The position numbers and the translations under genes are program-made. DNA of 64,000 nt, taken from positions 23,690,281-23,754,280 of the forward strand of contig NC_088867.1 in NCBI RefSeq assembly GCF_032884065.1. Reading direction: 5' to 3'. A model generated the notes under the pieces. It was not told where the DNA came from and did no database searches. It saw only the letters and a list, made by a program, of their open reading frames with translations. Below are positions 1 to 64,000 of this stretch, in pieces; position 1 is the first letter of the stretch, and every line of letters starts with the position of its first letter. This DNA is from Artemia franciscana (taxonomy: Eukaryota; Arthropoda; Branchiopoda; Anostraca; Artemiidae).

Positions 1-144
1 CCTGCAAGAAATTTTACGCACCTTTGATCTTTATTCTGGTTAATAAGTGCAAAAGTTTCCTGCACTTATAAAAAAGCATCCTAATCTAACTAAACGGCCT
101 TTGTGTTTCACGAGCTGTTCTTAAAAAATTAGGACAAACAGTCA

Positions 145-1390
145 AACTTTAGCGTAAATACGAAAGTATTGAGGAAGGGCCAACCCCTTCATATACGGAA
201 TGATTTTATTTTATTTTTTAGTTTTAATGTTGATCCTCACTTTCATTTAAAAGATTTGTTTTTTCTTATTTAATTTCTGATCGTATTTCAAGTAATTCCA
301 GTAAATCTGGATCCCCCTCTATGTAAAATCCCTTCTACCTCGTAAAATTTACTTCCCAACAATTATATCCTCTCTGAAAATTACCCCTCCCCCCTCCGTA
401 AAATTTCTTGCTGATGGTTCGGCCTGAAAAGATGTCCGTAGTATACTTTCATCTAAAAAAAGACTCTAAGGTCTATTCGTTTTTCTGATGACTCTGGAAA
501 CTCCCATTCCAGGAATTTTCTACTGAAAATCCAAACATGCTGAAAATTTCTTCGGAATAGCTCTACGTGCAAAATTTAGTTGGCAAAGAGTAATTAAGAC
601 AAATAAAAAGAATTTCGTATGGAAATTCTGTCAAAACCACTTCTTTAAAATTTCCACCTGGAAATCCTCCTGAAACGAAAAATCCCCTAACCCCGAAAAA
701 TATATGTATACTTTCCAATAACTAATACTATCCGTAAATAATGGGCAACTTTTATAACTTTTTCCCTCGGGGGTACTAGGGGGTCATGTTATCTCCAAAA
801 GGATAGTTGGGACCTTTTAGCTATGCTGAACGAAATAGTTAAAGTATTTAAGTAAAATAAGTAATAAGTAAAGCTCGAACTCGAAATAGTTCGAGCGATT
901 TTAAAATCGCTCGAAAAAAAGGGCGCGCGAGGGGGGCTAGTCCAATCTTTTGGTCACTTAAAAATGAAACTAAAAATTTTCATTTCCGTTCAAATGACCC
1001 TTTTTTCAATATTCTAGGACATTGGTTTGATACGGTCACCCCTGAAAAAAAAAAACAAATAAAGACGCATCCATGATCTTCCTTCTTGCAAAAAATACGA
1101 AATTCCTCATTTTTGCATGTAGGAGCATAAATTTTCCACTGTAAGGTTCTCTGATACGCTGAATCTGATGGTGTGATTTCCATGAAAATTTGCTGACTTT
1201 TACGGGGTGTTTCACCTCTTTTTTGATTGTAAGGCGAATTTTCTCAGACTCATAGGCAACATTAAACCTAATGAATTTTATATATTTGGGATCGGCATAA
1301 TAAGCTGATTATTTTGAGGTATATTTTTATAGATTTTTGGTTGCTTCTAAGCTGTGTCGCTCCTTATTCACAGTTCGTTACCATGAACCG
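145..1390 (+). repeat. Dispersed repeat family R1, copy a
   Basis: This copy begins with the family head (a CTTTAGCGTAAA-like word, then a pyrimidine/purine stretch ending CCCCTTCATATACGG). It continues through the shared core (TCACCCCTG plus A-run near 1036, GATGGTGTGATTT near 1167) and ends at a hairpin at 1371-1390. The same order of blocks recurs at 8.0-9.15 kb and, with insertions, at 22.5-27.6 kb. No transposase is visible. Open frames inside it differ between copies and are not treated as genes. Confidence 0.6.
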
Positions 1391-1649
1391 CAATATTTTA
1401 TTGTCTTAATAGATCAAAAAATTAATTTTAAACACCTTTGCTACTCAGCTTTGATTTCTTATGCTGTCAGACATGCTGTCAGATCAATGTCTGGAGAGAG
1501 CAATTGATTTAAAGTCTTAAGTTATGTTTCATAGTTCTAAGTCGAAGCTGAATTTTTAGCCTTCCCGATGTATCTTTGAATTGAGTTGTATTCGTACAAA
1601 CTTAACTTTGTTGATAAACCATTCCCTATGAATCATTTTTTTTCACTAG

Positions 1650-1730
1650 TTAATATTACGGTTTGTAATTATTTGTATGAGTGCTACTGACCGAACTAAA
1701 GATCATAAATACCTACTGTTGCCAATTCAT
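1650..1730 (+). CDS. Candidate internal exon, unknown protein
   Basis: An 81-nt segment open in one frame (27 codons) has a pyrimidine-rich acceptor ending CACTAG just before it and a strong donor GTAAGT at 1731. It ends in phase 0 with the residues YLLLPIH. The exon at 2867 starts in phase 0, so the two can be joined without a frameshift. I do not recognise the protein. The call rests on splice signals and phase only; a chance open stretch of this size is possible. Confidence 0.33.
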
Positions 1731-2866
1731 GTAAGTTTTTTACAAAATTTTTCTGACAATTTTTAAGAGAGGAAAGTATGGGGCTCTGGCACAATGTTGA
1801 ACTCTTCAACATTGCGTTCTGACGAAAATATATCTCTAATAAATAACTGAAATTTTAAAACGAAAAATTGTGTTCGAAATAAGGCCTTTTGTTTTGGGTG
1901 CGATTATATTACATCGTAGAAAAATCCTGTACGAAAATGTTCTAATACGGTTGCAGAGAATACTATTTTCTAGTTTTTCTATAACTAGTTATAGAAAGAA
2001 ATGATTGTCAGGAAAATGAATGATTTTTAGTGTTTGTGCGTAATTGAGTGCTGATTTTAGAAAGATGAGACATTTATTGCAAAAAAATGCCCTGGAGGGC
2101 CAAATTTGAATTTTGGAGTCAATAAAAAAAAATTGGGAAAAACAACAAACCGTAAAAAAACCCGAAAACTAAAAGACTGGCAAAAGATGCCAAAATTAAA
2201 AATTACCAGACTGAAAAACTATTTGTTAGTTAATAATTAAAACTGGAAAACAGTAAAAATAACAAAGTTCTTTCAATAATAGAAAGTCTAATGTTTAATA
2301 ATAGAAAGAAAGCAATTGGTTGCAAAATGGATGCTTTTCAATGTTTGGCCTTAACTCAGTGCTAGTAACAGAAAGAAAACCTTCTAATAAATAGTTTCGT
2401 AATCCACATTGGCCTGTGAGAATCGGTTTTTATAAGGTCGACGAAAATTCTGAACGAAACAAGACTGATTAAGCCGGCCTGGGACTGCATCGATATTTCC
2501 AGAAAAGAACTGCTTCTGAATGAATGATTTTGCTATTATCAGCAAAGCTACCACGGCTAAAACTTATTTGCTGTAAATTGCCTGACGATCTTCGACCTTA
2601 AAAAAAGGCTTGGTATTAATGTAGCATAAGTCAAACTTCAGAAAATTATTTAAAAAGATACAACGTGGGGGAATTTTTGTGAATTTTTTTGGGTAGAAAT
2701 CTAAGATTCCTATTAACGCTTTTAGGTCAGGAAATTATACATGAATACCCCTTTATGTCGGTCATGCGGTGGATGTCCTCTGTTTACCTATGCGCAAAAG
2801 AATAGTTTAAGATAAATTCTTCTTTCAGCTTTAACAGCCATTTTATTTACTGATTTATTATTACAG

Positions 2867-2980
2867 GCATCAATGGATGAGAGTGGGTTAGGTGCGCCTA
2901 GCTGGTGGCTAGAAGGTGAAGACCAAGCAGAAGCCGAAGAAGACGACGTTGAAGATGGAGAGGAAGAATCTGACGAATAG
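2867..2980 (+). CDS. Terminal exon with acidic C-terminus, unknown protein
   Basis: After an acceptor (TTATTATTACAG ending at 2866) the frame encodes 37 residues and stops at TAG 2978-2980. The peptide contains APSWWLEGE, then a strongly acidic tail rich in E and D ending EEESDE. The biased composition and clean acceptor suggest a real last exon of a gene entering from the left, probably with the exon at 1650-1730 upstream. No AATAAA is obvious just downstream. The protein is not identified; acidic tails occur in many nuclear and chaperone proteins and are not diagnostic. Confidence 0.5.
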   Translation, partial: ASMDESGLGAPSWWLEGEDQAEAEEDDVEDGEEESDE

Positions 2981-3505
2981 GAAAACTAAAGTGTTCTTAA
3001 ATAGCTAAACTGTTGAAAAAGAAACTATTTTTTAAGTAAAATCACAGAATTACTTAGGAATTTCCTGGTTATCTGTCTTCAATTGTTCTGTCCTTTTTTA
3101 TTTAGAAAACTTAGGCACAAGTTTTAATCAAACTGATTGCAGACCTGAAAAATGCATAGTTGACATAAAAGTATATCTAGTAGGTTAAGAACCACAGTGC
3201 TGTAAATAGAAAGGTGAGCTCGGTCTGATATTTCCAAGAAGAATTTGAGGTCCAGTTTATAAAAATTTGGCTTTCAGACTTTATTGGCTAATTCAGGAGG
3301 ATACTGAGTCAATTAGTCCAGAGCAAAAGACTTGCATATGTTCTTAGGTCAGTCCTAATCATGTTCCTGCTTTCACAATTTCTCTTGGCGATAGTTAGTT
3401 TCAGTCGTTATTTCAGAAGAGAAGTAAAATCACCTACAGTTTTAAATGCTACATAATATAAAAATTAAACAAAACGAATTATTCTAAAAATTCCTATATT
3501 GACAT

Positions 3506-3830
3506 CACTAGTCCGTACGCACATAGTATGTTTTGATTTAGTTTAACTTTCCTCTCAACATTTCCTTATATGTTTATTTCAGTTAGTAGCACTCGCTGCA
3601 GAAATAGTAGTTTTAGTGATAGTATTAGTAGTAGCTGCGGTAGCAGTAGAAGCAGTGGTAGTTGTAGATATTGCCTTTTTGGTCAATTGATCACCTCCTG
3701 AAAGTTCATTATTAATATACTCAGTCATTCCTGAGTTATGCTCTTTTGACAAACTGTATACACATAACTTGTTGTGATTTAGTTTTACACTCCCCTCAAC
3801 ATTCCCTGAAAGTCTCACCTTAATTCCTTT
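3506..3830. repeat. Imperfect duplication around a TAG/CAG-type microsatellite
   Basis: An AGT/AGC-rich imperfect trinucleotide tract lies at about 3586-3672. It is flanked by two related blocks (about 3506-3575 and 3755-3825), each reading like TTTGATTTAGTTT...CTCAACATT. The minus-strand frame through the tract gives low-complexity S/T/A residues and is not a credible gene. Confidence 0.5.
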
Positions 3831-3889
3831 TGTATCTTGGGAAAATAGAAGTCAAACATGCCTATCTTTTCTCAATAGCGTATACTGTT

Positions 3890-4570
3890 TGTAAACAATG
3901 AACAAATTCCCTAACTTACAGCCCTTACCCTGAGGCGTCGAGGATGGGCTTGACATCCCCAAGTGCATAATTGCTATACCTTTCAGCAATGCTGAGAAAA
4001 CAGATGTCTCAAACCTTTGTTTGGATGTTTTTGGGGAAATGAAAGGGTTGAGGGAGGGGGGCTGGTTGCTCTTAAATTGCTTTGACAATTAAAAGGGCAC
4101 TAAAACTTCCAGTTTCAAATCAAATGAGCCCCATCTTACGTTTATACCGCCATCTTATATGCTCCCCAGGGCATAACTTACAGCCCTTGCCCCATGGCTT
4201 TGGCGGGTTGTGTCAAACCTGGAGGTATTGCTATATGTTATTTGGACTATTTAAAACAAAATGGCTAACTCACAATTCCAAGCAAATACGTCTTGTGAAA
4301 AGAGGGGTAGTTGGGGCGGAGGCTAGTTGATATCTATCACTTTTGATTCTTAAATGGGAACTAAAACTTCTAATTTTCAACCAGATGACCTACCTCTAAA
4401 ATTGATACAACCATCTCTTCCATAAAAACTTTAAATGCTCCCATGCCATAACTTAACACCCTTGCCCCCAGACTCTGGTGGTTTGTATCAACCCCAAAGC
4501 CTTGTTATTTGATCTTTGGACTATTCTGAATAAAATGGTTATTCAGAATAGCAGTGTCAACGACTTTTGT
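3890..4570 (+). repeat. R1-family core, duplicated in tandem
   Basis: Two to three successive units of about 280 bp share the order ACTTACAGCCCTTGCCCC, a TTGGACTATT word, an AAATGGCTAA-like word and an AACTAAAACTTC-like word. The same blocks occur in R1 copies at 8.5 and 23.0 kb. No coding capacity is inferred. Confidence 0.5.
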
Positions 4571-6494
4571 ACAGTCACGTACATACACATACAGTGATGT
4601 TTTTTTTTTTTTTTTCACAAGAAGATCATTACAATTCACAGACATTGACTTTCTCTTTTGATTATAACGGCTCCTATGCTCCATGTCAACTATTGCTACT
4701 AACAACTCACCAAGCCACCTGAGGTCATCAAAACTACGCACGCTTTCCTCCATCCGAATCTATTCAAAGCCTCCCTCTATATTCTCTTTGGAGGTTCCCA
4801 TTTTCCTTAAATTACTTGATATTAAATTACCTTACAAATAATTTGATTTTTCAGATGAAAAAAAAAAAAATCATCCGCAGTCTAGTCCTGTCGAGAAACT
4901 AAAAACGAAGCTGTCTTCTTTATCTTGAGTCAGTGATGTATTTTGGTTAGTCTCTGTTTTGATAGGAATGACGTCAATTGGGAAAGATTTCAATTAGAAT
5001 TGAGCCAGTTTAACTCTGCTTCCCTTCTAAGGAAATGAACCACCGGAGAAGAGAGGGGACGGCCCGACGAGCTGAATATCCGTTTTTTTGTATTGCTCAT
5101 TGTTTCATAAGTTGCAGGGCAAAAAAGCCAGCTTGTGTCTAGACAAGCATATCAAACTTGGGATTGGTTAAAAAAATATTCCTGGGCTGAATAATCTGTA
5201 ATTCCTTCAGGCCATTGACTGGCTTAGTCAGGTACTATTATTCGGTATTTAACAAAGCAGCTGAAATCCTTTACCCATCAACGCAACTTGCTTGCAGAAA
5301 AATAATTTATCCACTAGCTATAGCCGTTGCCTGTTTAAACGGGTGAAGAGCCCTAATGACAGCTTCCCCAAGGGACCACCCATTGCTGTGAAGTGGAGTG
5401 AAGTTCGAGCTCTCTGGTTTTAGCTTCACAAATGTTTCGGTTTAAGAAGGCGCGCAATGGCTCTTTCCGGGTACAATATATTTCTATAAATCTATAAATT
5501 TACTTACTAAGGAAATATTCAAGAAGGCTTACTATAAGTGTTAAAAGGCTTACGTAACAAATAAGACTTCGATATTTTGAACAATATTTGGTGCGATGTT
5601 ACGAATGAGATTAAAAATTATTTGCATGATCTATTATAAAAGAGATATATACAGAGGGACTAATTTGGTTGGAGTTGGCAGAAAATTCCTTTGTGAAATG
5701 GAATTTGAGACATTTTCGTAATAGTCTTCATTGACACCCAGTTTGGCTTTAGGAAAGGGAGAGAATGCTATAAAAAGATTGTTGTACTTATATTATTAAT
5801 TGAGAAATTGTGTGAGACCCCTTTAGTCCCGAGTGTTATAAATTATGAATAGATAGATATTTTTACAGAGTATCCTAATAATAGGCTCATTATAGTCTGA
5901 AGCAATTGATTAACTGTTTAATTATTGAGATTCGTGAACTCACTAGTTAACTTTGATTTACTAAATTTTATGCTATCAGAGCATTTGAGCGTGATTTTCA
6001 ACAAAATCAGAACACACATATGCATGCAGGCTCTTTAAAAGTTGTATTAGAAACAGTTCAGGAATGTCTTGGAGTATTAAGTTGAACCTTTTGTTTATGT
6101 TGAACTATTGAAAAGGTAGTTTGTGCGTACTGCTGCTACTTATATTACTGCTGCGTGCTGCCACTTCTACCACTATCACTACTGAGGCTAATGGTATTAA
6201 GGTGAACAGGGAATTTTTTCTCTAGACAGTGGAACCTTTACCCGAAATGAATATTTCAACCTATATCCAAGGGCCGTCCCGAAAAAAAAAAAAAAAAAAA
6301 AAAAAAAGAAAACTCACATTAAAATATGACCATTAAAACAAATTCTTTTAAAACAGTCCTGGCGCTCTCATTTCAGCGAAGTTCAGCCAGGACTTGTTCA
6401 TCCAGTAAAGAGAAAAAAGGCAATTCATTCAAGTGAAGTAAAAATCATTAAAAAAAAACTTTCATTGCTAATCTTGCCTTTTTATCAGCTAGTA
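4571..6494. other. No gene recognised
   Basis: There are short A/T runs, a 26-A run at about 6282-6307, and a CTG/CTA-rich stretch near 6130-6190. I see no conserved frame or bounded exon here. Confidence 0.4.
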
Positions 6495-6830
6495 TTAAAG
6501 GTCTTTCTGTAACAGGATCAGTGGTAGCCTATCGTCTACTAGTTTTGTAATATAATTTGTTAAGTCATTATTGATTAAATTTGTGTACAAAGTATTTAGT
6601 GAGTACTCCCCCAGATCCCTATGTAAAGAAATATTATCATTTATTTTGAATTTAATTGCAATTGCTTCTCGAACAATCTGTTTCATGCCACAGTCATTGC
6701 TAATAAGGGAGGTTCACAGTCATTGCTAATTCCAAAAGTATATCATGTCTGTGGTTGTCAAAAACATGGCTGCTTAAAGCAGAATCAAAAGAAATATTAA
6801 AACTGCAAGAACTTAAAGCTTTGGATACGT
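6495..6830 (-). pseudogene. Penelope-like element relic (C-terminal end)
   Basis: The minus strand reads SSHVFDNHRHDI and then, after interruptions, REAIAIKFK with a NISLHRDLGEYSL-like block. This order (an H...D...H segment, then REAI, then N-x-RD-x-G) resembles the end of the GIY-YIG endonuclease region of Penelope-like retroelements. The frame is interrupted by stops near 6690-6730. No reverse transcriptase is visible nearby, so this is a short decayed 3' fragment. The assignment is from motif order only. Confidence 0.4.
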
Positions 6831-7959
6831 TATTTTTATGTTTTTGCAGTCGTTTTTCTAATTCTGATGATTTTTACCTATGGTTGCACGCAGGGGGGAG
6901 GGACATGGTCCCCTGGAAACTTGAGAATATGAAGTAATTATTAGAAAAGCGAAGGAAAGAGTGGAGAATAGGTAAAAACCCTTGAAAAAACGTCTGTTGC
7001 CTCGTTAATGGCTGCCTGGCAATAGATTTTGACCCCTTAATAAGGAAAGTATAAGTTTTAGTTTGTGATTGAGTGACCCGTTTCAGCTTTTCATAAACAT
7101 ATTTTCTACATGATTTGGCTCGAGTAACAAAAAATATCAAATTCTTCATAGCAATGAATGGTACATAAATAACGATCCTTGTCAATATTGAAAGTATAAG
7201 AGCCTAGCTATTGATAACATTCAATCAAAGAATCAGATTTTAATGGTGATCCTAAATATTTACTTGTTTATTAGTAATTAGTGTAGTTATTAGTAGACAA
7301 GAAAGTTCGTAAAATTATAGAAAACACAAGGAAAACACCTTCATAAGGGGCAGTTTCGGTAAAAAAAAAATGCTGTCAGCTCCTGCTTGCAGTGCAAGAG
7401 TACCCAAGAGCTGATATATGAAGCCACTATAATCAGAAATGATTCCCCTAAACGGAAAACTGGGAATTTCTGTATTTTTCCCCTGAAGCTATACGTTTTA
7501 TTGTGTTTTATCATCATTTTTTTCAGGAGTAATTGTGTTTATAAAATTGTCACTTTGAAAAAGATTGAGTTTTTGTACAGTTATGAAGTATAAAAGTATC
7601 AAAATATTGGTTTTTGTTATTTACAATTGAATTAAAAAATGTATTCCATTTTCTTAATCTTAGGTTTAATATTTTACTTTGAACAAACTACTTTGATAAT
7701 ACGTTACTTTTTATAACACTGAGTCTGAAGAAATGAAATATTTTGGTGTTTGATAACTGAATTCAAAACTATCGATATTGTTAAAAAATATCTGTCAAAT
7801 CTTCGGTATTGCTCAACAGAACTGGATGCTGGGTTTTTGTAAGTAGGCTATTGTTTCGTTTATTTTTGAAATTACTTACTTTTTTCCATTTTTATTTACT
7901 TTTACTGTAATTGGCATACTTTCCATAGCCTCTAGAAAAAAAATTATCTTTAAGCTTCA
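6831..7959. other. No gene recognised
   Basis: A/T-rich DNA with short open frames of biased composition. No splice-bounded exon or family motif seen. Confidence 0.4.
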
Positions 7960-8195
7960 TTAAGTAAAAAAAAAATTTCAGCTGAAAGTAAGGAGCAACA
8001 TAAAAAATAAAATGTTCGTTACGTATATGAGGGGGTTGTCACATCCTCAACACCTCGCTCTTCATGCTACAGCTTTTTGTCACTTTAGAAAAGAGAGGAG
8101 CTAAGGAAGGGGCAGCCCCTTCTTGTATACGTAATAATTTCTTTTTGTTTTAGTTTTCAATGTTGCTCCTTACTTTCAGTTGAAAAAAAACGATT
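7960..8195. repeat. Head-to-head palindrome at R1 start
   Basis: The left arm (about 7965-8075) read on the minus strand matches the right arm (about 8090-8190). Both carry the series GCTCCTTACTTTCAG, an A/T run, TACGTAT, a G/C-rich CCCCT block, and CTC(G)CTCTT. The loop is 20-30 bp. The same arrangement recurs at 21.23-21.35 kb and 22.53-22.70 kb. Confidence 0.6.
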
Positions 8196-9146
8196 TTTTT
8201 TATTTGATCTGTGGTCATTTTTTTAGTAACACTAGGATACCTGGCTCCACCTCCACTGAAAAGTCCCCTCCCTGCAGATATATCCTCTGGATAAGAGAAA
8301 GCAAGCCTAATAAAGAAATTTCGTATAGGAATTCTGACAAATTCACCCACTGTAAAATTTCCCCTGAAAAGTCCATTCCCTGGACAATTCCCTCTCCGTG
8401 GAAAGTTCTTTGCTCGTAAAATCCTCCCAGCAGAAAATTTGTCCTCCCCTCCGCACCAGAAAAATGTATGTATACTACCCAGTAACAAATAAAACGATAA
8501 GTAAATTTTATATCTTAGAAACCGTTACCCAGGGGCTGTAGAGGTTCAATTTATCTTTAATGATATAGTTATTGGGCTTTTCAACTATCCGGAGGAGAAA
8601 TCTATCTCAAAGTTTTGATCAGACAATTTTGGGGAAAAAGTGGTATGGGAGAGGGCCTAGTTGCCCTCCAATTTTTGTTACTTGAAAAGGGCCGTAGTAC
8701 TTATCATTTCCATTAGAATGAGCCCTCTTTTTACGTTTTTGGCCCTCTGGATCGAGACAATCACCATTGAAAAAAAAATAACAAAGAAACCAATAAACAC
8801 ACATCTCTGATCTTTCTTCTGCACAAATTACTAAATTCCAAATTTTTTTCAGATATTAGTTTGAAACCTCTTCAATAAGGTTGTTTGATACTCTGAATCC
8901 GACAGTGCGATTTTCATTAAAATTCTGTGACTTCGAGGGGGTTTCTTCCCTTTTTCTGAAAATCAGACAAATTTTTTCATGCTCGTAGCTTTTAATGGGT
9001 AATACTAAACTTAATGAAACTTATATATTTGTAATCAGCATATTAAGCCAATTCTTTTGATATACCTATTGGTATGAAAATTCGGTTGTTAAATTTTCGG
9101 TTGCTATTGAGCTGAGTCACTCCTTACAGTTTGTTACCATAAACTG
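8090..9146 (+). repeat. R1 copy c, near full length
   Basis: It has head, core and tail in the same order as the copy at 145-1390, ending with a hairpin CAGTTTGT-TACC-ATAAACTG at 9127-9146. Frames are not conserved with the other copies. Confidence 0.6.
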
Positions 9147-9329
9147 TTTAATTATCCATGAAAGTCCAAACAGATATCACTGAAATATTGATTATTTTTT
9201 CTGCGTTACCAAAAGTATTGTATTCATAAAACTTTACAGTTTCATGATATGTAACTAAACAAATAGAAAATATTTTTCAAATAAAGTAAGTAGCAAGTTT
9301 ATAAATTAAAACAAATATAAATAATTACT

Positions 9330-9605
9330 CTGTACATAGGGGGGACTGCTCCCTTCTCATAACCTTGCTCATTAAAAAAAGTTTTTTAGTACTTTGAAAA
9401 ACATTATCTTGCCAATTGCAATTCTTAGAAATTTGAAAAAAAAAACAAACTTCACAGTAAAGAGTTAAGAGCTAAAAAGGAGACAGCCCCCTTCATATAA
9501 AGAAAAATTTGCTCAAATATGTTTCAAATCTGTTCCTTGCTTTCATTAGAAAAACTCTTTTTTTTTTTTTAATTTCTGATTGTATTCCAAATCATATCCA
9601 GGCCT
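9330..9605 (+). repeat. R1 head fragment
   Basis: A diverged head palindrome (ATAGGGGGGACTGCTCCC and, 100 bp later, GACAGCCCCCTTCATAT) is followed by the TTGCTTTCATTAG block and A/T runs, then homology is lost. It is a truncated copy. Confidence 0.45.
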
Positions 9606-10564
9606 ATCCTAGATTTTAACTTAAAGTACCGGATTAATCGCTTTTAGAACGTTTAAATCTGTAATGTACGTTAGTTAGAACCGTCTTACGTCTAAATTTG
9701 TAACATAAATTTTGGATAAAATATGAATATACTTAAAAACTGAAGTGAATAGTGATTTTGGTAAAAAATTCTTTATTAATATTACTACCAGAGAATTTCA
9801 GTTCAATGAAAAGGAGTAAAATTCTTAGTGTTGATGTAAATTATGTGGTATTTCTTATTTTTATGTAACTGAAGCCATCACAACCTCTACAAGCGAATTT
9901 TGTTATCGATAAATACATTATATACATTTCTATAAATATTTTTAAGTACTTAATACAAATAGAAAAAAGAAAATAACACCATTTGAAATTGCTGAAAACT
10001 AAGTTACTAAAAGTATTTATCATCTTAAAGAAATACCCCGGTGGAGCTGACAATGACCTGCTTTGCCTTTTCCATCTCTGTGCTGGTAAATATGGGAATG
10101 TAGCATTTTAGCTTTATAGAGGAACAATTCAATTTATTCCTAATCCTGCCCTACCTCTTTTAATAGTTAACTGATATCTCATGAAGAGTAAGCAGTTTGT
10201 CCATTAAAATGTTATTTTTAGGAATCTACCCTGCCCTTACCCTAAATAATTACTCACCCCTTCTCATTATAGCTGATACGTAATTACAATTACCAAACGT
10301 AGTCTAATTTCATTACAAATAAGGCAAATCAACTTGGTTGAATCCAGTACTATCACCATGTGGTATTAATTCTTTTTCAAATGGGAAGCTTAAAATATAG
10401 CTATTGATACTTTCAAATCAATTTTTTTCTCGCAATTTTAAACTGATTGCAAATTCGTCCACTTTGGGATAAAGTCGTAGTTTGGTTTCCTTAAATGGTA
10501 GAAAACAAGACTTTCCCCTGACCTAATATCTGTATTGTCTCTTAAAAAAAGCTTTAAATTCACA

Positions 10565-10715
10565 TTTGATTGAACTCCATTGGTTTGATACAATCACCCC
10601 TGGGAAAAAAACAAAATAAATAAACAAGTATCGATAATGTTTCTTCTGAAAAAAAGTGAAATTCGACAACTTGAAGATTGGAGCGTGAAACCTCTATGGT
10701 TTTCTTTCTGGTGAG
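10565..10715 (+). repeat. R1 core fragment
   Basis: It shares the block TTTGATACAATCACCCCTGG plus A-run plus AAACAAGTATC with the R1 core. The neighbouring sequence is unrelated. Confidence 0.4.
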
Positions 10716-10727
10716 TCAGTTTATTGA

Positions 10728-10913
10728 ATGCTAGCATTTACTGGGATCTTTATTGTCGCTTTGCTGTGTCTTGGGTCGCTTGGGTCTGGGGTCTTTTACT
10801 GGGTCTTTATTGTCGCTTTGCTTTTGCTTCTTTCGGGGCTTGTTGGTACTTTTGGTTTGATTTTGAAGGTGATTGGAGCATCTTCAAAGCTTACTCAGCA
10901 AGAAAAGCATTAA
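10728..10913 (+). CDS. Small hydrophobic open frame, doubtful
   Basis: ATG at 10728 opens a 61-codon frame with two hydrophobic stretches and an internal repeat (IFIVALL then VFIVALLLLL). The repeat comes from an imperfect DNA duplication (a CTTTATTGTCGCTTTGCT-type word twice, about 59 bp apart). Such a duplication in T/G-rich DNA can produce a membrane-like peptide by chance. There is no family resemblance and no splice context. Confidence 0.15.
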   Translation: MLAFTGIFIVALLCLGSLGSGVFYWVFIVALLLLLSGLVGTFGLILKVIGASSKLTQQEKH

Positions 10914-11873
10914 TCCCACCTACTAAATCCTTCAGTTTAAGTGATTTTACTCCTAGCGAGTGCAACAACGCTTGCGTTAGCTGACCGACCCTGTTCTGCT
11001 TGCTTAGTCAATGAATTGACACTAGGATGCATATTCACTGACCTTTTGGCTGAATTTTCAAATTGTCAAAAGAATGTTGTATTGGCAACTTTGCAAAGCC
11101 AAGGACAAAGCAAATTCGAAACTTGGAAACGTTGACATCTTATCACCAATTAAAAAACACATAAACATAATAGAGTACTGAGGTAAGGTACTATAATATA
11201 GCACTTTATGGTCTTTAATAATGAAAATAACACAATAGAATTGGGTAAAACGTCTTTGATACAATTTGGGGCATTAATATACAATTTAAATTTCAAAATA
11301 ACACATTGGGCTTGTTGATCAATAATATTCACTGAGTAAGCTTCGCGTTACCTCAGTAGTGTTTGTTTTGTACATTTGCTTCGGTTGTCTGGCCTGTATG
11401 AGTTCTTCAAAATAATGCTGTTCATTTTTTGGTTGATCTGCAATCCCAGGATTTGGTGCAGAATGTCTTGGAGTGAATAAGGATATCCTACTACTAGCCC
11501 TTGGGCTATAAGAGTTAGCCCCTATGCACTTTGTTCATTTTTAGGCTACATCATGGTGTAATCCTTTCATGTTTTTACATTTTAGTTAATTTAAGATCCA
11601 TGATCCACAATTTATGACACTCAATCTTCTAGAGAGATTAATATTCCATTGATTGTTTCAACCTGGTTGACATTTTCTGTGCTTCATAGAGGGATTAGAA
11701 ATTAAAATCAGCTACATCAGAGTTTTAGAAATAGCTATGATAGGCTATTTCTATTTTTAGGAGAAACATAAAAGAAATCCTTTTTACTAAGTATGAATTT
11801 TAGTTCTTTTGTTCTTGTTTTTTTGGATGGGGGTGTGTGTGTGTGTGTAAATGTATAATTAAGGGTAAATTTT

Positions 11874-12492
11874 GGTAAAATTCTAGTTAATTGACCTCTT
11901 GCTATTTCAGAAAGGGTTTAGGTTAGGAAAATGAAACTTTTGGGGATGAATATACTGACTGAAGTATTTCTCAGGAAGGTATTTTGAAGCAACTACCTCC
12001 CATTCTTCTCCCTCCAGAGGGCCCTGACCTTTAAAAATATGTGTGTTATAAAAGTGAAACCTTGCAAAATAGATCTTCTGCTTAATTGAATTTCAACAAA
12101 ATTGTTTTCAGTTTCAGAAATTTGCTCAATTCCATTTTATAATGTTTTAAATATATGAAAATACATTTCCTAAATTTTGAAACAAAAAACATTGATATGG
12201 CTCAAAATTCTGCTCAAATAACAGGAATTGTATTTTCAGAACTAAAGGCTAAGAAAAAGCAACTAGTAAGTGAAAATTTAGGTAAAATGTTGTTTTGTCA
12301 AAATTTCAATAGGTATAGGCCTGTCATGTAGGCAAATTTCAGGGTCCTCTAGAGAGAGAAGGGGTGGAGGTGGGTACTTTAAAATACCTTCCTGGGACAT
12401 ACTTTACCCTGTAGCCCCATCCCTGAAAGTTTCATTTTGCTAACTTAAACCCTTTCTGAGATAGTAAGAAGTCAATTAACTAGAATTTTACC
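11874..12492. mobile_element. Foldback/MITE-like element, unit 1
   Basis: The ends are inverted repeats: GGTAAAATTCTAGTTAATTG at 11874 reappears inverted, ending at 12492, and the match continues with mismatches for over 150 bp (AGGAAAATGAAACTTT against AAAGTTTCATTTTGC). The centre has no open frame. The structure fits a non-autonomous DNA transposon with long terminal inverted repeats. I could not define a target duplication. Confidence 0.65.
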
Positions 12493-13080
12493 TAAAATTC
12501 TACTTCAGCTACTTTGGGCTATCTTGGAAAGGGGTTATGTTAGGAAAATGAAACTTTCAGGGATGGTTCTACAGGCTAAAGTATGTCCTTGGAAGGTATT
12601 TTGCACTACATACCTTCACTCCTTCTCCCTCTATACAGTCCTGAAATTTGCCTACATGACAGGTGTTGAAATTTTGACAAAATAACATTTTACCTTAATT
12701 TTCAGTTATTGTTTTTTTATTTACAATTCCTGTTAGTTGATTTGAATTTTTAGCCTTATCAATGTTTTTCTTCAAAATTTTGGAAATGTGTTTACATATC
12801 TTTAAAACCTTATACATTGGGACTAGGCAAAGTTTTGAAGCTGAAAACAATTTTGTTGTACTTTATTTAAGCAGAAGATCTATTTTTCAAGGCTTTACTT
12901 ATAAACACATGGATTTTTATAGGTCATCATAGGTCAGGACCCTCTAAAGAGAGAAGGAGTAGAGGTAGGTATTTCATAATATCTTCCTGGGACATACTTT
13001 AGCCTGTAGACCCATCCCTGAAAGTTTCATTTTCCTGACTTAACCCCTTTCTAAGATAGCCAAAATAGAATTTTACCTAA
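12493..13080. mobile_element. Foldback/MITE-like element, unit 2, inverted copy of unit 1
   Basis: It is the reverse complement of unit 1 over its whole length, including the centre (AGATCTTCTGC at 12077 appears inverted near 12880). It is joined directly to unit 1, so 11874-13080 is one large inverted repeat made of two foldback units. Divergence between units is noticeable, so this is an old arrangement or two independent insertions. Confidence 0.65.
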
Positions 13081-13539
13081 GTGAGTACCTCATTTTGGTC
13101 TCTTAGGGTATGATTTTAATAGTATTGTTCATTTTGTTTGTTGTAAAGTTTGTGGTGCTGATTAGGTCTTCTTTTTTAATTTGGTTCGATAAATATATCT
13201 TTCTCTCAGATGGGAGATAAGCTCCTTACGAAATCTTTTCATTCATTCTAAGTTTAACAAATTTTTTCTGGATGTATTGTATAGAGGTAAGTTCTTTTGT
13301 CTAGAATGAGAAATTAGTATTTATTATGGGTTGGTCCAAGTCTATAGAGGGTTTGGGGGAATGTGAGGCCAATAGACCTAGCTGACACTGAAAATTTCAT
13401 TTGAAATAGCAAACTCATGTGCAATTCCTTTCTACACAGATGGATTTTTTTCACCTGTTGTACAGAGTATTTGAGCTGTTGCCTTAGATTTCTGATAAAT
13501 AATTTTCTGATAGATATCTGATAAAAATAAGAACCTTCT

Positions 13540-13827
13540 TCTTTTATTTATTGTTGATAAGTTGCTGTCTTTATGCAGAAACTTAGCAAATTACACATTT
13601 TCTGAGGCCAAATATGAGGTGTATTGTGTCATTTAGCGAGGTTTCAACTTTTTGCAGTTGGGTCTTTGCACAAGCGTATTAGATAATGAGCCCATAATCA
13701 ATTTGGGGTCTTATATATGATTTTCAAATCTGGAGTAATATCTTCTCAGTACAACCCCAAGCTGTTGGTATTAGTCTATTTATTATTCTAATTTTCTTAT
13801 AGCATTTATTTATTGTAGTTTTTGTAT
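13540..13827 (-). pseudogene. LINE reverse-transcriptase relic
   Basis: The minus strand reads, with stops and one frameshift, LKIIYKT, then QIDYGLII, then YACAKTQLQKVETSL and IHLIFGL. This resembles the region after the RT palm and thumb of jockey/CR1-type LINEs (the YK...I.DYG...L..L..V....IR...G series). It is abruptly bounded at 13828 by the LTR described next. Confidence 0.45.
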
Positions 13828-13942
13828 TGTTACCAGTCGAATAATTTATTAAGCCAACTGACCTGCAACAAAACTACATAAGCAAACAGCAATCATAAGA
13901 TAATAAGCAGCAAGCATAAGCATAAAAGCACTAAACACAACA
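13828..13942 (-). mobile_element. Putative 3' LTR of the gypsy element
   Basis: On the minus strand this 115-bp segment starts TGTTGTG and ends GGTAACA, giving TGTT...AACA termini, and it contains AATAAA near its end. Immediately upstream in element orientation is a purine tract (GAAAGAAAGGAGA, 13943-13955), the expected plus-strand primer. I did not find a second copy beyond 17.37 kb. The call rests on termini, polypurine tract and position. Confidence 0.5.
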
Positions 13943-14070
13943 TCTCCTTTCTTTCACAATAATAATTGTGCTATAAAAGCACGCACAAAAAAAAAAAAAG
14001 AAACACTACCAATTTAAATGTCCATTATCTTCCTTGGCTTAACCACTCTACCAGTTCTTGTTACATAGGG

Positions 14071-14517
14071 TCATGAATAATCCTCTCCGTTTCTGCTTTC
14101 ACTGTTTGCTGCTGGAGGGGGTGTTGGAGTTCTTGGGGTTCTGTATGGGCTGTCTTGGAAGATTTCTCCTGTACTACGATTATCTGGAGTCTTTGGAACA
14201 GCCTTTTTTGGAGAAGAGGATTGAGTCACGGGAGGGTGAAATTCTGCTGGAAGGTCCTCATCCCCTGTGAATCCTGAAGATTGTTGAGCACTGTTGCCTT
14301 CAGCACTGGACTGTGGTTTCAAATGGGCCCAATTTCTGTGATAAAATCTACCATTTTCGGCTTGTATAAGGTAAGATCTTGGAGATATGCATGACGTCAC
14401 TACACCTTTCATCCAACATGTAGCTTCCTTTGACAGCTTGACCCAAATGGGTTGGTTGTCTTTCAACTCTATTAGATCTTTAGAAGCCTTGTCATAGTTC
14501 TGCTTCTGCCTTTTTTG
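14071..14517 (-). pseudogene. Gypsy integrase C-terminal portion after an in-frame stop
   Basis: This is the same reading frame as the pol region upstream, cut off by one TGA at 14518-14520. It begins with a K/Q-rich stretch, then an SH3-like integrase C-terminal block (PIWVKLSKEATCWMKGVV), and ends in a P/S/T-rich tail. In intact Ty3/gypsy elements of the K02A2.6-like type this is continuous with the integrase core, so the TGA is most simply a nonsense mutation. Confidence 0.75.
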
Positions 14518-17370
14518 TCAACTAGTTCTTACTTTGAGGAATTTTGTCTTTGGAACAGTATTTGGCTCCAGTTGCTTTCGAGTACATGGAAGGATGAATC
14601 TTAAACTTCTACTCATAAGAAACTGGGCAGGTGATGCCTCACCATCTACTGGAGTATTCCGATATTCTAAAAGACCAAGGTAGGGGTCTGTATTGGACTC
14701 TATAGCTTTTAGCATGATCCTACTCACTATATCCATGGCCTTCTCAGCATGGCCATTAGACTGCGGGAAATTCGGACTTGAAGTCAGATGTTGGATGTCC
14801 CATTTCTGCAAAAAGGACTGGAATTCATAAGATGTAAACTGTGGTCCATTGTCAGACCGAATTTTTTCTGGAATACCATATCTAGCAAAATGGGCCTTGA
14901 GCTTCTTTATTACTTCTGAAGAGGTTGCTGGTTCGACTTGGTCAATCTCTATGAAACGACTATAGTAGTCACTGGTTACTATATAGTCTCTTCCATAGAT
15001 CTTGCAAAGGTCAATACCCAGGTATTCCCAAGGATACTGTGGGATTGATGTTGATATCAGTGGTTCTTTCTGATTATTTCTGGAAAATTTCCCACAAGCT
15101 TTGCAGTTCTGGATCAGATCTTCTATAACTGAATTCATATTTGGCCAGTAAACGGAGCTTCTGGCTCTTTGCTTGCTTTTCTCCATTGCTAGGTGTGATA
15201 CGTGCAATTGCTGCAGAATGTCCCATCGTAATGCTCTTGGAATGACAACTCTATTTCCTTTTAAAATGATGCCATCAACGCTGGACAACTCATCCCTAAC
15301 ATTCCAGTAAGGTTGCATGCTAGTAGAACACTGGTGTTGGTGGTTCGGCCATCCTTTTTGTATGACTGAGGTAAGTTCTATCATAATAGGGTCTTTCTTA
15401 TTTTCTTCTAAGATGATCCCCATCTTCTTATCACTGACTGGGATACTTTTCATAACAGAGTGAACATGGAATTCAATCTCCAGGGAACATTCTTCATCAA
15501 AGTGGGGTGGATGCAGTCTTGACAGTGTGTCTGCAACTGGTATGTCCTTTCCTCTAACATATTGAACCGTAATATCGTATGGCTGTAGCTGAATCATCAT
15601 TCTTTGGAGCCTGGGAGGGGCTTGGCTTAGTGGTTTTGACAATATAGCCTCCAGTGGCTTATGATCTGTATGTGCAATGATTCTCCTCCTGTAGACAAAT
15701 TGATGAAATTTTTTACAGCCATAGAGGATAGCATATAGCTCTTTTTCAATCTGAGAATAGTTTTGTTCTGTTGATGTGAGAGCCCTTGATCCAAAAGCAA
15801 CAATTTTTCCACCTACACTCAACTCTGCCCCGAGACCATGCTTGGAAGCGTCGGTTTTCATCTCAACAGATTTTGCCTTAGTATCAAAGGTTGCGAGGTT
15901 ATTACAGATCGAAGTTCTGATTCTATTCATTGATGTTGCATGTTCATTGGTCCACTCAAAGACAGTTTGTTTTCCTAACTCTCTGAGGGGATAGTTTAGA
16001 GATGACAAGTTTGGAATGTATTTTGAAAGGAAGTTTGTCATTCCAAGGAATGCGGCCAGTTCATCTTTGTTTGAAGGATGTGGCATCTCAATTATGGCTT
16101 GAACTTTTGAAGGATCTGGTTTGATACCATCTGCAGTTATTAGATGTCCAAAATATGGCACGCTTGTTGATCCAAATGTGCATTTTTCTGGATTAAACCT
16201 TACTCCAACTTCCCTGGCCTTCTCTAGGACTTTCCTTAAATTCTCATCATGTTCTTCATCTTTTCCTGATACAAGGATATCGTCAACAATGACGCCAACG
16301 CCTTTCAAGTTGCCAAAGGTTTCTTCCATCTTTTGCTGGAATTCGTCTTGTGCACATATTAATCCAAATGGCATTCTTTTGTATTTGTACCTGCCAAATG
16401 GGGTGTTGAAAGTTGTGACAAGTGAAGACTTCTCAGTTAATGCCAGCATCAAATACCCAGATGTTGCATCAAGCTTAGAGAACTTATTATGGCCATGAAT
16501 TTTGGCTGCTATTTCTTCAAAAGTTGGCATTGGATAATAGGGCCTTTGTATGGACTTATTAAGCTCTCTTGGATCCAAGCATAAACGTAACGAACCGTCT
16601 GACTTTTCCATGGCTACAATTGAATTAAACCACTCGGTTGGAGTCACCACTCTTTCAATGATGTCTAATTTTTCAAGGCGCTCCAGTTCGCTTTTAACCC
16701 TCTCATGTAAGGCAAAAGGTATTATCCTGACAGGATTAACTGATGGGATTGCATTCTTTTCTACATGGATCTCTACCTTACCTGGGAGTTTACCTATCCC
16801 AGCAAAGACGTCATCAAACTCTTTGGGAATTGGGTTCTTCTGACCACTCTTCTCTGTAGATAAGGAAGAGATAGATATAGCTACCTTCACAAACCCCATT
16901 TCTACAGATGCTTTGTATCCTAGTATTGGGTTTGACTGTGTATCAACTACAAAGAAACTATACTTTTTGTTGATAATTCCTTTATGTCTACAATTTAAAG
17001 ACCATACTCCCACAATTGGAATGCGAGTTCCTCCGTAAGCTACAAGGATGTGACTTGTCTTGTCTAGTTGTGGTTTGGGTTTAAGTCTGTCAAAGACAGA
17101 TTTTGGGATAACATTTGCTTCAGCTCCTGTGTCGATTTTGAATAGAGTTTCCCATGCTGAATTATTCAGTTTGATAGCCACAGTCAGTTGGCTTGATTTC
17201 TCAGCTATGGCTCCAATAAGTAATGTATCAATATAAATTTCTTGTTCTTGATTTCCATCTGTTCCTTCCGTATCAATAGTATCTACTGGTTTGCTACAGC
17301 AGACACAAGCAAAATGATTTGTCTTTCCGCACTTGGAGCAAGACCATGTAATACAAATAAATTGACTGGC
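14518..17370 (-). CDS. Ty3/gypsy Gag zinc knuckle-Pol (protease, RT, RNase H, integrase)
   Basis: The open frame begins just inside a stop at 17371-17373. Its first part holds a CX2CX4HX4C zinc knuckle (CSKCGKTNHFACVC, about 17299-17340). Counting from a GTG at 17181, the order is: protease DTGA (17-20), RT with catalytic VDD (299-301), RNase H TDAS (443-446), integrase zinc binding H660/H663/C693/C696, and core D724, D777 and E813. All key residues are present over almost 950 codons without a frameshift, so decay is recent. Most of Gag, the primer site and the 5' LTR are not seen; the element looks 5'-truncated near 17.37 kb. No in-frame ATG fits a start, consistent with truncation or a Gag-Pol read-through. 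Confidence 0.9.
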   Translation of the reverse strand, partial: ASQFICITWSCSKCGKTNHFACVCCSKPVDTIDTEGTDGNQEQEIYIDTLLIGAIAEKSSQLTVAIKLNNSAWETLFKIDTGAEANVIPKSVFDRLKPKPQLDKTSHILVAYGGTRIPIVGVWSLNCRHKGIINKKYSFFVVDTQSNPILGYKASVEMGFVKVAISISSLSTEKSGQKNPIPKEFDDVFAGIGKLPGKVEIHVEKNAIPSVNPVRIIPFALHERVKSELERLEKLDIIERVVTPTEWFNSIVAMEKSDGSLRLCLDPRELNKSIQRPYYPMPTFEEIAAKIHGHNKFSKLDATSGYLMLALTEKSSLVTTFNTPFGRYKYKRMPFGLICAQDEFQQKMEETFGNLKGVGVIVDDILVSGKDEEHDENLRKVLEKAREVGVRFNPEKCTFGSTSVPYFGHLITADGIKPDPSKVQAIIEMPHPSNKDELAAFLGMTNFLSKYIPNLSSLNYPLRELGKQTVFEWTNEHATSMNRIRTSICNNLATFDTKAKSVEMKTDASKHGLGAELSVGGKIVAFGSRALTSTEQNYSQIEKELYAILYGCKKFHQFVYRRRIIAHTDHKPLEAILSKPLSQAPPRLQRMMIQLQPYDITVQYVRGKDIPVADTLSRLHPPHFDEECSLEIEFHVHSVMKSIPVSDKKMGIILEENKKDPIMIELTSVIQKGWPNHQHQCSTSMQPYWNVRDELSSVDGIILKGNRVVIPRALRWDILQQLHVSHLAMEKSKQRARSSVYWPNMNSVIEDLIQNCKACGKFSRNNQKEPLISTSIPQYPWEYLGIDLCKIYGRDYIVTSDYYSRFIEIDQVEPATSSEVIKKLKAHFARYGIPEKIRSDNGPQFTSYEFQSFLQKWDIQHLTSSPNFPQSNGHAEKAMDIVSRIMLKAIESNTDPYLGLLEYRNTPVDGEASPAQFLMSRSLRFILPCTRKQLEPNTVPKTKFLKVRTS

Positions 17371-18410
17371 CTACTTATTCATTACTAATATTGCCATCTA
17401 GATTACAACTCTGACACCTTTTTCTATGAACAAAAAGGTCCTGATTGCTGGGTTAACATCAGTAAAAAAATTGACAGTTTTTCTCTTCAAAGATGCTGTC
17501 CTCTGTCAACTAGGTTTTTTAGTTGAGGATTACAGAGTAGCTGAGTAGTTTCTATTTCCTCTCAAGAAATGTCTTTTACATCATATTGAATCATGCGTGG
17601 TAATCATACTACAGTAGTTGGCTGTAGTAACCTTCTTCATAGACTAGAGTTCTGAAATAAATTTCCCATTTTTCCAGAAGAAGCTTTTTCGCTCTGAATT
17701 TATCATCTCTATAATCCGCTCCTTTACTTAGGGCGCTTGTAAGTATGTTTTGCTCCTTTTTACTCAAACTTGTCTTGGGATTTTTTTTCATCCAGGGACT
17801 CAAAGACAGTTGAAAAAGTCTCTCCTCTCACATCCCTTGTATAAGACATTGAAATAAAAGAGCTATTAGTTTACTGTTAAAATCTGATGTTGTGTTTTCA
17901 AATGGGTTGATTTACTTAAGAAAATTGTTTAGATTGCAGAGTAATTTTGAGTTTTCCTTGAATAGAGACACCAAAATGTCAGTTAAACTTTTGCAGACAC
18001 CTGATACTTTTCTATTTCCGCCAGTAATCCTATTTGAACCAGTTATTTTTTTTTTAAAATTACAATAAGTTTGCTATATGAGTTGCTTTGCACTGAGGCT
18101 CCATAGTTTGTACAAGGAACGCTTTTATTGATGTTGAATGTATATATACAAAATTTAAACATCACATACTTAAAAAAGGCTGTAATTCAGGGTATTTAAG
18201 TTCCACCAAAATGGGTATTTAAGTGTTTCTAAGATTGTTGGTTATAAATATGAGACTAATTTTGCATTATAAGAGTCCTAAATTGCAATGATTCAATTGC
18301 ATATTCCCAAAATATTGCCGCTAATAGTGCTGTATAGAAGTTCAACCTCAAAGCATCTAAGTATGTATTTTACTATAGATAGACATATGACAGTTTGTGA
18401 AAATGATAGT
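17371..18410. other. No gene recognised upstream of the gypsy fragment
   Basis: I looked for the missing Gag, 5' LTR and primer site and saw none. A short minus-strand frame at 17609-17803 is K-rich and has no recognisable family. Confidence 0.4.
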
Positions 18411-18974
18411 TATGTAAGGGACTTTAGTATGTATGATTAAAGGCCCCAGTATGGGACCTTTGACCCATATCCCCTTTAAATCGGACCTCTTTCAACTGTT
18501 GATCTCTGAATGATAATGAAAAGAATGGTCCAAATTGATTAGATGTTCTTCACCTAAAGTTTAACTATTGTAGTTTACCTGTCTAAATTAGTAATTAGTA
18601 TATTGTAAGGAACTTTAGTATGTATGATTAAAGGCCCCAGTATGGGACCTTTGACCCATATCCCCTTTAAATCGGACCTCTTTCAACTGTTGATCTCTGA
18701 AGGATAATGAAAAGAATGGTCCAAATTGATTAGATGTTCTTCACCTAAAGTTTAACTATTGTAGTTTGACTGTCTAAATTAGTAATTTATAAATTGTAAG
18801 GGACTTTAGTTTGTATGATTATAGGCCCCAGTATAGGACCTTTGACCCATATCTCCTTTGAATCGGACCTCTTTCAACTGTTGATCTCTGAAGGATAATG
18901 AAAAGAATGGTCCAAATTGATTAGATGTTCTTCACCTAAAGTTTAACTATTGTAGTTAAACTGTCTAAATTAAA
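18411..18974. repeat. Three tandem copies of a 191-bp unit
   Basis: The word ACTTTAGTATGTATGATT starts at 18421 and 18612, and a variant starts at 18803, giving a constant 191-bp spacing. Units share AGGCCCCAGTAT, TTGACCCATAT and CGGACCTCTTTCAACTG. Copies 1 and 2 are almost identical and copy 3 is slightly diverged. There is no coding frame. Confidence 0.9.
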
Positions 18975-19601
18975 ACACTAAAAATATCTGTAAACAATTG
19001 CATTTGATTTCTTCCAAAGTTGGTATTCAAGTCTACTATATATAGCAATATATAGATCCAAAATCAGAATACATTAAGTAAATATTTCATAAATAGTGTT
19101 AGATTATCAGGAAAGGTGGTACTTAGGGGCTTATGATATTGTTGACTGTGAATCTGAGTTTAATATAGCAGTCTAGAATTTTAATACCTATACGTATTTA
19201 ATGGGTATTAATCCAGAGTTGTGCTAAATATACTGGATATTAATAACCAGTTTTATGCAGGAAAATTTCCACTACATGTGTCAAACAGTATTTTGTAAAC
19301 ATGTTTTGGTATAAGGAAATTTTTCCTCTGGAAGATAGTTTGAGATGTCATCTTAAATCTTTACTTTTCAAGTACTTTTCATCTTCTATTGGAAAAAGCT
19401 ATCTAGTAATTGTCCACTCTCAACCTTTGGTATGTTTTTGAACGTGTGACATTTGAATGAAAACTAAAATAATAGACAACTCTGTAAATCGAAAAAATGA
19501 TAACTCTATATACCTTTTATTAATATTTCAAGAAGGTTGTTTTTGTTTTTGGTGATTCTGTTATGCTTAATTTTTTTCATTTATTAAACCACTTCTTTCA
19601 G

Positions 19602-19661
19602 GTTGTTTAAATTATCTGTTCTACAAGTCTTCATTATGAAGAAGCCCAATCGGGTGAGAAA
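19602..19661 (+). CDS. Candidate first coding exon (MKKPNRVR)
   Basis: Acceptor TTCTTTCAG ends at 19601 and donor GTAAGT starts at 19662. ATG at 19636 opens eight codons and leaves two nucleotides (AA). The RPC9-like exon at 28018 starts with a single leading G, so the join restores a codon and keeps the frame. That phase match has about a one-in-three chance by luck and the intron would be 8.4 kb, so the link is tentative. The part before the ATG would be 5' UTR. Confidence 0.28.
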
Positions 19662-19730
19662 GTAAGTGTCAACTTTAATACTTTATTATACATCAATAAT
19701 TAGTTCTTAGTCTTTTCTGCATCACACCAG

Positions 19731-19963
19731 CATACACAGCCCTCTTGAATGATCTAGGGGTCCAAGGGACATTTACTCCAAAAGGCTTTGCCTCATTTCA
19801 TTCTGAACAAAAAGAAGGGGCTGGATCACCTGTCTTTGCCCCCTACAGTGGCCTGATCACAGAGCTGTTTAAGAGCAATATCTCTGAGCTGCCCTTGGAT
19901 CTAGATGCTATGATTGATAATTTTGGGAAAGTAAAACCTTGCCGACTCCTAGTGTTGCAATAA
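19731..19963 (+). CDS. Unknown terminal exon
   Basis: After an acceptor (ATCACACCAG ending at 19730) a frame of about 77 codons runs to TAA at 19961-19963. AATAAA overlaps the stop (19959-19964). The peptide has a mixed, protein-like composition including PKGFASFHSEQKEG and LPLDLDAMI. It begins with two leading nucleotides, so it does not fit the phase of the exon at 19602-19661. A diverged copy of its 3' end lies inverted at 20.08-20.17 kb. I do not recognise the family. Confidence 0.4.
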
Positions 19964-20084
19964 AACTCTAAATTCCCAGTGCTAGGCCTTGGATCTTCTA
20001 AAATCAACCAATAAAAGTAAAAAAAAAAAATGAAAGTGCTAAATGAATGCATATAGAACTGGTGTTGGGAAGTAATTTGCAGTT

Positions 20085-20350
20085 TATTGTATCACTGGAA
20101 GTCGACAAAGTTTTGCTTTCCCAAAATATTAACCACAGTATCTAGATCCAATGATTTCTCAGGGGCCTTTTCACTAAATATCAGCACCAGATTGCTCATT
20201 GTTGATCTAAGATAGGTTGTAATCAGGATTAGTATTGACACGTATCTCTTATTACCAGCAGTTGATATAGGCACAGTAATGGACATTGTATAATTTTCAG
20301 TATATCGGAATGTGCTATTGGCATCCCTTTCAGACAATCGTGAAGTTCAA
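20085..20350 (-). pseudogene. Inverted, frameshifted relative of the 19.7-kb exon
   Basis: The minus strand repeats the end of the exon above: TTGGATCTAGAT, then TTTTGGGAAAG, then CAATAAA-like CAATAAAC, at roughly 75 percent by eye. One base fewer in the TTAATATTTTGGG block shifts the frame. Upstream it keeps an open stretch (YTENYTMSITVPISTAGNK) that has no counterpart in the plus copy. It could be a duplicated gene end or a separate diverged exon. Confidence 0.35.
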
Positions 20351-21231
20351 TGTTTGAAGTCTGGTTACAAGTCCATGTGACTAGGTTGACCCTAATCTAA
20401 CATCAAATGTTTTGGTAATCGATAAAAAAAACAAAATGCAATCATATCTATTCAGTACTTTGCTCCCTGATCCATACCAGTATGCTCATCTTGTAAATGA
20501 TTTCTTGAGCTAGTCCGCTTTCAGAACAGTAAGACAAAGTTGATAGTGCATATTAGCAGGGGGTTCATTATACAATGAACAACACAATCCGGCCAGCAGA
20601 GCCATATATTTGATGGTCTATGAACCTTGACTGACTTTGAGCATCAAGTTTCTCCATATCAAAGCAGCCACGAGTTTGTTCTTTCGCTTTAGTTTCAGTA
20701 AACTGTTTAATCAGTCATCCAGGTATTTAATACTGTTAACGAAGTATTTATCTCTCCTGTTCCAACAATTGAAATGAAGTCGTTTTGATTTTCTGGACTT
20801 GTGCAATGACTGTACCTTCTTTCTCTCTTAAGTGAAAGGTTTCGTTCTAACTGAGCCACAAAACCCGGTTTTTCTGGAAGTTTGTAGCCTAGCGTACGCA
20901 ACATTCTTCACAGTTAAATTCTAATCAATATAGATGCCTACCACTGATCTCAGGTTCTTCATAAAAGTGGGGGATACAGCCCTAATCAGCCCCCTTTCCT
21001 AAATGATGCCACTGTTTAGTCTGAGACAATGGTAGATTTGCTTGAATTAATAATTTTGTAATGCTTCCAGAAAATTTTGCAGAAATTGAAATAAGACTAA
21101 TTGACATGATCCAATTCTGACCCTGAAGTCATAAATTTCATTGTCATTACTTGTCATTTGTAGTTACAGCAAACCCAATGCCATATTACAAGAAAATTGT
21201 CCCTTCCCTCCCCCAGAGTCACAAAATCATT

Positions 21232-21345
21232 GGTTCCCTCCTCAACACCCGCTCTTTACGCTAAAGTTTGACTCTTTCTCTCCACTCTACTTTTTAAAAC
21301 ATTAAAAAACTTTAGCGTAAGGAGTGGGGTGTTGAGGAGGGAACA
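21232..21345. repeat. R1 head palindrome
   Basis: The inverted arms GTTCCCTCCTCAACACCCG (from about 21232) and its counterpart ending GTTGAGGAGGGAAC (21345) flank a loop of about 40 bp. The copy continues rightwards into R1 sequence, which is interrupted at about 21386 by a LINE and resumes near 22183. Confidence 0.65.
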
Positions 21346-21385
21346 GCCCCTTTCATATACGGAGTAATTTCTGTTCGTTTTAAGT

Positions 21386-22180
21386 TGTAGTAGTAGTAGT
21401 AGTAGTAGACAGGTTTAATAGCAAAAACTTGACAGTTATCGCTGATTTGTGTTTCTTTACAACATATTCAAAATCAAACTACACTTGTGAATATAAATCA
21501 AACTATAAATATTAACTCCTATTGTACATTTTGACGAAAACTGGGACGAAAGAATTACCATATCGGTTTGTTCTTGCTTTAACGGTAACTAATTTATCTT
21601 GCTTTCTCGTTCTTGATGGAAGAGGTTGATCAGGTAGAATGTCACGGTGCTGAGATTTAGAAAGCAAGAACTTTCCAAAACTCATTATCAGAGTTTCGTA
21701 CCGGTTTTGGAGTGACGGCAGTCGTAGCACTTCCAGAGCCTTTTCGTAGGGGATGTCACGGCGGCCCAAGATGATCGATACCGCTCGCTTCTGAACCGAT
21801 TCAAGTTCCTGACAAAGATACACTGTTCTGAGTGCTGAGGGCACCCAAACAGGGCATGCATATTCCAGAATGGGGCGGACATACGCTATGTAAGCATACT
21901 TAATACTCTCTGTGTTCGCACTGAACCTACGCATACCGTTTAAAGTCTGTAGACTAGCGTTTGCACTTTTAACCACATTTTCGATATGTGCGGCAAAGCT
22001 GAAGTCATTGGAGAAAGTAACTCCAAGGATCTTGATACTGTTTGTTAGAAGGAATTGAACATTTGGCTCCATAACATCACTTTTTAGCGGGTTAAAGCGC
22101 ACTATCTTTGACTTGTTCACATTAATCTCAAGATTTAGCTCCGCGCACTCTTTTGTGAAAACACTGAAAAAATTTGAACT
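21386..22180 (-). mobile_element. 5'-truncated LINE inserted in an R1 copy
   Basis: The minus strand encodes the end of a LINE reverse transcriptase (21512-22180) and finishes with a 3' UTR and a (CTA)n tail at about 21386-21410. R1 sequence is continuous on both sides (GTTTTAAG before, TTAATGTTGCTCC after), so the LINE landed inside the repeat. I could not define its target duplication exactly. Confidence 0.75.
21512..22180 (-). CDS. LINE reverse transcriptase C-terminal portion
   Basis: About 220 codons are open without a stop. Visible landmarks are IKILGVTFSNDFSF, YAYIAYVRPILEYACPVW, LESVQKRAVSIILGR and a final KARTNRYGNSFVPVFVKMYN. This is the post-palm/thumb and C-terminal region of CR1/L2/jockey-type LINE proteins. 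The catalytic YADD box is not present because the copy is 5'-truncated. The frame extends upstream of the first methionine through TKECAELNLEINVNKSK. The intact frame implies a fairly young insertion. It is not expected to be functional. Confidence 0.8.
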   Translation of the reverse strand, partial: SSNFFSVFTKECAELNLEINVNKSKIVRFNPLKSDVMEPNVQFLLTNSIKILGVTFSNDFSFAAHIENVVKSANASLQTLNGMRRFSANTESIKYAYIAYVRPILEYACPVWVPSALRTVYLCQELESVQKRAVSIILGRRDIPYEKALEVLRLPSLQNRYETLIMSFGKFLLSKSQHRDILPDQPLPSRTRKQDKLVTVKARTNRYGNSFVPVFVKMYNRS

Positions 22181-22182
22181 GA

Positions 22183-22460
22183 ATTAATGTTGCTCCTTAC
22201 TTTCAGTTAAAAAAACTTGTTTTTTTTTTTAAATTTAATTTCTGAACGTTTTTGAATTAATGCATGTTTTGATTTTGGCTCTCCACACATGAATAATTAA
22301 AACGAAATTTGCATATTATTTTTTTCGGCTAAATGGCTTTCTCGTAGTTTTGATCGGACATTTTTAGAAAAAAGGAGCGGGGGAGGAGACCTAGTCACCC
22401 TCCAGTTTTTGGCTACTTAAAAAGGCAACTAGAACTTTTAACTTTTTACGAAAGTTTTTA
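22183..22460 (+). repeat. R1 copy continuing after the LINE
   Basis: It resumes with AATGTTGCTCCTTACTTTCAG and runs through the core (TTTTGATCGGACATTTTT, GGGGGAGGAGACCTAGTCA, CTCCAGTTTTTGG). It is truncated before the tail. Confidence 0.55.
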
Positions 22461-23433
22461 TTAGTAAAAATATACGTAACTTACGAATTAACTTACGTAA
22501 CAAACTTCTAAATTTGTATGTTTTTACTACGTACATGAGGGGGTTCGCCCCCTCGTCAATACCTCGCTCTTCACACTAAAGCTCAAATTTTGTCCCAATT
22601 CCTTAAGAATGACCCCTGAATCACAAAGGCCATAGAATAAATAGTTGAAATTACTAAAAATGCTTTAGCGTAAAGAGCGAGGTATTAGGAGGAGGTCAAC
22701 CTCTCATATGCGTAATAATTTCTTTTTGTTTTAAGTTTTAATGCTGTTCCTTACTTTCAGTTGAAAAAAGTTCTTCATATTTATTTTTTCATTTTTTTAA
22801 ATGCTAGAAAATTCTGCGCCCCCCTCAATAGAAATTCTCTTCCCCCATGACAAATTCCTCCATGGAAAGCTCCCCCACATAACCCCCTCCCCTCAGCTCC
22901 TCCCCCAATCAAAAAATTCACCTGAAAACGTCTTTACACTTCCCAATAACCATTACTATATGTAAACACTGGTCAAAGTTTGTAACTTGTAGCCCCTCCC
23001 ACGGGGACTGGGGGGGAGTAAGTCGTCCGCAAAGACATAGTTATTAGGCTTTTTGACTATGCTGCATAAAATGGCTATCTCAGAATTTTGACCCGGTGAC
23101 TTTGGGAAAAAATGACCTTGGGAGGGGGCCTAGGTGCCCTCCAATTTTTTTGGTCGCTTAAAAACTGGACCAGAACTTTTAATTTCTGTCAGATTCAGCC
23201 CTCTTGCGACATTATAGGACCACTGGGTCGATACGATCACCCCTAGGAAGAAAAAACAAAACGAAAAACAAACAATAAACAGGCATCCATGATCTGTCTT
23301 GTGGCAAAAAAACAAAAAAATCCATATTTTTGTAGATAGGAGCTTGGAACTTCTATTGTGGGGTTGTCTGATATGCTGAATCTGATGGTGTGGTTTTCGT
23401 TAAGATTCTGTCAGTTTTAAAGGGTATTTCCCC

Positions 23434-25227
23434 CAGAGGCGCCATTTGGAGGGGGTGGGTCAGGGGTGGGCAAATGCCCACCCCAGATTTTCCAGGGGGC
23501 CCAAGCTCCCACCACAAAGGGCCCTTTGCCGGCCATAATAATCCATTATGTCCAACATAATCCATTCTGTCCAATATTTGCACGCGTATTAACCAAAGAG
23601 CGTAATTACCTGACGACCCTTGGGGTAATTACGCTATTTGCTATTAATCATTGTAAACTTTGAAAGTAGGTTAGATACATAATAAAATTCTCAAGTTCTG
23701 TCAAATGCCCATTTCCTAGATGATTATATTAATATTATAAGTTCTGAATATTTGCAGTAATTCCTCTATTTTGACAGATTAAAATAGATCAGTTCCTGTC
23801 AAATGTTTCGATGTTTATTTCCTTGTTTTAGTGAATATAACCCACCGTTTTAGATTACTCGAGTCAGTTCTTATTCTGTTTCTGTCCTCGTCTTATATAC
23901 ATTTACTGTATCATATGTGTAAATAAACATTTTTATGCTCGACACATAAACCTTGTGAAAATTAGAGACACTTTACATCCTCTACCGGTCGAACCCCAGA
24001 TTGTAGGCCAACGCTACCATAAGACTCTAAAGACGAGAGCACAGAGAAAAGTAGAAGACTTTACATCATTAAGCCTATTAACTTTTTAGTTCGGTAAATA
24101 TAAAGGTATTAATAGCCATTAGCATTAGAACTCAAAAGATCACCAAGCATCTGAAACAATTTGTTACAACTTCGACGCTAGGAAAGAACTTCATCCAATC
24201 TGGAAATCGGACTACTGCTTTGGCGGATGAAATGAAGCGAGAGTACTCCAAGACTTTCGACCGTTTACTAGCCGAATTTGACAGAAGGTTCACAGATAAC
24301 TTGCCAGTGCTGAGCACACTCGAAGCCTTGGATCCAAGCTCGACCAAGTTTATGGACACAGAGTTGCTCAAGCGTTTTTATTCTCTTTACGGTGAGCTTG
24401 ATATCGATGACATTCTTCTCGAATCTCAAGCTGGTTTCTTGCTCGATGAGGAGAAAAAGCCGGAAAACTTCCTAGACATTGTCGACCATCTTCAGGCATT
24501 ACCAGTGGCTTACTCAGAAGTAATTAAAGTACTTTGTATTGCCCCCACACTTCCTGTGACAACAGCGAGCAATGAGCGCTTGTTTTCTAGCCTAGAAATA
24601 GTGGAAAACTACCTGCAGTATACAACAGGAGACGATCGTTTCAGTCACCTCCTTTTGATGCTTGCAGAGAGGGATGTAGTAAAAAATTGGACTACAACCA
24701 GCTTGTTCACGATTTTGCAAAGATAAAACCTCGGCAGTTCCCCTTGTTACCTTGAGTGTTGTAATATTTTTTTCTCTTGTTACGTTTTTCCTTTTTGTAA
24801 ATATATTTGATCTGAAAGATTTCTGCTGAAAGAAAAACGAGATTTTGGTTACAATCCTCAGCATGTTAACGAAGATTACTTTCACTGACGTATTGTTTAT
24901 TTAAATAAGAAAGTTTCTCGCTGAGGAAGGCCAGCCTGCAGTCTGGTTGAATTTTTCACTTTCAGTTTAATCACTTAACCTCGTTGATTATGATCTTCGT
25001 TGTTAGAATTAATCTTAGATTTCAGTGTGGCTGAGTTCCACATTCGGTTACAGTACATTTCCAAGCAACACACGGGTGCTGAAAATGCATTTTTACTTAG
25101 AATATTCGATCGATATGCTGCCAAAACTCGCATTTTTTTCTTACACGACACGAAGTGAGTCAGGAGGGGGAGGGGGCCAAGATGGAGTTCATCCCCACCA
25201 AAAGATTTGGCCCAAATGGCGCTTTTG
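23434..25227 (+). mobile_element. hAT element with TIRs and 8-bp target duplication
   Basis: The left end CAGAGGCGCCATTTGG (from 23434) is mirrored by CCAAATGGCGCTTTTG ending at 25227. The flanks are ATTTCCCC (23426-23433) and GTTTCCCC (25228-25235), an 8-bp target duplication with one mismatch. An internal frame (24118-24726) is hAT-like. The surrounding R1 copy confirms the boundaries, because R1 sequence resumes exactly after the right flank. Confidence 0.85.
24118..24726 (+). pseudogene. hAT transposase, C-terminal part
   Basis: The frame reads from about codon TQKITKHL to a TAA at 24724-24726. It includes the hAT C-terminal dimerisation signature: IAPTLPVTTASNERLFSSL, an N-Y-L block and LLLMLAERD. 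It resembles the ZMYM1-like hAT clade. The N-terminal zinc finger and the first part of the catalytic domain are not found upstream within the element, so it is probably internally deleted and non-autonomous. Confidence 0.8.
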
Positions 25228-25439
25228 GTTTCCCCTTATTTTCTAAAATAAGGCAAATTTTCTCAGGCTTTTAACTTTTGATGGGTAAGTTTAAACTTGA
25301 TGAAACTCATATAGCTAAAATCAGAATTAAAATATAATTCTTTTCATGTAATTATTGGTATAAAATTCCGTTTTTATGGCACTTGGTATCAAACAAGTGA
25401 CATATAGCAATCGCAAATTCTGTCGGTCTGTCGGTCCCG

Positions 25440-27420
25440 GTTTTGCTACTTTAGGCACTTCCAGGTAAGCTACGACGATGAAATTTGGCAGGCTTATCAG
25501 GGACCAGACTAGATTAAATTAGAAATAGTCCTTTTCCCGATTTGACCATCTGGGGGGGGGGGGAGTGGGGGGCCGGTCAATCGGAAAAAATAGGAAAAAT
25601 GAATTTTTAACTTACGAACGGTTGATCAGATCTTAACGAAATTTGATGTTTGGAAGGATATCGTGTCTCAGAGCTATTATTTTAAATCCCGACCGGATCT
25701 GGTGACATTGTGGGGGGGACTTGGGAGGGAAACCTAAAATCTCGGAAAACACTTAGAGTGAAGGGATCGGGATGAAACTTGGTGGGAAAAATAAGCAAAA
25801 GTCCTAGATACATGATTGACATAACCGGAACGGATCCGCTCTCTTTGGTGTATTTTTTTTGGGGGCGGGGGTAATTCTGAAAAATTTAAAAAAATGAAGT
25901 ATTTTTAATTTACGAACGGGTGATCTGATCTCAATGAAATTTGACATTTAGAAGGATATCGTGTCTCAAAGCTCGTATTTTGAATCCCGACCGGATCTTG
26001 TGACATTGGGGGGGGGGACCTAAAATCATGGAAAACGCTTAGATTGGAGGGATCGGGATGAAACTTGGTGGGGAAAATAAGCAGAAGTCTTAGATACGTG
26101 ATTGACATAATTGGAATGGATCCGCTCTATTAGGGGGGGGGGGGTTAATTCTGAAAAATTAGAAAAAATGACGTATTTTTAACTTACGAAGGAGTGATCG
26201 GATCTTCATGAAACTTCATATTTAGAAGGATTTCGTAACTCAGATCTCTTATTTTAAATCTCAACTGGATCCAGCGTCATTGGGGGGCAGTTGGGGGAGG
26301 ACCGGAAATCCTAGAAAATACTTAAAGAGGAGAGATCAGGATGAAACTGGATGGGAAGAATAAAACCTGTCTAAGGTACGTGACTGACATAATCAGACCG
26401 GATCTGCTCTCTTTGGTGGAGTTGGGGAGGGGGTAATTCGAAAAATGAGGCATTTGTAACTTACGAACGGGTCACCAGATCTTAATGAAATTTGATATTT
26501 AGAAGGATCTTGTGCTTTAAAGCTCTAATTTTAAATTCCGACCAGATCCTGTGACATTTGGGGGAGTTGGAGGGGGAAACCGGAATTCTTGGAAAACGTG
26601 GAAATTGGGGTATTGTTATCTTACGAATAGGTGATCGGATCTTAATGAAACTTCATATATATAGAAGGATATTATGTCTCAGATGCTCCATTTTCGACTC
26701 GAATTGGACCCGGGGACATAGGTGTTTGGAGGATAGAAACATAAATCTGGGGAAACGCTTAGAGTGGAGAGATCGGGATGAAACTTGATGGGAAGAATAA
26801 GCACAAGTTCTAGATACGTGATTGACATAATTGGAACGGATCCGTTCTTTTTGGAGGAGCTGGGGGATGTTAATTTGGAAAAATTAAAAAAATTGAGGTA
26901 TTTTTAACTTAAGAACGGGTGACCAGATCTTAATGAAATTTGATATTTGGAAGGAATTCATGACTCAGAGCTCTTATTTCAAATCCCGACCAGATCTGTT
27001 GACATTGGGGGAGTTCGAGGGGGAAATCTTGGAAAACGCTTGGAGTGGAGGAATCGGGATGAAGCTTGGTGGATAGATTAAGCGAATGCCCTATATATGT
27101 GATTGACGTAACCGTACTGGATTCGCTCTCTTTGGGGGAGTTGAGGGGAGGGGTTCAGTGATTTGGCGAGTTTGGTGCTTCTGGACGTGCTAGGACAATG
27201 AAAATTGGTAGGCGTGTCAGGGAGCTGCACAAATTGGCTTGATAAAGTCGTTTTCCCAAATTCGACCATCTGGGGGGCTAAAGGGAGAGGAAAAATTATA
27301 AAAAATGAGGTATTTATAACTTACGAGTGGGTGATCGGATCTTAATGAATTTTGATATTTAGAAGGACGTCATGACTCAGTGCTCTTATTTTAAATCCTG
27401 ACCGGCATTCAGCCTCTGAT
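25440..27420 (+). repeat. Seven diverged tandem units of ~280 bp
   Basis: The marker TTTTTAACTTACGAACGG-like word recurs at about 25604, 25900, 26177, 26450, 26610, 26895 and 27307. Each unit then has GATC..ATCTTAATGAAATTTGA, AGAAGGATAT, CCCGACC(G/A)GATC, a poly-G run, and GATCGGGATGAAACTTGG. One unit is shortened to ~160 bp and the last interval carries extra sequence. No frame is shared. Confidence 0.85.
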
Positions 27421-27599
27421 TTTCCTTTTAAATCAATCTATTGATTCTTAGAATTATCTAGAGCTCATACCATATGAGCTTTTGGCTCTTAGCTCTTCTT
27501 GCCTCGTCACAAGTGCCATATGAGCTCTTAGCTCTTGTTTAGAGTTTCGTTTACTACTGAGTCGGACGCTCCTTACTACAGTTCGTTACCACGAACTGT

Positions 27600-27740
27600 T
27601 TTACAGGTAGCAAGCCTATCTCCCAACCTTGGGGGAGCGGGAATCGAATCCGGGCGCATATTACCCATTCTTTTAGTATTAACGAGCTGAGTGTTAATCC
27701 ATTGTTCTACCATATTTTGCCATGGTTTACTCATTTTTTT
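27600..27740 (-). repeat. tRNA-like/SINE-type segment
   Basis: The minus strand has a B-box-like GGATTCGATTCCCGC and an upstream A-box-like ATGGTAGAACAATGG, spaced like a tRNA head. It follows directly on the R1 hairpin tail and is next to an A-rich stretch. The acceptor stem is not convincing. Probably a SINE head or tRNA pseudogene. Confidence 0.35.
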
Positions 27741-28017
27741 TTTATTCTCAACTGTCAAACAGATGAAAATTCATCGGAATTTGTTTTATGGTTTTCTTTC
27801 GGTCTTCAGCCCACAAAGTGGGCCTTTTTGACTAGTATAGTAGCACAAGTCTTTCTTTACTCACAGTAGACAAGAACTCCAAACAAATTGTTTAAAAAAT
27901 ATCGCTTTCAGGAGTAGTAGCAATGTAGGAAAGAACGAATGTTTGCTCATAATAAGCAAAATTGGATTTTTTTTGTCATGCCCATGCTTTATAACAATCT
28001 TGTGATATATATTTTAG

Positions 28018-28147
28018 GGAAAGTGAATACAAAGTCAGAGGAGCTTCAGTTTCAAACATTGAAGTATTGAGAGAATTAAGAGCAATGAAAAAGATAATAA
28101 GAGAAAGACATCTTAGGCTTGGATACTATGGAGATATGATATTCGCT
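28018..28147 (+). CDS. RPC9-like (Pol III subunit) exon, N-terminal part
   Basis: Acceptor ATATTTTAG ends at 28017 and donor GTGAGT begins at 28148. One leading G completes a codon from an upstream exon; then 43 codons end in phase 0. The segment GASVSNIEVLRELRAM aligns in character with the start of RPC9/CRCP (NAALLSNYEVLQLL type), the Rpb4-like subunit that pairs with RPC8 in the RNA polymerase III stalk. A K/R-rich stretch (MKKIIRERHLRLG) follows. The start codon must lie upstream; the exon at 19602-19661 is one phase-compatible candidate. The identity is stronger when the three exons are read together. Confidence 0.62.
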
Positions 28148-28722
28148 GTGAGTTTTTCATTTTCCTTTTCAGTGGAAAAAAAACTAAATATAGTAATCTT
28201 ATTAAAACAGCTCTATATGTTTTTCGGGAAAATTGGTATCTCGGGATTTTCTGGCCTAAAAATGATCCACATAGGTCAAGAGTTTGAGAAAGTTCGTTCA
28301 GAAACTTAATTTTGAAAAAAAGGACCCGTGTGAGTGACGTCATATTTATCAAGACATTTCAAGAGAATAAATTACATGCCCCCCCTTCAAGAGTGATCGT
28401 GTCTTTTAGTATCTACTAGCTGTTGGGGTGGCGCTTCGCGCCCCCCCGCGCGCGTAAGTCGTTACGCGCCATATTAGTTATGCGCCATTGTAGTTGTGTC
28501 CCTGTGTCCCACCTGTGAATATAGATAGATTTATATATGTGTTTCAAACTACGTAAAAATTGCGAATAAACAACATTCTTGGCTTTCCCATTGTCTGTGC
28601 ATATACAAAGCCGTATGTACTAATAATGACGTCATATGCAAACGCTCTTTTTACAAACAAACAAACATGCATCCACACAACTCGTTTTTATATAGATAGA
28701 TAGATAGATAGATACAATAAAA

Positions 28723-29575
28723 TTAACTGCGTAAAACTTGCGAATATACAACATTCTTCGCTGTCCAATTGTCGCTGCATATAAATACATTGTCAGGTTT
28801 ACCGACCCTCGAACATGCAACGTACAATTGTCCATGGGAAGAACAATTAGTATTAAGATCTATACCACATTTTTCTAATGATTGACCTTGAGCTTTGTTA
28901 ATGGTGATTGCAAATACTAATCGAATTGGGAATTGCAATCTTTTAAATTGAAAAAGCAGATCCGTTGGAATCATGGGAATGCGAGGAATAAGAACAGCCT
29001 CACCCTCATAAGGCCCTGTCAAGATTGTGGCCTCTATTAGGTTTTCCATTGTTTTTTTTTACGGCAAGTCGCGTGCCATTGCAAAGCTTTGGTGGGTTGA
29101 TATTTCTTAAAAAGTATTATTGGTACGCCTATTTTTAGTTGTAGCACGTGTGGTGGAAACCCTGAAGGATCTATGGAATTTAAAAATTCAGATGGATAAT
29201 TAACCGCTTCATTTGGTTCCAAAACTGTGTCGACTGACTTGTAAAGGACTGCCTGGTCTCGAATCTTGGTCAAAACAATATTGTTGATTTCGTGGACGTC
29301 TATATTTTTGGGTGCGAGAATCGCTCTTTCACTTAGCCATTTATTATTTTTATAATTTTTTAGAATATTCGGAAATACTTTTTCAATCAATTCATTTTTG
29401 GACGTCACTAAATTACGGAAATCAGCAGGTAGTTGTATACGTCCTGAAATTGAGTCTACTGTTTGACCAGAGTCATCGTTTTGCAATCGGACACGCATAT
29501 TTGTAGTTAATTTTAATATTTTTACGTGTGCCCATAAATTAGAATTTTTTAGGCAAGCATTCATTTCGTCTGCAG
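28723..29575 (-). pseudogene. Helitron Pif1-type helicase end, duplicated copy
   Basis: This is the downstream copy of a tandem duplication. It carries helicase motif V (FAITINKAQGQSLEKCGIDL) and motif VI (HGQLYVACSRVGKPDNVF) and ends YSQVLRS. It has a 14-codon deletion after DDSGQT relative to the other copy, and a frameshift in a T-run at about 29050. It cannot be functional. Confidence 0.85.
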
Positions 29576-29758
29576 GAGTTAAACTACGTAAAAATTGCGA
29601 ATATACAACATTCTTGGCTTTCCCATTGTCTCTGCATATACAAAGCCGTATGTACTAATAATGACATCATATGCAAACGCTCTTTTTGCAAACAAACAAA
29701 CATGCATACACACAACTCGTTTTTATATAGATAGATAGATAGATAGATTCAATACAAA

Positions 29759-30640
29759 TTAACTGCGTAAAACTTGCGAATATACAACATTCTTCGCTGT
29801 CCAATTGTCGCTGCATATAAATACATTGTCAGGTTTACCGACCCTCGAACATGCAACGTACAATTGTCCATGGGAAAAACAATCAGTATTAAGATCTATA
29901 CCACATTTTTCTAATGATTGACCTTGAGCTTTGTTAATGGTGATTGCAAATGCTAATCGAATTGGGAATTGCAATCTTTTAAATTGAAAAGGCAGATCCG
30001 TTGGAATCATGGGAATGCGAGGAATAAGAACAGCCTCACCCTCAAAAGGCCCTGTCAAGATTGTGGCCTCTATTAGGTTTTCCATTGTTTTTTTTACGGC
30101 AAGTCGAGTGCCATTGCAAAGCTTTGGTGGGTTTATATTTCTTAAAAGTATTATTGGTACGCCTATTTTTAGTTGTAGCACGTGTGGTGGAAACCCTGAA
30201 AGATCTATGGAATTTAAAAATTCAGATGGATAATTAACCGCTTCATTTGGTTCCAAAACTGTGTCGACTGACTTGTAAAGGACTGCCTGGTCTCGAATCT
30301 TGGTCAAAACAATATTGTTGATTTCGTGGACGTCTATATTTTTGGGTGCGAGAATCGCTCTTTCACTTAGCCATTTATTATTTTTATAATTTTTTAGAAT
30401 AGTCGGAAATACTTTTTCAATCAATTCATTTTTGGACGTCACTAAATTACAGAAATCAGCAGGTAGTTGTATACGTCCTGAAATTGAGTCTACTGGGAGC
30501 TTTCCGTTTCCAATTGTCAGCAATTGATCTGAAAATGTTTGACCAGAGTCATCGTTTTGCAATCGGACACGCATATTTGTAGTTAATTTTAATATTTTTA
30601 CGTGTGCCCATAAATTAGAATTTTTCAGGCAAGCATTCAT
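29759..30640 (-). pseudogene. Helitron Pif1-type helicase, C-terminal half
   Basis: A 293-codon open frame starts inside the helicase at DEMNACLKNSNLW-type sequence and runs through TTNMRVRLQ, SERAILAPKN, GVPIILLRNI, motif V (INKAQGQS) and motif VI (LYVACSR). Motifs I-III are absent: a zinc-finger segment is fused just upstream (~30645) out of frame. This fragment is the best-preserved frame of the copy. In an intact element the protein would be a Rep/helicase driving rolling-circle transposition; here it is broken. Confidence 0.85.
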
Positions 30641-30644
30641 TCGT

Positions 30645-31388
30645 CTTCAATGGCTCTGGTGGTGCAGCCAATAGAGGAAGTTTAACTTTTCCTGAGGCGC
30701 AACACATTCCCATTGTTTCACCATTGAATTTCAAGGCCTTGCAATAGGGACAAATTTTAGACATTGTCCCGATTTGAACACATCTACTCAAGCTATAATC
30801 ATCGACTGGGTTGTACCTGAATGCCAGGTGATAACTTTCAGGTTGCTCTGATTCCTCGGCACGCTTTCTTTTCTTACTTTCTCTATCAGCAGCAAGCCTG
30901 ATTTCTTGCTGTTCTTGTGATTCCTCGGCACGCTTTCTTTTCTTACTTTCTCTATCAGCAGCAAGCCTGATTTCTTGCTGTTCTTGTAATTCCTCGGCAC
31001 GCCTTCTTTTTTCACTTTCTCTTATAGCAGCAAGTCCGCTTCCGCGTTGCTCTGGTAGTTCCTCGGCACGCTTTCTGTTCTTTTTTTCTCTATCAGCCTA
31101 AAGCCTGTTTCCTTGCTGTTCTTTTGATTCCTCGGCACGCTTTCTGTTCTTTCTTTCTCTATCAGCCTCAAGCCTGTTTCCTTGCTGTTCTTTTGATTCC
31201 TCGGCACGCTTTCTGTTCTTTCTTTCTCTATCAGCCTCAAGCCTGTTTCCTTGCTGTTCTTTTGATTCCTCGGCACGCTTTCTTTTCTGACTTTCTCTAT
31301 CAGCAGCAAGTTTTTTGGCATAGACTCTTTGAGCATCTTCATCGGCTTTTGCCATGGTAAGTTCATCGGTCATTGTAAACTTAAACAT
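30645..31388 (-). pseudogene. Helitron N-terminal region: basic repeats and zinc finger
   Basis: The protein begins at a methionine near 31360-31388 (TMADEL-type start), then repeats of about 24 residues ([20 protein letters not shown]) shifting between frames. Next is a CPYCKALKFNGETMGMCC zinc finger with downstream GKVKLP. This order is typical of the N-terminus of animal Helitron proteins before the Rep nuclease. Frameshifts break the repeats, and a deletion junction at about 30645-30655 joins the zinc finger to the helicase end. Confidence 0.75.
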
Positions 31389-31529
31389 TAATAGATTTCT
31401 ACGTGAACATATGTCTTAAATATCTTGAATGACGTCACCGTCAAAGCATAAATGACGACAACTAATTTCATGACGTCAGTCAACACAGAAACATGACGTC
31501 ACCTTATCCACAGACAGACACACAGACAG

Positions 31530-31569
<40 letters not shown>

Positions 31570-32454
31570 TTTAACTACGTAAAACTTGCGAATATACAGC
31601 ATTCTTCGCTGTCCTATTGTCTGTACATATAAATAGATTGTCAGGTTTCCCGACTCTTGAACATGCAACATATAATTGTCCATGAGAAAAACAATCCGTA
31701 TTCAGATCTATACCTCATTATGCTAATGATTGCCCTTGAGGTTTGTTGATGGTGATTGCTATTCAAACATTCCCTGTGTCCCCATCGTCATTTATATATC
31801 CCCCTGTGCCCCCCGGCGTCCCCGTTGTAGTTGTGTCCCAGTCGTCATTTATAGTCGACAAACATGACGTCAGTCGACACACAAACATGACGTCAGTCGA
31901 CACACACGTCCCAGTCGTCATTTGTCTCCCGGTGTCCCAGTCTGTAATTTCTCTTTGAATGTCCCGGTCGTCATTTATATTCCCTGTGTCCTGGTCTGTA
32001 TATACATTCGTTTTTGAATTGGTATATGATGAAATAATTTTTTTTGTTTTTTTCCTTTTTTGTTTTTAGCTTTTTTTTTGGTTTTTACCTATTTTTTAGC
32101 TTTTTATTTTTTTTTTCTTTTTTCTTTTTAGTTTTTTGTAGTTTTTACCTTTTTTAGTTTTTTTTTATTTTTATTTTTTTAGTTTTCTTTTTCTCCTTTA
32201 TTTTTCAGTTTTTTCCTTTTTTTAGTTTATTTTCTTTTTCAGTTTTTAGTTTTTTCGTTAGTTTTTAGTTGTTTTTTTTCTTTTTAGTCTTTTGCTGTTT
32301 TTACCCTTTTTTAGTTTTTTCATTTTTTTTCTTTTTTAGTTTTTAGTTTTTTACCTTTTTTAGTTTTTTTTTAGTTTTTTAGGTTTTTTAGTAGTTTTTA
32401 CCTGTTTTTAGTTTTTTCTTCTTTTTTAGTTTTTTCTTCTTCTTTTGTATTAAT

Positions 32455-32534
32455 GCTAAAGCCAAGGTTCGAACCTGGAACCTCTCGGACCTAGAACCTG
32501 GAACATAACGCTTTACCAACTCAGCTACTTCGAC
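32455..32534 (-). tRNA. tRNA-like 80-mer (probable pseudo-tRNA)
   Basis: The minus strand has A-box TAGCTGAGTTGG and B-box GGTTCGAACC, a T-arm CCAGG-TTCGAAC-CTTGG, and near-complementary 7-nt ends (GTCGAAG with CTTTAGC, with mismatches). The anticodon arm cannot be folded confidently. It recurs inside Helitron DNA at 32.87 and 44.53 kb, so it is a hitch-hiking tRNA-derived module more than a working gene. Confidence 0.4.
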
Positions 32535-32872
32535 TTGAATACATTTACCTTTTTTAGTTTATTTTTATTTTTTTTTAGTTTTATTTTTCTCCTTTATTTG
32601 TCAGTTTTTTTCCTTTTTTTAGTTTTTTTTTTTTCTTTTTCAGTTTTTAGTTTTTTTAGTTTTTTTATTAGTTTTTAGTTTTTTTTTCTTTTTAGTTTTT
32701 ACCTTTTTTTAGTTTTTTTATTTTTTTTTGTAGTTTTTTAGTTGTTAGTTTTTTACCCTTTTTTTTTAGTTTTTTAGTTTTTTAGCTTTTTTATTTTTTT
32801 TTTAGTATTTTCTTTTTATTTTTTTTTTGTAGTTTTTATCTTTTTTAGTTTTTTTTCTTCTTTTGTATTAAT

Positions 32873-32947
32873 GCTAAAGCCAAGGTTCGAACCTGGAACC
32901 TCTCGGACCTAGAACCTGGAACATAACGCTTTACCAACTGAGCTACT
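32873..32947 (-). tRNA. Second tRNA-like module, split by a SINE
   Basis: It is nearly identical to the module at 32455-32534 up to AGCTACT, where a SINE is inserted. The remaining CTTCGGCTTG part resumes after 33110. Confidence 0.4.
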
Positions 32948-33098
32948 GTATTTGTATTTGTATCGGATTAACGACACTTCTTGACTACTAAGATCCCTGC
33001 GTCGGCCCTGTAGTGCATTCCTGCAGCATGGTTCGATCTCTGGGTCCCGTATTACCACGCTAAGGTCAAACCCACTGCGCCAAAACAGGTAGTTATAT
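32948..33098 (-). mobile_element. tRNA-derived SINE with 12-bp target duplication
   Basis: The target word AACTGAGCTACT is present intact at 32936-32947 and at 33099-33110. Between them, on the minus strand, is an A-box (TGGCGCAGTGGG), a B-box (GATCGAACC), a body and an (AAATAC)n tail next to the left duplication. All SINE hallmarks are present in 151 bp. Confidence 0.8.
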
Positions 33099-33235
33099 AA
33101 CTGAGCTACTTCGGCTTGAATACATTCGTTTTTGAATTGGTATGTGATGAAATAATTCAGACGTCATATGCGGACAGTGACGTCACTCGACACACAGACA
33201 CACAGACAACTTATTTTTATATATATAGATGACGC

Positions 33236-34470
33236 AGGCTACACTATGAACAAAAGTAAAACAAAGAATTATGTTGTTAAAAGGTGCATGGCAGACAAAA
33301 TTATAACGAGTCAGAAACGAAAGTGAAGAACGAAGAAATATAAGGATATTAAGTTGAAACATTTTGGAGGAGTTTCGATTAGACAAAAAGACTACGCATG
33401 CAAGTATTAAAAGGGCGTATAAGTAATATCATAGACAGTGGGCAATAGGCATGCAGCAACGAGGGTCGGAACGAATAAAAAATGAAAGTGAAGAACAAAA
33501 AAATTGTGGCTAGAAGATATGTGGCAGCAAGAACAAAGAATTATATGATTAGAAGATAAGTGGCAGTGAGAATTACAAGCAACAGCGAAAATCAGAACGT
33601 GTCAAAAATTAAAGCAAAGAACAAAAAATTGTACTATTACAAGACAAGCCACAGAATATGTCAAAAATATAAGTGAAGAACAAATAATTGTTCTATTACA
33701 AGACAAGCCACAGGAGGAATTAGAAGGAGCCGAAAACTACAGTGAAGAGGAAAGAAATATTACGTTAGAAGAACAACGCCATCGCAACCTTTAACGCTAA
33801 CAAACTGTTGGATATAAACCAGTATGACCCTACAGAGTTGCCGTAAACTACGTAAGTGCTAATTTTAAGTCATTGAATCCCGTCAACGTTGTGTACATTC
33901 ACTGTGGTGCCTTCCATTTTCCTGAGAAGGAGTACTGAACAAAGGTGACTCATTTGGAGGTTGCTGCCTGCTCGGTTGAATGGCATTGTTACCTCCACAG
34001 TTTCCAAATGAATTTTTTTTAAGACACCACCTGCTTTCTAAAGAGTTTCACAAACAAATCTGAAGCTAGAACTCATGCTTCACTTTAGCTTCATTCAACG
34101 TAAGCATTGACCAAACCATCGATTGTGATTTAGCAGAACATCCACCACAAACCCCTGAAGGTGATTTTGAACCACCTTTACGTGGCCAAAATTAGACCCT
34201 GATGAAGCTGTTGAAGAACGCCTTGCATATCCTTTAATGTATGGGATCTCTCCTGACCCAAGGAACCCCTTGGAAGAAATATTGTGAGACATACACAACT
34301 ATGCCAAAAGTTACATGAAAACGCGATAATTGCAGGATGATGTAATTCAACTTGTTGCTTCACTGGGACTATAGTCTCGGTTAGAAGAAACGTGACAATG
34401 AGAACCTATATGTAACATCTTGCCGTGTAGCTCCAACGGGGACCGGTGGTTTCGCCGTCGGTCTCCTAGA
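33236..34470 (+). pseudogene. Decayed relic, possibly a second Helitron-type N-terminus
   Basis: The words AAAGTGAAGAACAAA and ACAAGACAAGCCACAG recur through 33.27-33.74 kb, as expected of degenerate N-terminal repeats. Near 33.87-33.93 kb the plus frame gives NVVYIHCGAFHFPEKEY, resembling a C..C/H finger upstream of Helitron Rep domains of another family. Many stops. Low confidence. Confidence 0.3.
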
Positions 34471-34629
34471 ACTGCATCTATATATATAAAAATAAGTTGT
34501 CTGTCTGTGTGTCTGTCTGTCAGGTGACGTCATGTTTTTGTGTCGACTGACGTCATGAAGTTAGTTGTCGTCATTTTTGCTATGACGGTGACGTCATTAA
34601 CGGTATTTAAGACATTTGTTCACGGAAAA

Positions 34630-34995
34630 ATGTTTAATTGTAAGATGACTGAAGAACCTACAATTGCAACAGCCGAGGAAGCTGCTCAAAGAGTTTATGC
34701 CAAAAAACTTGCTGCTGATAGAGAAAGTAAGAAAAGAAAGCGTTCCGAGGAATCACAAGAACAGCAAGAAAACAGGCTTTCAGCTGATAGAGAAAGTAAG
34801 AAAAGAAAGCGTGCCGGGGAATCACAAGAACAGCAAGAAAACCGGCTTGCGGCTAAAGAACGCAAAACCGCGCAGTTAGATGAAAATCCACCTGGACAGC
34901 GAGAGTCAAAACATATCAAAACTGAAAATGATAGCGATGATGATTGGGTTTGGGATTTTGACTTGGATAAGGTCATCAATGCCTACCAGATTTAA
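34630..34995 (+). CDS. Helitron N-terminal basic-repeat protein fragment
   Basis: From ATG 34630 ([10 protein letters not shown]) the frame is open to a TAA at 34993-34995. It contains two copies of a DRES.KRKR..ES.EQQENRL repeat, then AAKERKTAQLDENPPGQRES and an acidic DSDDDWVWDFDLD end. The composition predicts a charged coiled-coil-like region. The matching part of full Helitron proteins precedes the zinc finger and Rep nuclease, both absent here. Related fragments occur at 31, 41, 45 and 46 kb. Unlikely to have a function of its own. Confidence 0.6.
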   Translation: MFNCKMTEEPTIATAEEAAQRVYAKKLAADRESKKRKRSEESQEQQENRLSADRESKKRKRAGESQEQQENRLAAKERKTAQLDENPPGQRESKHIKTENDSDDDWVWDFDLDKVINAYQI

Positions 34996-35129
34996 GTTAA
35001 AAAAACAAAGGTTCGTCGATATGTACTTCATAGTGACGCTGAAAAATAAAGAAGAAAAAGAAAACTGAAAAAAGAAAAAAGGTAAAAAACTAAAACAAAA
35101 ACTAAAAAGAAAAAAACACTCAAAGAGAA

Positions 35130-35520
35130 ATTACAGACCGGGACACAAATGACGACCGAGACAGAGGGAATATAAGTGACGACCGGGAGCCTCAAAGAGA
35201 AATTACAGACTGGGACACCCGGACACAAATCACGACCGGGGAACACAGGGAATATAAATGACGACCGGGACACAGGGACACAACTACAACGGGGACGCCG
35301 GGGGCACAGGTGGGATATATAAATGACGACCGGGACACAGGTATTGTTCGAATAGAAATTACAGACCAGGGACACCGGGACACAAATGACGACCGGGACA
35401 CAGGGAATATAAATGACGACCGGGACACTCAAAGAGAAATTACAAACTGGGACACCGGGACACAAATGACGACCGGGACACAAGGAATATAAATGACGAC
35501 CGGGACACAGGGACACATCA
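35130..35520. repeat. GACGACCGGGACACAGGG minisatellite
   Basis: About a dozen units of 24-45 bp alternate between ACAAATGACGACCGGGACAC and ATATAAATGACGACCGGGAC versions, with longer units containing ACAACTACAACGGGGACGCC. The same minisatellite, in either orientation, marks other Helitron copies at 31.76, 42.2, 42.7, 43.0, 43.25, 44.05, 44.75, 51.15 and 51.65 kb. Confidence 0.85.
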
Positions 35521-35637
35521 TTAGAATAATGAGGTATAGATCTGAATACGGATTGTTTTTTCCCATAGACAATTATATGTTGCATGTTCAAGAGTCAGTA
35601 AACCTGACAATCTATTTATATGCACAGGACAATGGGA

Positions 35638-35737
35638 NNNNNNNNNNNNNNNNNNNNNNNNNNNNNNNNNNNNNNNNNNNNNNNNNNNNNNNNNNNNNNN
35701 NNNNNNNNNNNNNNNNNNNNNNNNNNNNNNNNNNNNN
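35638..35737. other. Assembly gap (100 N)
   Basis: Exactly 100 Ns, the conventional size for a gap of unknown length. It hides the 3' end of Helitron H3 and the acceptor and start of the following RPC9-like exon. Confidence 0.99.
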
Positions 35738-35882
35738 GTATTTAAATAATTCTGCCTGTGGTTCGGAGAAATATAACCAAATTCAATCGCTTGAAAAGAA
35801 ATTAGAGGGTCTTGGTCTAAGCGTTGAGAACACAGTACAAATTGTTAACCTTTTACCCAGTAATTCAGCTCAAATTGCATTG
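35738..35882 (+). CDS. RPC9-like (Pol III subunit) exon, central part
   Basis: The frame opens at the gap edge with YLNNSACGSEKYNQIQSLEK and continues through LEGLGLSVENTVQIVNLLP to NSAQIAL, ending in phase 0 at donor GTAAGG (35883). RPC9/CRCP proteins have a YL..TPC..Q....... segment and then a L.K.E..Q..NL.P....EIQL block, which this matches in order and spacing. The acceptor is inside the gap. Read with 28018-28147 and 49615-49689, the three exons make an Rpb4/RPC9-type protein of the expected ~110-150 residues. Confidence 0.65.
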
Positions 35883-36108
35883 GTAAGGCATTGCTTTTCT
35901 TTTATTTTTGTTTTAATTATATGCTTTTTTCCTATTTAAATTAAATGTAATACTTCCTAATTTGAAAAAAAAAATGAAAATAATCAATGTTCACATAAAA
36001 GAAGGAAATTTGTGCCTTTGAATTTCTGATTGCTTCTAGCTTTGCATCAATAGTGGTTAGACTGGTGTGATTTAGTGCGTCTTAGTACCCTAGCGGATTC
36101 TACTACTA

Positions 36109-36421
36109 AGTAAGTAAGTAAGACGGCACTAGACCCTTAAGATCCAAATCGTTGGTACTGATCTCTGTTTCGTGGCCCTTCAGCCAGGAAGTGCAATGGG
36201 GGGGGGCAACCACCCTGTGTTTTCACACACCATTCCTGCTTACCTTCCCCAGAATTTTCCATGTACCCATTCAGAGCTGGGTCGACTCTCGCTGAGCTTA
36301 CAGAGTCACGCCACTGACCCCTGTCCCAAACCAAATAGCTGGCTACGCCTGGGATCGAACACGTTCCCCTTGGACAAAGAACTCTCAAACCAGCGCGCCA
36401 ACCACTTAGCCAGGCCGGCTT
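36109..36421 (-). mobile_element. tRNA-derived SINE (~313 bp)
   Basis: The minus-strand head begins GCCGGCCTGGCTAAGTGG (A-box region), with B-box GTTCGATCCCAGG and a long variable-arm-like stretch, suggesting a Leu/Ser-type tRNA ancestor. The body runs to a (CTTA)n tail (plus TAAG repeats at 36107-36123). Flanks GATTCTACTACTA (36096-36108) and GATTTTACTACTA (36422-36434) form a 13-bp target duplication with one mismatch. It sits in the last RPC9-like intron. Confidence 0.8.
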
Positions 36422-36879
36422 GATTTTACTACTACTGCTAAAAATTCTTTTGTGGCAACCCAGCAACTGTATAACCTGACGTAACCCTCTTAACTGTCTT
36501 CCATCGTGAACCTAGGCAGTATTATCTGACCACATATTTATGACCAGACAGGGTTGTTTGGACATTTTTTACGTCCAAATAGGGCTTTGGAATTTTCTTA
36601 AAATACTTCCGCTGCCAAACATCTGGCATATCTTCCTCTAGTTTTCGAGGCGTCTTAGAGCTATTCTTGACAACTGTCACTATGGGAGCTTCAAGTTCCT
36701 TTTATTATCAATATCCGTCCATTTATAAACAAAAATATCCGAAAGGGCTCAATGGCCCGTTATTTGGGGAAAAAACAACAAAACAAAATATAAATAACTA
36801 TTAAATGCATTCCCACTTAAAATATATTTAGATTCTACTCACCAATCCTCACCCGATCACAACCGGTCTCCGCACCACC

Positions 36880-38210
36880 TGCTTAAAAAAAAAAAAAAAA
36901 ATAATAATAATAAAAAATATGCATCAAGGCCCCAACACTCACACCACCCAAACCTAAATTATTAAATCAATCTAAATAATTAATTTAAAAAATACATCTA
37001 AAGAATTAAACAACTGATCAATATAAATAACTAATCAATATTATAATTTAATTTATTTATTTTAATTAAAAAGTTCTTCAACTGTTTCTTGAAGGAGCCT
37101 ATGGTACAGGACCATCGAATCCCAACAGGAATGGAATTCCAGGCACGTCCGACAGCAACTATTAGACCCAACTCTGAGCGCACTGCAGAGGTGGATGGTA
37201 CTAGCACATTATCCTGATTCCTAGTTTCATAAGGCCTAACATTTCTAACAATTTCAAGAAGCCCGGAAGAACTTGATGGAAGGTCTCCACGGAAATATTG
37301 AAACGTAATGAAAGAGAGGTGTAATGTATGAATATCTTTAATCTTCAGAAGTTCAACAGAAATATGGGTGGTAGACTGTAGGACTTATGCTGATTTCAGT
37401 TGGAGATTATGTAAAGGTGCAAGTAAAGATGGTAATGTAGACATTCACACTGACGATGAGTAACATAAATAAGGGTGAATAAGAGAGAAGTATAATAGAC
37501 GAAGGATGGAGAAAGGAAACAATCGCTTTAGCTTCCGAATAATTCCAAGGCCTCGAGAAATCTTTAATCTCATTGACTCATTATGCCGCTTGAAAGATAT
37601 GTTTTCATCTAGAATTACCCAAAGGAATCGAACAAACCGGTCAGCTGGGCGTAATATGGATGTCTTAGATGTTTGAAGCTCTGTCACTGTAGGGCAGCTT
37701 TTGCCTGTGCGGGAGAATATGATAAGAAACGATTTTTTTACATTCAAAGGTAATAAATTTGCATCAAACCAATGATATATGTTTTCTGTCTATTGCAGCT
37801 TGAGGATAAGGGATGATTCATCAGGTGCTGCAGCCCCCAGGATGCTGTCGACGGTGAATGCAAAGAGTTCTTCATGTTGACCAGGCGTATATTGCCGCAG
37901 GAATAAGGCCGAAGTCAAAAAACTGTCGTACAAAATGAAGAAGCATACAATGAAGAACACATACGTGTTCTGTTGAGCACTTCTCCCGAAAACCAAACTG
38001 GTACCGATGAAAAAACTTCTTCGCGTCCAGGAAACTCATCAGACGCTTTAGCATAGCCTTTTTAAATATTTTAGAAAAAACAGACAGAAGAGATATAGAC
38101 CTATTGTTCTCTGGGTCCTCCCGGTCACCTCCTTAAAATAATGCTATCACTCGTGCCAACTTGAGATGCTAAGGGAATATTCCGAGCTTGAATGACTGGT
38201 TAACCGAGTG
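36880..38210 (-). mobile_element. 5'-truncated LINE (CR1/L2-like), decayed
   Basis: Read on the minus strand: KLARVIALF, a stop, GGD, then NNRSISLLSVFSKIFKKAM, MLKRLMSFLDAKKFFHRYQF and GFREKCSTEH (RT domain, 37.87-38.17 kb). Then ILRLLYFSLIHPYLCY (37.45 kb) and a C-terminal block FRGDLPSSSSGLLEIV...RAWNSIPVGIRW (37.07-37.32 kb). Several frameshifts and stops separate these. A/T-rich tail with poly-A and AAT repeats at 36.88-36.91 kb. It belongs to a different LINE lineage than the copy at 21.4 kb. Confidence 0.75.
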
Positions 38211-39103
38211 GCACAGTGGTGTATTTATTGAGGGAAGAATTTGTCCTACTCTGAGATCTTAGATCTTTCTTTCTTCTCTTCCTAATCTTTTCAGCTGTAA
38301 AAAGACACACTTTTGTGTGCCTTTTTTCTGTTTATGGTTCGTGTGTCTATCTCCACTTTCCAGCATCTGAGCTTCTACTTCCTTTATGGAGTGGAACAAA
38401 CTTAGCTTGCCTTAAAGCAAATGAAAAGGTTTCCGTTTCTGGCAACAAGCTGATGATTTTCATCATTTGAATATTCACGTAAATATTTTCACGTGAGTAT
38501 TTTCATCGTTTTAGTCCTAAACGTTTTTTAGATTTACGCTACCTATCCTCTCCAATTCGATTGTACGCTTTCCACTATTTTGAACACTTCATCATTTGTG
38601 CATTTTTTCCAACTAGTACTCCAGATTTCGCCAAATGAGTAAATAAATTCCTGAATAAGAACCTTTCCCCCTCTAGGTTTTTCATTCTCCAACTCGGTGA
38701 GTCGATTTGCTGATGAAAATGACTGAAATTATTCTCCATATCTCGCTTACCCTTTCAAGTCAGTGCAAGGTGACCAGCTACATTGCTGATTTTCCGTAAA
38801 CTCATTAATAATCTGCCATACCATCTTGGTATCTCCATTTTGATCTGAAAACTTTTCTTCAAAATAAGCATTATATATCTATCTTTTCATGCTTCAATGT
38901 ACTTCTGACCCTCATAAACTCTGCGAAATCATGTATACGCGCAATCTATTAAAATTGTGTTAGAAAACTCGTCGTCTGTTCAGGCCTTCAGGTTCCAAAC
39001 CTTTTGCAGCAATAATTAGTCTGCTACCTTTACAATGATTCTACGTAATGGCTTATCTCTTGTGATAACAAATTCTTAGGAACCTAGATAAAACTAAGAC
39101 TAA
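38211..39103. other. No gene recognised
   Basis: Intronic DNA of the RPC9-like gene. I see no repeat border or conserved frame. Confidence 0.35.
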
Positions 39104-40862
39104 TCGCGTGCCATTGCAAAGCTTTGGTGGGTTGATATTTCTTAAAAGTATTATTGGTACGCCTATTTTTAGTTGTAGCACGTGTGGTGGAAACCCTGAA
39201 GGATCTATGGAATTTAAAAATTCAGATGGATAATTAACCGCTTCATTTGGTTCCAAAACTGTGTCGACTGACTTGTAAAGGACTGCCTGGTCTCGAATCT
39301 TGGTCAAAACAATATTGTTGATTTCGTGGACGTCTATATTTTTGGGCGCGAGAATCGCTCTTTCACTTAGCCATTTATTATTTTTATAATTTTTTAGAAT
39401 ATTCGGAAATACTTTTTCAATCAATTCATTTTTGGACGTCACTAAATTACAGAAATCAGCAGGTAGTTGTATACGTCCTGAAATTGAGTCTACTGGGAGC
39501 TTTCCGTTTCCAATTGTCAGCAATTGATCTGAAAATGTTTGACCAGAGTCATCGTTTTGCAATCGGACACGCATATTTGTAGTTAATTTTAATATTTTTA
39601 CGTGTGCCCATAAATTAGAATTTTTCAGGCAAGCATTCATTTCGTCTGCAGGAGTTGATCTAGGTATTATAGGTAATGTTTGCCTGAAATCTCCCGCAAG
39701 CAATATTAATGTGCTGCCAAAGGGTTTCGACTTCCCTCTCAAATCTTTCAAGCATTGATCCAGAGCCTCGAGCGATTTTTTGTGTGCCATTGTGCACTCA
39801 TCCCAAATAATAAGTTTGCATTGCTGCAATACTTTACCCATCCCAGATGATTTGGAAATATTGCACGTGGGAGTTTCTGTAGAATGCAAATTCAGAGGCA
39901 ATTTCAAAGCGGAATGAGCAGTTCTTCCACCAGGCAGCAATGTTGCGGCTATTCCGGACGACGCAATTGCCAACGCTATATCATTTTTTTGATCGAATTG
40001 ATGCCAGAATCAGTTTTATCACAAATGTTTTACCAGTACCTCCTGGCGCATCCAAAAAGAAAATTTCTCCAACGTTGTTATCGACACAATGCATTATCGT
40101 ATCATAAATGTCTTTTTGTTCCGACGTTAACTTGGAAATGTTATTTTGTACATACGACAATAGATCACTCGTACTGTAACTTTGTTCACGATCCAATTCT
40201 ACACATGTCGAAACAGCAGCGATACGGTTAGGTGAAGGCATTCCCAAATCCTGAAGAGGTTTGTTTGCCATACGTACGCACAAATCTTCTATAATAACTA
40301 GAGTGTAGTTATAAATTTCTGATTTAAAATCAAAAGTCATGTCTGACGTCTCTAACTGTTTTCGATGGAGTATATCTTCGGACATTTTTTACTTATATTT
40401 TTCCCATAACTCTGTAGGAGCTGATGGAGAGCAAGTTGTTAAAATGATGCCAAACAATGCACGAATTTGACTTGGGGTTGACGTTTCGCACGCGTCATTG
40501 ATGCAGTTATCCCAGTGTTGGTCATTCTCCAGTATATTCAGAGCTTGGCATGCACTACGGTAAGTGTCATGTATAGTACCGTTTACAGTTCTCAAATACT
40601 CAAAGGATGTCGGACCGGGTACATTCACCAAAAGCAGGCGTAGAAAGAAGCATTCATGTTGATTGGGGTGAACGGTGTAGAGTCTTCCTATCGTGGTATC
40701 TTTGAAGATGGTAGGTTGGCCGTCGACTGACTTACCCTGTTTTCGACGTTCAAATACTTTATTTTTAGTATTCCACGTGTAATACGAAGGCACTTCAGTA
40801 TACAGCAGTTTTTTTGCAAAAGAATCATTTTTGCAAAGCGAAAAAAAAGCTGTTAATGTTGT
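39104..40862 (-). pseudogene. Helitron Pif1-type helicase, N-terminal and central part
   Basis: The frame starts inside the pre-helicase linker (LTAFFSLCKND, VPSYYTWN, GRLYTVHPNQHECFFLRLLL). It is cut by a stop at 40389-40391, then gives Walker A (APGGTGKT, motif I). A frameshift in an A-run near 39980 leads to SSGIAATLLPGGRTAHS (motif Ia), WDEC (motif II) and LLAGDFRQTLPI (motif III). Homology ends at CNGTRL, followed by unrelated residues. It supplies the helicase motifs that copy H1 lacks, so the two together outline the ancestral protein's layout. Confidence 0.85.
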
Positions 40863-40980
40863 ATCACCGTCAAAGCAAAAATGACGACAACTAACTTCAT
40901 GACGTCAGTCAACACAGAAACATGACGTCACCTGACAGACAGACAGACACACAGACAGACAACTTATTTTTATATATATA
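39104..40980 (-). mobile_element. Helitron copy H4 (Rep deleted, 3' truncated)
   Basis: The 5' region with TGACGTCA motifs and the AACTTATTTTTATATA start (40.86-40.98 kb) is joined directly to mid-protein sequence at about 40862, so the N-terminus, zinc finger and Rep nuclease are deleted. The helicase then runs to 39104, where it breaks off before motifs V and VI. No GC hairpin or CTAG end. Confidence 0.75.
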
Positions 40981-40984
40981 TATA

Positions 40985-41448
40985 TATATACGTAGTTTTG
41001 ACACGTTTTGACTCTCGCTGTCCTGGTGGATTTTCATCTAACTGCGCGGTTTCGCGTTCTTTAGCCGCAAGCCTTTTGGCTTTAACCCTTTGAGCAGATT
41101 CCTTGGCTGTTTCTTCTGCCATTGTAGGATTTATACTAAAATTTCTCTTTGAATTAACTATTTGAGCAGCTTCCTCGGCTGTTTCTTCTGTCATTTTAAG
41201 ATCTATACTAAAAATTCCTCTTCACGTGCCAAGCTTGATAAAGCTCAACAATTTATAATAAACCTCAAAATTTTAAGTATCTGTTTTAATACTTTAATCT
41301 ATTGTGAAAATATTTCGAAATATTTATGCAATTCCCAGTTTTTACATTTTAGTTTGTTTTCTTTTTCTTCTTTATTTTTCAGACGTCATATGCAAACCCT
41401 CAACACAAAAATACATACAACTTATTTATATATATATATATATATATA
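40985..41448 (-). mobile_element. Helitron 5'-end fragment H5
   Basis: Two short copies of the N-terminal start (MTEETAEEAAQ) occur at 41.11-41.20 kb, with AAKERETAQLDENPPGQRES at 41.0 kb. Upstream is a T-rich tract and an ACAACTTATTTATATATA 5' end at about 41.41-41.45 kb. The rest is absent. Confidence 0.55.
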
Positions 41449-41570
41449 TAAAGAAGATATAATCTGGCGTAACAGACTTAGTGTAACAGACATAACACAC
41501 AAACAATTTATTTTTATGTATATAGATATAGATTATATATAAATTTATATAGTACATATATATATATATA

Positions 41571-41674
41571 CTAGCTGTTGGGGTGGCGCTTCGCGCCACC
41601 CCAACACCCCCCAAGCCCCCCCGCGCGCGTAAGTCGTTACGCGCCATTGTAGTTGTGTCCCTATGTCCCACCTG

Positions 41675-41740
<66 letters not shown>
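41571..41740 (-). mobile_element. Solo Helitron 3' end
   Basis: CTAG at 41571-41574 is followed (plus strand) by the terminal hairpin TTGGGGTGGCGC-TTC-GCGCCACCCCAA, then a C-rich tract, CGCGCGTAAGTCGTTACGCG and a (TA)n run (41678-41740). The inner hairpin present in other copies is missing. Interrupted on the right by the next copy. Confidence 0.65.
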
Positions 41741-41741
<1 letters not shown>

Positions 41742-41743
<2 letters not shown>

Positions 41744-42301
41744 TATCTATATAAAAATAAGTTGTCTGTCTGTGGATGGATGGATGGATGTGTCAGGTGA
41801 CGTCACCTGAAAAAACTGGATTAGGTGACGTCAAAACTGAAAAAACTAAAAAAAGGCAAAAACTACAAAAAAAACTAAAAACTAATAAAAAAAATAAAAA
41901 AGCTAAAAAACTAAAAAAACTATAAAGGTAAAAACCAATAAAAAACTAAAAAAAAAACTGAAAAAACTAAAAAAAGGCAAAAACTACAAAAAAAAACTAA
42001 AAACTAATAAAAAAAGTAAAAAAGCTAAAAAACTAAAAAAACTAAAAAAACTAAAAAAAGGTAAAAAACTAAAAAAAATAAAAAATAAAAAAAAACTAAA
42101 AAAAAGGAAAAAACTGAAAAATAAGCTAAAATAAAGGTAAAAACCAATAAAAAACTAAAAAAAAAGGAAAAAACTAATAAATGACGACACTCAAAGAGAA
42201 AGCGACCAGGACAAAAGGAATGTTCGATTAGCAATCAACAAAGCACCGGGACACAGGGAGTATAAATGACGACCAGGACATAAGTAAAAAAAAAAAAACT
42301 A
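41742..42301 (+). mobile_element. Helitron 5' end plus A-rich tract (truncated copy)
   Basis: TC at 41742-41743 starts a 5' end with GTTGTCTGTC, TGGATGGATGGA and GGTGACGTCACC. An (A)nCT low-complexity tract and a short minisatellite piece (42.18-42.28 kb) follow. A second 5' terminus begins at 42302, so this is a nested or tandem 5' portion. Confidence 0.55.
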
Positions 42302-43780
42302 TCTATATATATAAAAATAAGTTGTCTGTGGATCTGTGGATCGTGGATCAGGTGACGTCACCTGAAAAAACTGGATCAGGTGACGTCAAAACTGAAAAAA
42401 CTAAAAAAAGGCAAAAACTACAAAAAAAACTAAAAACTAATAAAAAAAATAAAAAAGCTAAAAAACTAAAAAAACTAAAAAAAGGCAAAAACTACAAAAA
42501 AAACTAAAAACTAATAAAAAAGCTAAAAAACTAAAAAAACTAAAAAAAAGGCAAAAACTACAAAAAAACTAAAAACTAATAAAAAAAAATAAAAAAGCTA
42601 AAAAACTAAAAAAACTAAAAAAACTAAAAAAAGGTAAAAAACTAAAAAAACTAAAAACTAAAAAAAAACTAAAAAAGGTAAAAACTAAAAGAACTAAAAA
42701 AGAAAAAAATAAATGACGACACTCAAAGAGAAAGCGACCAGGACAAAAGGAATGTTCGATTAGCAATCAACAAAGCACCGGGACACAGGGAGTATAAATG
42801 ACGACCAGGACACAAGTAAAAAAAAAAATTAACAAAACTAAAAAGAAGGTAAAAACTACAAAAAAACTAAAAAGAAAAAAAAACTAAAAACTAATAAAAA
42901 AACTAAAAAATCTAAAAATCTAAATAAACTAAAAAAGAAAAAAAAAAGGAAAAAAATAGAGGAGAAAAACAAAACTAAAAAACGAATGTATATACAGACC
43001 GGTACACCGGGATACAAATGACGACCGGGACACAGGGAATATAAATAACGACCGGGACACAGGGACACAACTACAACGGGGACACCGGGGGAAACAGGGG
43101 GATATAAATGACGACCGGGACAAAAAAACTAAAAAGAAATAAAAACTAAAAACTAATAAAAAAAACTAAAAAATCTAAAAATCTAAATAAGCTAAAAAAG
43201 AAAAAAAAAGGAAAAAAATAAAGGAGAAAAACAAAACTAAAAAACGAATGTATATACAGACCGGGACACCGGGATACAAATGATGACCGGGACCCGGGAC
43301 ACAGGGAATATAAATGACGACCGGGACACAGGGACACAACTACAACGGGGACACCGGGGGAAACAGGGGGATGTAAATGACGACCGGGACACCGGGACAG
43401 GGAATGGTCGATTAGCAATCACCATCAACAAAGCTCAAGGGCAATCATTAGAATCATGAGGTATAGATCTGAATACAGATTGTTTTCCCATGGACCATTA
43501 TATGTTGCATGTTCAAGAGTCGGTAAACCTGACAATCTATTTATATGCAAAGACAATGGGACAGCAAAGAATGTTGTATATTCGCAAGTTTTACGTAGTT
43601 AAAACCATATATATATATATATATATCTATATTCACAGGTGGGACATAGGGACACAACTACAATGGCGCGTAACTATTATGGCGCGTAACGACTTACGCG
43701 CGCGGGGGGGCTTGGGGGGGGCGCGAAGCGCCCCCACCAACTAGGTGTTGGGGTGGCGCGAAGCGCCACCCCAACAGCTA

Positions 43781-43781
<1 letters not shown>
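42302..43781 (+). mobile_element. Non-autonomous Helitron copy H7 with both ends
   Basis: It starts TC (42302-42303) TATATATATAAAAATAAG and ends CTAG (43778-43781) inside a (TA)n run. Order: GGTGACGTCACC, A-rich tracts, minisatellite blocks (42.72, 43.0 and 43.25 kb), decayed helicase motif VI tail (43.43-43.60 kb), (TA)n, GC-rich region, and two successive hairpins each followed by CTAG (43741-43744 and 43778-43781). It is the most complete non-autonomous copy in the window, about 1.48 kb. Confidence 0.8.
43746..43776 (+). terminator. Helitron 3' terminal hairpin
   Basis: GTTGGGGTGGCGC-GAA-GCGCCACCCCAAC is a 13-bp perfect stem just before CTAG, as expected of the rolling-circle terminator of Helitrons. 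This is a transposition end signal, not a transcription terminator. Confidence 0.75.

Positions 43782-43858
<77 letters not shown>
43782..43858. repeat. (TA)n microsatellite
   Basis: About 77 bp of pure TA between two Helitron copies of opposite orientation. Comparable tracts lie at 31532-31566, 41678-41740, 45971-46104, 50677-50741, 50896-50964 and 53385-53441. Confidence 0.95.
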
Positions 43859-43861
<3 letters not shown>

Positions 43862-44240
43862 TTTAACTACGTAAAACTTGCGAATATACAACATTCTTTG
43901 CTGTCCCATCGTCTCTGCATATAAATAGATTGTCAGGTTTACCGACTCTTGAACATGCAACGCATAATGGTCCATGGGAAAACAATCCGTATTCAGATCT
44001 ATACCTCATGATTCTATTGATTGCCCTTGAGCTTTGTTGATGGTGATTGCTAATCGACCATTTCCTTTGTTGCCGTCGTCATTTATATATCCCCCTGTGC
44101 CCCCCGGCGTCCCCGTTGTAGTTGTGTCCCTGTGTCCGGGTCGTCATTTATATTCCCTGTGTCCCCGTCGTCATTTGTGTCCCGGTGTCCCAGTCTGTGA
44201 TTTCTATTTGAGTGTCCCGGGCGTCATTTATATTCGTCAG

Positions 44241-44324
44241 GATATTGTAGGGCATCGTAGCATCGATGAGTTTAAGCAATTCTTGTCAACTGATTGTTTC
44301 GTCTATAAAGAATATTATCTCGAG
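44241..44324 (+). other. Exon-like segment inside a Helitron (possible capture)
   Basis: An 84-nt open segment is bounded by acceptor TATTCGTCAG (ending at 44240) and a consensus donor GAG|GTAAGA (44325). It starts and ends in phase 0 and encodes 28 residues such as GHRSIDEFKQF and FVYKEYYLE, with normal protein-like composition unlike the flanking minisatellite and T-rich DNA. Helitrons are known to pick up host exons. The donor gene is not identified, and the orientation is opposite to the Helitron. Confidence 0.4.
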
Positions 44325-44532
44325 GTAAGAACTGATCACCGACCACAACGATTGCCACTTTGTTGATAGTTGCGTATCAGGAGGCATCAATTCGATTGCT
44401 GTTTTTAAGCAGAAGCACTAAATTATTATTTTCGTGGAAAAGATGATATATATAAATATATATATATATTTTTTCTTTTTAGTTTTTTTGTAGTTTTTAC
44501 CTTTTTTAGTTTTTTTCTTCTTTTGTATTAAT

Positions 44533-44612
44533 GCTAAAGCCAAGGTTCAAACCTGGAGCCTCTTGGACCTAGAACCTGAAACATAACGCTTTACCAACTC
44601 AGCTACTTCGGC
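44533..44612 (-). tRNA. Third tRNA-like module in Helitron DNA
   Basis: It has the same A-box and arms as 32455-32534, with a B-box changed to GTTTGAACC and several substitutions. Its position next to T-rich low-complexity DNA is the same as in the other copies. Confidence 0.35.
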
Positions 44613-44984
44613 GTGAATACATTCGTTTTGAGCAGCTTCCTCGAGTGTTGCCATTGTAGGTTCTTCAGTCATTTTACAATTAGAAATTTCTCTTTCAACG
44701 GTCTTCTTACAATTAAAAATTTGTCTTTGAACGATATTCTTAAATACCTGTGTCCTGGTCGTCATTTATATTGCCTGTGTCCCGGTCGTCATTTGTGTCC
44801 CGGTATCCCAGTCTGTAATTTCTCCTTGAGTGTCCCGGTCGTTATTTATATTCCCTCTGTCCCGGTCGTCATTTGTGTCCCGGTCTGTAATTTCTCTTTG
44901 AGTGTTTTTTCTTTTTAGTATTTTTTAGTTTTTTACATTTTTTCTTTTTTCAGTTTTCTTTTTCTTCTTTATTTTTCAGCTTCA

Positions 44985-45236
44985 CTATGAAATACATATC
45001 GCCGAACCTTTGTTTTTTTTAACTAAAATCTGGTAGGCATTTTCCGTTTTGATATGTTTTGACTCTCGCTGTCCAGGTGGATCTTCATCTAACTGCGCGG
45101 TTTTGCGTTCTTTAGCCTCAAGCCTGTTTCCTTGCTGTTCTTTTGATTCCTCGGCACGCTTTCTTTTCTGACTTTCTCTATCAGCAGCAAGTTTTTTGGC
45201 ATAGACTCTTTGAGCAGCTTCCTCGGCTGTTGCCAT
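44985..45236 (-). pseudogene. Helitron N-terminal basic-repeat fragment
   Basis: The frame [20 protein letters not shown], one [15 protein letters not shown] repeat, then ERKTAQLDEDPPGQRES and a stop. It is shorter than the 34.6-kb copy by one repeat and the acidic part. Confidence 0.6.
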
Positions 45237-45631
45237 TGTAGGTTATTCAGTCATTTTACATTTAAACATTTTTCCGTCCACGATCTTCTTTGAGCATCTT
45301 CATCGGCTTTTGCCATTGTAAGTTCATCAGTCATTATAAACTTAAACATTAATAGATTTCTATGTGAACATATATGTCTTAAATATCTTTAATGACGTCA
45401 CCGTCATAGCAAAAATGACGACAACTAAAATCATGACGCCAGTCGACACAGAAACATGACGTCACCTGATCCACAGACAGACAACTTATTTTTATATATA
45501 TAGATAGATATAATTCTAAAATTGTCAGGTAATTTTCTATTTTGAAATAAAAACTAAAAATTATTGCTCAGACAACATAAATATTTTTGATATTTACATA
45601 ATAGCTTTAGTGGTTCTGGACTGAAAACTAA

Positions 45632-46936
<1,305 letters not shown>

Positions 46937-47706
46937 CCTTGCGACATTTTTGAAAAAAAGCTATAGTTACTCTTTTATTGCTCCTGACTAAAGTACCACT
47001 CGGGAGATTCCTGGAACCTGGACAGTCATTTGCTCTCATACATGCAAACGGATGTACTGAAGCTTGCTGACTGAATTCCTGGAGGTTCCGACCGAGCTTA
47101 GCAGATACTTTCCTAGCTTCTTCCATAACTGTTCCATAAATTTTAGGATTGTGTAGAATATTAATGAAAAGTATCTTCGTCCATTCTCAGAGCTATTATT
47201 TCGCTCAAAGCAGAAACTATGGAAAATAGGATGTAACAAAATAAATAGTAAATAAGCCTCTCAGAAACAAACTTGATCAATTAAGATTTAGTAAAGTCTT
47301 TGATCTAGTAATTTCTGATCAAACTTGATCAGAAGAATTTAGTATCTTATTATATGTGCGTTCAATGGATATTCCCTGAAAATGAGGATTAATGCAAAAA
47401 ATAAATAAAACATATTTTGATTGTAGAATTAAAATTCTTATTTTATTTTTTAAGAAAGCTTTACCAAGTGGATACACAAACATATTTAGGACATTTTCAT
47501 TGCTTAAACGCATAGGTTAAAAAAAACATGAAAAAAACTTCTTTATTAAATTAAAATATGGAGCAGGTCTTCTCTTCGAATTTTAAGTTAGGATTTAAAA
47601 CAAAAGAACTTTGAAGGAATTAACAGATGGGTTTGATGGATTGACGCCTAAGGAAGTTGGCTCTAATAGATATGCAGCGCCAAACTAGGTTGTTTTCTTG
47701 TCTTGT
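46937..47706. other. No gene recognised
   Basis: Unique A/T-rich intronic DNA. No repeat family or exon seen. Confidence 0.35.
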
Positions 47707-47916
47707 TCACTTGTTTTTACTGTCAACTTGAGAAACTGCAGCACTAGTAGAGAAAACTTCTGCGTGAGTGAATGTACTTGTAGAAGATAATGATGTATCT
47801 ACCCTTCTGACCCTATTCTTCATTCTCTGAAAGGCTAAAAAGAGAGTTTTAGAAGCCCCAGCCATACTATTTCTAGCAACAGGTCGTATGCAGGACTGTA
47901 CAAAGGTGTGATCGGC
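47707..47916 (-). CDS. Candidate terminal exon of an unknown minus-strand gene
   Basis: On the minus strand an acceptor TTTTCTCCATCCAG precedes a 69-codon frame in phase 0 ending TGA at 47707-47709. The peptide (ADHTFVQSCIRPVARNSMAG, then FLAFQRMKNRVRRVD and a S/T-rich end) looks like ordinary coding sequence and is outside the repeats. It would be nested in the last intron of the RPC9-like gene, opposite strand. Family not recognised. Confidence 0.35.
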   Translation of the reverse strand, partial: ADHTFVQSCIRPVARNSMAGASKTLFLAFQRMKNRVRRVDTSLSSTSTFTHAEVFSTSAAVSQVDSKNK

Positions 47917-48025
47917 CTGGATGGAGAAAACTTTTCAAATAAAATTTTTAATATCTTTCTGGCATGGTGGGATAGGATTCTATCTTGGTGGTTGCTCCAG
48001 AAAAAAATAATTAGAAAACAAATAC

Positions 48026-48115
48026 CAATAAAATGAGGTTTATATAACGCCGTGGAGACTTGGACCAGGAAATGGGCAACTTCTCTGTTTCTACTCGAGT
48101 CAAAGATCACCATTC
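48026..48115 (-). CDS. Candidate exon upstream of the 47.7-kb exon
   Basis: Acceptor TTAAGCAG ends at 48116 and donor GTATTT follows 48026 (minus strand). The only open frame starts ATG at 48113 and reads FDSSRNREVAHFLVQVSTAL, leaving one nucleotide. That phase does not match the next candidate exon, so either the pair is wrong or an exon is missing between them. Confidence 0.25.
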
Positions 48116-49614
48116 CTGCTTAATTCGATTTCTTGATCTCTAAGAAATTCACTTGAATGAATTTGGAGGAAATTATTGGGCTTTCGGCAACGTGGTGTTT
48201 AGGATTTGTAAGATTGCGCTAGATGCCAAGATTGGTTTTGACGGAATGTGACCTCGATCGAATCATGTGTGATCTACTGGTACTTTTCTGTCGCATTGTA
48301 AAGTTCTTCCACAAAGAAGACTCCACTGTTTGGAAGCATGGGTATAGTGTAGGCCATCCCTATCGCCTTTGGTACAGACCGGTCTTCCGCTCATCCTTTA
48401 TTGACTGTGAAATTTTTAGGTTTCTATTGGTTTCAACAACAGGATTACTTATGAATCTATCATGATTATTTCTTGAAAATAATTAGGATTGTCTTTAAGA
48501 AATATGTTAAGATAAGATGGCTGGCCTTGGCCTGTATAACTGTCAAAACTATGTTATTAAACCATTTATACGACTTGTTTATGTCTAGAATTAAATGTCA
48601 GCACTATGCGACGATGTATGCTTTAAAGAAGAAATAAAGGTAGGACATGAACAGTCAGCTGACTCTTCCAGTTACAAGTGTTTAAAAGGCATTTTATTTT
48701 TTTTGCACAAATGGATAGTATTTGTAAGTAGTATCGTATTCGAGTGATTTTTTTTATGTTTTACGTATTACTGTTTTCAATCAACTTGTTTTCTCTTTCA
48801 TTATGATAAATGTCAATAAACCTGTTTTTTTTATAATCTGGGTCTCAACTGCAATCTAGGTTCAATTAAAATCTGTCAGTGGGAACCTTCCGGTTTTATG
48901 CACATATTATAAGTGGAATAAAATTACCAACAGTAGTTATAATAGAAATTACAAGCAGTGCAGGTGCGTGATATCTTTTACTAAAATAATCAAATTCTGC
49001 TTGCCAAGAACCCGCGTTGATGATAATGGCCATAAATAATATTCGTAAATATGGACATAATTTCCATAATAGTGTGATGATGCCCTAAAAGTTTGGTTGC
49101 CTTAACCGCCAAGTACCTATAAGAAAGTCACAAGGTCTATCTTTTTGTCTAATAAAAGGGCGGTTTAGTTGAATGATCGGCTCGTGTTAGTTCTCATGCA
49201 TCTCCCTTCTTTTTATTTTTGTCTACCTCGATCACTGACATAAACTGCTGAGAAACGAAATCATGAACATTGTTGTAATGAAATTAGGCACATCTCTTTT
49301 TTCTATTGTTTGTAACTTTGGTCAATAAAAAGCTTTCGTCTTATTTTTGAATAGTTTTAACTAGTTCTTGTATATTTTTCAGTAACCGTTTTCAAGTAAA
49401 TATCGTTTGGCAATTAATCTATATGGATGATACGAAACATGGTAGGATCAGTTTCTGTAAGCTGAATTTGCCAAAAGAAACCGAAAAGGCTTTAAGACTT
49501 TCAAACTTATTTTATTTATAGTTTCTTTTTTCCACGATTTTTCTTTCCTTTTATTCATGGTTTGATTCTTGTTTTAAATGGGTAAGTGAATTATTTCTCT
49601 AATAATCTTTACAG

Positions 49615-49689
49615 ATTGTGGGCATTGATGAAGAACAAGAAAATCTAGCGGAAGAAATACTAGAATTGGTTCGTTTATATAGAAATTAG
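49615..49689 (+). CDS. RPC9-like (Pol III subunit) terminal exon
   Basis: Acceptor AATAATCTTTACAG ends at 49614. The frame continues from the previous exon in phase 0: IVGIDEEQENLAEEILELV, then five more residues and TAG at 49687-49689. RPC9/CRCP proteins have an IVEE.EERL.EEQIEE..  segment right after the EIQL block, which is what the join IAL-IVGIDEEQENL reproduces. The intron between them would be 13.7 kb and is filled with Helitrons, a LINE and a SINE. The protein lacks the long acidic tail seen in vertebrates. Confidence 0.62.
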   Translation: MVGIDEEQENLAEEILELVRLYRN

Positions 49690-50674
49690 TCATTTATGAA
49701 GAATTATTTGCAGCCAAAATCAAACCAGAAAATGTTTTTTTGATGGGCTTATATCATTCTTGTATTTGTTTTGATATCTAAATCTTTTGTATGAATTGAT
49801 TAGATTGAAGTATAATGATGCTTATTTCATACGTTTCTGTTGTTTATATTTTTAAAGTGATCTATGTGAAGGAATTTTCGGATTGGTGTTCTGGAAAAAA
49901 AACAACATAAATATAATGTATTATACAGTTTTAAACAATACCCTCGCACTGCTTCTTAGCACACTTGTGTCATTCTCCCGCTGATTTTGAAGGAATCCTC
50001 TTGCACACAAAGGGGTGGTGGGGAACCTCTAAAAAATATGGCCTCAAAATACTTCTATCTCTTTGGTTTTTTTTTTTTTTTGTTTTGGTTTGTTTTTTTG
50101 TGAGATCAGTTTTTTTTTATTCCGATATTTCCAATGGCAGCACCCGTTCTTCCCTTCTTGGCAGGTCTTTTCCTTAACTTCCGTTATACTTTCAATAGAA
50201 TCTCTTGATATTGTTTTAGCTTTTATATGGGGAGGACAGGCCATCAGCTTAAGGGTAGTTTACACGAACTAAAATTATCAATGCTCTCGAAATTCCAAAA
50301 TTGGCTAAGGTTCCTAGGACAGAAATCAGATAGAAAAGCATGGAATATATAATTAGATTCTTTATTCATAGGCCTTTCTGAATTCAACAATTGCTTCCAT
50401 CCCAATTGTGACTCATCCCCTCCTGTCACCTTAGTGGTGCCAAATATAGCCACAGGCTATGACAAAGTTAGCCTATTTTTTAGATTGAGTTTACTTGGCA
50501 TCCTGAACCAACTCTTGATGAGAAATAATCAGAATACATTATGGTGAAGCCACTAAATAGGCAATGTTTTGTGTAGCCTTGTTAAGTATATGACTTTATT
50601 GGAGGGGGGAGGTCTGGGACACAATTGTAATGATTATTATATCTGGAAGGAGCACTGAAGAAAGAGTCAAATGG

Positions 50675-50676
<2 letters not shown>
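49690..50676. other. 3' flank of the RPC9-like gene, no other gene seen
   Basis: Contains T-runs near 50070-50120 and mixed A/T-rich DNA. I found no clear AATAAA close to the stop at 49689; the 3' UTR is undefined. Confidence 0.35.
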
Positions 50677-50741
<65 letters not shown>

Positions 50742-50742
<1 letters not shown>

Positions 50743-50894
50743 TAGCTGTTGGGGTGGCGCTTCGCGCCACCCCAACACCTAGTTGGTGGGGGTGCTTCGC
50801 GCCCCCCCCAAGCCCCCCCGCGCGCGTAAGTCGTTACGCGCCATATTAGTTACGCGCCATTGTAGTTGTGTCCCTATGTCCCACCTGTGAATAT

Positions 50895-50967
<73 letters not shown>

Positions 50968-52118
50968 TTTAACTACGTAAAACTTGCGAATATACAACAT
51001 TCTTTGCTGTCCCATTGTCTGTGCATATAAATAGATTGTCAGGTTTACCGACTCTTGAACATGCAACATATAATGGTCCATGGGAAAACAATCCGTATTC
51101 AGATCTATACCTCATGATTCTAATGATTGCCCTTGAGCTTTGTTGATGGTGATTGCTAATCGACCATTCCCTGAGTCGCCATCGTCATTTATATATCCCC
51201 CTGTGCACCCCGGCGTCCCCTTTGTAGTTATGTCCCTGTGTCCCGGTCGTCATTTATATTCCCTGTGTCTCGGTCGTCATTTGTGTCCCGGTGTTCCAGT
51301 CTGTGATTTCTCTTTGACTGTCCCGGGCGTCATTTATATTCCTTGTGTCCCGGTGTCCCGGTCGTCATTTATATCCCCCTGTGCCCCCCGGCGTCCCCAT
51401 TGTAGTTGTGTCCCTGTTTCCCGGTCGTCATTTATATTCCCTGTGTCCCGGTCGTCATTTGTATCCCGGTGTCCCGGTCTGTATATACATTCGTTTTTTA
51501 GTTTTGTTTTTCTCCTTTATTTTTTTCCTTTTTTCTTTTTTTTCTTTTTTAGTTTATTTAGATTTTTAGATTTTTTAGTTTTTTTATTAGTTTTTAGTTT
51601 TTTTGTAGTTTTTACCATTTTTTTAGTTTTTTTTGTTTTTTTTTTTTACTTATGTCCTGGTCGTCATTTATACTCCCTGTGTCCCGGTCGTCATTTGTGT
51701 CTCGGTGCTTTGTTGATTGCTAATTTATATTATATTTATATTTATATTTTTTATATTTATTAATATTTTTTTAGTTTTCTTTTTCTCTTATTTTTCAGTT
51801 TTTTCCTTTTTTTTAGTTTTTTCTTTTTTAGTTTTTAGTTTTTTTTTGTTTTTTACCTTTTTTTAGTTTTTTTAGTTTTTTTAGTTTTTTAGCTTTTTTA
51901 GTTTTTAGTTTTTTACCTTTTTTTAGTTTTTTTTAGTTTTTTAGCTTTTTTAGTTTTTTTTCTTTTTAGTTTTTTTTTGTAGTTTTTACCTTTTTTAGTT
52001 TTTTTTCTTCTTTTGTATTAGTGTGAAATAATTCAGACGTCATATGCGGACAAACACGACGTCACTCGACAGACAGACAGACAGACATAACCCACAAACA
52101 ACTTATTTTTATATATAT
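50742..52118 (-). mobile_element. Non-autonomous Helitron copy H10
   Basis: The 3' CTAG is at 50742-50745 against (TA)n, followed inward by two hairpins (GGGGTGGCGC-TTC-GCGCCACCCC, then CTAG, then GGGGGTGC-TTC-GCGCCCCC). Next are GC-rich DNA, (TA)n (50896-50964), the decayed helicase tail (50.97-51.15 kb), minisatellite (51.15-51.49 and 51.65-51.71 kb) and T-rich tracts. A 5'-end-like sequence is at about 52.09-52.12 kb without a clean TC. Confidence 0.7.
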
Positions 52119-53382
52119 TTATTCATATTTTTTTAGTTTTCTTTTTCTCTTTTATTTTTCAGTTTTTTCCTTTTTTTAGTTTTTTTCTTTTTTAGTTTTT
52201 AGTTTTTTTTAGTTTTTTACCTTTTTTTTAGTTTTTTTAGTTTTTTAGCTTTTTTAGTTTTTTTATTAGTTTTTATTTTTTTTGTAGTTTTTGCCTTTTT
52301 TTATTTTTTTCAGTTTTTTTTTAGTTATTAGATTTTTACCTTTTTTTAGTTTTTTTTAGTTTTTTAGCTTTTTTAGTTTTTTTTTCTTTTTAGTTTTTTT
52401 TGTAGTTTTTACCTTTTTTAGTTTTTTTCTTCTTTTGTATTAGTGTGAAATAATTCAGACGTCATATGCGGACAAACATGACGTCACCTGATCCACACAC
52501 AGATCCACACACAGACAACTTATTTTTATATATATAGAATTAATATTTTTTTAGTTTTCTTTTTCTCTTATTTTTCAGTTTTTTCCTTTTTTTTAGTTTT
52601 TTCTTTTTTAGTTTTTAGTTTTTTTTTACCTTTTTTTAGTTTTTTAGTTTTTTTAGTTTTTTAGCTTTTTTAGTTTTTTTATTAGTTTTTAGTTTTTTTT
52701 AGTTTTTGCCTTTTTTTAGTTTTTTCAGTTTTTTTTAGTTTTTAGTTTTTTACCTTTTTTTTGTTTTTTTTAGTTTTTTAGCTTTTTTAGTTTTTTTTTC
52801 TTTTTAGTTTTTTTTTGTAGTTTTTACCTTTTTTAGTTTTTTTTCTTCTTTTGTATTAGTGTGAAATAATTCAGACGTCATATGCGGACAAACACGACGT
52901 CACTCGACAGACAGACAGACAGACATAACCCACAAACAACTTATTTTTATATATATTTATTCATATTTTTTTAGTTTTCTTTTTCTCTTTTATTTTTCAG
53001 TTTTTTCCTTTTTTTTAGTTTTTTTCTTTTTTAGTTTTTATTTTTTTTTAGTTTTTTACCTTTTTTTAGTTTTTTTTAGTTTTTTAGTTTTTTAGCTTTT
53101 TTAGTTTTTTTATTAGTTTTTATTTTTTTGTAGTTTTTGCCTTTTTTTATTTTTTTCAGTTTTTTTTTAGTTATTAGATTTTTACCTTTTTTTAGTTTTT
53201 TTTTAGTTTTTTAGCTTTTTTAGTTTTTTTTTCTTTTTAGTTTTTTTTGTAGTTTTTACCTTTTTTAGTTTTTTTCTTCTTTTGTATTAGTGTGAAATAA
53301 TTCAGACGTCATATGCGGACAAACATGACGTCACCTGATCCACACACAGATCCACACACAGACAACTTATTTTTATATATAT

Positions 53383-53385
<3 letters not shown>
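51761..53385. repeat. Higher-order tandem duplication of T-rich Helitron 5' modules
   Basis: The word TAATATTTTTTTAGTTTTC occurs at 51761 and 52541 (780 bp apart), and its partner TCATATTTTTTTAGTTTTC at about 52122 and 52961 (about 840 bp). The layout is A-B-A-B, each module ending with TTCAGACGTCATATGCGGAC and an ACAACTTATTTTTATATATAT 5' end. A-modules end in ACAGACATAACCC and B-modules in CTGATCCACACACAGATCC. Confidence 0.75.
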
Positions 53386-53447
<62 letters not shown>

Positions 53448-53454
53448 TGTACAC

Positions 53455-53626
53455 AGCCAGCTTTGATGCTCGGGAAGTATGAGCATTAAAATACGCCGAA
53501 TCATAATGACAAGAAAATTCTTCCGAGTTGTCTACTCCATCCTGCGTATTTTCTAGTAGTAGCAAATGACTTGGCAAATGTACTTTTAAGATTTCTTCGT
53601 CAGTAGAGCGACACCAAAGGCACTTT
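53455..53626 (-). pseudogene. Isolated HDAC exon (duplicate of part of the 57-kb HDAC)
   Basis: A 172-nt minus-strand segment, open throughout, matches codons ~62-111 of the HDAC at 57038-58324 (ILKVH, LLENTQDGVDN, FNAHTSRA.KLA). Identity is about nine in ten bases by eye. Its 5' border is an acceptor (TTTTGCTCCAG) and its 3' border coincides with GTGTAC, after which the sequence becomes (TA)n. The start reads KCLWCRSTDEE, unlike the 57-kb copy. Most differences change the amino acid. It looks like one exon of an intron-bearing relative left alone. Confidence 0.6.
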
Positions 53627-54492
53627 CTGGAGCAAAACTTTTCACACCTTCATGAGCCAGGCTTGTGGTAACCCTGATTAAATTACTTTAGCCAATTTAC
53701 TTCCGGGGGGATATTTTCTGTGGGGGTTAGTTCGGTCTCTGTGCCTATTTTTTGAATCATCCATCAGCCCTATAATATTTAGTTTCACATTCTCGTCAAA
53801 ATATTAAATAAAATTATACATTCGACCATACATGGCAAACAAAAAGTAATTACATGACGAAAATTATGTCAAGGGATTTTTATTCTGATTTTTTTAAATT
53901 TTTTTTTGTCTGCATAAGATCACCAATGAAAGAATAAAATCTATCAAAACTGCACTTTAAAAAAGAAAAGCTGTGTGACGCTCAAGAAATGCCACTATCC
54001 CTTTTTCTACACTTTGTGACAATATTTACTTTTAGTTTACAAAATATAATTCGTGTACAAAATTGGATTTGACTATAAAAACTTTAAAATGAAAATTTAC
54101 CCCCTTTACTGTTAGCTTCTTGATTGGCGAGTGTGGGTTGGGTTATGAAACGTGAATTTTAGATGCTCGCCATCTTTATTACCCCATGATAAAAGAAATT
54201 TTGTTTATAGGAACTTGAAACGTCCGCAAAGGGGTTATCTAACATGAGAAAAACCAATTTATGTTACATGATGTCATCGGAAAACTTCTAACAAAATGGA
54301 AAAGGATGTTAGATGACGTCATCACAAAAAAAAGAAACCTATTCTAGCTGTATGCTACATGGCAGAAATGACGTCACATCTTCCATAAACTGAATGTTCC
54401 CAGTGATTTCTTATTAGTTAGACAATATTCGTTAAACAAGTTACTCCAAAGAAACAATTTATCATATCAAATAAAGTTCTAAACAAAACTGA

Positions 54493-55296
54493 AACTTTGG
54501 AAAGGACAGAGATGTGTCGTGTGCTATAGGAGAGAAGAAAGCATTAGTGAAGAGAATAAATATCTTTCAATCTACTGAAAGTTCTAAACTAGGACTTGTT
54601 GCTAAAAAAGTGGACTTGAACAACGATAGTTCAGGTAAGGTTGATGATAAGGCCGCCATTTTTAAAAAAATGGAAAAGATGAATGGTAATGAAAAGATTG
54701 GAATCGAGGAAAATCAAATCATATCCCTGCATCATCATCATGCTTGTTTTGAAGGAAACTTGGAAGGACATATTGACAGTATTCTGGAAGGTGAAGCTGA
54801 CGTAAATTTAATAAGCAAAAATGGTTGTACAGCTCTTGAAGAATGTGCTGCTGGAATGGGGTTGTTTTTCAATAGGCCATTGAAAAGATATGTTATCGGT
54901 GAAAGCTATTCTTCTGCTATTTATTTAGCTACTCTAGACATCGTCATGCAGATTATTAAAATGAAAGCTACAAATTTATTTGTCAGTGAGAAAAATTCTT
55001 TATTACTGGGTATAATAGCGCCCTTAATTGGTTTTTCTGTCGAGGATTTATGTGATTATGAAAATCAATGTAAGAGAGAAGTTGAAATGATGACAAAGAA
55101 GAAGTTTCGTAAATCAAATATTTCACTTTATGATGTTTTGACACAGGGGACCAGCTGGTTAGCAGTACATATGAGGAATGAAACCATCTCCAAAGCTTCA
55201 AAATCCGAAAACTATGGAGTAGAATTTCCTATGTTCTCTTACATGTTGAAAAGTCAGTTCAGAAAAGGCATTGAAATTAGCTTGGAAAAAATTTAG
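54493..55296 (+). CDS. Ankyrin-repeat protein, 3' terminal exon
   Basis: A single open frame of about 268 codons ends TAG at 55294-55296, with AATAAA at 55371-55376. No in-frame ATG precedes 54670; the frame opens after a stop at 54490, so the start is probably in an upstream exon (AG acceptors lie at 54509 and 54530). Residues near 80-125 of the open frame carry the ankyrin pattern (ACFEGNLEGHIDSILEGEAD, then NGCTALEECAAG). The second half is helical-looking and ends SLYDVLTQGTSWLAVHMRNE and FPMFSYMLKSQFRKGIE, resembling the C-terminal module of many arthropod ankyrin-repeat families. Partner and function unknown. Confidence 0.65.
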   Translation, partial: NFGKDRDVSCAIGEKKALVKRINIFQSTESSKLGLVAKKVDLNNDSSGKVDDKAAIFKKMEKMNGNEKIGIEENQIISLHHHHACFEGNLEGHIDSILEGEADVNLISKNGCTALEECAAGMGLFFNRPLKRYVIGESYSSAIYLATLDIVMQIIKMKATNLFVSEKNSLLLGIIAPLIGFSVEDLCDYENQCKREVEMMTKKKFRKSNISLYDVLTQGTSWLAVHMRNETISKASKSENYGVEFPMFSYMLKSQFRKGIEISLEKI

Positions 55297-55370
55297 TTTT
55301 GATGAGGAAAGTTATGTGTGATCTAGAAAAATTTAGTTTATGTGTTATTTTGTTTGTTTACCTTTTATGA

Positions 55371-55376
55371 AATAAA
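55371..55376 (+). promoter_or_regulatory. Polyadenylation signal of the ankyrin gene
   Basis: AATAAA 74 bp after the stop codon in an A/T-rich 3' UTR. Confidence 0.6.
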
Positions 55377-57020
55377 ATTAATTGTATGTATTTGCTTTCG
55401 GATTAATACTTTAGTTTGGAATTTTTCTTATGGGGATCAGATATAAAAAAAGGGTATGGAAAAGGTGTGATTACTAATGATGTACAATCATTTTCTATTC
55501 GATGCAGCTTAAACGCTGTGAAGATCAAAAATTCCAGGAAAACAGACGAGGGAACATCTTTTTTCGAGGGAACGAAAAAACTCGAGGGAAAAAATAGCTC
55601 TTTTTCTTTTCAGTGTGTTTTTTTCTTTTTGTAAGTCTGGCCCCTGAGTCTCTTTCATCAAGATATCCTGTAGCAAAACAATTCTCTCCTTGGTTCATAG
55701 TATATAATTGATCCATAGCAAATTATACATTACACTGGTAAGCAGAACTTGTTTTTAAATCTATTATTACTTTTGTTAAAATTTAACCAAGAAGTCTTGA
55801 TTGGTTAAAAAGTTCATTTCCTTGAGCCATGTATCAACCTCGTCAGAGAATGATTAAATCCCTCCATTTTTTTTTTAAATATCAGCTCAAAACTTGCGAA
55901 GAATTTTGTTCGGTTGAAACGCATAGGATTCTGACAAAGACCCTTTAGACTTTTCGCTGTTATTTTCAACTTTATAAATTCTTCGAGATATCCTGTTAGG
56001 CTGTTAAAAAAATCTCAACGGTTTGTCGAGGCATTTCGCTCTAAAAAGATATTTTAGATAGTTCAGAAAAGTCACCTGCGGAATGTTGAAGTTTCTACAA
56101 TTTTATTTTCGATTACCTTCTATATTTCAAAATTTTTACCAATTTTTCTGAGGCTATTTGATGCGTTCCCCCTCCAAAATAAAATCCCGTTGACGCTCTT
56201 GGTCGTAGGTATCAAAGTTTTTAGGCCTACTTATATCAAACAATTCCATAGCATGGTTAAGGTGCATCAGAAATAATATCACTACTTACTACATTTGAAA
56301 CTCTTTAATTTTAAAATTTAGTTGCAGAGAAGCAGCTTAAAACACGAAATCCTTAGTTGTGAAACGGCGATCCATTTGAAACCAAAATGATATGATGCAA
56401 GAGACTGATTTCGAATACATACCTCTAATTTTAGTAGCGCTGCCTAGGTTGTTTCAGTGTTTTCTGCTTTGCAGCTTTTTATAATCTTTATTTGTTGTTT
56501 AAAGACAATAAAGAATATTACGTTTCTTTTTATTGAAACATAACTTTGCCAAAAAGGGCCGGGTAAAATAGCTGAAAATTAAATAAAATGGAATTCTCAA
56601 ACATTGGGCTTCAGGAGCGATTACACCATGCGATGTAATTTAGTGCAGGGTTTTGTTTCTGTTGCTATTTTTTAAAGAGAAAATGCACGTGTACAATGCT
56701 CATTTTATAAGGTATTTGCGGGTCGAAGCACTTTATTTTATTCCGTTTAAGTAACATTACCGGCCTGCTCAAAAATGAACACTAACATGGATCTATATTC
56801 CTTTGTGTGTACATATTATAAATATGTTTTAAAATTAATTCAAATAAACGTATAATAAAACCAAACCCAGTTCTACATTATGATTAATATCTGTATCTGT
56901 TGATGATTTGAATACTTCTGAAGACTCAAAATATATGTTTAATGCTAAACGGAAGGATTCTCTGGATGAGTTTTAATCTAAAGATGATATTTACCTAATG
57001 TACTATTTACCTCTGTTAAC
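55377..57020. other. No gene recognised
   Basis: A/T-rich DNA between the convergent ankyrin and HDAC genes. Short frames only. Confidence 0.4.
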
Positions 57021-57026
57021 TTTATT
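57021..57026 (-). promoter_or_regulatory. Polyadenylation signal of the HDAC gene
   Basis: Minus-strand AATAAA begins about 11 bp after the HDAC stop, giving an unusually short 3' UTR. No genomic poly-A tract follows it. Confidence 0.5.
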
Positions 57027-57037
57027 AGTCTGCTGAC

Positions 57038-58324
57038 TCATTCGTTTGTATAGCTATTGCATAATTTATAGTATTGTCTTAGTTTTTCTGTGACTTCTTC
57101 CAGCATCTTCATAGTTGTTTCGCTTACTGGTGGCCAATAATCATCTCTAGTTGGAAATGGAGGTCCATCTTGACAGTGCTTGGCAACATTTAGCTCAATT
57201 TCTTCAATTTCTGTCGGACTCTTCAATGGAGATACGTCGAACTTCCAATTATCTTTGAGTAACACCTTTATCCTCTTTGAAACATCTTTTAAAGTTTGAG
57301 AAACATTTTGTTTTTGTTCTGGCAACGGTGGAAGCGGGAAATTCAAGAGGGTGTTAATTGAAGCTAATACACAGTGACTAAGAGCTTTAATACAGTATCC
57401 ACCCTCCAGAATCAAAGCTAGTTTATTTTCACTTATTTTCATTAATTTTTGGCATAGCAACGCAAAACATTGGGGTGTAACCTGCATCTGTCCTTTGGGA
57501 TCACCTAATGCAGAGTCAAAACCAGCTGATACTATAATGAGCTCAGGAATGTACTGCTTTGCTATTGGCTCAAGTATTTCTTCAAATATATGAATATAGT
57601 CCATATCTCCACAGCCCACGCTGTTTAATGGAATATTGATGTTAAATCCAGTGCCTTCTCCCTTACCAATATAGTCGTAATTAGACTCTCTCAGATGTGG
57701 CCAAAATTTTGCATTTTCATATCGGTGAATTGAAAAATATACAACCCTTGGGTCTTCATAAAATGCTCTTTGTGTTCCTTGTCCGTGGTGTATATCCCAG
57801 TCTACAATTAATATGCGAGTGAGTCCGTAACTTTCTAAAGCGACTTTTGCTGCTATTGCTATATTGTTCAAAAAGCTGTAACCACCGAATTCGTTGTGAG
57901 TAGCGTGGTGACCCGGTGGTCGTACCAATGCAATTCCATTTTTTATTTTTTCTTGGATTACTGCCTCGACCAACGTGACTGAACAGCCAGCAGCCAGCTT
58001 TGCTGCTCGGGAAGTATGAGCATTAAAATACACCGAATCATAATGAGAAGAAAATTCTTCCAAGTTGTCTACTCCATCCTGCGTATTTTCTAGTAGTTGC
58101 AAATGACTTTGCGAATGTACTTTTAGGATTTCTTCGTTAGTAGCTTCTCGAGATGGTAAGACATGGCATTTTTTCAGAGTGTTACTTTCTTTCAATAAAT
58201 CTAGGCAAGACTGGAACCTTCCTGGACACTCTGGGTGCGTAGTATCCCATTCGCATTCGTGTTTCATCATATCCTCGTGGTAAACAATGCCAGTTTTACT
58301 CATTCTAGAAGAGAAAACGCGCAT
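57038..58324 (-). CDS. Class IIb histone deacetylase (HDAC6/10-like), single domain, intronless frame
   Basis: The 428-codon frame holds one complete deacetylase domain. It removes acetyl groups from lysines of histones or, for the HDAC6/10 type, tubulin or polyamines. Visible are GIVYHEDM (12-19), catalytic H139/H140 (RPPGHHA), zinc ligands D177 and H179 (DWDIHHGQG) and D270 (SAGFDSALGDP), and catalytic Y310 (EGGY). The second domain and ubiquitin-binding zinc finger of full HDAC6 are absent. No introns interrupt it, while a similar segment at 53455-53626 looks like a spliced exon, so this may be a retrocopy. However TTTTCTCTTCTAG lies just before the second ATG (58303), so an upstream exon is possible and translation may start at MSKTGI. 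No signal peptide or membrane segment. Confidence 0.88.
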   Translation of the reverse strand: MRVFSSRMSKTGIVYHEDMMKHECEWDTTHPECPGRFQSCLDLLKESNTLKKCHVLPSREATNEEILKVHSQSHLQLLENTQDGVDNLEEFSSHYDSVYFNAHTSRAAKLAAGCSVTLVEAVIQEKIKNGIALVRPPGHHATHNEFGGYSFLNNIAIAAKVALESYGLTRILIVDWDIHHGQGTQRAFYEDPRVVYFSIHRYENAKFWPHLRESNYDYIGKGEGTGFNINIPLNSVGCGDMDYIHIFEEILEPIAKQYIPELIIVSAGFDSALGDPKGQMQVTPQCFALLCQKLMKISENKLALILEGGYCIKALSHCVLASINTLLNFPLPPLPEQKQNVSQTLKDVSKRIKVLLKDNWKFDVSPLKSPTEIEEIELNVAKHCQDGPPFPTRDDYWPPVSETTMKMLEEVTEKLRQYYKLCNSYTNE

Positions 58325-60290
58325 TGAAATACAAGTGTAATTAGAAAAGACAGGAGAAGAGAAAATAAAGACTACTTGACATAAGGAGTGACTTTGACTC
58401 TACCTTCATCTTGTCATAGGCTTTTTGAAATAATTGTTGTTTTATCTGGTTTTAGCCATATTTATATCTTATCTAGTTTTTTTTTCTTTTTTTTTTTGGG
58501 GGGGGGGTGGTTACTTTTATAGGCCTTGTTAACTAGGTCCAGGTAGACTTCTTTTGGTTTTCTCAGACTAATTAATGGCTTTTTGTTTTTAAAGTAATAT
58601 CTATTTAATTCCCTTTATTTTTCACGAAAATTTACCAGTTTTGAAGGACTCTGAAAGACAAACGAGAAAATAAAGTTAAATAACAAATCATTTAACAGAC
58701 CCTAGGATAACTAAGCCTCTAAAAAGGGGTCTGCCACAGCCAAATAGAAACAGCATTAATAAAGGCATCTTAAAAAGGATAAAATCTAGACCTGAAAGAA
58801 ATACGAAGGCAAATTATCCTAGGATCAGTGATTTAATCAAGGAACTTGGCCTTCGTATTTACTTAAGATTTTAATTTTGTCCTTTATGGGATGACTGTAT
58901 TGCTGCTGCCTCTATTTTTTCTATTTCTTTTTGCTCACCAGTTTCAAAATAATTCTCATTTTCTATAGAATTCCTAATTCATTGTAAGTTATCATTGGTA
59001 ATCTAATATCTGAAATTACGCCAGCCCTAATCAGTGCTTACGAAATCAGCTAAATATGACGCGGCCCCTTATCGGCCTCGAAGCTTTTTGTCGATGTTTC
59101 CGAATACTTATAACTGAGAAATCCTTTATTTGTTAGAGTACTGTTTTTCAATGTGGGTTCTGGCCACGGAATTCTGTAGAATGGCATTTCTCCAAATTAT
59201 AGTTTGGTGTTGAAATTGATGATGATCTTTAAGAAGTGTCGAAAAACAACCATTTCTAATTTTAATCTAAACAGAAAGAAATTCTCATGGGAGAAAAGTT
59301 TTATTTTACGAAAACTTCTGAAAAGTGGACTCTCTTACAAGAAACAGAAACTGTCCTTTTGATTTTTTTTCATTTTCACTAGAATGTTTTATTCTTCATT
59401 TACCGTTACAATGTCAACTAAAAAAAGCAGTTCTGGAATAGACTTGTTCTAGAATGGAGTTTTGAGATAGATTTAAGATAATTTTGTCACAGTGACTTTG
59501 GAGGATTATCCAAAACTATGAACAGTAGTTTTGAGATAGATGACATTTACTCTTAAAATAGAGTTTTTTTTAAGTCCGTGATAATAACAAATTTAGGATT
59601 CAGGGATCTTCCATCGTCAAAATTTTGGGGAATTCTTGTTGCTTGTTTCAAACCTTTATTTCTTTGGTGGTCATTCAAGTTTCGAAAAAGAAGGACATAT
59701 TTTGGCTGAGTATTTCGAATAATCTACCATCGGAACTAAAAAGCAAGTTGAAGTGTGTTGCGAGACAAACACTTTTGTTTTGTGTGCTTGTTGTGCTTTG
59801 TTGCCACTTCAGTAGCTTTTGTTGTGATTTCAGTAGCTTTTGTGTACGAGCCTGATAAAATTTGCCTGATTTTCGAAAAAATAGAGGGTGGAATTCCCCG
59901 AAAGTCAAGAAATCCTATTGAAAATTGCACCATCAGATTTAACGTATCAGTAAACCCTGTTGTAGAGGTTTCGAGCTCCCATCGGCAAAAATGTGAAATG
60001 TTGTATTTTTTACCAGAAGATAGATAATGGATGAGTTTTTAGGCTATTTTTCTTCTTTGCTCTTCCATGTGTGACTGCGTTGAACCAAGGTTCGAGAATA
60101 TTAGGAAATGGTTCATCTGAACTGAAAGTAGAAGTTCTAGTGCCCGTTTTAAGTAACGGAAAAAATTGGAGAGCAATAAGCCCTCCTCCCACGCACTTTT
60201 TCCCCTAAGTCGTCCAATCAAAATTTTTGGATAGCCGTTTTGTTCAGTATAGTTAAAAGGTTCAATAACTATGCCTTTGGGGATGACATG
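58325..60290. other. No gene recognised
   Basis: Contains a T/G homopolymer stretch (58.48-58.51 kb) and a short duplication of TTCAGTAGCTTTTGT (59.81-59.85 kb). Several medium-length frames overlap on both strands near 59.7-60.0 kb without recognisable motifs. Confidence 0.4.
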
Positions 60291-60356
60291 AAACTCCAAA
60301 GACCCTAGAAGAGGGGCCTTAAGAAACTCCAAAGACCCTAGAAGAGGGGCCTTAAG
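60291..60356. repeat. Perfect 33-bp tandem duplication
   Basis: Two identical units begin AAACTCCAAAGACCCTAG and end GGGGCCTTAAG, at 60291-60323 and 60324-60356. No difference between copies, so it is recent or an assembly artefact. Confidence 0.95.
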
Positions 60357-60419
60357 TTACGAAATTTGTCTATTGTTTACATGTAGTATTTTTCATTGAA
60401 AGTATAAAGACATTCTTCT

Positions 60420-61090
60420 GGGGGAATTTTCCATGGATGGATTTTTATTCTGGGGCGAATTTACCAGGAGAAATTTTATACGGGGGGAACTTGCCAGAAT
60501 TCATCTATGGAGTTCACTTTGTTTGTCTTACTTTCTCGTTAATGACTCCATTTTACATGTGGAGGTGCTCCGGGGGAAATTTTCCATGGGAGGAAAATTC
60601 TCCATAGGGGAATAATCAACAGGAGCATTTCTCCGTTGGGAAATTTTCTGCGGGAGAAACTTTCCGCTGGGAAAATTGTTTTTACAAGGGGGATTCCACC
60701 ATGATCTGAAGAATGAATAACAATTAAAAAAAATAAAAGCGTCTTTTTTCAAATAAAAGCGTGCTAAGGAGTATCTTTTTAGGTAGAATCATCATTAAGA
60801 TAATTCCGGGGGAATTGGCAGCGAGGATGGATATGTCCGGGTGTAACTTTCTAGAGAGAAGGATTTTAAGAAGCAAGAACTTTCCATAGACAAATTTTCG
60901 TGGGGGATTTTTCATGGAGGAGGTGGTGGATTTCCTTGGATTATTTGAAAAACGATAAGGGATTAAATAAAAAACAAGTTTTTTCTTCTGAAAGCAGGAG
61001 AAACATAAAAAAAAATAAAGGGAACAGAAATTATTCCTATATGAGGGGGTCTGCCCCCTTCTCGATACTCCGCTTTTTACGCTACACTGT
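60420..61090 (-). repeat. R1 copy, minus orientation
   Basis: GGGGGAATTTTCCATG-type blocks (reverse of the R1 core near 8.3 kb), an A/T stretch and the head at 61.02-61.09 kb (CCTATATGAGGGGGTCTGCC, then CTCCGCTTTTTACGCTA). The tail hairpin is absent. Confidence 0.5.
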
Positions 61091-61489
61091 CGACCTAGGC
61101 TTCAAACCTTCTGACCATTGTATTTTTATATACTTAACTTGATGGTGTGATTTTCATCAAGATCACTCGCTCTTTTGTGGTTGCTCTTTTTTCAAAATCA
61201 AGTAAATTTTCCCAAGCTCGTAAACGCCTTCAATACTTCCCAGAATTTCTGCTCGAATATGCTTCGGCACTGTTCGGGCCACAAGCCTGTTTTATTAATT
61301 CAAATTCTACAGCTTGGCACTTTCCAGTACCAAGGTATTTTTTCTTACTGAAAAGAACACTATATTCTTAAGTTTTCATTTTGAATGAACCCCTTTATAG
61401 TAATCTAAGACTACTAGTTCGGTAAGATCCCCCTAAAAAACAAAAATACTGCACATGCTTGAACATCCTTCCGTGGCAAAAATATGAAT

Positions 61490-61778
61490 TTCATGATATT
61501 AGATAGTAGCTGCAAGGTTCTCAAACATACTGAATTCCATTATATAGCTTTGTTAAGATCACGCACTCTTTAATGGAGGGCTTTAACCCCTTTTCTAAAA
61601 TGTTGCAAGTTTTCAAATGCTAATAGCTTTTGATGAGCAACCTCAAAGTCAATAAATGTTGCAAGTTTAAAATCAGCACAAGCAACTTTGATATTGCAGT
61701 CAAAACTTTGTTTTTTCTTCGAGTTATGTTTCCATTGACAATGGTCGTTCTTTACTTGCAGTTTGTTAGTACAAACTG
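61490..61778 (+). repeat. R1 tail fragment with terminal hairpin
   Basis: It follows the R1 order (TTGTTAAGATCACGCACTC, GGGCTTTAACCCC, CTTTTGATGAGCAA) and ends in CAGTTTGT-TAGT-ACAAACTG at 61759-61778, a perfect 8-bp stem. A related fragment lies just upstream at 61.14-61.22 kb. Confidence 0.55.
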
Positions 61779-62439
61779 TTTAATCAGATGTGAGGGAGGC
61801 TACCAGTGCCTCTTCCAGCACCTGATTTTCACATTCAACTTTAATATTCGTATAAAATTGCTTTAAGTATTACAATCATCCTTAAAGAATGATATGTCTT
61901 CGAGTGTTTCTAGGAGGGGAGGGGGGTCTGAGAAAGCAAGAATTCATCAGTTTCATGTTTTCTAAGGGATTTATTCCGAAAAATCTTTTTGTGGTATACC
62001 CCAATGGTCACTGCCAAGAGAAGAGGACTGAGGAGGGCAATACCCCCCAGGAAAACAAGAAAACCTTAAAAAAGTTGAAAAAAGGAAGATGAGAAAGTTC
62101 AGTAAGAGAAATTCAAATTTTTTAAACTTGAGTTTCAGTAAAAGCAAAGATCCTGGTTCCACTTGCTCGTCCTGAGAAATCTCCTTTTGGTAGTCATGAT
62201 ATCACTCCCTCTGTCTCTCTCCTTTTCAACAAGAAAGTATATGAATATAATTATTTATGTTAATTTTAAATATTTCTGCAATTAGAGGGGTGCTTGCACC
62301 CTAAAATAGGCATACTGATTTTGCCCAGAAATATTCTTTGGAATGAAGGAAAATTATCAAACTTATCAAATTTATAAAAAATTGTCAAATTTTACTATAC
62401 ATTTTCGATAATTCTAAATCAATTGGCTGTCTGAGAATT

Positions 62440-62850
62440 TTGGCTGAATTGAAACGTGTAGTTTTATGCCAAAATACGGCATAAAACACCTCGCAATCTC
62501 TTTTTTGACTTATGAAGTAATATAACTTTTGCCTTTCCGTTTAAATGAACCCTTTCTCGATATTCTAGGGCTATCGGTTTTGATGAGATCATTGCTTGTG
62601 TAAGGAAACCCGAAAAACAAAAACAAATAATACACGTCCATGACCATCCTTCTCGCAAAAAAAAAAGTGAAATTTTATGTTCAGTAGAAGGGTACTTGAA
62701 ACTTATGCAATTGGGCTCCCTGATATGCCAAATTTGATGGTTTAGTTTTCATCCGGATTGATCCAGTTTTGCAGGCATTTTTCCTTTTTTCTTTAAATTA
62801 GCAAAATATTCTCAGGATCATGGCTTTGGTGATTTAACTTTTAAACTTGA
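62440..62850 (+). repeat. R1 core fragment
   Basis: Shares CTCGATATTCTAGG, the A-run after AAGGAAACCCG, CATGACCATCCTTCTCGC and GATGGTTTAGTTTTCATC with the other copies. Tail lost. Confidence 0.45.
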
Positions 62851-63023
62851 AGGAATTTACATACTTAGAATAACCACAAGACGCCAATACACAAATTCTT
62901 TCTTTTTTTTTTCTTTTTGTTACTGTCGACAAGACTTGCCCCCGCTTGCTACCAGGAATTGTTTGATTGGCTTGGAACTTTGAAAGATGTTAGGGGGCCA
63001 AGAAAATTTTATTATTTTTACAG

Positions 63024-63130
63024 CCAGAAGTTCGCCAAGGGAAATTTAGTGTGCTCAAAGCTAGGTTGGGTCTTCGTGAGCGAGTAGTTCAAAAATGGAA
63101 CCCAGAAAGGAGTTTTTCCACATTTGCAGT
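63024..63130 (+). other. Exon-like open segment, doubtful
   Basis: Acceptor TTATTATTTTTACAG ends at 63023. The plus frame reads PEVRQGKFSVLKARLGLRER and VVQKWNPERSF, which faintly recalls a homeodomain recognition helix (R.VVQ.W) but lacks the WFQNR core. No good donor follows. Confidence 0.2.
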
Positions 63131-64000
63131 CCGTGTTTGCTTGATTAAATGTTTTGTTTTGATAGCCGTTGATAGGCCATTAACCGTGCTCTAAATTATA
63201 CCTAATTTAATGGTGTTCATAATCAAACTTACGTTCCCAATGGCCTCGTAAAAAAATATGGTCACTTGTTTTGATCCAATGCCAAAGATAACTGAAATTA
63301 TTTACTCTATTCTTATGCAATTTGCCCAAACATGGAGATAAAAGAAACAAGTCACGTCTCTCGCTCTTTTAAATTATATCTGATTCATAGATTCCAGATA
63401 CGTTAATCAGGTATACACCTGAAATTAATTTTTGCTATTAATAGTCATCTGTCTTTACAGAGCTTTTCAATTTATTTCCTTCAGTGGCTTACTCCAAAGG
63501 GTTATTTTAGTTTTTATTGGGGGGGGGGATAGGCTGATATGCAGGCTCTACTTGATAAATATGCTGGTACTAGAAAAAGTAGGCTATAAACGACATTTAT
63601 GGATATTAAAGGAGAATTTTACAACGTTTATTGGCTGCTGTTAATGGAAAGTTTGTTGGAGATAGGTCTTCCGATCCTACTTGTGTTAGTTTTGGTTCAA
63701 ATATATATGTTTACTAGGCTAGATGTGAGAGCTAGTAGGGATGTTTTGACGATAGTTAGAGGATACAAAGTTTTTAAACAAAGTTGTACACTGTCACTGA
63801 ATCGCTCCGCCTGTTTATAGGTTCAGCAGGGGCGTTTATGGAAGACAAGGAGGCGTCGATGGCGAGTTAAGAAATTGTATCCCTTTGTAATGATGTTGTT
63901 TTGGCTGCATCTGATCTGTTAGGTTTGGTTAGGTTGCAATTTTGCATTTTTGGCTGCAGATCCACGAAGGAACCTTCAGGAATTATTTGATATTTTAGGG
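63131..64000. other. No gene recognised
   Basis: Contains a G-run at about 63520-63529 and short frames at 63.43-63.82 kb without motifs. Confidence 0.35.

What the first reader, a model, noticed from the sequence alone, without database searches (positions are those of the whole stretch)
28018..49689. RNA polymerase III subunit RPC9-like gene stretched over more than 21 kb by transposons
Three short exons share one phase-compatible frame and reproduce the RPC9/CRCP block order (SN.EVL near the N-terminus, YL.....C, NLLP....QIAL, IV...EE...EE). Exon 2 to exon 3 is a clean phase 0 join over a 13.7-kb intron made mostly of Helitrons, a LINE and a SINE. A protein of little over 100 codons thus carries two introns that are almost pure mobile DNA.
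Basis: partly seen in the sequence, partly recalled or inferred. Interest (0 to 1): 0.7.

Follow-up and report, generated by a model that had tools for sequence, protein, structure and literature searches.

The report
Divergent RPC9-like gene, transposon-swollen introns
Three short exons in what is very probably a brine shrimp genome look like a much-changed version of an ordinary RNA polymerase III subunit gene with introns swollen by transposons, which is usual for this animal, and one of the joins is hidden by an assembly gap.

Summary
The three exon-like pieces are real open segments at the stated places. Joined, they match RPC9/Rpb4 better than any other Pfam family: PF03874, E 3e-5, 24.7 bits, just below the curated 25.6. 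They align in order with an RPC9 profile (E 2.6e-5) and not with RPB4 (E 0.75). The genome has a separate ordinary RPB4. Human RPC9 finds no credible other copy, and exons 1 and 2 occur once each. Best reading: a strongly diverged RPC9 gene.

Three corrections. A 100-N assembly gap (35638-35737) abuts exon 2, so its acceptor and the exon 1-2 join cannot be seen; the probable source assembly was ordered by RagTag on A. sinica. Exon 1 has no start codon, so a 5' exon is missing. "Almost pure mobile DNA" is too strong: in-window repeats cover 75% of known intron 1 and 43% of intron 2, plus a LINE.

Long introns and abundant Helitrons are published for Artemia franciscana, the very probable source. 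No transcript was available. Ordinary; low interest.

The parts
28018..28147 (+). exon-like piece 1 (reading frame from 28019, 43 codons; donor in phase 0; needs an upstream exon for the start codon)
   Evidence: single place in the genome by protein search
28148..35637 (+). visible part of intron 1, 75% covered by repeats found elsewhere in the window
   Evidence: helicase ORF
28416..33230 (-). Helitron copy or composite: 3' end CTAG with hairpin at 28416, 5' end near 33230, with a PIF1-helicase fragment at 29762-30646
   Evidence: the end rules are recalled
34477..35637 (+). Helitron 5' part, cut by the assembly gap
35638..35737 (.). 100-N assembly gap touching exon 2
35738..35882 (+). visible part of exon-like piece 2 (frame from 35739, 48 codons; true 5' end hidden by the gap)
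   Evidence: single place in the genome by protein search
35883..49614 (+). intron 2, 43% covered by repeats found elsewhere in the window
36690..38132 (-). LINE-like repeat: 36690-37600 is high-copy; reverse-transcriptase fragment in the frame 37875-38132
   Evidence: the stretch between 37600 and 37875 was not tested
39056..41597 (-). Helitron with PIF1 helicase frames (39056-40009, 39984-40388) and a 3' end at 41571
   Evidence: extent inferred
49615..49689 (+). exon-like piece 3 (24 codons and TAG)
   Evidence: second copy on contig C4853

Best explanation
The three pieces are exons of a single-copy, fast-diverged gene for RPC9 (C17/CRCP), the RNA polymerase III stalk subunit that pairs with RPC8, in a genome very probably of Artemia franciscana. 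The gene has at least one more exon upstream, carrying the start codon, and exon 2 probably extends into the assembly gap, because RPC9s have about 10 to 20 more residues between the SN.EV motif and YL. Helitron and LINE insertions enlarged the introns, which splicing removes. Shown: open frames, visible splice borders, family match, low copy number, repeat content. Inferred: transcription, splicing across the gap, orthology, Pol III function.
For: Pfam: joined peptide PF03874 E 3e-5; exons 2+3 alone 1.1e-4; exon 2 alone 0.003. hhalign against an RPC9 alignment: joined 2.6e-5 over residues 6-93, exon 1 alone 0.0026, exons 2+3 alone 3.2e-4 (single-comparison E-values). hhalign against RPB4: 0.75. 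Shuffle z for exons 2+3: human RPC9 8.5, yeast 5.4, archaeal RpoF 11.2, RPB4s -0.4 and 0.0. Ordinary RPB4 elsewhere. Human RPC9 against the genome: 4 places, best 18.8 bits, none credible, while vertebrate RPB4 finds its two exons at 75.5 and 56.6 bits under the same database size. Drosophila and humans lack an RPA14 orthologue (PMC7704258), leaving RPB4 and RPC9 as the animal members. Exons 1 and 2 unique in the genome.
Against: The Pfam score is 0.9 bits below the curated cut-off. BLASTP against human RPC9 gives no alignment. phmmer against PDB puts archaeal RpoF first at E 0.017 and lists no RPC9 at E <= 10. S. pombe RPC9 matches no better than shuffles (z 0.9 for exons 2+3). Only 8 of 24 columns invariant in three RPC9s are kept in the aligned candidate, and KAE is lost. 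tblastn with human RPC9 misses the candidate exons, so an equally diverged second RPC9 could be missed too. The one exonic difference to the C4853 copy is non-synonymous (E to A). The assembly gap stands between exons 1 and 2. No transcripts.
Confidence: 0.72

Rival explanations
1. Exons 2 and 3 are a real RPC9/Rpb4-family gene, but exon 1 belongs to something else or is a chance open segment; the gap and reference-guided scaffolding brought it near.
For: 100-N gap between exons 1 and 2; the probable source assembly was scaffolded by RagTag on A. sinica. Exon 1 alone has no Pfam or PDB match and raises the Pfam score by only 1.8 bits.
Against: Exon 1 is the best N-terminal RPC9 match in the window, beats 40 of 40 random windows, matches RPC9 at the right end, lies on the same strand and has a consensus donor in phase 0.
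Confidence: 0.15
2. A lineage-specific or archaeal-RpoF-like member of the Rpb4 fold that is not the RPC9 orthologue, or an unrelated small helical protein that resembles the HRDC-type domain by chance.
For: Best PDB sequence match is archaeal RpoF with shuffle z 11.2; KAE motif lost; weak identity to human RPC9.
Against: Colinear match with RPC9 from SN.EV to the C-terminal domain; no human-like RPC9 found elsewhere.
Confidence: 0.09
3. A decaying pseudogene of RPC9.
For: Strong divergence; one of one exonic differences between the two copies of exon 3 is non-synonymous; no start exon seen.
Against: No stop or frameshift in 115 visible codons and all visible splice borders intact; no better copy found.
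Confidence: 0.04

Closest known systems
RPC9 / CRCP (yeast C17), Pol III stalk subunit
   Same: SN.EV motif near the N-terminus, YL...C, N..P before the last helices, EE-rich C-terminal part, in the same order
   Different: 8 of 24 RPC9-invariant columns kept; KAE motif lost; shorter visible linker; ends right after the domain
Archaeal RNA polymerase subunit F (RpoF/Rpo4; M. jannaschii 1go3_F)
   Same: C-terminal domain aligns best of all PDB chains (E 0.017; z 11.2)
   Different: Eukaryotic spliced gene with an RPC9-like N-terminal motif
RPB4 (Pol II)
   Same: Same Pfam family
   Different: No better than shuffles for RPB4, hhalign E 0.75; this genome has an ordinary RPB4 elsewhere
Long-intron genes of Artemia franciscana
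   Same: Mean intron 3458 bp, called exceptionally long (PMC8406910, passages); Helitrons 8.81% of the genome (PMC11492255, passages)
   Different: The introns here are longer than that mean: 13.7 kb, and at least 7.5 kb with a gap

Membership tests
Pfam PF03874 RNA_pol_Rpb4 | score at or above the curated cut-off (25.6 bits) | tested here: not met
   24.7 bits, E 3e-5, with a peptide probably missing a stretch in the gap; so it is called RPC9-like, not a formal member
RPC9 | better match to RPC9 than to RPB4 | tested here: met
   hhalign 2.6e-5 against 0.75; shuffle z, although S. pombe RPC9 is not matched (z 0.9)
RPC9 | N-terminal SN.EV tip-associated segment | tested here: met
   exon 1; its link to exon 2 is not shown
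RPC9 | KAE(K)L motif of the C-terminal domain | tested here: not met
   replaced by VEN in the alignment (compared)
RPC9 | reciprocal best match with a known animal RPC9 | tested here: not met
   BLASTP with human RPC9 shows no alignment; human RPC9 does not find the exons; no arthropod RPC9 was available
RPC9 | incorporation in Pol III with RPC8 | not testable with these tools
   needs biochemistry; a genome search for RPC8 did not complete
Functional spliced gene | transcript across the exon joins | not testable with these tools
   no RNA data

The most novel reading that the evidence does not exclude
The only RPC9 of this animal has diverged so far that animal-type search no longer finds it: the KAE motif is lost and its C-terminal domain is nearest to archaeal RpoF by sequence. 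The Pol III stalk would then have been remodelled in this lineage.
Probability: 0.25. Interest if true: 0.4.

Novelty: new member of a known kind. Interest (0 to 1): 0.2.

Why it matters
If right, it annotates an essential Pol III subunit that simple homology search misses, and shows that an apparently missing polymerase subunit may only be diverged and split by transposon-filled introns. It also warns that reference-guided scaffold gaps can sit exactly at exon borders. The transposon-swollen introns themselves are usual for Artemia.

Tried and rejected
RPB4 rejected: an ordinary RPB4 exists on another scaffold, and RPB4 matches no better than shuffles. Exons as pieces of a transposon rejected: exons 1 and 2 each have one place in the genome at E <= 10, exon 3 has a second on C4853, and a fifth place (C12, E 6.8) is chance (Pfam of that stretch shows nothing). 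Human RPC9 places in the genome (4) looked at: L005 has a stop in frame and no RPC9 motif, L003 likewise and L004 is the same sequence, L006 is reverse-transcriptase RNase H. An intronless retrocopy that would prove splicing was looked for and not found. A haplotype that would fill the gap was looked for: C4853 covers only the exon 3 side. Carrying C4853's exon 3 change lowers the Pfam score to 23.5. Not used: structure prediction, since a joined peptide did not clearly meet its stated rule. Papers: searches for RPC9 with intron terms, RPC9/RPB4/HRDC, RPC9/Drosophila and Artemia with CRCP listed nothing on this gene; two searches were for Artemia genome and intron papers.

Full report
What is there. 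The window lies at G000:C5:23690281-23754280 of a genome of 1,270,528,402 bases in 6468 contigs. Size and contig number are close to the published female Artemia franciscana assembly (1,270,721,445 bases, 6486 scaffolds, GC 34.71%, Helitrons 8.81%; PMC11492255, passages only), and the window's GC is 35.3%. The longest scaffold differs: 67.3 Mb in the paper, while C1 here has 71.5 Mb. The organism is therefore very probable, not proven.

The exons. Piece 1 (28018-28147) has an acceptor-like ttttag and a GTGAGT donor in phase 0, and reads ESEYKVRGASVSNIEVLRELRAMKKIIRERHLRLGYYGDMIFA. Piece 2 (visible 35738-35882) has a GTAAGG donor. Piece 3 (49615-49689) has a good acceptor and ends in TAG. Pieces 2 and 3 join in phase 0.

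Bases 35638-35737 are a run of exactly 100 N that touches piece 2. Its acceptor is invisible, and it may extend into the gap. The gap interrupts a Helitron on the left. The probable source assembly was ordered on A. sinica by RagTag after linked-read scaffolding, and 100 N is that tool's default gap (recalled). So the order and distance of pieces 1 and 2 rest on scaffolding. Piece 1 has no in-frame ATG after the stop at 27992, so an upstream exon must exist if the gene is whole.

Family. Pfam: joined peptide PF03874 24.7 bits, E 3e-5, cut-off 25.6; pieces 2+3 22.9 bits, E 1.1e-4; piece 2 alone 18.3 bits; piece 1 alone nothing. hhalign against a three-sequence RPC9 alignment: E 2.6e-5 for the whole, 0.0026 for piece 1 at the N-terminus, 3.2e-4 for pieces 2+3; against RPB4 0.75. 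These are single-comparison E-values, and part of the yeast row was recalled. Shuffle z-scores for pieces 2+3: archaeal RpoF 11.2, human RPC9 8.5, yeast C17 5.4, S. pombe 0.9, vertebrate RPB4 -0.4, own RPB4 0.0. Against this reading: BLASTP with human RPC9 finds no alignment, and PDB phmmer gives RpoF at 0.017 and no RPC9. Of 24 columns invariant in the three RPC9s, 8 remain invariant with the candidate added (A9, E15, V16, L20, L78, N88, P91, E110, which used a shortened yeast row).

Chance. Among AG..GT-bounded open segments of 75-240 nt on both strands, the frame of piece 1 is the best match to the RPC9 N-terminal halves (127; next 113 on +, 110 on -). Piece 1 itself scores 125; 40 random windows had maxima up to 120. 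Piece 2 itself scores 137, reached by 2 of 40 random windows.

Copy number and elimination. The joined peptide finds five places at E <= 10: pieces 1, 2 and 3, a second copy of piece 3 on C4853, and a chance place. C4853 (13,082 bases) matches 47226-50741 at 97.9% and is probably the other haplotype. In the aligned 498 columns there are 8 substitutions, one of them in the exon and non-synonymous. A separate ordinary RPB4 exists. Human RPC9 finds four weak places, none credible. The control with vertebrate RPB4 works (75.5 and 56.6 bits), but human RPC9 also misses the candidate's own exons, so elimination is only moderate. Drosophila and humans have no RPA14 (PMC7704258, part 1 of 2 read), so RPC9 is the remaining animal member.

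Introns. In-window repeats cover 75% of the 7490 known bases of intron 1, 43% of the 13,732 bases of intron 2, and 0% of the three exons. PIF1 helicase frames, four exact copies of a Helitron-type 3' end and 15 copies of a 5' end support Helitrons. The stretch from 36690 to 37600 is high-copy: 878 first-look candidates, 40 scored, 89-90% identity. A reverse-transcriptase fragment lies in the frame 37875-38132. The SINE was not tested. The stretch 46936-49614 is not repeated in the window, and its genome-wide copy number did not complete. Artemia's mean intron of 3458 bp was already called exceptionally long (PMC8406910, passages).

Function. RPC8-RPC9 form the Pol III stalk, and yeast C17 domain deletions are defective in specific pre-tRNA synthesis (PMC8837262, passages). 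That the present gene does the same is inference.

Verdict. A probable, diverged RPC9 gene with transposon-enlarged introns; the first exon join is not shown.

Noticed in passing
57041-58399 (-): Uninterrupted 453-codon frame with a full histone deacetylase domain (PF00850, E 1.9e-90), class IIb-like by recalled motifs; intronless, so possibly a retrogene.
   Followed up: partly
32454-32534 (-) and 44532-44612 (-): tRNA-like sequences above the Rfam cut-off inside repeated Helitron-rich DNA; a third related copy of the repeat lies at 32822-32963.
   Followed up: no
about 25400-27500: G-rich array of diverged repeated units of roughly 280-450 bases.
   Followed up: no
14521-17370 (-): Open gypsy-type pol frame with protease-like, RT, RNase H and integrase domains.
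   Followed up: no
24082-24723 (+): Fragment of a hAT transposase (dimerisation region, E 4e-7).
   Followed up: no
18430-18980: About three direct repeats of roughly 185 bases.
   Followed up: no
47226-50741 and G000:C4853: Probable second haplotype left as a separate 13-kb contig, 97.9% identical, with different Helitron-rich flanks.
   Followed up: partly
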